From assembly GCA_903813345.2 (NCBI GenBank), contig CAIIXF020000001.1:15271915-15335914 (forward strand): DNA of 64,000 nucleotides, written 5' to 3'. Positions 1 to 64,000 of the stretch are shown here, piece by piece. The notes beneath the pieces were generated by a model. That model was not told the origin of the DNA, did no database searches, and saw nothing but the letters and a program-made list of their open reading frames with translations. The translations under genes and the position numbers were made by a program. The stretch comes from Owenia fusiformis. Lineage: Eukaryota; Annelida; Polychaeta; Sabellida; Oweniidae. The first letter of the stretch is position 1. Every line of letters begins with the position of its first letter.

Positions 1-112
1 AACACTCATCGTATACAACTCTTGAGAACGAGTACAGTACAACTCCTGGATAGCGTAACTCCTGGGTAGCGTATACAACTCTTCGACTTGATATACAACT
101 GCTGAATTTAGA
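1..112. repeat. Short degenerate direct repeats
   Basis: The motif 'GTATACAACTCTTG' and close variants recur about five times (starting near 11, 41, 59, 76 and 98) with irregular spacing. It looks like the edge of a degenerate minisatellite that continues left of the window. I see no coding potential. Confidence 0.45.
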
Positions 113-142
113 TTAATCTTTTATTGATCAAATATTAGGGTG

Positions 143-312
143 GGATAATAAGATCATATAATGGTTGATTCTGTATATCGTTATACTCTCGTGAGTATAT
201 ATTATATTCACTCTTTCCCTTCAGTCACTCGTGAATATATCATATATACTCACTTGAGTATAAACACGATATACGGAATATACGGAATCAACCATTATAT
301 AATCTCATAATG
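143..312. mobile_element. Fold-back (MITE-like) element
   Basis: The left arm (about 143-200) and right arm (about 243-312) are imperfect inverted complements. The best-matched core is 'ATATAATGGTTGATTC' at 157-172 against its complement at 283-298, and pairing continues inward through 'GTATATCG' and 'GTGAGTATAT'. The right arm carries a small internal duplication (GTATATTCC). The loop is only about 40 bp, so the element would form a long hairpin. No coding capacity and no clear target-site duplication were seen. Confidence 0.6.
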
Positions 313-752
313 TAAGCGCTAGTTTATCAGGGTACTATATCAAAAAGCTAGAACCAGCCTGATATACAGTTACAAAATTGCAAGCAACATTTACCAAGCC
401 TAATATTATCTAAAAAGTATGATATACAATGTACGATGTTATTTAAGATCCATAAATTGCAGAAATACGTTAAATTTTCACATCGTGGTATCAAATACGT
501 TGATAGAAAAATCATGAATCAAAATATGGGCTTCCAGAAGACTCTTAAAGCCAGTGATCAAACATGATTAGTTTATTTACATTTTACACGTATGGACAGT
601 TGTCCCAAACAGGAACTTTATCAAATCTCATAGGTATGCTTTTTTGCGATTGTTATAAGCTTACGTGTACATGTATTCATAGGGTGCTATCCGTTTCACA
701 AAGATTCCTAACAAGGTTATTGCTATGATGTACGAGTATGCTTATTGCTTAC
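313..752. other. No gene recognised; probable filamin intron
   Basis: AT-rich single-copy-looking sequence immediately 3' (minus strand) of the filamin-type exon. It starts with that exon's donor site (GT at 752-751) and is therefore probably intron. Nothing else stands out. Confidence 0.4.
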
Positions 753-887
753 CGTCGACGGGCTGGTCATTGTAGCTCATCACCATTTCGTGGATGCCCT
801 TGGCACTGGTCTGATATGTGACTCCCACTGATCCATCTTTGTTGGCAGTCACCACGGGGTGTGGATTTCCTGAAGGCATTTTGGATT
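753..887 (-). CDS. Filamin-type Ig repeat, single internal exon (partial gene)
   Basis: This 45-codon exon is bounded on the minus strand by a good acceptor ('TTGTGTGTTTCAG', AG at 889-888) and a consensus donor (G|GTAAGC, GT at 752-751). Both ends are phase 1, so it is a symmetric exon. The peptide has the hallmarks of the second half of a filamin/ABP280 Ig-like repeat: a PSG turn, then NKDGSVGVTY, then a GIHEM segment leading to Y-N-D-Q-P-V-x-G just before the donor, where filamins normally continue with SPF. Filamins are dimeric actin cross-linkers built from a calponin-homology actin-binding domain and many such repeats, acting at the cortex and cell junctions. I found neither neighbouring exons nor the actin-binding domain, so the gene must extend outside the window or across large introns. 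Another filamin-repeat protein (for example a TRIM/NHL protein) is possible, and a lone exon relic cannot be excluded. Confidence 0.75.
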
Positions 888-1062
888 CTGAAACACACAA
901 TAGCATAGTGTAGAAGGAAGCATTAAACAATTATGACGAGAAGGTTTTGGAAAAAGAACAACCGTTAAATTATGAGCGTTTTATTACTTTTTTGCCATTT
1001 GTCTGACCTATTCCGTCTTGGATGCAGACGATGATAAAGAATAATTTGACTTATGCCCCCAA
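888..1062. other. Upstream flank of the filamin exon, no gene seen
   Basis: This short stretch holds the polypyrimidine tract and acceptor of the filamin exon (read on the minus strand) and AT-rich sequence up to the minisatellite. It is likely intron. Confidence 0.4.
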
Positions 1063-2045
1063 CACTCAAAAGTGGCAGCATGATAGGTTTCACTCAAAAG
1101 TGACAGCAGAATAGATTTCACCCAAAGTGTTCTGCAGAATGGGTTTCACTCAAAAATAGCAGCAGAAGGAATTTCACTCAAAAGAAGCAGCAGAATAGAT
1201 TTCACCCAAAGTGGTCTGCAGAATGGGTTTCACTCAAAAATAGCAGCAGAAGGAATTTCGCTCAAAAGAAGCAGCAGAATAGATTTCACCCAAAGTGGTC
1301 TGCAGAATGGGTTTCACTCAAAAATAGCAGCAGAAGGAATTTCACTCAAAAGAAGCAGCAGAATAGATTTCACCCAAAGTGGTCTGCAGAATGGGTTTCA
1401 CTCAAAAATAGCAGCAGAAGGAATTTCACTCAAAAGAAGCAGCAGAATAGATTTCACCCAAAGTGGTCTGCAGAATGGGTTTCACTCAAAAATAGCAGCA
1501 GAAGGAATTTCACTCAAAAGAAGCAGCAGAATAGATTTCGCCCAAAGTGGTCTGCAGAATGGGTTTCGCTCAAAAGTAGCAGCAGAAGGAATTTCACTCA
1601 AAAGAAGCAGCAGAATAGATTTCACCCAAAGTGGTCTGCAGAATGGGTTTCACTCAAAAATAGCAGCAGAAGGAATTTCACTCAAAAGAAGCAGCAGAAT
1701 AGATTTCGCCCAAAGTGGTCTGCAGAATGGGGATCGCTCAAAAGTAGCAGCAGAATGGGTTTCACTCAAAAGTGTCAGTAGAATGGGTTTCACTCAAAAG
1801 TGGCCGCAGAATGGGTTTCACTCAAAAGTGTCAGCAGAATGGGTTTCACTCAAAAGTGGCCGCAGAATGGGTTTAACTCAAGTACTGTCAGCAGAATGTG
1901 TTTTTTTTCAAAAAAAACTCACAAGAAGCAGCAGAATAGATTTCACCCAAAATGGTTCCTCAAATGTGCGAACAGAATGGGTTTCACTCAAAAGTGTCAG
2001 CAGAATGGGTCTCACGTGCACTCAAAGGTGTCAGCAGAATGGGTG
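1063..2045. repeat. 28-bp minisatellite with 84-bp higher-order unit
   Basis: About 35 copies of a unit typified by 'GGGTTTCACTCAAAAGTGTC' followed by AGCAGAAT. Between about 1100 and 1730 the copies are organised as an 84-bp higher-order unit of three diverged 28-mers (CAAAAATAGCAGCAG, CAAAAGAAGCAGCAG and CCCAAAGTGGTCTGCAG types), visible as the same 'GGGTTTCACT' recurring at 1141, 1225 and 1309. From about 1740 to 2045 the order breaks down into simple 28-mers. Because 28 is not a multiple of 3, the short open frames across it (1783-2075) cycle through all frames and are not credible proteins. It probably lies in the filamin gene's intron. Confidence 0.9.
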
Positions 2046-3360
2046 TATTCGATAATGTATTATGTAAATGGGTAATGAAAACATGCATCTTCAAGCAAAC
2101 ATCTACACTGGTACGTTAACTGCTGATGTTTCAAACTATTACAGAGAAGCCATCATTTCTTAACATCAGTCTTATTTATAAAATTAAACCTTATATTTGT
2201 ATCAAGGGGCAGGACAAGGAGCATGCTAATAATAAAAAACTAATACAAAAATAATGTATTTATGGTGTCGCCCTATTTCATTGATATGATAAGTATGAAA
2301 TACTCTTTTATATCTGCATAGCTAAAAGAGTATGATACTTGTGATCATTGTAAAATTATGGAAATATTTCAAAAGCCACTCTCAACTCTACTTCATCCTT
2401 CACATCAACAAGTCAAAGGTGCAAAATATAATGTTATAAAAGACTGTCACAGAAGGATTAAATATTGAAAGGGGACCTGATTTCCATTCAGGTGCTAATG
2501 TCCTCTACTCTGTACTGTATTTAAAATATATAGACTTAGAAAATATGTGAATAATCGAAAACAGAGTTATGATATAACATGACCAAAGGATATAAACAGT
2601 GACTTGAGATGTTAAAGTCCCAATAAAAATACACCTAAATGCTATTTATTTTAGGTTTTAATTAAGGGGCAAAAGGGCAAATTTGGCCCGATTGACAATA
2701 ATGAGCTTACAAACGGGAGCTTATCGTCCAGATTGACGTCAACAAGCTTCTTTAAGGTTATGTTTGGTTCGTTTCTATCATTCAACCGTGAAAAGGTTTT
2801 ATATGGTGACTATTTTACAACGATGTCCCGACTTCACTTGTTATAACAAAGTGGTTACTTTTGTCCTGGAAATATCTGCATTTTTAACATACAGATACAC
2901 TTAGGATTTGAAACTGATACAATATTTTAAAGATCAATGCACCCCCTTCCCCCCATCCCCTCATTAATGATTAATATGAGGCTGTGCACCAATGAAATCG
3001 AGGATATATAGCCTTGCCAAGTTTAAAGATAAGCAAATGATGCTCCTCGCCTAATTTTCATAACTAATTACTTTCCTTATAATAATTGAATTATTTTGGG
3101 CTATGAACCGCTGTTAAGCTAGATAATACTCTCTCGTGAAACCTGGGTAATCAGGGAGAGCACAACCAGTGGCACACATGGGGATATGTTGTACCTTTAG
3201 ACCGGGCCTTTAGATTGATGATATAAGTTTAAAATCCCAAGAAAGTCGCCATGCAAAGTATGAAAACAACTTTTTGATTATTTTTTATCTAATTTAATGT
3301 TATTTCTATAAAATGTAGAACAGTGAGTACACTTTTGCATGTAGTCTTGCTCAAAGACTG
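2046..3360. other. No gene recognised
   Basis: AT-rich sequence without an open frame that looks coding on either strand. A short C-rich stretch is present near 2940-2960. Nothing else can be supported. Confidence 0.35.
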
Positions 3361-3365
3361 TTTCC

Positions 3366-3388
3366 ACCCCCCACCCCCCCCCCCCCCG
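3366..3388. repeat. Poly-C tract
   Basis: A run of about 20 C residues interrupted by single A residues. Such tracts are slippage-prone and recur at about 7500, 16370-16400 and 17581-17594 in this window. Confidence 0.9.
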
Positions 3389-6300
3389 TCATCTTCATTC
3401 TCTTTACCTGGCAATATAGGGTCTTTTAAGCAAGACTATTTTGCATGTTAAATGCAGGTTTTTAACATTACTAGTCAACGAAGAGGGCCATCGTCGGCAT
3501 TCAGGAGCCGAATATTAACCATAAAGATCAGAAAAAGCTATATGGTGAAAACACTTCAAAGCTGGGTCATATAATGCTCCATAACCCCCGTCCGAAAATA
3601 ATAGATGAGTTCACATTTAGGTATACATTACTATACAATTTAAATCCATCGTACTAATATAGCCAAACAACATATTTTATTTAACTCAATTTCATTTCCT
3701 TCAGAGACTAATAAAATTTATAACTTCTGAAGTAAATGGACTTGAGTTAGTTAATACATTACCAGAGAGATGCAGAGAAATCTATTTTATGTCTATATTC
3801 GACGTTCATTTATGTCTCTGATTAAGCGTATCCCTAATTGATTGATTGAATGATCGAGATGATCGAGACTGTTACAATCAGCGTGTTCTGATCAACAACG
3901 TTAACTGTCACTCAAGTACCGATGTCATCTTGGATCGAATGATCGTGTTTATATACGTTTATGTATTTACTTGCACGATATGAGGTTTAATCAGTCTGTA
4001 CTAAAACATCTGATTATGGACGACAACTTAAAGATGCACTTTATCCTTATAATTATGTTATTTCATGGAAACAGTATTTATGCACATACCTTAAGTTTAA
4101 CAAATACAAAGTGAAGGAATGTTTACATTTCATATGATATATCAGTCCCTACACGAAATCTATTCTTATTTGATAATGGTGTTTAGTAATTTCGAAACAT
4201 CGTTCTAAATCGATTACACAGCCATCCTTGATTTTAGAAATGTTGTATTATACTGAATGTTTTGAAACGTGTTTAGCTTTTTTAAATAATTACAAATCTT
4301 CTTCCTTACTGACCTTTATTATGGATTCGCCAATTTTCTGGCACCCGCCTGTTGAGTCGAGGACTAGGGCATTCTTTTTTATTTCCAACTGCTGCTAACG
4401 ACATATTTTAACCTGTGTGTATCCAAATGGCTCTTTGTTCACTTTCTATCCAATTTATATAAAAATGATTCTGACAGATGACCGATTTGTGCTTATTTCA
4501 CATATAAAGGTTGATAGTTCATTATAGTTCATCTAGTTAACGCCAAAATGCTTTAATGCGGCCAGGGTCCGACCGACACCTGGTAATATTACTTTAATTT
4601 TTGCCAAAACCGCGGGACGCATAGATTACATGTAGACTCTATTCTATTATATAATAATATGTTATAATATATCAGGGTTCGTTTACGCTTTCACGCTTCG
4701 TAACGATCTTATGCCTATGGTAGCATTAAAAATATATCTGAAAAGCAAACAAAACTTGTATTTATTTATTGACCTTAAATTGAAGTGACGGAAAAGGTGT
4801 CGAGTTAATCCAAGATGTCAACAAAGTATGGCAATCAACTCAAAGGGTTGTTCATTTTGAACCAATTCTCGATCTGGTAGCAAAACACGAAAAATGTTTT
4901 GATACGGTCAAAATTGATAATTTTAAAAATACAGTTTATATTTCAAACAGGCTTTTATTTGTGAAGATTTCACTCAAGAATGGATGCCATAAACTATCAA
5001 GTTTGCATATCATAAGTTAGGAAAGTTGTATGAAGCACCAAACCAGCTGAATAAACTTTTTTAATTATGTCTATTTAAGATTTAATTCTACAGATTATCT
5101 CTTCTTTTATTTCAAGTTGAAAAGCCCTGAAAATATTTTTGCACAGAAAGCAAGGACCGATTGTGTAGAAGTGGCTTTGTTTGTCCACGGGTGCTGATCA
5201 TGCAATAGCTTTTTAAGCCCATAGGCCATAAAAACAATAAAACTGAAATAATTATAGAGAAAATGATTTGTTGACACAGTTGAAAAGAGAACGAGTAATG
5301 TAATTCAAAAGTATGGATCGAGATGAACAAAATTATGGCAAAACCTGAATCACTATTTGATCATAATATGTCACAGTCAAAATATTCGGTGTGTTGTGCG
5401 CATCATACATTGGTGGACACTGGCATAACCCCCTCCCTTCCCCATAATTTCTAGCATGGTGATTTTGTGTCGACGTCAGGAAAATGTGTCACGATTGTTA
5501 GGGAATATGTATTTTTGTAGTCTAGCTTCAAGCCCTTGTGTCCTTACAATCAAAAGTGGAAGAGTAGATAAGGTGGTTCGGCCGGAGGGGGTTCGGAGAC
5601 TTAAAAGAAAGACTACCTTTTTGAAACATACAGTTCATATGACTTTTTTAAAAGATGGGCTCATTCCAATTTCATTCCAACACCAAAAGACTACATTTTG
5701 TATTTGAGAAGTGCAACAATTTTATAACGTCACACCCTGCCAAGCAACGTATACTGCACAGATTTCATATTCAACATTTTTGATGATGTGATGTGCGTCC
5801 TATATTTTGCATAAAAGCCCAGATTGTTATTATCTTATGAAGTGAACGAACTCTTGTGGGCTAGCATTTTCTCGAGGAACAATGTCGAGGTAAATACCAT
5901 ACAAGAGCTTGTGCATGCAAAATTCTGAATTCATATCACATGTAATGGAGCTCTACTAGCCCTTACTACAGTATGGTAAATCATGTCGTTTTCATGGATG
6001 TTGAGGGGCAACAATCTAATCCGAGTGTAATGAACTGATAAGGAGGTTTAGTCTTTCTATAAATCATAGATCCGTGGCTTCCGATCACGTCTCGGGGATA
6101 GCTAAAATTCAACTGTAAACCTTTTTTGCGAATGTTATATCAAGGGATTTTCCAAGCCTCGAATCTCGACAGATGTTCATGCAGAACCTTGCTTAATGAT
6201 TATTAATGAAAATATAAATAGGTTTTTAAACAAGGTCATGATTTCGGTTTACAGTGTTCCATCATCTATCATGCTAAGTTGTCTGTTGGTAATACTGTGT

Positions 6301-8660
6301 TTCGATTTACCAGAAAGTGCCAATTCATACCTTTGCCAAGCTACTGTATGTGGCAGTATTCTTAATCTACAACCATTATTTACATGATGCTAAAATGCGA
6401 CTTGACTAACACGTCGTGAAGCCAACAACTAAACAGGTATTAGCCTCGACCGTCGAAATGAGACAGCATCAGAGTGCTGCAATTAGCGATGGTATGCTCC
6501 TAATCCTTATCCGGCAGCCAAAATTGATGTAATGGGAAGTTCAATGAACTTAATTAATGTTTTTGATCTAGTAGAGCTATTTCGCTGTGGTAACACAGAC
6601 CCATTCACTTATCTTGGTAAGGGTATATCCACCTCTTATCTTTAAGACTTATAGTATAATTCATTGATCCAAAACTGAAATCCTAAATCACATGATGCAC
6701 CGATGAAGGATATAACTAGCTTGAGTTTGTCTTACCCAAAACGGTGGACAGAGTTGGTTCAATGTCCATACCTAAGCCACTTCAAAGAAATGCACAAATG
6801 CCAACGGGGAAATACCAAAAGGGTGTTTAACTGACCAAGAAAATGAAACATTAACTACATGTAGTACCTAAAACAGCCATAGGAGAACTCCAAATATCCC
6901 AAATTATGTTCTTACATTTAAAGAATATCCAATACTCGTCCCTCTCGCCACCATTAATTATATACCATAAGACCATGGGACATTCATACTGAAGGCCATA
7001 ACATGAATACATGTTGAAGAATAAATGGAAAATAAAAACCATTTGATATCAAAAATAGTTAGACACTAGTTGCCATACAAGATCGTCCGTAATAGCATTC
7101 AGTCTCGAATGATAACTCCAGTCACGATATCCATTGGAGTAGCAAAGAGCCGGTCAATAATACACCCATCCAAAAAGCCAACGCCATAGTCCATGAAATA
7201 CAGATATTTGAGAAAAGAAAACGATCTCGCTTAGTATGAATCTAACTAAACTTGCATTTTTGCAGCGATATTCTGATCAAACGGGGGTGAAACTAAATGT
7301 AGGGGGAGAATACATGCATGACCGAGCCATCTGTTTGATGTCTTAACAAACTCATGGATGTTCTGGATCGGTAGATATCATTTTTCAGGTTTGTGTATTG
7401 ATGTGTGCTGGGTTTCTCATATGAAGAGTATTTTAGTCAGAGTAAGAAAAGCAGGCCACAACATTTACATCAGTTCATCATCCCCATATTATACAACCCC
7501 CCCCCCTTTAGTCTTGTCTCGTGAATGTAATATACTAGTATTCATCACAGGAGGATCAGAGTCCGTTTTCAAATACAATTACCCTTTGCATTCGTTTGAC
7601 TTCACTTCTTAAAAGAGAGCTTCGTCTTCGTCTGTAGTTTAACTAGACTCTGCACGCAGGGTAAAATACAATAGGCAGAGATGAAGCAGAAATGAAGCGG
7701 TGAACCCGAGTTCCAATCAGTTGTAAAACTTTTTATATCGGCTTTTATTTATCAGTCATCTCGGATTCCCATACTGGCTCACTGGGTGTTCGAATAATTG
7801 GACATATCAATGATAACCAATGAGACCAGCGCGCTTCATTCAAAAAACGAACGTTAGCCGAGTCCCAGGGGACTGGTTAGAATTAAAACAAATCCTTGAT
7901 GCACCATAAGACCCCTCTCCGCTAAGGTGAGGTCACGAAAAGTTTCAGCGGAAAAAATTTTGGGATCAAGTTTTGAAATGAGCAAAATTACTTCAAACCA
8001 TGGGCTTTCAATCTCTTGAAAGCGGCCTATGTTCAAACTTAAGCCTAAGATCAAAATATTATGCCCAGTATGGCCAAAATGAAAAAAATAATCCCCAATA
8101 ATATTAATTTATTATCTAAATTGCCCAGTGTATGTGCATGGGGAGCAGATTTTGGACCCCAGCATTTTTGAGCCCCGTCTCTCCTCCCAGCCAACTGCTA
8201 GTAGCCGATCGTCTAGTTCTAATAACTGCTGCAATGGTAGCCGCTAGTAGCCGTTTGTCTAGGTCTGATATAACTCACTGTATAGCTGTATAACTGCCAA
8301 ATTATGACTTTTAGGCAAGCTATAAACTATCAGCACACTCAAAGCAAGATTCTGAAAGGCATTTGGATAATTGTTTACATCATAACACACAAATGTTTTC
8401 TATTTCAGTATAGACTCCCATGAAGCAATTGGGCTAGTTGCATGATATTGGGATGGGCTTGATAACAAAGTTGCTCTAGCTCCGAGAAACGTCACTGGTG
8501 CAGGCCTTGTTGAGGGGCCAATGGGGGAGAGGCTAACCTTTTAAAAAATATGCCGAGCGATGAGCTTCGGAGATCTTTTCACTTAGATGGGGAGTAAGCT
8601 TTAGAAGAGCAACCGGAAAATATCATAAGTATCATATCAATCATGAAATTTCCAATAAAT
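3389..8660. other. Long stretch with no recognised gene
   Basis: Five kilobases of AT-rich DNA. The short open frames here (for example 5112-5330 minus, 5456-5707 plus, 6851-7042 minus, 7854-8054 minus) show no recognisable domain, codon bias or convincing splice context. A small poly-C run sits at about 7500-7507. I see no tandem repeat or long inverted repeat. It may be intron of the filamin-type gene or intergenic. Confidence 0.35.
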
Positions 8661-8667
8661 AGAGGAT

Positions 8668-9041
8668 ATCCTATGATTTACTCGTGATATGATTTTTATC
8701 CACGAATGGATATGATATCTGCACGAGCGAGCGTAGCGAGTAAATCATAGGATGTTCTTTTTATTCCATAGTTAAAGTCATCATCAGAATCGTCGGAAAC
8801 TAAGTCATTTAATTCGAATTTTCCAAACGATCCGGCGATGTTGACACTTAGCCTCGTTTTGAGTCTGAAGTAGCAAAAATCCATAAACCATCGCATACGA
8901 CGTCGTATGTCATGGCTAAAAAACCGTATGCTATGGTTTAGTGAAAATTTGTCAGAAATATCATATTTTACCACTGATTACAAAAATACCGTTTTTATTT
9001 TCACATGTTATCCTATGAATATCATGCTAACTATGGAATAA
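8668..9041. mobile_element. Nested inverted repeats, probable MITE cluster
   Basis: Two inverted-repeat pairs adjoin. The first is 'ATCCTATGATTTACTCG' (8668-8684) with its exact complement at 8737-8753, separated by about 50 bp. The second is 'TTATTCCATAGTTA' (8761-8774) with its exact complement at 9028-9041. A perfect 16-bp palindrome, 'CATACGACGTCGTATG' (about 8893-8908), lies between the second pair, and a related 'ATCCTATGA' motif recurs at about 9009. The 92-codon minus-strand frame at 8696-8974 runs across both repeats, including the 'GAGCGAGCGTAGCGAG' arm, and is best read as an accidental frame inside a repeat element. Confidence 0.55.
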
Positions 9042-10504
9042 TATAGTTTACAAAACAGCATATCGGCTCTCTATAATTTAAACAACTTTTTTGAGCTGCA
9101 TCAAAGTAGTGTTTATTGCCTACATGCATACACACGATTCTTGCTCTGTTGTTTCTGCATGTGTGTCGATGTCACACTATATAGAAATATGCTGTAAATT
9201 ACATATCACCTCATCATGATAAACCATGACATCTCATTTCTTCTCAGCTCTTTCAGGTGAAACAGAAAGATGCTATGAGTATCAGAATGACATCACCTAC
9301 ATGTAGTTACTACAAGTGCAAGGCATGAGTGCATCAAATCAAACAGAGTCTTCCGTCTTCCAATTATCTATTTCCATACCCATCGGTTAACTTGATATGG
9401 AGGTGTGTGTGTTTTGAATGTTGTGTAGAATGCACATATGTCTAATGCATTCCTGCTCGACTCAAATAGGGTACTTTGTATACAGTTTGCGTACACTAGC
9501 TAGATTTTGAACTGTTCAATTTTTCCACATCAAAGCTATGCAATTTGGCATTTAGCTTGTGAAGAAGGTTACCTGGCGTCTAGAATGCTTCCCAGTACAG
9601 GAAGCGGCTTTGCGAGACTATTCCGCTTCTTCAAATATATATTTAGCAATGGAATATTTATTCATTATTTGCTACTCAGCCTTGCTTCTGTGCAAGGATC
9701 CTTTGCATAAAGGTCATGTAGTTCTGCTATTTCGTTTTGCTCAAAGCTGATTACAAATTCTTCGAAACAAATAGGTTCTATATCATCGTGATAATGAAAG
9801 TGCGATATCAATACGATAAATTATGTGGACAATTTGGTTTTAATTAGCATCGGAATGAAAATACGCGTTAATTGGATTCCAATGAAATAACTGTTAATAT
9901 TGGATGTTATAACTGATTATGGTCATGACATTGGGGTATCATTATGAATGAAAATTCCGTATCTTTCCTCAACTTCTATATGGCATACTTGAGATTCACC
10001 TTAAAGCTTAGTTCTTTCTTGAATTGTACATGTTGTTATTGAACCAATATTTCACCGATGAACCAATTATCCAAAAATGGCATGGCGCGCACAAGATTGA
10101 TGCCATCCCTCGGTCATCCCTCGACATATTCAGTCGTGACTAACACAAAAATCCATCTCGTCTTCGTTTTGTTTCTTCATCAATATCTGTCTTAAGGTCA
10201 ATATAAAAAGCATTTTCTCAAGCTTGGCAATGGTTAAAATGCACATGGTACTAATTTTTAAGAATTTATGAAATAGAATATATGAATATACACCTCCATA
10301 AGATTGGCAATCGGACATCTCCTTTTTAATTTTGGCTCGCTTTAATTACGACTATATTTACGACTATATTTTTATGTCTGGCGATTTACGAGAAAAAATG
10401 AAAAAGATCGTAAAAGATCATTAAAGTTGTTAATTTCAGAACTACGTATAATTGCAATTAAGAAACAATATTAAGATTAGAAAATCGACAGGTTTTGATA
10501 CGCT
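9042..10504. other. No gene recognised
   Basis: AT-rich sequence. Open frames at 9507-9750 (plus) and 10130-10318 (minus) are short and have no recognisable motif. Nothing else can be supported. Confidence 0.35.
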
Positions 10505-10770
10505 ATCCAATGAAAACTTCCAGTTGCCAAACTTATGGAGGGGAGTGTACCCAATGAAAACTTCCAGTTGCCAAACTTATGGAGGGGAGTGTATCCAATG
10601 AAAACTTCCAGTTGCCAAACTCATGGAGGGGAGTGTATCCAATGAAAACTTCCAGTTGCCAAACTTATGGAGGGGAGTGTATCCAATGAAAACTTCCAGT
10701 TGCCAAACTTATGGAGGGGAGTGTATCCAATGAAAACTTCCAGTTGCCAAACTTATGGAGGGGAGTGTAT
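10505..10770. repeat. 44-bp minisatellite, six copies
   Basis: Six head-to-tail copies of a 44-bp unit containing 'CCAATGAAAACTTCCAGTTG' then CCAAACTTATGGAGGGGAGTGTA. Copies start at 10507, 10551, 10595, 10639, 10683 and 10727. They are almost identical (single differences such as ACCC/ATCC and CTCATGG/CTTATGG), which indicates recent expansion. Confidence 0.95.
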
Positions 10771-12708
10771 GTATGTTTTGATAGAAACCCGATAGTAAAT
10801 ACGTAAATAAGATTGGAAGTATTTTGTTGTAATTATCTATACGCATCCTGTATTATTTCTAATATACTGTATGCCCTGAAAGGTCCCAAACTAATCTTCT
10901 AATCTAGTTGATTCGGATTACGCTTCTAGTAACCTGGTAGCGCCAATCATGTTGTGTTTAATGTTTGTATTCAAACAAAGATGAAAGAGCCATCGGTAAG
11001 TGGGGGAAAGATATAGCACATCAGTACGAGAGATGCCAAAGTGCCATCATTATCGAGGGGTTCACATTTCACTGGTTAACTAATTACTTGATCTAACGTT
11101 GTTTAATAATATTTTTAGTTGGATAGGGTTCAGTTTCAGTGTTTCGTACTGTAAAACGGGAAAAGGAAATCCCTCATTGTAAAATGGAAAAAGGAAATCC
11201 ATCATATGCCCGGCGCAGTGTTATCAGTATGCGTTGAAGGGTGAATGTAAAATACATTCCTTAAACATTGCTATCTCAAGTACTCTTAGGTAAACGTTGT
11301 TAAGATAATTGTATCCATGGCAACCATAGTTAAACCCTTCAGATATTATCAGGTGAGATGGTTGATTGGCCAAGTAAACAGGCAAGGGGATGGCAATCTG
11401 TTTAATAACGTAAACCCATGTTTAGACCTCCATCAAAAATAAATGGAACAACCATTTGATCCAGCTGTTTAGACACATTCACAATTTCCTTCCTTTTTAC
11501 AATTGTACCTCTTGATTTATTACTTTTCTATACCAGATGGGCCTTGTCTTCAGGTTTGTTAATTTCGATTCGCTTTTTATAAAGCTACTCGGATGAAAGG
11601 CCGAACCTGTGGTTCAGATTTCGAAGTTATTATGGACATTTTCGGGGGATGGTACATTTCGACTCACCAATACAAGGACTAGTGCGTATTTCTTCGCAAG
11701 ATAACGCTTACGTTCAACAGGCGTGATAACAACAGTTTATAGGTTCGTAGGGCTGTTTTAACCGGTTTAGAACCTTTGAGGTTAGCTCCGTCGATATGTC
11801 GATTGGAGTTTCATAATGATCTTAGTTTAGAATACACTCCCTGTTTTGATTTCATAACCCAACACGAGTGACTTTTTACATAATAATTTATCAGCACCTG
11901 AGTTACGTCAATAGACGAAACCTATATAGCTGGTAACTTGTTAGGCATGGTGTGTTCGAAGAGAGTAATGTCTAATTGGGGAGAAATCAGGACAGTCAGG
12001 CTACGTATGTAATGGCGTCAAAAAATCGTACATCTTCAATTCCCAAAATAATTGATGGAGTAACTTGTAATACACAATTTAGACTACTTTACCGTATTTG
12101 TTTTTGTGCATCTCGAATCCAATCTCATAAAAGCATTCACGAAATTATAAGTATTCGAAATTTTGAGTTGAGGTGAGATATACAGATATACTGGTCCTTT
12201 TTGAGAAAAAGATATTTGAATCAAAAGCATGTTTTTTTATCAACTCACTGCGATTGACAACGAATGTTACATAAACAAATGTTTCCGTTTTAATTGAACG
12301 TTACTAATAATGTCCTTCTCAGTGATTTCATGATAAATAGACAGTATCAATGTTTAATATTCAACCTCGTTTTCGCGACGTTTAAACATGAGAAGAAAAT
12401 GATGGTGGAAATTACAATTCCAAATCTCAGCATGTATTTTGTATTGAATTGGATGATGCTGATCCTCTTTCCAGGGAGCACAGACCCGTAGCCATGATTT
12501 GCCACTTTTTAACAAATTCCAGGGGGAGTTTACTTCAGAAAACTTTGGTCTGAATATGACCCAAATCGAAAAGTGCTCAGAATAGTGAAAGACTGCATGA
12601 TTTCGAAAGAATTTTTGGCCCCCGAACCCCTCAAATCATAAATAAAACAAGGCATTATAACATGACAAAATGTTACCACCTAGTTGCTCACAATATTATG
12701 AGTTCAAT
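10771..12708. other. No gene recognised
   Basis: AT-rich sequence with a two-copy ~28-bp duplication at about 11150-11205 (TGTAAAA-GGAAAAGGAAATCC type). Open frames at 11976-12176 and 12294-12491 have no recognisable domain. Confidence 0.35.
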
Positions 12709-13005
12709 CTTAAGTTAGATTTGAATTTCTGAGAACTTTTAGATGATTTTGATAAAATAAATTGGTCAATTTGAAGCAAGTTGAAAACAGATCCTTTTGA
12801 CCTTTGAGAAGGTCATTGAAGGTCAAATCTAAAGTCAGATTTGAACTTCTGATAACCTGTAGATGATTTTGAAAAAACTGGTCAATTTGAAAAAAGACTT
12901 TTTGACCTTTTTTGCCCTTGAAAAGGTCATTGAAGGTCAAATCTTGAATATAAAGTCAGATTTGAACTTCTGAAAAAATGTAAATGATTTTGAAAAAATT
13001 TGAAG
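12709..13005. repeat. ~120-bp tandem repeat, about 2.5 copies
   Basis: The block 'AGTCAGATTTGAACTTCTGA' followed by a GTAGATGATTTTGA segment and a TTTGACC/AAGGTCATTGAAGGTC segment occurs near 12713, 12833 and 12956 with 5-15% divergence. The minus-strand frame at 12710-12940 is simply two repeat copies read in phase and has no independent sign of being a gene. Confidence 0.8.
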
Positions 13006-13055
13006 TCAGTCTAAAGTATTTGTTAAGTTATTGGAAGTTGTGAGAATTTGTTACA

Positions 13056-13118
13056 GACGCCGATCGCCAAACACCAACCGCCAACCGCCAACCACTAACC
13101 GCCATCCGCCGACCACCG
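13056..13118. repeat. Short CCGCCAA-type repeat
   Basis: About eight imperfect copies of a 7-bp CCGCCAA/CCACTAA unit. It directly precedes the 42-bp minisatellite. Confidence 0.7.
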
Positions 13119-13126
13119 TCAAAAAA

Positions 13127-14312
13127 CTCTACATATGCTCTACATATACTGACATCCACCAAGGTATTGCTGCTCTACATATACTGACATTCACCAAGGC
13201 AACTTAAATTACTGCTCTACATATACTGACATCCAACAAGGTATTACTGCTCTACACATACTGACATCCACCAAGGGAAATTAAATTACTGCTCTACATC
13301 TACTGACATCCACCAAGGGCAAATTGAATTACTTCTCTACATATACTGACATCAACCAGGGCAAATTGAATTACTGCTCTACATATACTGACATCCACCA
13401 AGACAAATTGAATTACTGCTCTACATATACTGACATCCACCAAGGCAAATTGAATTACTGCTCTACATCATATACTGACATCCACCAAGATATAACTGCT
13501 CTACATATACTGACATCCACCAAGGTATTATTGCTCTAGATATACTACTGACATCCACCAAGGCAAATTACATTGCTCTACATATATTGACATCCACCGC
13601 CGAGGCAAATAAAATTACTGCTCTACATATAAAGACATCTAACAAGGCACATTACATTACTGCTCTGCATATACTGACATCCACCAAGGCAAATTAAATT
13701 ACTGCTCTACATATACTGAAATCCAACAAGGCAGATAAAATTACTGCTCTACATATACTGACATCCAACAAGGTAAATTGAATTACTGCTCTACATATAC
13801 TGACATCCACCAAGGCAAATTGAATTACTGCTCTACATATACTGACATCCAACAAGGTAAATTAAATTACTGCTCTACATATACTGACATCCACCAAGGC
13901 AAATTAAATTACTGCTCTACATATACTGACATCCAACAAGTTAAACTAAATCACTGCTCTACATATACTGATATCCAACGAGGCAAATTAAATTACTGCT
14001 CTACATATACTGACATCCACCAATACAAATTGAATTACTACTCTACATATACTGACACCCACCAAGGTATAACTGCTCTACATATACTGATATCCACCAA
14101 GGCAAATTGAATTACTGCTCTACGTATACTGACATCAACCAAGACAAATTGAATTACTGCTCTATATATACGTACTGACATCCACCCAGAAAACGAATAT
14201 ACTTTTCTACATACTGACATCCTCGGAGGCAACTTTTGAATTGATTGCTGCTGCACATGTACATATGATACTGACAACAACTGATGCAACTTGAATTACC
14301 GACCTACACATT
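13127..14312. repeat. 42-bp minisatellite (ACATATACTGACATCCACCAA type)
   Basis: About 26 imperfect copies of a unit that reads 'CTCTACATATACTGACATCC' then ACCAAGGCAAATTGAATTACTG. Most units are 42 bp; several are shortened to about 35 bp by loss of the CAAATTGAA part, and the last copies (after about 14150) are degenerate. Since 42 is divisible by 3, several runs stay open (13324-13539, 13778-14110) and would give a 14-residue YCSTYTDIHQGKLN repeat, but the shortened units break the frame, so a protein is unlikely. Confidence 0.92.
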
Positions 14313-16000
14313 TGCGCTTTATAAGTATGTGCTAAATGCATCAAAAATGAAAACATCATTAGAACATTAGTGTAAATAGAGCATTAGGATAAGAATGAAC
14401 TGACGGGCCTAATAGTTTCAAGTAGCCACGTGATGCTAACTTTTAAGTTGTGTTGCTTTACATAGATGATAAGATGATAAATAAATTCCTTTTAAATAAT
14501 AAGTGGTAAGAATGAAATTACATTTCTAATCACCCAGAATACTCCATTTGCTAGCGTGCTCTTTTTATGACTTTTTGAATACCGATGGAGATCAAACAAA
14601 AATAATCAAGTGTTATTATAGGCGTACAACAGGTGATTCTCACAGTGTATGACTACTTGAAATGGTAAGTATGTCACTTCCACTCTCGTTTTCATGTTTT
14701 TATTATATAGATAGGTAAGATTGTTTCGGAGGCCTAGTTAACCAGCTCATCAATGCAAGTATATAGTTGGTTATGCTCGTTGCCATGGTTACGTAGGTTG
14801 GCATACTGGTGTGCACGTTGCCATTGCTACGGAGTCTGAGTAAATAACGAGCACAAAACTTTTGATAGTGTATTTGTAGTAGTAAATAAATTGACTACTT
14901 TCTACTTTACCTTTTTCTCGATTTCAGTGTGTTCTGATACTGAATGGAGATTCTTCAATTTTTTCACTCGTTTTGCACAATATTTTCAGAGTAACTATAA
15001 CATTCATTTCCTCATAAGTTATAAAAAATTCAGATGTCGGTAACAAATATTTCTGAAGTTATGGTTACTATGGTAACCTCAATATCGATATATAGCGGGA
15101 CAGTTATGTCCCACAGTCTCATGTCTGCTCAGTAGTGTTGTTGCGATGTGCCATAATCGTACATCGATGCATCGGTGTGCAAACGTTTAATGACCCCAAT
15201 TAAATCGAATATGAGCTGGGATGTAAGATCTCAAAAAATCCTCAATTCTGCCCTATCAAGTCCAATGTGACTGTTGAATTTGTCCTATGGAGTCTCATCG
15301 AGTCTAACCTTGCTCCACTTATGCCTCGATCATTTTGATTAACAAGTTACCTGATCAAAAGTCCCACGATGCCCCATTAAAAGAACAATTAAAAAAAGTA
15401 CAATTCCTTTGCGTGGAGTACATATTTTGAATTTCATCATTTCTCAATCAATGAACTTCAAAGGAGGTCTTGCTTACTGGAAACTTCGTTCATGTACAAA
15501 AACAAAACATTGCACATCATACCAAGTACAGTGTACGATGTAAATCGGAATGTATCTAGATTAATGAATTATTTTGTTAATTCAAATTATTTCTTTGAAC
15601 CCAACATTCAAGGAGAACACGATGGGCGACTGTCGATCTATAACATTTGAATATTTCCCCGATGTATTGTTAACAATGTGACCATATTTCAAGGTGGGGG
15701 AGAACTAAAAATCGTTCACAGACGACCAAGTATGAAACTACACCTACCTATTTTTTATTAAAAAGGTGAACTCTTCGAAAATACCATACGCGTTTCCGCC
15801 CCCTGCCTGTGATAATTTAGATTTGACGTCCGAGGTTAGCTCTATTAACACATGTCTCAGACTGTACGAGAGAAGGGTGTGTTGAGTAATATATCAGGTA
15901 AAGGTGGCGTGAAGGACGTAATGGGAATATATAGGTAAACCGGAAGCCATGGTGAAAGAAACTATTGTACGTAATTATAAAAATTAAATATATTATCTCC
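14313..16000. other. No gene recognised
   Basis: AT-rich sequence with no coding signal, tandem repeat or clear inverted repeat. Short frames at 15817-16059 (minus) run into the adjacent TIR element. Confidence 0.35.
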
Positions 16001-16005
16001 AGGGC

Positions 16006-17602
16006 CGTCAGATGGGGGGTGCGATGGGTGCGACCGCACCCCCCTTTGTCACCTCCCAAAATAAATTTGAAAAAAATATTTTGAAAACTTTTTTTTTTTG
16101 AAAAATATTTTTTTTGTAATTTTTTTTATTGACTCTTACACTTTGAAAGTACCCAGAAAGCACAAAATAGCATCTTAAAATTGTAAAGTTTTCTAGGGGC
16201 ATTGGCCACCCCTCACACCCCCCACAAAACAATGGAAAAGTTCTAAATTTATTTTAGTGTTTTGTCTCAGACACTTTTAAAGTGCCCAGACATCATCAAA
16301 TATCTCCTTGATATAGTAAGTGTTTCTGGGGGACTTGCTCCCCCTCTTGCATCTTGCACTTGCATAACCCCCCCCCCCCCTCTGGAGCCCCCCCCCCCCC
16401 CCTTGACCCCCTCCCCCCAAAAAATTGTGATTTTCTCAAATTCTTTAATTGACTCATACACTTTGGAAGTGCCCAGAAAGCACCAAATAGCGTCGTAAAA
16501 TTGTAAAATTTTCTAGGGGGAGTTGGCCACCCCTCACACCCCAAACAAAACAATGGAAAAGTTCTGAATATGTTTTATGTATTGACACTTTTAAATTGCC
16601 CAGACATCATCAAATAGCTCCTTGATTAAGTTAATGATTCTGGAAGACTAACACTTACTCGCCCTCTGGCATCCCCACTCCACCCCCCCTCCTCTGGCAG
16701 CCTCCCCCTAACATCCCCTTTGAAAGTGCCCAGAAAGCACCAAATAGCACCTTAAAATTGTAAAGTTTTCTTGGGAAATAGGCACTTTTAGGCACAGACA
16801 CTTTTAAAGTGCCCAAACTTCATCGAATAGCACCTTGATATTGTAAATTTTGATATGGTGGACAAACATTTGCTCCCCTCTGGCACCCCAGCCCCACCTC
16901 CCCCTCTGGCACACCCCCCCCCCTTTGACACCCCCAAAATTTGAAAAAAATTGTGATTGTTTTTCAATGTTTTTATTGACTAATACACTTTAAAAATGCC
17001 CAGAAGCACCAAATATCATCTTTAAATTGTAAAATATTCTAGGAGAGTTAGCCACCCCTCACATCCCCCACAAAACAAAAGAAAATATTCTGAATTTCAT
17101 GTATTGTCTCAGACATTTTTTAAGTGCCCAGACATCATCACATAGCAAGGTCAATGTTTCTGGGGGACAACCCATTGCTCCCCTACTGGCACCCCACCCC
17201 ACTTCACCCTCTCATCCACTTTGACACCCCCAAAAGAATTTGAAAAAAAATTCACATTTTTCTTATTGACTCATAACGCACAGGCGTACCAGATGGTTGC
17301 AAAATCACTCCAAATACAACCAAATTTCAAAATGTTCCTGGGGAAGGACCCCAGACCCCCCTGAATGCTCGGTTTTTATTCACTCAACTCTTATTCCCGT
17401 GGTGGTGGCGTACTACTTGGAAACTTACACTTTGAAAGTGCCCAGAAAGCACCAAATAGCATCTCAAAACTGTAAAATTTTCTAGGGGGAGTGGACCACC
17501 CTTCACGACCCCCACAAAACAATTGGAACGTTTTGGAAGTTGCATTTGTTAATTCCAAACCAATATAGAGAGTAACTGACCCCCCCCCCCCCCCATCTGA
17601 CG
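16006..17602. mobile_element. 1.6-kb TIR element with internal degenerate tandem repeats
   Basis: The ends are inverted complements: 'CGTCAGATGGGGGG' at 16006-16019 and its complement at about 17589-17602. Inside are four to five degenerate ~250-300-bp units, each with an AAAGTGCCCAGAAAGCACC / AAATAGCATC block (near 16150, 16470, 16728, 16997, 17437), a CCCAGACATCATCAAATAGC block (near 16288, 16603, 16815, 17133) and a CCACCCCTCACACCCC block, along with long poly-C runs. No transposase-like frame is present, so it would be non-autonomous. The GGGGTC/poly-C composition explains the proline- and glycine-rich accidental frames at 16262-16553. Confidence 0.6.
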
Positions 17603-20359
17603 TACGCGATTTGATTTACACGGCAAAAAAATTGACTATTTTATATTCTCTTTAGTAAGCTAAAAACCGCACCCCCCTTGGAGAAAAGTGTCTTACGGGC
17701 CTGATCTCTGATGGGTATTAGTAAGACTGGATTAAAAGATTATCCCGAAGTGGAGTGCAGATGAAGCTTTCTTTTAAAATCATACTATAGGAAAGAGTAT
17801 CGTCAGTTTGTTACCAGCATTACATGATAAATATTAGGAACAATCATTACATAATAAATATAAGAAACAATTAAACAATAACCCCTCACCTTCTGAGAAC
17901 ACAGCTTGTATACAAAATTGATAAATTCTTATTTTTATCCGGCAAAGTTCATAAAGTTACTTGAACAAATTAAAAAGAAGAAATTCGATTCCAGAGTCTT
18001 GGAGCCGTGCCAACTAATTATACTTTTAGATGTTCTTCCATTCACGATCTAAAGGATCACTATCTACAGTAGAATGTTTAAAGATTTGCAATGGAATTTG
18101 CATTGCCCATATAATAACCAGATGGAGAGTTTTAAAACGGGATTGAAACAATATTCCAAGACTTAAAAGCTCTTATATCTTCAATTATTAAGATGTAACA
18201 CCCCACTTATGACTTTTCAGCTGGTTACATAAATCTCACAAAATGGTGGCTCTATAATATCCAAAGGTGTGTTCCTGGGATTGCAAGTTGTAAAAGTGCT
18301 CTCGTGCTGGGTGGGGATTTGCTGTGTTATTAATTAATTAGTTGAGTTGATATAATCATCATCAACGCTGTTAGGATAAACACGTCAATAATATAATACT
18401 GATATTAATAATAAAATCACACACTGTGAGGTTCTGAAAGACTTACACCCTGAAGTTGTGATATATGATTCTTACACAATTAATGAGTTCTTTGGTCGTT
18501 ACGTGCGGGAGAGTAAGATCAGACTTGTTATGAGTTGATGGCGTATTCGCCCTTGTGTTCAGAGGGCATAACACCGGTCTAACATGAAGGCCGACTGGTA
18601 AACAGAATCATTAAAACTAATAAAACGTTTATTACCTACCTACTGTATTAAATGGCAATGGTATTTCATTTTTAATGTGACCACTAAAAAGAATTAGGTT
18701 TGTTGATAGGAAAACGTTAACTTACATTATAGAGTCTTGCACTGTACTTCAGGTCTTACATCCAAGTTAACGCCTCGTTTTCGACAAACCGTCGTGCCAG
18801 AAATTTATTTCAGTTGCAGTGTTACCTCCAAAATTATAGAAAAACAATATTTTGGCATATAATCCAAATTGATAAAATCCTTAATTTGTGAATGTTTTTC
18901 TAGTCCCTGATTTAATAAGGAATGCTGAAGAACCCTTTTCGGGTGGCAGTGATTTGAAAAGTTGATTCCCAGACCTTCAGAGTGTTCGGTAGTATTCACA
19001 AACCAAGGTAACAAAATCGATGACGTAGACGAAAAGGCTCATAAATTCGCTTGGAACACCAGAACATAACAAGGTATAAAAATAGAAAGGTCATATAGTT
19101 TCTCCCGTTCGTGTTGATTTGCCGGCAAGATGTTTGCAAGGAAAATCTTGTAGACGGTTTCTTTGGCCAGGAAAACCGCATTAATTACCAGAGCCAAAGC
19201 AACGGGTAGGGAGGCATAGTTGATTGAACATAGTGGGTTGCAGGAACAAGATAGACGGCACACCTGGAGGCATCGCAGACTGACTATAAGAAAGCCTGAA
19301 TAAAGCAACTTAAAAAGAAATTATCAATCCGTAGACAAAATACGTCAATAATTGTATATTTGATAAAGATAAGCATAAAATAACACGCGTTCATTGAAGA
19401 ACGTCTAAAATGCAAAATTTTGTTGATATCAATATTATGGCGATATTTGGCCTCAGTTTTTACATTTCTTGCAGTCTTACAAATGTCTGATGTGTTTGCC
19501 ATATATGTGCATTCAAAGCCAACTACAGCTAACCAATTTGAAACCCGAGCATTCTGCCAGAATCAACCTGTGTTCAGAGTAAGCGGGACTCTATAGCAGA
19601 ATCTATGATAATCTTACCTATACCTACTTCTACTTTTCAAACAATTTGAAGAAACAAAAAATGTATTGCCGATTCCCATTCTATTTTATACAAAAACAAC
19701 CAGAGGCGAATTCAAAATTGATTTTACATTGTTTTCTTCATTGCAGCTCAAATTAATCAAATGATTGCTAAAGATGCGCTGATATTAATAGTTACCGCAC
19801 CTGGGTTGTTAATATTGAATGCAAAGCTTCTTACGCATGTTTCGGATTCCAAGCCGTTAGAAAATCGAAATTTAGGCAGTGTTAAAAATGGAGAGCAACT
19901 TTTTAATTTCAAGATTTGAATTTAAATCATTAATTCTGACTTCTATCATATTCGGCACAGTTGACTGCTCCAAATAGCTCGCACCTTTATTCAGAGATAC
20001 ATAGAGTTTAACATTTCATGTGTTTGTATCATAGATCTTTTTATAGATGTACAGAGCCTATATAGGTTGAAAACATTCTTTTCTTCATCATACAACTTGT
20101 ACACTGTACATACTATTTGGGATGGCATTAGTACACAACACATTGGTTGCAATATTGGTTAATTTATTGGCCTTCTATCATGTCTATACCTTGATTTATA
20201 AGGTTGCAGATGTTCCAGCCTCAGCAGTGTAGGAATAGCTTAGATGCCACTTGGACAAATTGGCCGATCTCGTTTAGATTTAATGGTTTAGATTACAATG
20301 GCAGGGTAGAACACCTATTTTAAGCACAACCAGCTTTCAAGCTTTACGATTTGTGTGAT
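17603..20359. other. No gene supported
   Basis: AT-rich DNA. The only frame of note is 19039-19308 (minus, 89 codons): hydrophobic, with two possible membrane segments, and overlapped in other frames by 18805-19014 and 18996-19181. I recognise no family and no convincing exon boundaries, so I do not call a gene. Confidence 0.35.
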
Positions 20360-20665
20360 TGAACAGTTGGTGTGTTGTTTATTACATATTGGTGTGTCAT
20401 ATTCATATATAATAATAATAATATAATGTCAATATTCATATTGGTGTATATGAAGTTTGTGTGTCATTTATAAATAGGATATTCGATGTCTCAGTGACAG
20501 GCTGAGTTATGTTTGGTGTGTTATTTATCGGTTGTATTGCTTGATGTGTCAGTTATTGGATATAAGGCGTTTCGTTTATTGGTGTGTCATTTCTGTTGCG
20601 GTTTCGTGTATTGTTTAGTATATCTGTTTAGTGTATTGTGTATTTGATATTTGGTGTGTCGCCTC
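20360..20665. repeat. Degenerate TTGGTGTGT repeats
   Basis: About ten irregularly spaced copies of a TTGGTGTGTCATTTAT-like motif separated by AT-rich spacers, including an (ATA) run near 20410-20425. It looks like an old, decayed minisatellite. Confidence 0.5.
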
Positions 20666-21030
20666 ATTTGTCACTAGTTTTCAATGATTCACTGTACTTT
20701 TTCGATTTACAGTCTTAACTATGCAGTAACGGGAGCTTTGAGCTTTTCATGATGGTCCGCTCATTGGCATTCCGGCGAAAAGTTTCGACCCTAAATGTGT
20801 TATTAAGATAATCCGAGAGTAAAACTCAACATGAAAACAAAATTGACAATTCCTGTTCATAATGGAATCCTCAGATACCTTACTTTACATGGTATCATGA
20901 CGTAGCCTAGGTATCATGATAAAATGTTTGAAAGTGAGCAAAGCATATATCACTACATACAGGTTCTTGCAGGATTGATTTATCAATATAGCTAATAGAG
21001 AAAAGTTGCAAAAGATGCAAGTTGCACGTT

Positions 21031-21546
21031 CACACCGGAATAGCCTGACAACGGTAGAGTCAGATACCGTTGTCACAAATGGCGGACACAACCGTCGTTT
21101 CGACTCTTCAATCACTTGGTCCTCGATTCATGGGACTTTATCGTCGCTAATTCTGTGCACATATTTAGCTCTTGTGATAATGTATCATATGAAATCCCAA
21201 TTTCTATCAAATTGGGCCGTGAATCGCCACAATATATAGCTTCTTCGATATCGTCAATGACAACGGAATCTGAATTTCAAATAATTTACAAAAACAACGG
21301 CATATGGCAATACAGTGTCCGTTGTCCCGTATCTCATTTTGATAGGTTAAATTAAAGACTTTTTTCGATGGTAGAACATTATTAACTAACTACAGTATAA
21401 AGACACTTTGATTGTTGTTCCAAAGGAATTTAGTCTAGGTGCTCTATCAAACATACAGTTCATGAAAATCTAATTGAAGCGACGGTTATGTCCGCCATTT
21501 GTGACAACGGTATGTGACTTTACCGTTGTCAGGCTATTCCGGTGCG
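21031..21546. mobile_element. 516-bp MITE with ~65-bp TIRs and ACGTT target duplication
   Basis: Left and right termini are inverted complements over about 65 bp with only a few mismatches: 'ACCGGAATAGCCTGACAACG' at 21034-21053 pairs with 21524-21543, and the match runs in through 'ATACCGTTGTCACAAATGGC' to CCGTCG at 21092-21097. The element is bordered by ACGTT on both sides (21026-21030 and 21547-21551), a 5-bp target-site duplication. Each TIR contains its own short palindrome, 'TGACAACGGTA' and 'TACCGTTGTCA' about 8 bp apart. The interior has no long frame, so it must rely on a transposase elsewhere. The superfamily is not determinable from what I can see. Confidence 0.88.
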
Positions 21547-21551
21547 ACGTT

Positions 21552-22115
21552 GTGAAGAAGGAGGAACGAGGATTCTGTAATCCAGTGTGTGGCGTTCGAA
21601 GGATGACGTTGACATGGATTGAAGACATTTAGCGAACCAACGTGTTTTAAATAGCAACGTATTCACATTGATTAAATAAATACTGAGAATTATAGAGACG
21701 TCACTCATCAACATGTATATTCTTATGTACAGAGTGTATGTATACCGATTTTTGATAAAGTAGTATTCTTTTGAAAGGATTTTTCTCATAGACCTATTAT
21801 ACAGATATGTTTTGCGTGGTGTTAGCTTATTAATACCATCATTTGCAAGTACAGTAAATGTATCCCTTATTCGACTTAGTTCTGGTGCCTACAATCGCCC
21901 AAATATATTTATTTTGCAAGGGAGCCTTGCATTATACTTATGTTGATGAAGAAGTGTGAAGGGCAGTTATATTTTCCTCGTTACCTATAGTATCCAAGAA
22001 GTGTAAGCTTAATAAACCAGATAACATACCGAATCTTTACCTTTTCTTTTGGGGACAGCGTAATCGGGCGTCGATCGACAAACGCATCCTCCCTCCCCTT
22101 CCCCAACACATGCAC
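21552..22115. other. No gene recognised
   Basis: AT-rich sequence between two TIR elements. The minus-strand frame 21529-21789 begins inside the MITE and has no recognisable motif. Confidence 0.35.
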
Positions 22116-22890
22116 TCTATGGAGACAGAGCCTGTGAGAAATATTGGGTGCGGAATGAATGAGCGGATGGTGCGGATTTAACTTTAATTTTTGACATTTC
22201 TGAAACTCAGCAATTTTTGGTCCTCAAATATATCCATATGTGTGAAGTTGACACCTAATATCAAAAATATTGTGAAAATAGTGATGTATTGCATTCTGTA
22301 GCGACGGACTATGCATTATACCTTTTTTGGCACAAATATGAACGTATTTCCTAGTATGTATAGAAGTTCGCAGTTGACGTGGCCCAAGCACTCCGGTCCC
22401 ACAACACAAATAATCTTATCTTATCTTAAATAATATCATCGAAGGATAAAGTGTTTTATGTTTATTGAGCTTTTCCACAACAAATATTTAGAGGGGGCTC
22501 ATATCTGATGAAAATTTCCTGTTTTTTATAAAATCTCAGGGAAACAGTCTGGCTTCCAAGATGCAAAAATAATTTGTATGTATAGTGTATCTTGAACAAC
22601 ATTTACATGAATGCTGGGGACGCTGTTTCAAAATATATAATGTCTGGGAAAGGTTCAATGCATATTGCTCCGCTATAGAATGAATTACACTATACTAGTA
22701 CTATTATCACAATTTTATTGATATTATATATATAGGTGTCAACCTCACACATGGATATATCTGAAGACCAAAAATTGCTTAATTTCAGAAATATCGCAAA
22801 TTCAAATATGATAGTACATGTAGTTAAATCGGCACCATCCGCACATTCGTGCCGCACCCAATATTTCCCACATGCTCCGTCTGCATAGGG
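22116..22890. mobile_element. Non-autonomous element with ~170-bp inverted repeats
   Basis: The left arm (about 22116-22275) and right arm (about 22700-22890) are long inverted complements at roughly 80-85% identity, sharing for example 'GAAATATTGGGTGCGG' (22138-22153), 'CAATTTTTGGTC' and 'GTTGACACCTA'. The unmatched centre is about 425 bp with no coding signal. Divergence between the arms suggests an old insertion. The outermost few bases are unclear and I could not define a target duplication. Confidence 0.7.
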
Positions 22891-23000
22891 TGGGTTGCAA
22901 CACTTGTCATATAAGTATTTAAAACAATAAGTCACTCAATTTATCATTCTTCAATACACCCAAGTGAAATGGTCTTGATTTTCATTAATATTCAATACTT

Positions 23001-23812
23001 AACCCCCCTATCACACCAAACTCGTTCTTACCCGTTCTTGCCAGTCCTACGAAAACGTCGTAAAACGGGCTCAATCTGGCTGTGGTCGGGAAATATGTCT
23101 GAAATAATTAGCTTCTTCGTTCTTAAACAGTCTTCAATACGTCCATCTCGTTCGCAGTTCGTTCAAGTCGCATCACGACGGTGTGCAACGCCGTAGAACG
23201 CGTCCCTTAGTCTAGAAGGTCATCATGACCTGATAACAGAACGGTATGGTCGCAATCGAATTTTGAATCGATTCAAAATTCTAAAATCACATTCCCGTCT
23301 GAGAACGTTCATGAAGTTCGTAAATAGACCTTAGAAAGTTGCAGGTACGTTCATTCCGTTCGCACACAGTTTAAAACCAGTTTTGAAGAACGCAGGGGCA
23401 ACTTGTTTGGTGTGATAGCTATATTTTTGCTAACTCGTTCATAAGCAGTGTTAAATACGTTCTTAATCAGTTTAAACCCGTTTGCAATGAGTTCTACCTC
23501 GTTCTCAACACGTCCTCGGACAGTTCAACTCGTTGTTAAAACGTCCCTAGTAGGATTGAAGTACGACGGTTCCGTTCGTAGTACGTCCCGCTCGTCGTTA
23601 GTACGTTGTCACTCGTTCTAATTGTAGAACGTGACGACCACGAGAACATTTTGAGCATTGTCTAAGTTCTAGAGGACCTACCCGTTCGAGTACGTTCGAT
23701 GAAGTTTCTAAATGGATCCCAAACGGTTCTTAGTACGTCCAGTCCGTTCGTACACAGTTGAAGCCCGTTTTCGAGAACGTAGTGAGAACTAGTTTGGTGT
23801 GATAGTAGGGTT
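23001..23812. mobile_element. TIR element, 'CTATCACACCAAAC' family, copy A (complete)
   Basis: Left end 'CCCCCCTATCACACCAAACT' (23003-23022) pairs with the right end 'AGTTTGGTGTGATAGTAGGG' (23791-23810). Flanks are TTAA on the left and TTAT on the right, so either a TA or a degraded TTAA-type target duplication is possible. A third, internal copy of the end (TTTGGTGTGATAG, ending at 23418) divides the element into about 416 bp and about 390 bp. The interior is packed with CGTTC / GAACG and ACGTCC motifs on both strands. The frame 22969-23196 is shared with copy B (31216-31680) but is broken by stops and indels between copies, so it is not a protein gene. Confidence 0.75.
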
Positions 23813-23814
23813 AT

Positions 23815-24124
23815 CAAACATATCATATTTATAATCTAAATATAAAATTACATTCTAGAGGTTTAAAAATTGTTTATCAACTTGTGATTTTTAAATCGGG
23901 TAGATCCCCCATAGAACCCATGTTTTAAAATCACGAAACGTGATACATTTTTTCTTGTACTTGTGTTCAGTAATTGGACGAAAAATAGTTTCTTTTACGG
24001 GACATATTTTTACACAATGATCAAACTGAAAAGGTAATATGAATATTGCTCCATAAATCTAATGAATATTGATGTCTAGAGGAACTTTGTAATATAATTA
24101 CGATCATCGTTGTAATACCTTATT
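23815..24124. other. No gene recognised
   Basis: AT-rich spacer between two repeat elements. Confidence 0.35.
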
Positions 24125-24125
24125 C

Positions 24126-24269
24126 ACATTTGATCTACGGCAACCGTACGGCGGTCGTAGCTTCCCAAAATCGAGAGAAATATGCAAAATGAAGTATTAC
24201 GATGTTGAATTTCTATATCGATTTTGTGAGGCTTAAGCCGCCGTACGTATGGCGAAGAGCAAATGTCAC
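24126..24269. mobile_element. Short palindromic element
   Basis: About 50-bp imperfect inverted arms, 24126-24175 and 24222-24269. They share ACATTTG, 'CGTACGGCGG' (24145-24154 against its complement at 24239-24248) and CAAAATCGA. The loop is about 45 bp. It looks like a small fold-back MITE; no target duplication was resolved. Confidence 0.5.
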
Positions 24270-25100
24270 AGAGGCTTAACATGAACATTATCGTAGCCTG
24301 AGCGCAGAGGTTACCTGAAGGTATACAATACGAAGCTCTCTTTTAAGAAGCGAAGTCGAGCCAATGGAACAGGTAATATTATCGTGATCAATCCATTTAT
24401 TTTCCTCATGCTGGTTCCATTATGTCGTGATGGTTACTTGTATATCCCTGACATAGGAATAACATTATCAACACTAATCACGTTTTGACACATTATACTT
24501 TATCACTTATATTTCAGTGATAAAATTTTAATCAATTATGACTAATTGAATTCGTGAATTCAGGAAATGAGCTTTAGAATATTCCTGCTAGGAATCAGAT
24601 TACACAATTAAAACATGACTTGTTACACTGGGATACAGGACATGTAGTACTAGTTACATTTTTTGTAATAGATGCTACTAAAGTTCATTTGGCTGTTTCA
24701 TTGCATTTGTAAAACCTAGAAAATAAGGAATCAAGACTTTAGTGCCATAATCATTATATGGAAAAATATGGTCATATTGTACACATGTGACATTTGTAAA
24801 CATGTATCTAAGCTAGATTGCTTGTAATTTGACTTATAAAATATGTGGCCTCTCATATTTTGATGCTTCTTGGTCATGTTATTTCCTAAATTTTAACATG
24901 GCAGACAGTGCTTAAATTACAGACTTGTTGCACAAAAAAAACTAAATAATCTGAATGATTTTACATAAAGACACCAGTGCATTCACTTTATCATCTGTCT
25001 AGAAGAGTGTTTTATAGACCCTTTTATTGTGCTCATTATTTCTAATCGCATTGTGAGATATAGTAAACCAAAACAGGAAAGCTGTAATTAGTTAACAGTT
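24270..25100. other. No gene recognised; 3' flank of IF1
   Basis: AT-rich sequence lying 3' of the IF1 gene (minus strand). Nothing coding or repetitive stands out. Confidence 0.35.
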
Positions 25101-25124
25101 TTTATTCATTCCTATTTCTTTATT
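25101..25124 (-). terminator. Candidate polyadenylation signals of IF1
   Basis: Two minus-strand AATAAA hexamers, at 25119-25124 and 25101-25106, lie about 300 bp downstream of the IF1 stop codon. Either would give a 3' UTR of about 300-340 nt. The motifs are directly visible; their use is inference. Confidence 0.45.
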
Positions 25125-25419
25125 TACACATTTCAAATGTTAAGTAGAACAAAATGTGTTCACCAAATAAATGTTTTACTACACTGTGTACACACAACAA
25201 TCGAAAATCAAACTTACAATACTAGTATACTTCACAGTTTCTGTGTTTGTAATCAAATTACTTTGGCAAATATAGATGTCATAATGTCTCTCAACAAGTT
25301 TTAAAGCACATTGTGCTTAGACTCAGTGTCACAGTTGCTATTTAAACCATAGTTCAAATCATCAATCACTAGATTAATAATCAAATCTGCTAATCATTCA
25401 ATGCCTAAGATGAATTTTT

Positions 25420-25494
25420 TTAATCTGTGTCTGATCCTTTCTTTTCTAGAGACTTCAACTTGCCAAGTTTCTCCTTATGGCGGGCAATGGCTTC
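25420..25494 (-). CDS. ATP5IF1: IF1 exon 5 (coiled-coil end and stop)
   Basis: Acceptor CTTCCAG|GAAGCC (AG at 25496-25495), 24 codons and TAA at 25422-25420. It encodes EAIARHKEKLGKLKSLEKK and then GSDTD, aligning with the ERHKQKIKxLK tail of vertebrate IF1 with a similar acidic end. Confidence 0.94.
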   Translation of the reverse strand, partial: EAIARHKEKLGKLKSLEKKGSDTD

Positions 25495-28400
25495 CTGGAA
25501 GTAAAGATTTAAATGTACATACAATTATGCAAGTAGTCGCTATTATACATACAAATAAGCCCCTTATTCGACATACAAACAAGACCCTTATTTTATTAGG
25601 AATCAAATACTGGATAATTCAATGTACACATTATTTCTGGTGTCTATTATAACTAATATTTCTCTCCAGATTATATCAATAAAAGTGTAAAGCAGGACTT
25701 AAATTTACACACAATGAAGCTAGCCATGCAAGGTTGCAAAATGTGCAGATAATATGACTTAAAAATGTGACTTTTAACTTAAAATGTTTACAACTGATTT
25801 TAAAGTGAACTTTCTCAATTTTTCAGGTGTTTTGGAAGCGTCTCACAAAAATTGGAAGCTCCGCCACCATTGTAGCAAAGTACCTGATGTCTTTGAATTT
25901 CCGTTTCATGGTTATCTACTTCTTCTTTGTGGTGGTCATGCAATGCTTTAAGCTGCTCTTGTTGCTAAAACACACATTACATGCAGAAAATCTGCAGTTA
26001 ATAAGCTTCTACTTCAAGCTAAGCAATCAATGTAGTGGATATCATGGATAAACAGCAAATTAAGATATCTACATCAATAAAGATACAGGTTACATCATGC
26101 GACAGAAAGGCTCTACATGCAAAATTAACTAGATAACAGCAACACCAAGGTGTAGCAAATCCCACCGAACATATATGGCTGCTATTTTTGAAAATGGCCA
26201 CATATTAGCCAAATTGTCACTAGACAGTTGTAATATGTAATGCTTCTAAGTATTCACAAATGAAATATCAACAAAACTACTCAACTACTTTTCCAGTTTA
26301 AGCAAAATGTAAAATAGCTCTTTAACACATAACAAAATTATTGCGATTAGCCACATGACATAAAAAGTGTCGCTCCACTACTTTTTAAAATGGCCACTCA
26401 CAATCCAAATTTTTAGACCGTGTGTCATGCTATTGCTTATGAGTATTCACATATCAAAATATTGTAACATTGAAACTAAAATGGTGGCCACGTGGGGATG
26501 GATGAAACTGTTCTCAATGTATATCCCCACAAACTTTGTTCGGTGGGATAACAAGTACAAAGAAGTCAGCCTCAAGGCATCCTCCAAGTAAGACATAAGA
26601 CAATATTAGCTAAGCAGAAATCTAGGCACACGATTCAGCTAGCTGCTCTGTGGGGTTGCTGCAACAAAGGCTAAGCATATGCACAGTAGAGAACCTCCCA
26701 GCTTATTCACATAGAGGTATTAGTGCACAAACAATTGACCAAACAACATGGGAGACTTATATAATCTCGGATTGTTTCTTCACTGTCTAATTAGCTTCAG
26801 GACCCCTATAGATGATGCTTTGTTGCAGACAGATTGTTTGCCAAGTAATGAAGTGTTTACGGCAGCAGAGTGTTGCAACATCTGAGATTACTCAATCCCA
26901 TTGTTGTGCGGTCTGATCACATTCTAACATGACTCAGCTATTAGCCTAATTAAACTGGCCCTTTAAGGATACTGCCACAATAACACATATCATGTGATTG
27001 AAAAAATATATTCAGGACAATAAATTTTTTGATAGATTCATAATCAAATAAAGTGGAATATTTACTATAATACAATCTATGCACTCTGCTTAAAATCAAT
27101 GTACATATAAGTAATAGTAGTTTTCCCAAAATGAAAGTAAACATCTTTAATGTGGAGGATTAATAATGCCTAGGAGTCATGATAGAATGTGAAAATAAAT
27201 TAACTAGAAATAATTAGGAAGCATTGTTGTTGTGTCTCCATGTGAGCCAGTAGACTGTTTCTACCTCATGATGCTTGATGAGTTCCTGGTGGGACTGGAT
27301 CTCAGTTATATGTTCCTTTTTTAAAGACTTCAGTTGTTCAGTTTGCTGTCCAAGTGAGAAATAAAGAAAATTATTTATAAAGATGGCACCACGATTCAGT
27401 AGACAAGAAATGTAGGCCAACAACGGAGGACTGTGTTCCAGGTGTATTATGCTCCTTTTTTAAAAATTTTGCTTGTTCAGTATGCTGTCCAAGTGAGAAA
27501 TAAAGAAAATCATTTATAAAGATGGCACCACGATTCAGTAGACAAGAAATGTAGGCCAACGACGGAGGACTGACTCCAAGTATTCTAGAAATATGTTCTT
27601 TTCTTAATAAAGACTTCAGTTGTACAGTTTCAGGCCTTGCTATCCAAGTGAAAAATATTAAAAATTATTTATAAAGATCATTCATAAGAAAATAAATCTA
27701 GTTCCAGTGAAGGAGGATTGGCTCCCAGTATTCCATCTCGATATTCTGCCATATATGGAGTCATGTAGTGATAAAAAAATTCAAAATTAAACAACCGCCA
27801 TTTTTTCACTTCAGAATTTGGATCCACAGTTTTGAACTCATTTCAAAACACACAAAATCAAAGTGATCAAGATATTAGTTTAAATCTTTTGGATTGCTAC
27901 TTTGATTTAACAGCCAGTTATAACACGACTTTTTCATTGTCCCTATCGCTAGAATATCACTCATTCTCTTTGCAGCCGGAGAAAAATGCAGGCACAATCA
28001 GCACTGAGCAAATTGCTTGGAGAGTTAGAACCCTGGGAGCCAATCCTCCTTGAGGTACAGTGCGGTATTTAGTATTCTGGATTTTCATGATGTTTACTGC
28101 CTAAGGAAGATAGTTGCAAACAAGTTGTTTGTTTACGTTAACTAAGTAATAACGTCGATAATTGTATAGGCTAATGTTTTAACAATCTTTGAGTTATACA
28201 AATAGGAAAGTTACCCATGTTCAGATTAACATAGTTTTAGTGGCAAATATGACATAATATGTAAGAAAGTAACAACTGTTATCAAATTTTTTGATAGCGT
28301 TTTGCAATTAAAGCTGCAACAAAGACTGGAGACTGTAAATAAGCCAAGGTACAGGAAAAGGGGTCTGCTATCACAATTTTTTTCAATATTTGAAGAGACC

Positions 28401-31400
28401 TTTCAAATGAGCATGGCTTATGTCTTAACAATTTTCCTTGCAGATATAGATCAAAAAACAGATTTGAATTTAGCACATTTTCCTCTTAATCTTGGGCACT
28501 TCTTTGGCTGACCTGCAGCACAATTTTTATTTTTGTGATAAGACGGGTTTACCTGTGTTGAGGCTCAAATATTGAAGGCAATCTTTTCAGAATAACATGC
28601 CAATGTTTCCCTTACGATCTTAATTTTCTAAACTGAAATGTTTTCTGATCAAATCTAAATGAATTTTGAAGATTTAAGTTGCAGAGCTGTCCAATTTATA
28701 AGAATTGAAAAAGTCTTCTTTAATTTGTACCAAATAAACCTTAAAGTTAAATGAAATCCTGAAAAATAAACAGAACTGTTGGACAAGCAAGAAATATTAT
28801 GAAATTGTATTAGTTTGTCTCTAGTTTTTGTTGCACCTTTAAGGGTCAGGATGTTTTCACATTTCATCGTGATATGCATATTTTGTATATTGTATGTAAC
28901 ATGTACAAGATACTTTCCAAAATGTCATAACTATTTGCTGAAGTTTTGTTTGCTTATTTTTATGTCAGAATGTCAGATTTCTATAAATATATATATATAC
29001 AAAGAGTACAGTAACGTGGAAATGTACATATACTGTATTAATGTCAAATGCATACCATTTTTCTAAAGTATTGTTCTTCATGAGCAGCCTCCATTTTGCC
29101 AAAGGAACCACCAGCCTCTCTAAAAATGCAACAAAATATTTACTTTTTATTCTCATGCAGCAAATATGTTCTAAGTACACTCAAATACATTGAAGTCAAC
29201 TTAGTGATGGTGTCCAAATGTCAACAGTGGTAGAAAATGAAAATAAATCCCTCGCCCCTTTCACCATATAAGATGTTGATTTGCCTTTCACCTGATTTTT
29301 CAAAAATAACTTTATTAATGAAATCATCATAGTCCAACTGTCAGCATTTGGAGAAAACCCCCTACCTTTTAAATAAAGTTTGAAGCAATTATAAGACGCA
29401 AAATAATTCATTTCAAAGTTGATTTTTACTAATTCACATATTAAGGGAACTATCATTCAATGAACTATTCATTTATTGTTCATAGATATCTATATTTACC
29501 TTACAGATCCTCCACTACCTCCACCCTTTCCAGCTCCACTGCCATACTCCCCACTCATAGCACGGATGCCGAATCTAAAATCAACGCAACACAGCATTTT
29601 TAAACTTCATACTTGTAGCTCATAAGCCATGCAGTAAAAACTTGTTGGAATGGCACATGTACTTGAGTGTGAGTGAGGTTAATACCTCTTACTCTACAAG
29701 AGATTATGCAACACTTCAATTCTATTTCATTATATTACAATACAATTTAAGCTTCTAGACTCCCAAGAAGCATAAGCTGTAGTGTGATGTCATATCTATA
29801 CTCTATAGTTCAAAATAATCACTAAAAATAGGCTGCATTTCACTGGAAAGTATTTTAAAGTGCAGTATATTTATGATTTAGTAATAACAAAGTAAATAGT
29901 TGGCATACACAATGCATATAACTGTACATTCCTGCTAAAGTATCCACACGCAAGTCAACCATTTGCCAATAAAAAACAAGAATTATGAGAAAAAATATAG
30001 ATTACAATCTACAGGGTGGGCCAAAAACCATCATTTTTAAAAAAACATGTATATGTATTTTAAACAACAAATGAAAGGATAGATTCCTAAAAAATAGAGA
30101 AATGAGGTTTATAAAATGAGAAAGGATCAGAATTGAACCAGTCAGTACTGTGAACCATCAATAGGATATTAAGTTATAAAGATAGGATATTAAGTTATAA
30201 AGCTTAATTTCTTTAAATATGAAAGCTTGACAAAAATTGCTAATGTGGTTCTGTCTTACAATTGTTTGGTAAGGAAACATCTGTTCAAATATGGTACTAA
30301 TAGTTCAGAGGTTTAGGATTTAAGAATAGGCATATACACATGCTGTATGTCTAAATCCATAAGACTTGAAAAGGGGACAATATATTTAATAATCCTTTTC
30401 ATAGATCAAAAATCAAAGGATAAGTAACCCTTATTATGTGTTAAAAATATTTTGACAAGCTTAAAGAACAGGTCCATTTAACAGACTATTGGTCTACTTA
30501 GACTTTTTCTGAAAAACTCATTCTTCCATTTATTTTTAAAACCGATTACAAGTTGTAGATAAACCTTTGTTCTTGAGATGTGCAATTGCAAAAAGTGGCA
30601 TAAGTTTTCCGTTTCTTTGAAAAATTGGCAGTAAGAACCCCTATCACAAGGCTGTCTGAATATGGGTACACACTATGTTTATCATCAAAATAATTTCAAA
30701 ACTTATCATTATATAGAATTTAATATATGGAACATATGGCATACAAGTATTCGGAGAAGAAAATTGATAAAATCAAGCTATGTATGTAGTTCAACTATTC
30801 AAATCTAGAAATCATTGTCATTTTTTGTTCACTTTGTTATTAAGTTTTAGCATGGTGCTTATTCCCTTTCATTGAAAAGTTAACTGTCAGCCCACACTCC
30901 CACAAAAAAATATTGAAACTGTATAATGCAGAGACTGTAAAGTAGCTTCTCTGCAAATATCATTTTTGTGGGAATGTGGGCTCACCACTAAAACTTAACT
31001 TTTGTGATGAAAATAAGCCTGACTCGTATATGTTTTCATTATGGCTGCTAACCTGGGCATACATGTACACTACATAACTGCATGTACAGATTAGGCCATC
31101 CAAAATTAATTATATGTTGGCATTCTGATGAAGAGCCTTATATTAAAAACTACAAAATCTTCATTTATTTAAAGGGTTTTATATATTATTAATAGTGAAA
31201 ATGCAATAACACATTGTGGCAAAGCAAGTAACACACCTCTTGAGTTCAGATGACTTTGTTACCCCCCTATCACACCAAACTAGTTCTTACCCATTCTTGC
31301 CAGTCCTACGAAAACGTCGTAAAACGGGCTCAATCTGGCTGAGGTCGGGAAATATGTCTAAAATAATTAGCTACTACGTTCATAAACAGTCTTCAATACG

Positions 31401-32932
31401 TCCATCTCATTCGCAGTTCATTCAGGTCACACCACGTCAGTGTGCAACGTCGTGTAACGCGTCCCTTAGTCTAGAAGGTCATCATGACCTGATTACAGAA
31501 TGGTATGGTCGCCATCAGATTTTGAATCGATTCAAAATTCTAAAATCACCTTCCCGTCTGAGAACGTTAGAAAGTTGCAGCTACGTTCATTCCGTTCGCA
31601 CACAGTTTAAAACCAGTTTTGAAGAACGCAGTGACAACTTGTTTGGTGTGATAGCTATATTTTTGCGAACTCGTTCATAAGCAGTCTTTAATACGTTCAT
31701 AGTCAGTTTAAACTCGTTTGCAATTAGTTCTCCCTCGTTCTCAATATGTCCTCAGACAGTTCAACTCGTTGTCAAAACGTCCGTAGTAGGATTGAAGTAC
31801 GACGGTTCTGTTCGTAGTACGTCCAGCTCGTCGTTAGTACTTTATCACTCGTTCTAATTGTAGAACGTGATGACCACGAGAACATTTTGAGCATGTTCTA
31901 AGTTCTAGAGGACCTACCCATTCGAGTATATTCGATGAAGTTTGTAAATAGACCCCAAACGGTTCTAAGTACGTCCAGTCCATTCGTACACAGTTGAAGC
32001 CCGTTTTTTAGAACGTAGAGATCTCTTGAGAGATAGCTTATAGCAAACTAAGTACAAGTAATTAATTTTCATGGCACCTTAACTTCCATCATGGCACCTT
32101 CAAAACTGAATTCAACCAGTTTTTAGCAATAAACAGAGGAAACGTGGGAGGAACAATTGAATAAGACTGTAATCACATTTACTTTATAAGAAGTTGGTGT
32201 TACTGTCTCATAACTGTCAACATTTTCTTAGTCTAAACTAAAATGTCAACAACATGTCTCAAGGTCATTCAAAATTTTCTACATGTATATGCATGATTTA
32301 CACGAGCAGTCGAGCAGTCAGCCACTTTCAATTTGTATTCCAGGTAATAGCTATTGCACATGTCCTTATCACGAAGTATGATCTCTCAAATGCTATGTAC
32401 AGAGTTTGAAAGTTGAGACTGCTGCAAATGATCTGTGGTTCAAAACCGCTTCATACTTCACAATTTGACTTGACAGTCTGTGATAACATCTCATAAGTTA
32501 AAATCAGCAAAAATTATAAGTCACTAAGTTGGAGGACAGGGAGACGATGTTTGCCTGTAGGTAATTGTTGGGCAATAGAGCCCATGGTCAGACAGTTACC
32601 TTACAGCTTATGGATGACACTGCCCCACTTTATGCCAACTAGTTTGCTTCAAACATTAGACATGCATACTATGTGCAAACTTACTATAAATGATTTTCAC
32701 AAAGCTTTATGTGACTACTGCCAGACAGTGCCATCTATACTATAGAGTGAGTATCTATCTGACTCATGACTTTCAATTTTAGGTCGAAAACATGAAGAAT
32801 GGGGTATCAGTTTGAATAGTATTTTGGAAGCAATAGCAATGGTGAATCATTATTTATCTTGTGAAAAGTTACATCATTCATTTACCTTGCTATTTGAAGC
32901 GAATTTCTGCAGGAAAAGAGACGCAATGCCAT
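25420..32932 (-). CDS. ATP5IF1: Mitochondrial ATP synthase F1 inhibitor IF1, complete five-exon gene
   Basis: Joined coding exons on the minus strand: 32886-32932, 29500-29574, 29056-29119, 27265-27345, 25420-25494 (342 nt, 113 residues plus stop). All splice sites are GT/AG and phases match. IF1 binds the catalytic F1 part of mitochondrial ATP synthase in the matrix and blocks ATP hydrolysis when the membrane potential collapses. Residues 1-16 (MALRLFSCRNSLQIAR) are a typical Arg-rich presequence. Residues 23-40 are a Gly/Ser linker (GSGAGKGGGSGGS). Then REAGGSFGKMEAAHEEQYF (41-59) is the inhibitory core, and 60-108 is the antiparallel coiled-coil dimerisation helix ending in KK-GSDTD. By bovine mature numbering the key Glu30 and Tyr33 are present (residues 55 and 58), and the pH-sensing His49 is present (residue 74), but the neighbouring His48 is Glu73. 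Length is close to vertebrate IF1 (about 106). An internal Met22 would give a cytosolic form. Identification is by sequence motifs; it is very secure. Confidence 0.95.
25495..27264 (-). other. IF1 intron 4
   Basis: A 1.77-kb AT-rich intron. It holds an 11-bp inverted pair (CTGCAACAAAG near 26656 and its complement near 26818) within otherwise unremarkable sequence. Frames at 25827-26051 and 26367-26591 have no recognisable motif. Confidence 0.7.
27265..27345 (-). CDS. ATP5IF1: IF1 exon 4 (coiled-coil start, functional copy)
   Basis: Twenty-seven codons, phase 0-0, acceptor TTGGACAG|CAAACT (AG at 27347-27346) and donor GAG|GTAGAA (GT at 27264-27263). It encodes QTEQLKSLKKEH then ITEIQSHQELIKHHE, matching the EQLxxLKKxH helix of IF1 with the conserved regulatory His. 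Two degenerate copies of the surrounding segment lie just upstream in the transcript (27448-27484 and about 27591-27640). Confidence 0.93.
27448..27484 (-). pseudogene. Decayed duplicate of IF1 exon 4 (copy 2)
   Basis: The acceptor TTGGACAG is intact (AG at 27486-27485) and is followed by codons for HTEQAKFLKKEH, clearly homologous to QTEQLKSLKKEH of the real exon. Homology stops there: the second half of the exon and the donor are missing, and reading on goes into the duplicated intron. With an intact acceptor it could still act as a decoy or cryptic exon. Confidence 0.75.
27591..27640 (-). pseudogene. Decayed duplicate of IF1 exon 4 (copy 3)
   Basis: Minus-strand sequence is closely similar to exon 4 around CAACTGAAGTCTTTA and AAAGAACATAT, but an insertion after the acceptor (GCCTGAAACTGTA) shifts the frame and produces a TGA, and the acceptor is altered (GATAG). 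It is a relic with no plausible coding role. Confidence 0.65.
27710..28051. repeat. 19-bp perfect inverted repeat flanking ~300 bp
   Basis: 'AAGGAGGATTGGCTCCCAG' at 27710-27728 has its exact complement at 28033-28051. The left copy lies at the end of exon-4 copy 3, the right one at the end of the exon-like plus-strand segment. It could be TIRs of a small insertion or the trace of an inverted duplication that accompanied the exon-4 amplification. Confidence 0.6.
27976..28054 (+). other. Exon-like segment on the opposite strand inside IF1 intron 3
   Basis: A 79-bp stretch has a good acceptor before it (CATTCTCTTTGCAG, AG at 27974-27975) and a donor after it (GAG|GTACAG, GT at 28055-28056). An ATG at 27986 gives 23 codons (MQAQSALSKLLGELEPWE, then PILLE) in phase 0 to the donor. 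A CCGCCATTTT motif, a common YY1-type promoter/5' UTR element, lies at about 27795. I do not recognise the peptide and find no following exon, so this may be chance. Its 3' end is an exact inverted match to 27710-27728. Confidence 0.2.
29056..29119 (-). CDS. ATP5IF1: IF1 exon 3 (inhibitory core)
   Basis: Acceptor TTTTTAG|AGAGGC (AG at 29121-29120), donor ATG|GTATGC (GT at 29055-29054). With the AG from exon 2 it reads REAGGSFGKMEAAHEEQYF-RKM, the most conserved part of the family, which inserts between the alpha and beta subunits of F1. Exits in phase 0. Confidence 0.95.
29500..29574 (-). CDS. ATP5IF1: IF1 exon 2 (Gly-rich linker)
   Basis: Acceptor TTTTAG|A (AG at 29576-29575) and donor AG|GTAAAT (GT at 29499-29498). 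Encodes FGIRAMSGEY then GSGAGKGGGSGGSV, phase 2 in and phase 2 out. The Gly/Ser-rich stretch before VREAGG is typical of invertebrate IF1 proteins. Confidence 0.93.
30889..30982. repeat. Hairpin inverted repeat
   Basis: 'AGCCCACACTCCCACAAAAA' at 30889-30908 pairs with 30963-30982 with one mismatch. An inner pair GCAGAGA / TCTCTGC extends the structure. It is a small fold-back element within IF1 intron 1. Confidence 0.65.
31262..32018. mobile_element. TIR element, 'CTATCACACCAAAC' family, copy B (truncated)
   Basis: It begins with the same end as copy A (CCCCCCTATCACACCAAACT) and is colinear with it at roughly 90% identity, including the internal end TTTGGTGTGATAG (ending 31654). It lacks a 26-bp segment after GAGAACGTT and lacks the final ~30 bp that hold the right terminus, so it should be immobile. 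The 154-codon frame at 31216-31680 arises from this repeat and is not preserved in copy A. Confidence 0.75.
32886..32932 (-). CDS. ATP5IF1: IF1 exon 1 (mitochondrial presequence)
   Basis: Fifteen codons plus two bases, start ATG at 32932-32930 in an AAAATGGC context. It encodes MALRLFSCRNSLQIA and the first two bases of Arg16, ending at a strong donor (AAG|GTAAAT, GT at 85-84 of 32800s, i.e. 32885-32884). This exon is below usual ORF thresholds and was found by requiring a phase-2 donor compatible with exon 2. The amphipathic Arg/Leu/Ser content fits a matrix-targeting signal. The start lies only 34 bp from the edge of the satellite array. Confidence 0.85.
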
Positions 32933-32966
32933 TTTATTTTTATTTCGACGAACAGACTTTTGGTTT
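32933..32966 (-). promoter_or_regulatory. Residual unique 5' flank of IF1
   Basis: Only 34 bp of non-satellite sequence separate the IF1 ATG from the first satellite/TIR base. The transcription start and core promoter must therefore lie in or beyond the first TIR segment. On the minus strand the TIR carries TGACGTGA (32984-32991), a CRE/ATF-type site about 55 bp upstream of the ATG. The motif is visible; promoter activity is inference. Confidence 0.4.
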
Positions 32967-33430
32967 GGCAAAACTGCCCTAATTCACGTCACCATACTAG
33001 TCAATGGGCAAAGGGCAAACGCCTGACTTTTTATCTCGAGTTATGGATTTATGTGGCCTCACTGGCCTATCTGAGGTTCTAAAGCTATGTCTAAGCTACA
33101 TCTTGACACTAAACTCGATAGGGGCCAATCATCTACTTTTTGAAATAATTGGTCAATTGTGACACTACCCCCTCTCTCTGCAGACACAAATTGAAATTCA
33201 CAAAAATGAAGGCAAAATTAATACGCCACTTGACTCGAAATTTTCCTTCAGATAACCCAAATAAACGCATTTTCAGAAGAAATGGCATGTTGCCATTGCA
33301 AAAAGATTACAACTGTGCCTACATACTAGCTTACTGACTCGTCATGATCACATTTGTGTTGGGCCTACATTTATTTTTGAATACTACTTTTTTCTATTCA
33401 GCGGAAGTGACGTATTAGGGCATTTTGGCC
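32967..33430. mobile_element. 465-bp TIR segment (MITE-like), first of 19 copies
   Basis: Termini are inverted complements with small gaps: left GGC-AAAAC-TGCCCTAAT-TC-ACGTCAC, right (complement) GGCC-AAAA-TGCCCTAAT-ACGTCAC. In filled monomers it sits between TAATA and TAATAG; in empty monomers a single TAATAG is present, so a 5-bp (or 6-bp) target duplication fits. Copies start at 32967, 34294, 35622, 36950, 38278, 39606, 40934, 42262, 44448, 45777, 47963, 49291, 50615, 51943, 54129, 55457, 57644, 58972 and 61158. The first copy is 1 bp shorter (CAAAGGG for CAAAAGGG) and has no TAATA on its left. The 105- and 62-codon overlapping frames that it carries have no recognisable domain and no transposase features. 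Confidence 0.8.
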
Positions 33431-36400
33431 TAATAGCCACATGGTTGGATGATTTCTGGCTTTAAATTGCGTTTTTCCAATTTACTAGAGTTTTTCAAGT
33501 AGTTTTGTGCAGTTTAAGAATATTCTGACAGCAATTATGAAAAATATGGCTACTTCATTACCCCTGGGGTCATTTTTCCAAGAACCCAATGGTTTTCCTT
33601 TAAATTTGACTAGTTTTTCATTTACATCATGAAATCCACTGCCTGATGGTGACATTTTTCAGTATCGTGTCAAGAATTTGAGTATTTTATTGCATATTGC
33701 AATTTTTAGCCAAATCACTGAACCGTGAACCAGAAAATTGGACAAATTTGACCCACTTTTTGGCAAAATCTTACTAAAATCATCACTTTTTCATACTTTA
33801 TTCCATTCAACAACCTCCTGATTTGAAAAATGATGACAAATTTGATCAGTTTTGACTCTGGCCTAGAGAATTGGGACTTTTGAGATATTTTTAGCTCGAA
33901 TGTAGTCATTCAGAGTGAACAAATACATCAAAAATTGACACTTAACTCACCAATTTCTGACTGCACCCCCGATATGTACCTTCTTTCTATACTGGAAACC
34001 ATAAGATGGGAAATTCAATCTTTATGATGAATAGCAACTCGTTGGCTTCCCCATTTACGACAACAAATGACATTTAGGGGTCACTAAGGACAAAATTGTA
34101 GCCAAATATCGTCAAAATCAAGGGTTTTTGGGGTAAAAAGCGAAAACTGATGATTCAGCAAAAACATTAAATTTGTTCATGAAAATTCCCCTTTTTGCCT
34201 CCGTCCAAAATATGTTTCACACTAATAAACTTCAATTCTGGTTGATTCTGAGTAGTTTTAAAAAATTTTGGTCACTTTCACATGTGACTAATAGGCAAAA
34301 CTGCCCTAATTCACGTCACCATACTAGTCAATGGGCAAAAGGGCAAACGCCTGACTTTTTATCTCGAGTTATGGATTTATGTGGCCTCACTGGCCTATCT
34401 GAGGTTCTAAAGCTATGTCTAAGCTACATCTTGACACTAAACTCGATAGGGGCCAATCATCTACTTTTTGAAATAATTGGTCAATTGTGACACTACCCCC
34501 TCTCTCTGCAGACACAAATTGAAATTCACAAAAATGAAGGCAAAATTAATACGCCACTTGACTCGAAATTTTCCTTCAGATAACCCAAATAAACGCATTT
34601 TCAGAAGAAATGGCATGTTGCCATTGCAAAAAGATTACAACTGTGCCTACATACTAGCTTACTGACTCGTCATGATCACATTTGTGTTGGGCCTACATTT
34701 ATTTTTGAATACTACTTTTTTCTATTCAGCGGAAGTGACGTATTAGGGCATTTTGGCCTAATAGCCACATGGTTGGATGATTTCTGGCTTTAAATTGCGT
34801 TTTTCCAATTTACTAGAGTTTTTCAAGTAGTTTTGTGCAGTTTAAGAATATTCTGACAGCAATTATGAAAAATATGGCTACTTCATTACCCCTGGGGTCA
34901 TTTTTCCAAGAACCCAATGGTTTTCCTTTAAATTTGACTAGTTTTTCATTTACATCATGAAATCCACTGCCTGATGGTGACATTTTTCAGTATCGTGTCA
35001 AGAATTTGAGTATTTTATTGCATATTGCAATTTTTAGCCAAATCACTGAACCGTGAACCAGAAAATTGGACAAATTTGACCCACTTTTTGGCAAAATCTT
35101 ACTAAAATCATCACTTTTTCATACTTTATTCCATTCAACAACCTCCTGATTTGAAAAATGATGACAAATTTGATCAGTTTTGACTCTGGCCTAGAGAATT
35201 GGGACTTTTGAGATATTTTTAGCTCGAATGTAGTCATTCAGAGTGAACAAATACATCAAAAATTGACACTTAACTCACCAATTTCTGACTGCACCCCCGA
35301 TATGTACCTTCTTTCTATACTGGAAACCATAAGATGGGAAATTCAATCTTTATGATGAATAGCAACTCGTTGGCTTCCCCATTTACGACAACAAATGACA
35401 TTTAGGGGTCACTAAGGACAAAATTGTAGCCAAATATCGTCAAAATCAAGGGTTTTTGGGGTAAAAAGCGAAAACTGATGATTCAGCAAAAACATTAAAT
35501 TTGTTCATGAAAATTCCCCTTTTTGCCTCCGTCCAAAATATGTTTCACACTAATAAACTTCAATTCTGGTTGATTCTGAGTAGTTTTAAAAAATTTTGGT
35601 CACTTTCACATGTGACTAATAGGCAAAACTGCCCTAATTCACGTCACCATACTAGTCAATGGGCAAAAGGGCAAACGCCTGACTTTTTATCTCGAGTTAT
35701 GGATTTATGTGGCCTCACTGGCCTATCTGAGGTTCTAAAGCTATGTCTAAGCTACATCTTGACACTAAACTCGATAGGGGCCAATCATCTACTTTTTGAA
35801 ATAATTGGTCAATTGTGACACTACCCCCTCTCTCTGCAGACACAAATTGAAATTCACAAAAATGAAGGCAAAATTAATACGCCACTTGACTCGAAATTTT
35901 CCTTCAGATAACCCAAATAAACGCATTTTCAGAAGAAATGGCATGTTGCCATTGCAAAAAGATTACAACTGTGCCTACATACTAGCTTACTGACTCGTCA
36001 TGATCACATTTGTGTTGGGCCTACATTTATTTTTGAATACTACTTTTTTCTATTCAGCGGAAGTGACGTATTAGGGCATTTTGGCCTAATAGCCACATGG
36101 TTGGATGATTTCTGGCTTTAAATTGCGTTTTTCCAATTTACTAGAGTTTTTCAAGTAGTTTTGTGCAGTTTAAGAATATTCTGACAGCAATTATGAAAAA
36201 TATGGCTACTTCATTACCCCTGGGGTCATTTTTCCAAGAACCCAATGGTTTTCCTTTAAATTTGACTAGTTTTTCATTTACATCATGAAATCCACTGCCT
36301 GATGGTGACATTTTTCAGTATCGTGTCAAGAATTTGAGTATTTTATTGCATATTGCAATTTTTAGCCAAATCACTGAACCGTGAACCAGAAAATTGGACA

Positions 36401-39400
36401 AATTTGACCCACTTTTTGGCAAAATCTTACTAAAATCATCACTTTTTCATACTTTATTCCATTCAACAACCTCCTGATTTGAAAAATGATGACAAATTTG
36501 ATCAGTTTTGACTCTGGCCTAGAGAATTGGGACTTTTGAGATATTTTTAGCTCGAATGTAGTCATTCAGAGTGAACAAATACATCAAAAATTGACACTTA
36601 ACTCACCAATTTCTGACTGCACCCCCGATATGTACCTTCTTTCTATACTGGAAACCATAAGATGGGAAATTCAATCTTTATGATGAATAGCAACTCGTTG
36701 GCTTCCCCATTTACGACAACAAATGACATTTAGGGGTCACTAAGGACAAAATTGTAGCCAAATATCGTCAAAATCAAGGGTTTTTGGGGTAAAAAGCGAA
36801 AACTGATGATTCAGCAAAAACATTAAATTTGTTCATGAAAATTCCCCTTTTTGCCTCCGTCCAAAATATGTTTCACACTAATAAACTTCAATTCTGGTTG
36901 ATTCTGAGTAGTTTTAAAAAATTTTGGTCACTTTCACATGTGACTAATAGGCAAAACTGCCCTAATTCACGTCACCATACTAGTCAATGGGCAAAAGGGC
37001 AAACGCCTGACTTTTTATCTCGAGTTATGGATTTATGTGGCCTCACTGGCCTATCTGAGGTTCTAAAGCTATGTCTAAGCTACATCTTGACACTAAACTC
37101 GATAGGGGCCAATCATCTACTTTTTGAAATAATTGGTCAATTGTGACACTACCCCCTCTCTCTGCAGACACAAATTGAAATTCACAAAAATGAAGGCAAA
37201 ATTAATACGCCACTTGACTCGAAATTTTCCTTCAGATAACCCAAATAAACGCATTTTCAGAAGAAATGGCATGTTGCCATTGCAAAAAGATTACAACTGT
37301 GCCTACATACTAGCTTACTGACTCGTCATGATCACATTTGTGTTGGGCCTACATTTATTTTTGAATACTACTTTTTTCTATTCAGCGGAAGTGACGTATT
37401 AGGGCATTTTGGCCTAATAGCCACATGGTTGGATGATTTCTGGCTTTAAATTGCGTTTTTCCAATTTACTAGAGTTTTTCAAGTAGTTTTGTGCAGTTTA
37501 AGAATATTCTGACAGCAATTATGAAAAATATGGCTACTTCATTACCCCTGGGGTCATTTTTCCAAGAACCCAATGGTTTTCCTTTAAATTTGACTAGTTT
37601 TTCATTTACATCATGAAATCCACTGCCTGATGGTGACATTTTTCAGTATCGTGTCAAGAATTTGAGTATTTTATTGCATATTGCAATTTTTAGCCAAATC
37701 ACTGAACCGTGAACCAGAAAATTGGACAAATTTGACCCACTTTTTGGCAAAATCTTACTAAAATCATCACTTTTTCATACTTTATTCCATTCAACAACCT
37801 CCTGATTTGAAAAATGATGACAAATTTGATCAGTTTTGACTCTGGCCTAGAGAATTGGGACTTTTGAGATATTTTTAGCTCGAATGTAGTCATTCAGAGT
37901 GAACAAATACATCAAAAATTGACACTTAACTCACCAATTTCTGACTGCACCCCCGATATGTACCTTCTTTCTATACTGGAAACCATAAGATGGGAAATTC
38001 AATCTTTATGATGAATAGCAACTCGTTGGCTTCCCCATTTACGACAACAAATGACATTTAGGGGTCACTAAGGACAAAATTGTAGCCAAATATCGTCAAA
38101 ATCAAGGGTTTTTGGGGTAAAAAGCGAAAACTGATGATTCAGCAAAAACATTAAATTTGTTCATGAAAATTCCCCTTTTTGCCTCCGTCCAAAATATGTT
38201 TCACACTAATAAACTTCAATTCTGGTTGATTCTGAGTAGTTTTAAAAAATTTTGGTCACTTTCACATGTGACTAATAGGCAAAACTGCCCTAATTCACGT
38301 CACCATACTAGTCAATGGGCAAAAGGGCAAACGCCTGACTTTTTATCTCGAGTTATGGATTTATGTGGCCTCACTGGCCTATCTGAGGTTCTAAAGCTAT
38401 GTCTAAGCTACATCTTGACACTAAACTCGATAGGGGCCAATCATCTACTTTTTGAAATAATTGGTCAATTGTGACACTACCCCCTCTCTCTGCAGACACA
38501 AATTGAAATTCACAAAAATGAAGGCAAAATTAATACGCCACTTGACTCGAAATTTTCCTTCAGATAACCCAAATAAACGCATTTTCAGAAGAAATGGCAT
38601 GTTGCCATTGCAAAAAGATTACAACTGTGCCTACATACTAGCTTACTGACTCGTCATGATCACATTTGTGTTGGGCCTACATTTATTTTTGAATACTACT
38701 TTTTTCTATTCAGCGGAAGTGACGTATTAGGGCATTTTGGCCTAATAGCCACATGGTTGGATGATTTCTGGCTTTAAATTGCGTTTTTCCAATTTACTAG
38801 AGTTTTTCAAGTAGTTTTGTGCAGTTTAAGAATATTCTGACAGCAATTATGAAAAATATGGCTACTTCATTACCCCTGGGGTCATTTTTCCAAGAACCCA
38901 ATGGTTTTCCTTTAAATTTGACTAGTTTTTCATTTACATCATGAAATCCACTGCCTGATGGTGACATTTTTCAGTATCGTGTCAAGAATTTGAGTATTTT
39001 ATTGCATATTGCAATTTTTAGCCAAATCACTGAACCGTGAACCAGAAAATTGGACAAATTTGACCCACTTTTTGGCAAAATCTTACTAAAATCATCACTT
39101 TTTCATACTTTATTCCATTCAACAACCTCCTGATTTGAAAAATGATGACAAATTTGATCAGTTTTGACTCTGGCCTAGAGAATTGGGACTTTTGAGATAT
39201 TTTTAGCTCGAATGTAGTCATTCAGAGTGAACAAATACATCAAAAATTGACACTTAACTCACCAATTTCTGACTGCACCCCCGATATGTACCTTCTTTCT
39301 ATACTGGAAACCATAAGATGGGAAATTCAATCTTTATGATGAATAGCAACTCGTTGGCTTCCCCATTTACGACAACAAATGACATTTAGGGGTCACTAAG

Positions 39401-42400
39401 GACAAAATTGTAGCCAAATATCGTCAAAATCAAGGGTTTTTGGGGTAAAAAGCGAAAACTGATGATTCAGCAAAAACATTAAATTTGTTCATGAAAATTC
39501 CCCTTTTTGCCTCCGTCCAAAATATGTTTCACACTAATAAACTTCAATTCTGGTTGATTCTGAGTAGTTTTAAAAAATTTTGGTCACTTTCACATGTGAC
39601 TAATAGGCAAAACTGCCCTAATTCACGTCACCATACTAGTCAATGGGCAAAAGGGCAAACGCCTGACTTTTTATCTCGAGTTATGGATTTATGTGGCCTC
39701 ACTGGCCTATCTGAGGTTCTAAAGCTATGTCTAAGCTACATCTTGACACTAAACTCGATAGGGGCCAATCATCTACTTTTTGAAATAATTGGTCAATTGT
39801 GACACTACCCCCTCTCTCTGCAGACACAAATTGAAATTCACAAAAATGAAGGCAAAATTAATACGCCACTTGACTCGAAATTTTCCTTCAGATAACCCAA
39901 ATAAACGCATTTTCAGAAGAAATGGCATGTTGCCATTGCAAAAAGATTACAACTGTGCCTACATACTAGCTTACTGACTCGTCATGATCACATTTGTGTT
40001 GGGCCTACATTTATTTTTGAATACTACTTTTTTCTATTCAGCGGAAGTGACGTATTAGGGCATTTTGGCCTAATAGCCACATGGTTGGATGATTTCTGGC
40101 TTTAAATTGCGTTTTTCCAATTTACTAGAGTTTTTCAAGTAGTTTTGTGCAGTTTAAGAATATTCTGACAGCAATTATGAAAAATATGGCTACTTCATTA
40201 CCCCTGGGGTCATTTTTCCAAGAACCCAATGGTTTTCCTTTAAATTTGACTAGTTTTTCATTTACATCATGAAATCCACTGCCTGATGGTGACATTTTTC
40301 AGTATCGTGTCAAGAATTTGAGTATTTTATTGCATATTGCAATTTTTAGCCAAATCACTGAACCGTGAACCAGAAAATTGGACAAATTTGACCCACTTTT
40401 TGGCAAAATCTTACTAAAATCATCACTTTTTCATACTTTATTCCATTCAACAACCTCCTGATTTGAAAAATGATGACAAATTTGATCAGTTTTGACTCTG
40501 GCCTAGAGAATTGGGACTTTTGAGATATTTTTAGCTCGAATGTAGTCATTCAGAGTGAACAAATACATCAAAAATTGACACTTAACTCACCAATTTCTGA
40601 CTGCACCCCCGATATGTACCTTCTTTCTATACTGGAAACCATAAGATGGGAAATTCAATCTTTATGATGAATAGCAACTCGTTGGCTTCCCCATTTACGA
40701 CAACAAATGACATTTAGGGGTCACTAAGGACAAAATTGTAGCCAAATATCGTCAAAATCAAGGGTTTTTGGGGTAAAAAGCGAAAACTGATGATTCAGCA
40801 AAAACATTAAATTTGTTCATGAAAATTCCCCTTTTTGCCTCCGTCCAAAATATGTTTCACACTAATAAACTTCAATTCTGGTTGATTCTGAGTAGTTTTA
40901 AAAAATTTTGGTCACTTTCACATGTGACTAATAGGCAAAACTGCCCTAATTCACGTCACCATACTAGTCAATGGGCAAAAGGGCAAACGCCTGACTTTTT
41001 ATCTCGAGTTATGGATTTATGTGGCCTCACTGGCCTATCTGAGGTTCTAAAGCTATGTCTAAGCTACATCTTGACACTAAACTCGATAGGGGCCAATCAT
41101 CTACTTTTTGAAATAATTGGTCAATTGTGACACTACCCCCTCTCTCTGCAGACACAAATTGAAATTCACAAAAATGAAGGCAAAATTAATACGCCACTTG
41201 ACTCGAAATTTTCCTTCAGATAACCCAAATAAACGCATTTTCAGAAGAAATGGCATGTTGCCATTGCAAAAAGATTACAACTGTGCCTACATACTAGCTT
41301 ACTGACTCGTCATGATCACATTTGTGTTGGGCCTACATTTATTTTTGAATACTACTTTTTTCTATTCAGCGGAAGTGACGTATTAGGGCATTTTGGCCTA
41401 ATAGCCACATGGTTGGATGATTTCTGGCTTTAAATTGCGTTTTTCCAATTTACTAGAGTTTTTCAAGTAGTTTTGTGCAGTTTAAGAATATTCTGACAGC
41501 AATTATGAAAAATATGGCTACTTCATTACCCCTGGGGTCATTTTTCCAAGAACCCAATGGTTTTCCTTTAAATTTGACTAGTTTTTCATTTACATCATGA
41601 AATCCACTGCCTGATGGTGACATTTTTCAGTATCGTGTCAAGAATTTGAGTATTTTATTGCATATTGCAATTTTTAGCCAAATCACTGAACCGTGAACCA
41701 GAAAATTGGACAAATTTGACCCACTTTTTGGCAAAATCTTACTAAAATCATCACTTTTTCATACTTTATTCCATTCAACAACCTCCTGATTTGAAAAATG
41801 ATGACAAATTTGATCAGTTTTGACTCTGGCCTAGAGAATTGGGACTTTTGAGATATTTTTAGCTCGAATGTAGTCATTCAGAGTGAACAAATACATCAAA
41901 AATTGACACTTAACTCACCAATTTCTGACTGCACCCCCGATATGTACCTTCTTTCTATACTGGAAACCATAAGATGGGAAATTCAATCTTTATGATGAAT
42001 AGCAACTCGTTGGCTTCCCCATTTACGACAACAAATGACATTTAGGGGTCACTAAGGACAAAATTGTAGCCAAATATCGTCAAAATCAAGGGTTTTTGGG
42101 GTAAAAAGCGAAAACTGATGATTCAGCAAAAACATTAAATTTGTTCATGAAAATTCCCCTTTTTGCCTCCGTCCAAAATATGTTTCACACTAATAAACTT
42201 CAATTCTGGTTGATTCTGAGTAGTTTTAAAAAATTTTGGTCACTTTCACATGTGACTAATAGGCAAAACTGCCCTAATTCACGTCACCATACTAGTCAAT
42301 GGGCAAAAGGGCAAACGCCTGACTTTTTATCTCGAGTTATGGATTTATGTGGCCTCACTGGCCTATCTGAGGTTCTAAAGCTATGTCTAAGCTACATCTT

Positions 42401-43584
42401 GACACTAAACTCGATAGGGGCCAATCATCTACTTTTTGAAATAATTGGTCAATTGTGACACTACCCCCTCTCTCTGCAGACACAAATTGAAATTCACAAA
42501 AATGAAGGCAAAATTAATACGCCACTTGACTCGAAATTTTCCTTCAGATAACCCAAATAAACGCATTTTCAGAAGAAATGGCATGTTGCCATTGCAAAAA
42601 GATTACAACTGTGCCTACATACTAGCTTACTGACTCGTCATGATCACATTTGTGTTGGGCCTACATTTATTTTTGAATACTACTTTTTTCTATTCAGCGG
42701 AAGTGACGTATTAGGGCATTTTGGCCTAATAGCCACATGGTTGGATGATTTCTGGCTTTAAATTGCGTTTTTCCAATTTACTAGAGTTTTTCAAGTAGTT
42801 TTGTGCAGTTTAAGAATATTCTGACAGCAATTATGAAAAATATGGCTACTTCATTACCCCTGGGGTCATTTTTCCAAGAACCCAATGGTTTTCCTTTAAA
42901 TTTGACTAGTTTTTCATTTACATCATGAAATCCACTGCCTGATGGTGACATTTTTCAGTATCGTGTCAAGAATTTGAGTATTTTATTGCATATTGCAATT
43001 TTTAGCCAAATCACTGAACCGTGAACCAGAAAATTGGACAAATTTGACCCACTTTTTGGCAAAATCTTACTAAAATCATCACTTTTTCATACTTTATTCC
43101 ATTCAACAACCTCCTGATTTGAAAAATGATGACAAATTTGATCAGTTTTGACTCTGGCCTAGAGAATTGGGACTTTTGAGATATTTTTAGCTCGAATGTA
43201 GTCATTCAGAGTGAACAAATACATCAAAAATTGACACTTAACTCACCAATTTCTGACTGCACCCCCGATATGTACCTTCTTTCTATACTGGAAACCATAA
43301 GATGGGAAATTCAATCTTTATGATGAATAGCAACTCGTTGGCTTCCCCATTTACGACAACAAATGACATTTAGGGGTCACTAAGGACAAAATTGTAGCCA
43401 AATATCGTCAAAATCAAGGGTTTTTGGGGTAAAAAGCGAAAACTGATGATTCAGCAAAAACATTAAATTTGTTCATGAAAATTCCCCTTTTTGCCTCCGT
43501 CCAAAATATGTTTCACACTAATAAACTTCAATTCTGGTTGATTCTGAGTAGTTTTAAAAAATTTTGGTCACTTTCACATGTGAC

Positions 43585-44447
43585 TAATAGCCACATGGTT
43601 GGATGATTTCTGGCTTTAAATTGCGTTTTTCCAATTTACTAGAGTTTTTCAAGTAGTTTTGTGCAGTTTAAGAATATTCTGACAGCAATTATGAAAAATA
43701 TGGCTACTTCATTACCCCTGGGGTCATTTTTCCAAGAACCCAATGGTTTTCCTTTAAATTTGACTAGTTTTTCATTTACATCATGAAATCCACTGCCTGA
43801 TGGTGACATTTTTCAGTATCGTGTCAAGAATTTGAGTATTTTATTGCATATTGCAATTTTTAGCCAAATCACTGAACCGTGAACCAGAAAATTGGACAAA
43901 TTTGACCCACTTTTTGGCAAAATCTTACTAAAATCATCACTTTTTCATACTTTATTCCATTCAACAACCTCCTGATTTGAAAAATGATGACAAATTTGAT
44001 CAGTTTTGACTCTGGCCTAGAGAATTGGGACTTTTGAGATATTTTTAGCTCGAATGTAGTCATTCAGAGTGAACAAATACATCAAAAATTGACACTTAAC
44101 TCACCAATTTCTGACTGCACCCCCGATATGTACCTTCTTTCTATACTGGAAACCATAAGATGGGAAATTCAATCTTTATGATGAATAGCAACTCGTTGGC
44201 TTCCCCATTTACGACAACAAATGACATTTAGGGGTCACTAAGGACAAAATTGTAGCCAAATATCGTCAAAATCAAGGGTTTTTGGGGTAAAAAGCGAAAA
44301 CTGATGATTCAGCAAAAACATTAAATTTGTTCATGAAAATTCCCCTTTTTGCCTCCGTCCAAAATATGTTTCACACTAATAAACTTCAATTCTGGTTGAT
44401 TCTGAGTAGTTTTAAAAAATTTTGGTCACTTTCACATGTGACTAATA
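43585..44447. repeat. First short (empty-site) satellite monomer
   Basis: At 43578-43598 the sequence runs directly from CATGTGACTAATA into GCCACATGG with a single TAATAG and no TIR segment. This is the reference empty site against which the long monomers can be compared base by base. Apart from the missing 470 bp it matches its long neighbours. Confidence 0.95.
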
Positions 44448-47400
44448 GGCAAAACTGCCCTAATTCACGTCACCATACTAGTCAATGGGCAAAAGGGCAA
44501 ACGCCTGACTTTTTATCTCGAGTTATGGATTTATGTGGCCTCACTGGCCTATCTGAGGTTCTAAAGCTATGTCTAAGCTACATCTTGACACTAAACTCGA
44601 TAGGGGCCAATCATCTACTTTTTGAAATAATTGGTCAATTGTGACACTACCCCCTCTCTCTGCAGACACAAATTGAAATTCACAAAAATGAAGGCAAAAT
44701 TAATACGCCACTTGACTCGAAATTTTCCTTCAGATAACCCAAATAAACGCATTTTCAGAAGAAATGGCATGTTGCCATTGCAAAAAGATTACAACTGTGC
44801 CTACATACTAGCTTACTGACTCGTCATGATCACATTTGTGTTGGGCCTACATTTATTTTTGAATACTACTTTTTTCTATTCAGCGGAAGTGACGTATTAG
44901 GGCATTTTGGCCTAATAGCCACATGGTTGGATGATTTCTGGCTTTAAATTGCGTTTTTTCCAATTTACTAGAGTTTTTCAAGTAGTTTTGTGCAGTTTAA
45001 GAATATTCTGACAGCAATTATGAAAAATATGGCTACTTCATTACCCCTGGGGTCATTTTTCCAAGAACCCAATGGTTTTCCTTTAAATTTGACTAGTTTT
45101 TCATTTACATCATGAAATCCACTGCCTGATGGTGACATTTTTCAGTATCGTGTCAAGAATTTGAGTATTTTATTGCATATTGCAATTTTTAGCCAAATCA
45201 CTGAACCGTGAACCAGAAAATTGGACAAATTTGACCCACTTTTTGGCAAAATCTTACTAAAATCATCACTTTTTCATACTTTATTCCATTCAACAACCTC
45301 CTGATTTGAAAAATGATGACAAATTTGATCAGTTTTGACTCTGGCCTAGAGAATTGGGACTTTTGAGATATTTTTAGCTCGAATGTAGTCATTCAGAGTG
45401 AACAAATACATCAAAAATTGACACTTAACTCACCAATTTCTGACTGCACCCCCGATATGTACCTTCTTTCTATACTGGAAACCATAAGATGGGAAATTCA
45501 ATCTTTATGATGAATAGCAACTCGTTGGCTTCCCCATTTACGACAACAAATGACATTTAGGGGTCACTAAGGACAAAATTGTAGCCAAATATCGTCAAAA
45601 TCAAGGGTTTTTGGGGTAAAAAGCGAAAACTGATGATTCAGCAAAAACATTAAATTTGTTCATGAAAATTCCCCTTTTTGCCTCCGTCCAAAATATGTTT
45701 CACACTAATAAACTTCAATTCTGGTTGATTCTGAGTAGTTTTAAAAAATTTTGGTCACTTTCACATGTGACTAATAGGCAAAACTGCCCTAATTCACGTC
45801 ACCATACTAGTCAATGGGCAAAAGGGCAAACGCCTGACTTTTTATCTCGAGTTATGGATTTATGTGGCCTCACTGGCCTATCTGAGGTTCTAAAGCTATG
45901 TCTAAGCTACATCTTGACACTAAACTCGATAGGGGCCAATCATCTACTTTTTGAAATAATTGGTCAATTGTGACACTACCCCCTCTCTCTGCAGACACAA
46001 ATTGAAATTCACAAAAATGAAGGCAAAATTAATACGCCACTTGACTCGAAATTTTCCTTCAGATAACCCAAATAAACGCATTTTCAGAAGAAATGGCATG
46101 TTGCCATTGCAAAAAGATTACAACTGTGCCTACATACTAGCTTACTGACTCGTCATGATCACATTTGTGTTGGGCCTACATTTATTTTTGAATACTACTT
46201 TTTTCTATTCAGCGGAAGTGACGTATTAGGGCATTTTGGCCTAATAGCCACATGGTTGGATGATTTCTGGCTTTAAATTGCGTTTTTCCAATTTACTAGA
46301 GTTTTTCAAGTAGTTTTGTGCAGTTTAAGAATATTCTGACAGCAATTATGAAAAATATGGCTACTTCATTACCCCTGGGGTCATTTTTCCAAGAACCCAA
46401 TGGTTTTCCTTTAAATTTGACTAGTTTTTCATTTACATCATGAAATCCACTGCCTGATGGTGACATTTTTCAGTATCGTGTCAAGAATTTGAGTATTTTA
46501 TTGCATATTGCAATTTTTAGCCAAATCACTGAACCGTGAACCAGAAAATTGGACAAATTTGACCCACTTTTTGGCAAAATCTTACTAAAATCATCACTTT
46601 TTCATACTTTATTCCATTCAACAACCTCCTGATTTGAAAAATGATGACAAATTTGATCAGTTTTGACTCTGGCCTAGAGAATTGGGACTTTTGAGATATT
46701 TTTAGCTCGAATGTAGTCATTCAGAGTGAACAAATACATCAAAAATTGACACTTAACTCACCAATTTCTGACTGCACCCCCGATATGTACCTTCTTTCTA
46801 TACTGGAAACCATAAGATGGGAAATTCAATCTTTATGATGAATAGCAACTCGTTGGCTTCCCCATTTACGACAACAAATGACATTTAGGGGTCACTAAGG
46901 ACAAAATTGTAGCCAAATATCGTCAAAATCAAGGGTTTTTGGGGTAAAAAGCGAAAACTGATGATTCAGCAAAAACATTAAATTTGTTCATGAAAATTCC
47001 CCTTTTTGCCTCCGTCCAAAATATGTTTCACACTAATAAACTTCAATTCTGGTTGATTCTGAGTAGTTTTAAAAAATTTTGGTCACTTTCACATGTGACT
47101 AATAGCCACATGGTTGGATGATTTCTGGCTTTAAATTGCGTTTTTCCAATTTACTAGAGTTTTTCAAGTAGTTTTGTGCAGTTTAAGAATATTCTGACAG
47201 CAATTATGAAAAATATGGCTACTTCATTACCCCTGGGGTCATTTTTCCAAGAACCCAATGGTTTTCCTTTAAATTTGACTAGTTTTTCATTTACATCATG
47301 AAATCCACTGCCTGATGGTGACATTTTTCAGTATCGTGTCAAGAATTTGAGTATTTTATTGCATATTGCAATTTTTAGCCAAATCACTGAACCGTGAACC

Positions 47401-50400
47401 AGAAAATTGGACAAATTTGACCCACTTTTTGGCAAAATCTTACTAAAATCATCACTTTTTCATACTTTATTCCATTCAACAACCTCCTGATTTGAAAAAT
47501 GATGACAAATTTGATCAGTTTTGACTCTGGCCTAGAGAATTGGGACTTTTGAGATATTTTTAGCTCGAATGTAGTCATTCAGAGTGAACAAATACATCAA
47601 AAATTGACACTTAACTCACCAATTTCTGACTGCACCCCCGATATGTACCTTCTTTCTATACTGGAAACCATAAGATGGGAAATTCAATCTTTATGATGAA
47701 TAGCAACTCGTTGGCTTCCCCATTTACGACAACAAATGACATTTAGGGGTCACTAAGGACAAAATTGTAGCCAAATATCGTCAAAATCAAGGGTTTTTGG
47801 GGTAAAAAGCGAAAACTGATGATTCAGCAAAAACATTAAATTTGTTCATGAAAATTCCCCTTTTTGCCTCCGTCCAAAATATGTTTCACACTAATAAACT
47901 TCAATTCTGGTTGATTCTGAGTAGTTTTAAAAAATTTTGGTCACTTTCACATGTGACTAATAGGCAAAACTGCCCTAATTCACGTCACCATACTAGTCAA
48001 TGGGCAAAAGGGCAAACGCCTGACTTTTTATCTCGAGTTATGGATTTATGTGGCCTCACTGGCCTATCTGAGGTTCTAAAGCTATGTCTAAGCTACATCT
48101 TGACACTAAACTCGATAGGGGCCAATCATCTACTTTTTGAAATAATTGGTCAATTGTGACACTACCCCCTCTCTCTGCAGACACAAATTGAAATTCACAA
48201 AAATGAAGGCAAAATTAATACGCCACTTGACTCGAAATTTTCCTTCAGATAACCCAAATAAACGCATTTTCAGAAGAAATGGCATGTTGCCATTGCAAAA
48301 AGATTACAACTGTGCCTACATACTAGCTTACTGACTCGTCATGATCACATTTGTGTTGGGCCTACATTTATTTTTGAATACTACTTTTTTCTATTCAGCG
48401 GAAGTGACGTATTAGGGCATTTTGGCCTAATAGCCACATGGTTGGATGATTTCTGGCTTTAAATTGCGTTTTTCCAATTTACTAGAGTTTTTCAAGTAGT
48501 TTTGTGCAGTTTAAGAATATTCTGACAGCAATTATGAAAAATATGGCTACTTCATTACCCCTGGGGTCATTTTTCCAAGAACCCAATGGTTTTCCTTTAA
48601 ATTTGACTAGTTTTTCATTTACATCATGAAATCCACTGCCTGATGGTGACATTTTTCAGTATCGTGTCAAGAATTTGAGTATTTTATTGCATATTGCAAT
48701 TTTTAGCCAAATCACTGAACCGTGAACCAGAAAATTGGACAAATTTGACCCACTTTTTGGCAAAATCTTACTAAAATCATCACTTTTTCATACTTTATTC
48801 CATTCAACAACCTCCTGATTTGAAAAATGATGACAAATTTGATCAGTTTTGACTCTGGCCTAGAGAATTGGGACTTTTGAGATATTTTTAGCTCGAATGT
48901 AGTCATTCAGAGTGAACAAATACATCAAAAATTGACACTTAACTCACCAATTTCTGACTGCACCCCCGATATGTACCTTCTTTCTATACTGGAAACCATA
49001 AGATGGGAAATTCAATCTTTATGATGAATAGCAACTCGTTGGCTTCCCCATTTACGACAACAAATGACATTTAGGGGTCACTAAGGACAAAATTGTAGCC
49101 AAATATCGTCAAAATCAAGGGTTTTTGGGGTAAAAAGCGAAAACTGATGATTCAGCAAAAACATTAAATTTGTTCATGAAAATTCCCCTTTTTGCCTCCG
49201 TCCAAAATATGTTTCACACTAATAAACTTCAATTCTGGTTGATTCTGAGTAGTTTTAAAAAATTTTGGTCACTTTCACATGTGACTAATAGGCAAAACTG
49301 CCCTAATTCACGTCACCATACTAGTCAATGGGCAAAAGGGCAAACGCCTGACTTTTTATCTCGAGTTATGGATTTATGTGGCCTCACTGGCCTATCTGAG
49401 GTTCTAAAGCTATGTCTAAGCTACATCTTGACACTAAACTCGATAGGGGCCAATCATCTACTTTTTGAAATAATTGGTCAATTGTGACACTACCCCCTCT
49501 CTCTGCAGACACAAATTGAAATTCACAAAAATGAAGGCAAAATTAATACGCCACTTGACTCGAAATTTTCCTTCAGATAACCCAAATAAACGCATTTTCA
49601 GAAGAAATGGCATGTTGCCATTGCAAAAAGATTACAACTGTGCCTACATACTAGCTTACTGACTCGTCATGATCACATTTGTGTTGGGCCTACATTTATT
49701 TTTGAATACTACTTTTTTCTATTCAGCGGAAGTGACGTATTAGGGCATTTTGGCCTAATAGCCACATGGTTGGATGATTTCTGGCTTTAAATTGCGTTTT
49801 TCCAATTTACTAGAGTTTTTCAAGTAGTTTTGTGCAGTTTAAGAATATTCTGACAGCAATTATGAAAAATATGGCTACTTCATTACCCCTGGGGTCATTT
49901 TTCCAAGAACCCAATGGTTTTCCTTTAAATTTGACTAGTTTTTCATTTACATCATGAAATCCACTGCCTGATGGTGACATTTTTCAGTATCGTGTCAAGA
50001 ATTTGAGTATTTTATTGCATATTGCAATTTTTAGCCAAATCACTGAACCGTGAACCAGAAAATTGGACAAATTTGACCCACTTTTTGGCAAAATCTTACT
50101 AAAATCATCACTTTTTCATACTTTATTCCATTCAACAACCTCCTGATTTGAAAAATGATGACAAATTTGATCAGTTTTGACTCTGGCCTAGAGAATTGGG
50201 ACTTTTGAGATATTTTTAGCTCGAATGTAGTCATTCAGAGTGAACAAATACATCAAAAATTGACACTTAACTCACCAATTTCTGACTGCACCCCCGATAT
50301 GTACCTTCTTTCTATACTGGAAACCATAAGATGGGAAATTCAATCTTTATGATGAATAGCAACTCGTTGGCTTCCCCATTTACGACAACAAATGACATTT

Positions 50401-53400
50401 AGGGGTCACTAAGGACAAAATTGTAGCCAAATATCGTCAAAATCAAGGGTTTTTGGGGTAAAAAGCGAAAACTGATGATTCAGCAAAAACATTAAATTTG
50501 TTCATGAAAATTCCCCTTTTTGCCTCCGTCCAAAATATGTTTCACACTAACTTCAATTCTGGTTGATTCTGAGTAGTTTTAAAAAATTTTGGTCACTTTC
50601 ACATGTGACTAATAGGCAAAACTGCCCTAATTCACGTCACCATACTAGTCAATGGGCAAAAGGGCAAACGCCTGACTTTTTATCTCGAGTTATGGATTTA
50701 TGTGGCCTCACTGGCCTATCTGAGGTTCTAAAGCTATGTCTAAGCTACATCTTGACACTAAACTCGATAGGGGCCAATCATCTACTTTTTGAAATAATTG
50801 GTCAATTGTGACACTACCCCCTCTCTCTGCAGACACAAATTGAAATTCACAAAAATGAAGGCAAAATTAATACGCCACTTGACTCGAAATTTTCCTTCAG
50901 ATAACCCAAATAAACGCATTTTCAGAAGAAATGGCATGTTGCCATTGCAAAAAGATTACAACTGTGCCTACATACTAGCTTACTGACTCGTCATGATCAC
51001 ATTTGTGTTGGGCCTACATTTATTTTTGAATACTACTTTTTTCTATTCAGCGGAAGTGACGTATTAGGGCATTTTGGCCTAATAGCCACATGGTTGGATG
51101 ATTTCTGGCTTTAAATTGCGTTTTTCCAATTTACTAGAGTTTTTCAAGTAGTTTTGTGCAGTTTAAGAATATTCTGACAGCAATTATGAAAAATATGGCT
51201 ACTTCATTACCCCTGGGGTCATTTTTCCAAGAACCCAATGGTTTTCCTTTAAATTTGACTAGTTTTTCATTTACATCATGAAATCCACTGCCTGATGGTG
51301 ACATTTTTCAGTATCGTGTCAAGAATTTGAGTATTTTATTGCATATTGCAATTTTTAGCCAAATCACTGAACCGTGAACCAGAAAATTGGACAAATTTGA
51401 CCCACTTTTTGGCAAAATCTTACTAAAATCATCACTTTTTCATACTTTATTCCATTCAACAACCTCCTGATTTGAAAAATGATGACAAATTTGATCAGTT
51501 TTGACTCTGGCCTAGAGAATTGGGACTTTTGAGATATTTTTAGCTCGAATGTAGTCATTCAGAGTGAACAAATACATCAAAAATTGACACTTAACTCACC
51601 AATTTCTGACTGCACCCCCGATATGTACCTTCTTTCTATACTGGAAACCATAAGATGGGAAATTCAATCTTTATGATGAATAGCAACTCGTTGGCTTCCC
51701 CATTTACGACAACAAATGACATTTAGGGGTCACTAAGGACAAAATTGTAGCCAAATATCGTCAAAATCAAGGGTTTTTGGGGTAAAAAGCGAAAACTGAT
51801 GATTCAGCAAAAACATTAAATTTGTTCATGAAAATTCCCCTTTTTGCCTCCGTCCAAAATATGTTTCACACTAATAAACTTCAATTCTGGTTGATTCTGA
51901 GTAGTTTTAAAAAATTTTGGTCACTTTCACATGTGACTAATAGGCAAAACTGCCCTAATTCACGTCACCATACTAGTCAATGGGCAAAAGGGCAAACGCC
52001 TGACTTTTTATCTCGAGTTATGGATTTATGTGGCCTCACTGGCCTATCTGAGGTTCTAAAGCTATGTCTAAGCTACATCTTGACACTAAACTCGATAGGG
52101 GCCAATCATCTACTTTTTGAAATAATTGGTCAATTGTGACACTACCCCCTCTCTCTGCAGACACAAATTGAAATTCACAAAAATGAAGGCAAAATTAATA
52201 CGCCACTTGACTCGAAATTTTCCTTCAGATAACCCAAATAAACGCATTTTCAGAAGAAATGGCATGTTGCCATTGCAAAAAGATTACAACTGTGCCTACA
52301 TACTAGCTTACTGACTCGTCATGATCACATTTGTGTTGGGCCTACATTTATTTTTGAATACTACTTTTTTCTATTCAGCGGAAGTGACGTATTAGGGCAT
52401 TTTGGCCTAATAGCCACATGGTTGGATGATTTCTGGCTTTAAATTGCGTTTTTCCAATTTACTAGAGTTTTTCAAGTAGTTTTGTGCAGTTTAAGAATAT
52501 TCTGACAGCAATTATGAAAAATATGGCTACTTCATTACCCCTGGGGTCATTTTTCCAAGAACCCAATGGTTTTCCTTTAAATTTGACTAGTTTTTCATTT
52601 ACATCATGAAATCCACTGCCTGATGGTGACATTTTTCAGTATCGTGTCAAGAATTTGAGTATTTTATTGCATATTGCAATTTTTAGCCAAATCACTGAAC
52701 CGTGAACCAGAAAATTGGACAAATTTGACCCACTTTTTGGCAAAATCTTACTAAAATCATCACTTTTTCATACTTTATTCCATTCAACAACCTCCTGATT
52801 TGAAAAATGATGACAAATTTGATCAGTTTTGACTCTGGCCTAGAGAATTGGGACTTTTGAGATATTTTTAGCTCGAATGTAGTCATTCAGAGTGAACAAA
52901 TACATCAAAAATTGACACTTAACTCACCAATTTCTGACTGCACCCCCGATATGTACCTTCTTTCTATACTGGAAACCATAAGATGGGAAATTCAATCTTT
53001 ATGATGAATAGCAACTCGTTGGCTTCCCCATTTACGACAACAAATGACATTTAGGGGTCACTAAGGACAAAATTGTAGCCAAATATCGTCAAAATCAAGG
53101 GTTTTTGGGGTAAAAAGCGAAAACTGATGATTCAGCAAAAACATTAAATTTGTTCATGAAAATTCCCCTTTTTGCCTCCGTCCAAAATATGTTTCACACT
53201 AATAAACTTCAATTCTGGTTGATTCTGAGTAGTTTTAAAAAATTTTGGTCACTTTCACATGTGACTAATAGCCACATGGTTGGATGATTTCTGGCTTTAA
53301 ATTGCGTTTTTCCAATTTACTAGAGTTTTTCAAGTAGTTTTGTGCAGTTTAAGAATATTCTGACAGCAATTATGAAAAATATGGCTACTTCATTACCCCT

Positions 53401-56400
53401 GGGGTCATTTTTCCAAGAACCCAATGGTTTTCCTTTAAATTTGACTAGTTTTTCATTTACATCATGAAATCCACTGCCTGATGGTGACATTTTTCAGTAT
53501 CGTGTCAAGAATTTGAGTATTTTATTGCATATTGCAATTTTTAGCCAAATCACTGAACCGTGAACCAGAAAATTGGACAAATTTGACCCACTTTTTGGCA
53601 AAATCTTACTAAAATCATCACTTTTTCATACTTTATTCCATTCAACAACCTCCTGATTTGAAAAATGATGACAAATTTGATCAGTTTTGACTCTGGCCTA
53701 GAGAATTGGGACTTTTGAGATATTTTTAGCTCGAATGTAGTCATTCAGAGTGAACAAATACATCAAAAATTGACACTTAACTCACCAATTTCTGACTGCA
53801 CCCCCGATATGTACCTTCTTTCTATACTGGAAACCATAAGATGGGAAATTCAATCTTTATGATGAATAGCAACTCGTTGGCTTCCCCATTTACGACAACA
53901 AATGACATTTAGGGGTCACTAAGGACAAAATTGTAGCCAAATATCGTCAAAATCAAGGGTTTTTGGGGTAAAAAGCGAAAACTGATGATTCAGCAAAAAC
54001 ATTAAATTTGTTCATGAAAATTCCCCTTTTTGCCTCCGTCCAAAATATGTTTCACACTAATAAACTTCAATTCTGGTTGATTCTGAGTAGTTTTAAAAAA
54101 TTTTGGTCACTTTCACATGTGACTAATAGGCAAAACTGCCCTAATTCACGTCACCATACTAGTCAATGGGCAAAAGGGCAAACGCCTGACTTTTTATCTC
54201 GAGTTATGGATTTATGTGGCCTCACTGGCCTATCTGAGGTTCTAAAGCTATGTCTAAGCTACATCTTGACACTAAACTCGATAGGGGCCAATCATCTACT
54301 TTTTGAAATAATTGGTCAATTGTGACACTACCCCCTCTCTCTGCAGACACAAATTGAAATTCACAAAAATGAAGGCAAAATTAATACGCCACTTGACTCG
54401 AAATTTTCCTTCAGATAACCCAAATAAACGCATTTTCAGAAGAAATGGCATGTTGCCATTGCAAAAAGATTACAACTGTGCCTACATACTAGCTTACTGA
54501 CTCGTCATGATCACATTTGTGTTGGGCCTACATTTATTTTTGAATACTACTTTTTTCTATTCAGCGGAAGTGACGTATTAGGGCATTTTGGCCTAATAGC
54601 CACATGGTTGGATGATTTCTGGCTTTAAATTGCGTTTTTCCAATTTACTAGAGTTTTTCAAGTAGTTTTGTGCAGTTTAAGAATATTCTGACAGCAATTA
54701 TGAAAAATATGGCTACTTCATTACCCCTGGGGTCATTTTTCCAAGAACCCAATGGTTTTCCTTTAAATTTGACTAGTTTTTCATTTACATCATGAAATCC
54801 ACTGCCTGATGGTGACATTTTTCAGTATCGTGTCAAGAATTTGAGTATTTTATTGCATATTGCAATTTTTAGCCAAATCACTGAACCGTGAACCAGAAAA
54901 TTGGACAAATTTGACCCACTTTTTGGCAAAATCTTACTAAAATCATCACTTTTTCATACTTTATTCCATTCAACAACCTCCTGATTTGAAAAATGATGAC
55001 AAATTTGATCAGTTTTGACTCTGGCCTAGAGAATTGGGACTTTTGAGATATTTTTAGCTCGAATGTAGTCATTCAGAGTGAACAAATACATCAAAAATTG
55101 ACACTTAACTCACCAATTTCTGACTGCACCCCCGATATGTACCTTCTTTCTATACTGGAAACCATAAGATGGGAAATTCAATCTTTATGATGAATAGCAA
55201 CTCGTTGGCTTCCCCATTTACGACAACAAATGACATTTAGGGGTCACTAAGGACAAAATTGTAGCCAAATATCGTCAAAATCAAGGGTTTTTGGGGTAAA
55301 AAGCGAAAACTGATGATTCAGCAAAAACATTAAATTTGTTCATGAAAATTCCCCTTTTTGCCTCCGTCCAAAATATGTTTCACACTAATAAACTTCAATT
55401 CTGGTTGATTCTGAGTAGTTTTAAAAAATTTTGGTCACTTTCACATGTGACTAATAGGCAAAACTGCCCTAATTCACGTCACCATACTAGTCAATGGGCA
55501 AAAGGGCAAACGCCTGACTTTTTATCTCGAGTTATGGATTTATGTGGCCTCACTGGCCTATCTGAGGTTCTAAAGCTATGTCTAAGCTACATCTTGACAC
55601 TAAACTCGATAGGGGCCAATCATCTACTTTTTGAAATAATTGGTCAATTGTGACACTACCCCCTCTCTCTGCAGACACAAATTGAAATTCACAAAAATGA
55701 AGGCAAAATTAATACGCCACTTGACTCGAAATTTTCCTTCAGATAACCCAAATAAACGCATTTTCAGAAGAAATGGCATGTTGCCATTGCAAAAAGATTA
55801 CAACTGTGCCTACATACTAGCTTACTGACTCGTCATGATCACATTTGTGTTGGGCCTACATTTATTTTTGAATACTACTTTTTTCTATTCAGCGGAAGTG
55901 ACGTATTAGGGCATTTTGGCCTAATAGCCACATGGTTGGATGATTTCTGGCTTTAAATTGCGTTTTTCCAATTTACTAGAGTTTTTCAAGTAGTTTTGTG
56001 CAGTTTAAGAATATTCTGACAGCAATTATGAAAAATATGGCTACTTCATTACCCCTGGGGTCATTTTTCCAAGAACCCAATGGTTTTCCTTTAAATTTGA
56101 CTAGTTTTTCATTTACATCATGAAATCCACTGCCTGATGGTGACATTTTTCAGTATCGTGTCAAGAATTTGAGTATTTTATTGCATATTGCAATTTTTAG
56201 CCAAATCACTGAACCGTGAACCAGAAAATTGGACAAATTTGACCCACTTTTTGGCAAAATCTTACTAAAATCATCACTTTTTCATACTTTATTCCATTCA
56301 ACAACCTCCTGATTTGAAAAATGATGACAAATTTGATCAGTTTTGACTCTGGCCTAGAGAATTGGGACTTTTGAGATATTTTTAGCTCGAATGTAGTCAT

Positions 56401-59400
56401 TCAGAGTGAACAAATACATCAAAAATTGACACTTAACTCACCAATTTCTGACTGCACCCCCGATATGTACCTTCTTTCTATACTGGAAACCATAAGATGG
56501 GAAATTCAATCTTTATGATGAATAGCAACTCGTTGGCTTCCCCATTTACGACAACAAATGACATTTAGGGGTCACTAAGGACAAAATTGTAGCCAAATAT
56601 CGTCAAAATCAAGGGTTTTTGGGGTAAAAAGCGAAAACTGATGATTCAGCAAAAACATTAAATTTGTTCATGAAAATTCCCCTTTTTGCCTCCGTCCAAA
56701 ATATGTTTCACACTAATAAACTTCAATTCTGGTTGATTCTGAGTAGTTTTAAAAAATTTTGGTCACTTTCACATGTGACTAATAGCCACATGGTTGGATG
56801 ATTTCTGGCTTTAAATTGCGTTTTTTCCAATTTACTAGAGTTTTTCAAGTAGTTTTGTGCAGTTTAAGAATATTCTGACAGCAATTATGAAAAATATGGC
56901 TACTTCATTACCCCTGGGGTCATTTTTCCAAGAACCCAATGGTTTTCCTTTAAATTTGACTAGTTTTTCATTTACATCATGAAATCCACTGCCTGATGGT
57001 GACATTTTTCAGTATCGTGTCAAGAATTTGAGTATTTTATTGCATATTGCAATTTTTAGCCAAATCACTGAACCGTGAACCAGAAAATTGGACAAATTTG
57101 ACCCACTTTTTGGCAAAATCTTACTAAAATCATCACTTTTTCATACTTTATTCCATTCAACAACCTCCTGATTTGAAAAATGATGACAAATTTGATCAGT
57201 TTTGACTCTGGCCTAGAGAATTGGGACTTTTGAGATATTTTTAGCTCGAATGTAGTCATTCAGAGTGAACAAATACATCAAAAATTGACACTTAACTCAC
57301 CAATTTCTGACTGCACCCCCGATATGTACCTTCTTTCTATACTGGAAACCATAAGATGGGAAATTCAATCTTTATGATGAATAGCAACTCGTTGGCTTCC
57401 CCATTTACGACAACAAATGACATTTAGGGGTCACTAAGGACAAAATTGTAGCCAAATATCGTCAAAATCAAGGGTTTTTGGGGTAAAAAGCGAAAACTGA
57501 TGATTCAGCAAAAACATTAAATTTGTTCATGAAAATTCCCCTTTTTGCCTCCGTCCAAAATATGTTTCACACTAATAAACTTCAATTCTGGTTGATTCTG
57601 AGTAGTTTTAAAAAATTTTGGTCACTTTCACATGTGACTAATAGGCAAAACTGCCCTAATTCACGTCACCATACTAGTCAATGGGCAAAAGGGCAAACGC
57701 CTGACTTTTTATCTCGAGTTATGGATTTATGTGGCCTCACTGGCCTATCTGAGGTTCTAAAGCTATGTCTAAGCTACATCTTGACACTAAACTCGATAGG
57801 GGCCAATCATCTACTTTTTGAAATAATTGGTCAATTGTGACACTACCCCCTCTCTCTGCAGACACAAATTGAAATTCACAAAAATGAAGGCAAAATTAAT
57901 ACGCCACTTGACTCGAAATTTTCCTTCAGATAACCCAAATAAACGCATTTTCAGAAGAAATGGCATGTTGCCATTGCAAAAAGATTACAACTGTGCCTAC
58001 ATACTAGCTTACTGACTCGTCATGATCACATTTGTGTTGGGCCTACATTTATTTTTGAATACTACTTTTTTCTATTCAGCGGAAGTGACGTATTAGGGCA
58101 TTTTGGCCTAATAGCCACATGGTTGGATGATTTCTGGCTTTAAATTGCGTTTTTCCAATTTACTAGAGTTTTTCAAGTAGTTTTGTGCAGTTTAAGAATA
58201 TTCTGACAGCAATTATGAAAAATATGGCTACTTCATTACCCCTGGGGTCATTTTTCCAAGAACCCAATGGTTTTCCTTTAAATTTGACTAGTTTTTCATT
58301 TACATCATGAAATCCACTGCCTGATGGTGACATTTTTCAGTATCGTGTCAAGAATTTGAGTATTTTATTGCATATTGCAATTTTTAGCCAAATCACTGAA
58401 CCGTGAACCAGAAAATTGGACAAATTTGACCCACTTTTTGGCAAAATCTTACTAAAATCATCACTTTTTCATACTTTATTCCATTCAACAACCTCCTGAT
58501 TTGAAAAATGATGACAAATTTGATCAGTTTTGACTCTGGCCTAGAGAATTGGGACTTTTGAGATATTTTTAGCTCGAATGTAGTCATTCAGAGTGAACAA
58601 ATACATCAAAAATTGACACTTAACTCACCAATTTCTGACTGCACCCCCGATATGTACCTTCTTTCTATACTGGAAACCATAAGATGGGAAATTCAATCTT
58701 TATGATGAATAGCAACTCGTTGGCTTCCCCATTTACGACAACAAATGACATTTAGGGGTCACTAAGGACAAAATTGTAGCCAAATATCGTCAAAATCAAG
58801 GGTTTTTGGGGTAAAAAGCGAAAACTGATGATTCAGCAAAAACATTAAATTTGTTCATGAAAATTCCCCTTTTTGCCTCCGTCCAAAATATGTTTCACAC
58901 TAATAAACTTCAATTCTGGTTGATTCTGAGTAGTTTTAAAAAATTTTGGTCACTTTCACATGTGACTAATAGGCAAAACTGCCCTAATTCACGTCACCAT
59001 ACTAGTCAATGGGCAAAAGGGCAAACGCCTGACTTTTTATCTCGAGTTATGGATTTATGTGGCCTCACTGGCCTATCTGAGGTTCTAAAGCTATGTCTAA
59101 GCTACATCTTGACACTAAACTCGATAGGGGCCAATCATCTACTTTTTGAAATAATTGGTCAATTGTGACACTACCCCCTCTCTCTGCAGACACAAATTGA
59201 AATTCACAAAAATGAAGGCAAAATTAATACGCCACTTGACTCGAAATTTTCCTTCAGATAACCCAAATAAACGCATTTTCAGAAGAAATGGCATGTTGCC
59301 ATTGCAAAAAGATTACAACTGTGCCTACATACTAGCTTACTGACTCGTCATGATCACATTTGTGTTGGGCCTACATTTATTTTTGAATACTACTTTTTTC

Positions 59401-62400
59401 TATTCAGCGGAAGTGACGTATTAGGGCATTTTGGCCTAATAGCCACATGGTTGGATGATTTCTGGCTTTAAATTGCGTTTTTCCAATTTACTAGAGTTTT
59501 TCAAGTAGTTTTGTGCAGTTTAAGAATATTCTGACAGCAATTATGAAAAATATGGCTACTTCATTACCCCTGGGGTCATTTTTCCAAGAACCCAATGGTT
59601 TTCCTTTAAATTTGACTAGTTTTTCATTTACATCATGAAATCCACTGCCTGATGGTGACATTTTTCAGTATCGTGTCAAGAATTTGAGTATTTTATTGCA
59701 TATTGCAATTTTTAGCCAAATCACTGAACCGTGAACCAGAAAATTGGACAAATTTGACCCACTTTTTGGCAAAATCTTACTAAAATCATCACTTTTTCAT
59801 ACTTTATTCCATTCAACAACCTCCTGATTTGAAAAATGATGACAAATTTGATCAGTTTTGACTCTGGCCTAGAGAATTGGGACTTTTGAGATATTTTTAG
59901 CTCGAATGTAGTCATTCAGAGTGAACAAATACATCAAAAATTGACACTTAACTCACCAATTTCTGACTGCACCCCCGATATGTACCTTCTTTCTATACTG
60001 GAAACCATAAGATGGGAAATTCAATCTTTATGATGAATAGCAACTCGTTGGCTTCCCCATTTACGACAACAAATGACATTTAGGGGTCACTAAGGACAAA
60101 ATTGTAGCCAAATATCGTCAAAATCAAGGGTTTTTGGGGTAAAAAGCGAAAACTGATGATTCAGCAAAAACATTAAATTTGTTCATGAAAATTCCCCTTT
60201 TTGCCTCCGTCCAAAATATGTTTCACACTAATAAACTTCAATTCTGGTTGATTCTGAGTAGTTTTAAAAAATTTTGGTCACTTTCACATGTGACTAATAG
60301 CCACATGGTTGGATGATTTCTGGCTTTAAATTGCGTTTTTCCAATTTACTAGAGTTTTTCAAGTAGTTTTGTGCAGTTTAAGAATATTCTGACAGCAATT
60401 ATGAAAAATATGGCTACTTCATTACCCCTGGGGTCATTTTTCCAAGAACCCAATGGTTTTCCTTTAAATTTGACTAGTTTTTCATTTACATCATGAAATC
60501 CACTGCCTGATGGTGACATTTTTCAGTATCGTGTCAAGAATTTGAGTATTTTATTGCATATTGCAATTTTTAGCCAAATCACTGAACCGTGAACCAGAAA
60601 ATTGGACAAATTTGACCCACTTTTTGGCAAAATCTTACTAAAATCATCACTTTTTCATACTTTATTCCATTCAACAACCTCCTGATTTGAAAAATGATGA
60701 CAAATTTGATCAGTTTTGACTCTGGCCTAGAGAATTGGGACTTTTGAGATATTTTTAGCTCGAATGTAGTCATTCAGAGTGAACAAATACATCAAAAATT
60801 GACACTTAACTCACCAATTTCTGACTGCACCCCCGATATGTACCTTCTTTCTATACTGGAAACCATAAGATGGGAAATTCAATCTTTATGATGAATAGCA
60901 ACTCGTTGGCTTCCCCATTTACGACAACAAATGACATTTAGGGGTCACTAAGGACAAAATTGTAGCCAAATATCGTCAAAATCAAGGGTTTTTGGGGTAA
61001 AAAGCGAAAACTGATGATTCAGCAAAAACATTAAATTTGTTCATGAAAATTCCCCTTTTTGCCTCCGTCCAAAATATGTTTCACACTAATAAACTTCAAT
61101 TCTGGTTGATTCTGAGTAGTTTTAAAAAATTTTGGTCACTTTCACATGTGACTAATAGGCAAAACTGCCCTAATTCACGTCACCATACTAGTCAATGGGC
61201 AAAAGGGCAAACGCCTGACTTTTTATCTCGAGTTATGGATTTATGTGGCCTCACTGGCCTATCTGAGGTTCTAAAGCTATGTCTAAGCTACATCTTGACA
61301 CTAAACTCGATAGGGGCCAATCATCTACTTTTTGAAATAATTGGTCAATTGTGACACTACCCCCTCTCTCTGCAGACACAAATTGAAATTCACAAAAATG
61401 AAGGCAAAATTAATACGCCACTTGACTCGAAATTTTCCTTCAGATAACCCAAATAAACGCATTTTCAGAAGAAATGGCATGTTGCCATTGCAAAAAGATT
61501 ACAACTGTGCCTACATACTAGCTTACTGACTCGTCATGATCACATTTGTGTTGGGCCTACATTTATTTCTGAATACTACTTTTTTCTATTCAGCGGAAGT
61601 GACGTATTAGGGCATTTTGGCCTAATAGCCACATGGTTGGATGATTTCTGGCTTTAAATTGCGTTTTTTCCAATTTACTAGAGTTTTTCAAGTAGTTTTG
61701 TGCAGTTTAAGAATATTCTGACAGCAATTATGAAAAATATGGCTACTTCATTACCCCTGGGGTCATTTTTCCAAGAACCCAATGGTTTTCCTTTAAATTT
61801 GACTAGTTTTTCATTTACATCATGAAATCCACTGCCTGATGGTGACATTTTTCAGTATCGTGTCAAGAATTTGAGTATTTTATTGCATATTGCAATTTTT
61901 AGCCAAATCACTGAACCGTGAACCAGAAAATTGGACAAATTTGACCCACTTTTTGGCAAAATCTTACTAAAATCATCACTTTTTCATACTTTATTCCATT
62001 CAACAACCTCCTGATTTGAAAAATGATGACAAATTTGATCAGTTTTGACTCTGGCCTAGAGAATTGGGACTTTTGAGATATTTTTAGCTCGAATGTAGTC
62101 ATTCAGAGTGAACAAATACATCAAAAATTGACACTTAACTCACCAATTTCTGACTGCACCCCCGATATGTACCTTCTTTCTATACTGGAAACCATAAGAT
62201 GGGAAATTCAATCTTTATGATGAATAGCAACTCGTTGGCTTCCCCATTTACGACAACAAATGACATTTAGGGGTCACTAAGGACAAAATTGTAGCCAAAT
62301 ATCGTCAAAATCAAGGGTTTTTGGGGTAAAAAGCGAAAACTGATGATTCAGCAAAAACATTAAATTTGTTCATGAAAATTCCCCTTTTTGCCTCCGTCCA

Positions 62401-64000
62401 AAATATGTTTCACACTAATAAACTTCAATTCTGGTTGATTCTGAGTAGTTTTAAAAAATTTTGGTCACTTTCACATGTGACTAATAGCCACATGGTTGGA
62501 TGATTTCTGGCTTTAAATTGCGTTTTTCCAATTTACTAGAGTTTTTCAAGTAGTTTTGTGCAGTTTAAGAATATTCTGACAGCAATTATGAAAAATATGG
62601 CTACTTCATTACCCCTGGGGTCATTTTTCCAAGAACCCAATGGTTTTCCTTTAAATTTGACTAGTTTTTCATTTACATCATGAAATCCACTGCCTGATGG
62701 TGACATTTTTCAGTATCGTGTCAAGAATTTGAGTATTTTATTGCATATTGCAATTTTTAGCCAAATCACTGAACCGTGAACCAGAAAATTGGACAAATTT
62801 GACCCACTTTTTGGCAAAATCTTACTAAAATCATCACTTTTTCATACTTTATTCCATTCAACAACCTCCTGATTTGAAAAATGATGACAAATTTGATCAG
62901 TTTTGACTCTGGCCTAGAGAATTGGGACTTTTGAGATATTTTTAGCTCGAATGTAGTCATTCAGAGTGAACAAATACATCAAAAATTGACACTTAACTCA
63001 CCAATTTCTGACTGCACCCCCGATATGTACCTTCTTTCTATACTGGAAACCATAAGATGGGAAATTCAATCTTTATGATGAATAGCAACTCGTTGGCTTC
63101 CCCATTTACGACAACAAATGACATTTAGGGGTCACTAAGGACAAAATTGTAGCCAAATATCGTCAAAATCAAGGGTTTTTGGGGTAAAAAGCGAAAACTG
63201 ATGATTCAGCAAAAACATTAAATTTGTTCATGAAAATTCCCCTTTTTGCCTCCGTCCAAAATATGTTTCACACTAATAAACTTCAATTCTGGTTGATTCT
63301 GAGTAGTTTTAAAAATTTTGGTCACTTTCACATGTGACTAATAGCCACATGGTTGGATGATTTCTGGCTTTAAATTGCGTTTTTCCAATTTACTAGAGTT
63401 TTTCAAGTAGTTTTGTGCAGTTTAAGAATATTCTGACAGCAATTATGAAAAATATGGCTACTTCATTACCCCTGGGGTCATTTTTCCAAGAACCCAATGG
63501 TTTTCCTTTAAATTTGACTAGTTTTTCATTTACATCATGAAATCCACTGCCTGATGGTGACATTTTTCAGTATCGTGTCAAGAATTTGAGTATTTTATTG
63601 CATATTGCAATTTTTAGCCAAATCACTGAACCGTGAACCAGAAAATTGGACAAATTTGACCCACTTTTTGGCAAAATCTTACTAAAATCATCACTTTTTC
63701 ATACTTTATTCCATTCAACAACCTCCTGATTTGAAAAATGATGACAAATTTGATCAGTTTTGACTCTGGCCTAGAGAATTGGGACTTTTGAGATATTTTT
63801 AGCTCGAATGTAGTCATTCAGAGTGAACAAATACATCAAAAATTGACACTTAACTCACCAATTTCTGACTGCACCCCCGATATGTACCTTCTTTCTATAC
63901 TGGAAACCATAAGATGGGAAATTCAATCTTTATGATGAATAGCAACTCGTTGGCTTCCCCATTTACGACAACAAATGACATTTAGGGGTCACTAAGGACA

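Follow-up and report, generated by a model that had tools for sequence, protein, structure and literature searches.

The window analysed here, a stretch of 64,000 nucleotides from the annelid Owenia fusiformis, corresponds to C1:15271915-15335914 in a 498-Mb assembly. Its left half holds further tandem repeats at 1063-1868 (84-bp units), 10504-10770 (44 bp), 13166-14171 (42 bp) and 27309-27620 (139 bp). From position 32967 to the end of the window, a tandem array is present in which two kinds of sequence alternate: a core, C, of 853 bp, which together with one TAATA gives a unit of 858 bp, and an element, E, of 465 bp. Filled and empty monomers differ by E plus one TAATA, i.e., by 470 bp. Word spacings of 1328 and 858 dominate within the window, with spacings of 1324, 1329, 857 and 859 occurring once each in the array, and the segment contains 26 core anchors, 19 left TIRs, 19 right TIRs and 7 empty junctions. 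These counts agree with the earlier note on this DNA, which had described monomers of 1328 and 858 bp that differ by one TIR-bounded 465-bp block plus TAATA and meet at an exact empty junction. The features are listed in Table 1.

Table 1. Positions of the array and its parts, numbered from the first letter of the window
Feature	Positions	Strand	Remark
E-(C-E)n array, part within the window	32967..64000	+	continues to C1:15417744; 112,864 bp in total
Left copy of the 3-bp target duplication TTT	32964..32966	.	outside the first E; right TTT follows the last E, C1:15417744
First E, outermost left	32967..33430	+	one base shorter than 465; left TIR forms the array edge
First core C, 853 bp	33436..34288	+	TAATA at both sides
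Second E, type copy, 465 bp, MITE-like	34294..34758	+	imperfect TIRs GGCAAAACTGCCCTAAT / ATTAGGGCATTTTGGCC
Empty junction 1, C-TAATA-C	43585..43589	.	exact junction match
Empty junction 2	47100..47104	.	exact junction match
Empty junction 3	53266..53270	.	exact junction match
Empty junction 4	56780..56784	.	exact junction match
Empty junction 5	60295..60299	.	exact junction match
Empty junction 6	62482..62486	.	exact junction match
Empty junction 7	63339..63343	.	exact junction match

The left edge of the array coincides exactly with the left TIR of an E, with unique sequence before it and no core ahead, and the array extends past the window to a right end that is the right TIR of another E. 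Both the identity of the left edge and this continuation had escaped the earlier note. The complete main array (C1:15304881-15417744) contains, among the matches listed, 91 cores separated by 72 filled and 18 empty spacings, whose order is random (29 runs versus a mean of 29.8 in shuffles). In a comparison drawing on the window and the right end (L001), pairwise changes number no more than two among 26 full cores and likewise among 21 full E. With its 112,864 bp and this uniformity, the main array has the long, homogenised tandem organisation that defines satellite DNA; on both outer sides it is flanked by TTT. The array of the window has thus been shown to be a transposon-bounded unit.

Similar units are widely dispersed. 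At two mismatches or fewer, the genome contains 617 matches to a core anchor and 706 to an E anchor, and many units of the form E-(C-E)n, with 1 to 91 cores, were found across it. The first dispersed loci comprised E-C-E, E-C-E-C-E and E-(C-E)3, each with a 3-bp duplication on its outer sides, together with a truncated copy (L006) and an old one (L005, 83 per cent). Free left ends of E were sought with a pattern that misses ends preceded by A and changed TIRs; of the 67 places that it marked, 49 were examined. Flank scoring reduced 65 records to 63 rows (L071, L076 and L077 gave no match, and C9 gave two rows), and the count was based on the 41 rows in which both ends could be read. Of 25 core-bearing units, 24 had matching 3-bp flanks, as had 11 of the 16 solo E, against a chance expectation of about 1 in 64 each. 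The core-bearing miss is L055 (TTT/TCT), and the solo misses are L061, L070, L074, L078 and a solo E beside the C9 array. Beyond the 41 rows, two diverged core-bearing units also have matching flanks and those of L069 and L072 match by eye; L081 and L082 came after the count and so stand outside its totals. The long arrays C8 (AAT), C11a (ATT) and C9 (AAA) are E-bounded with matching triplets, like the main array. At L057 and L058 the flanks share 52 of 52 bp, and the target of L057 is uninterrupted in L058. One flanking repeat is common to L057, L058 and L076: the units of L057 and L058 occupy different sites within it, and the remnant at L076 lies at the L057 site.

The core seems to have no free end of its own, because the only exact core start in the genome that is not preceded by A lies at L047, where E flanks the core on either side. 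A genome search for core starts, together with the 49 of 67 free left ends, yielded no free-standing core-only satellite. In 24 of 25 core-bearing units, a pair of elements bounds a dispersed cargo and the duplication lies outside the pair, which is the arrangement that characterises a composite transposon. Because E bounds the units and the matching 3-bp flanks lie outside it, the "satellite" can be regarded as the cargo of such a transposon, and there is good support for reading the whole as a composite transposon with a satellite-forming cargo.

A different history would have the satellite come first: a core-only satellite would have received E once, with a 5-bp TAATA duplication, filled and empty monomers would have been amplified together, and E ends would later have mobilised pieces of the array. 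This history accounts for the TAATA found on both sides of E in nearly all filled monomers (76 of 77 E-C and 73 of 74 C-E junctions) and for the single TAATA at the empty junction, and it agrees with the existence of a nearly all-empty array, C9, among the more diverged ones. On the other hand, the rule that can be read from the flanks is 3 bp, not one of the 35 matching loci depends on a 5-bp duplication as such, and the intact units examined are all bounded by E, no core-only locus having appeared among the 49 of 67 free left ends. We consider this order of events unlikely. The 5-bp duplication assigned to E in the earlier note is likewise not supported, as the duplications at solo E are 3 bp long. 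The inner flanks of E read ATA (left) and TAA (right), which is at odds with a duplication of 3 bp.

The same note had regarded E as an independent transposon and had suggested looking for the 465-bp segment outside the satellite, where its complete absence would speak against that view. Solo copies of E without core do exist, and 11 of the 16 readable ones have matching flanks. E is short (465 bp) and non-coding, its termini are GGC..GCC, and its TIRs, about 25 bp long and imperfect, are readable and pair; when the type copy was folded as single-strand DNA, its ends paired with a z of -2.7. The length of the target duplication is also constant at solo copies, at 3 bp in the 11 with matching flanks. 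The identification of E as an independent MITE-like DNA transposon with a 3-bp target duplication is therefore supported. Assignment to a known superfamily was attempted on two counts. PIF/Harbinger elements duplicate TWA, and E was excluded from this group on the basis that 0 of 35 matching duplications are TAA or TTA; the free-left-end pattern barred A at the last place of the triplet, but the variety of other triplets is enough to break the rule. The TIRs of CACTA/EnSpm elements start with CACTA or CACTG, and E was excluded here by its start with GGC.

Searches of Rfam (32901-36100) and Pfam (three ORFs of the window, one of which extends across core and E) gave no match. An autonomous partner was sought through a TIR pattern that occurs at 18 places in the genome, and no transposase was found at the 10 that were looked at. 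Seven of these are E-like (L069, L070, L072-L075 and L078), and L076 is a 17-bp remnant of E in the same target as L057. About 8 kb each at L071 and L077, inspected by eye, contained no recognisable transposase; a reading frame near L077 carries a motif that we take to be tyrosinase-like. L073 and L075 match E from base 15-16 onward, preceded by other sequence that itself opens with a TIR resembling that of E; the arrangement looks like the result of an insertion at the TAA within the TIR.

The arrangement E-C-E also resembles LTR retrotransposons and their tandem forms, which likewise have identical terminal direct repeats, solo repeats and tandem units, and E-C-E might be read as a non-autonomous, TRIM-like member of that group with E as its LTR. 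The identical terminal direct repeats of 24 of 29 units, the solo E and the tandem units that share an E all agree with such a reading. However, E-C-E differs in lacking TG..CA ends, its own being GGC..GCC, and in having long TIRs of about 25 bp and duplications of 3 bp instead of 4-6 bp, and no primer-binding site or purine tract was seen by eye beside E. This identity is largely refuted by the ends and the duplication length, and we regard it as highly improbable.

With regard to the empty monomers, a core-core junction pattern has 128 genome matches at two mismatches or fewer. Exact empty junctions number at least 18 in C1, 18 in C8, 18 in C9, 15 in C10, 21 and 5 in the two C11 arrays and 5 in C50, and empty junctions are present in at least seven arrays and one short unit. 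The latter, L081, is a short diverged unit with the structure E-C-C-E; it rules out a restriction of empties to long arrays, and because of it the tally is to be taken as a floor. The C9 array (L028-L030) is nearly all-empty, and one of its cores is interrupted by 6.5 kb of other sequence. Among 49 core-core junctions read, 47 are plain TAATA, one is TAATAATA and one is TTTTTTAATA. The last two may represent plain mutation, since three E-C junctions in C11a read TATTTAATA with E present. Empty junctions are present in L081 and in the long arrays that have diverged most, so the empty state may be old.

Several array edges lack E. At the right edge of L066 (TAT) and the left edge of L043 (CTT), the TAATA of the core directly adjoins a triplet that duplicates the other flank; L044 duplicates the L043 locus, with an overlap of one base. 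The right edge of C11b (TAT) and the left edge of C10 (ATT) fit such a triplet with overlaps of 2 and 1 bp, respectively, and L045 (right flank AGT) and L046 (AAG) have no matching left flank. The four fitting edges provide modest evidence that E can be lost at its own ends. Recurrent loss of E is the likely main source of empty monomers as judged from these patterns, and a scenario with E as the carrier and the empties as derived is favoured because the lone core start not preceded by A has E beside it and because a 3-bp duplication does not account for the inner flanks of E. The founding association of E with C may nevertheless have been an insertion, considering that TAATA at both core ends resembles a 5-bp duplication and that diverged units contain empties. 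Between the two origins that the earlier note had allowed, insertion into a satellite monomer or removal from amplified copies, removal thus fits the empty monomers of today better. No core-only satellite came to light in the searches described, and the satellite rides on E instead of serving only as a target of insertion.

E may also have been lost without any transposase, through replication slippage or annealing of the TAATA direct repeats, with the TIR hairpin helping. The plain TAATA scar at 47 of 49 core-core junctions agrees with such loss, as does the pairing of the ends of E in the single-strand fold. What it does not explain is the disappearance of E at edges that have no outer TAATA (exactly at L066 and L043, with 1-2 bp of overlap at C11b and C10), although such edges are few and two others do not fit. 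We regard slippage as a tentative alternative, somewhat on the doubtful side.

The explanation that we prefer, and consider probable, is that E is a MITE-like element whose outermost ends, in copies of direct orientation, act as the ends of an E-(C-E)n transposon, and that E is also cut out from the middles of arrays. Two E in direct orientation would enclose the 853-bp cargo C, and their outermost ends would serve as the ends of a larger transposon, E-C-E or E-(C-E)n. A transposase acting on the TIRs of E could also excise E within arrays, and the break might then be joined on the flanking TAATA repeats, giving an empty monomer, or be repaired by copying a neighbouring C-E-C, which would restore E. 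Through such copying, all E copies in one unit would stay identical, the array would be homogenised and its length would change. Long arrays could have either moved ready-made or grown in place after insertion of a short unit. Points in favour of this explanation are the array edges formed by TIRs of E with TTT/TTT outside, and the empties in at least seven arrays with array-specific cores, randomly ordered in the main array; plain TAATA junctions would also be expected from simple slippage or from an ancestral core-core junction.

Identity of E within units is a further feature to be explained. Of the 29 units with at least two full-length E, 24 have the same sequence in the leftmost and the rightmost copy, whereas identity holds for 8 of 812 left-right pairs that combine different units (mean, 5.2 changes). 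Differences among E occur in L016 (14), in L024, L058 and C11a (1 each), and in the main and C9 arrays (2 each). This pattern is LTR-like, here in what appears to be a DNA transposon. It could arise either from new identical copies made at each move or from recopying within the unit after insertion. Between units, the core has diverged by 1.77 per cent and E by 0.77 per cent (325 pairs from 26 units; C9 and C11a were left out), and every array has a core variant of its own, within which 0-4 changes occur.

These data also bear on a simpler scheme, in which only E-C-E spreads and the arrays and their identical E are produced later, in place, by unequal crossing-over or gene conversion between repeats 858 bp apart, solo E being generated by recombination between two E in the manner of solo LTRs. 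Ordinary recombination would suffice for this, and the scheme agrees with the 3-bp duplications and with the occurrence of a separate core variant, changed at only 0-4 positions, in each array. Taken alone, it leaves unexplained the loss of E at edges and the lower divergence of E than of core between units. Its chance of being correct is, in our estimation, close to even, if slightly below. A bolder extension of the transposon explanation, which we think rather unlikely, is that E-C-E renews its terminal repeats at each move in the manner of LTR elements, for example through a circle with one E that gives rise to a concatemer cut at the outermost TIRs. If true, a whole array, up to about 113 kb long, would be a single insertion, and the birth, spread and homogenisation of a satellite would be one transposition process.

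A search of the literature for related cases revealed none that we recognised as an E-(C-E)n structure, and several known systems share parts of it. The bacterial MITE-bounded composites called TIME-COMP (PMC13367494) likewise mobilise cargo by means of two miniature TIR copies, also in direct orientation; they differ in belonging to the Tn3 family and carrying resistance genes, and the cited sections describe no tandem arrays of satellite size. Tandem CMITE arrays in corals (PMC2872659) similarly consist of full-length MITEs and spacers, both alike within an array, but their elements are about 100 bp long with TTAA duplications, and the arrays are short and ascribed to replication slippage; the relevant part of that report describes neither an outer duplication of the whole array nor filled and empty monomers. 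MITE-borne satellites such as Xenopus Xstir and miDNA4 also involve, according to the part of a review that covers them (PMC12628747), a MITE family tied to tandem arrays that vary in copy number; in those cases the repeat is internal to the MITE, whereas in Owenia complete MITEs punctuate and end the array. Alternative transposition of maize Ac/Ds (PMC3744419, PMC4270019) likewise involves a joint reaction of the ends of two nearby elements and leads, in the cases those sections present, to tandem direct duplications and composite insertions with target duplications. Ac/Ds elements differ in being hAT with 8-bp duplications, and the same sections make no mention of long, homogenised satellite arrays.

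How satellites reach new chromosomes and remain homogeneous is a long-standing question. With transposon ends and target duplications on the arrays, insertion can be distinguished from growth in place, and the scars that lost E have left in each array can be counted and could be compared between individuals by long reads. If cutting by a transposon at every monomer does drive homogenising repair, the concerted evolution of satellites would gain a concrete enzyme. What keeps E identical within each unit is perhaps the most interesting part.

Some minor observations concern variation between arrays. The array at C8:34691466-34804330 is 112,865 bp long, compared with 112,864 bp for the main array, and by core the two are nearest relatives; among the matches listed, each has 91 cores and 18 empty junctions (for C8, derived from spacings). 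A test for a common origin by their filled/empty order gave no greater likeness than in shuffles, and the nearly equal lengths and the equal counts may be a coincidence. Across 31 units, variable sites amount to 42 of 465 in E and 166 of 855 in the core. Core changes between these units are strand-biased (37 C>T versus 15 G>A, p ~0.003), and E is without such bias (2 and 5).
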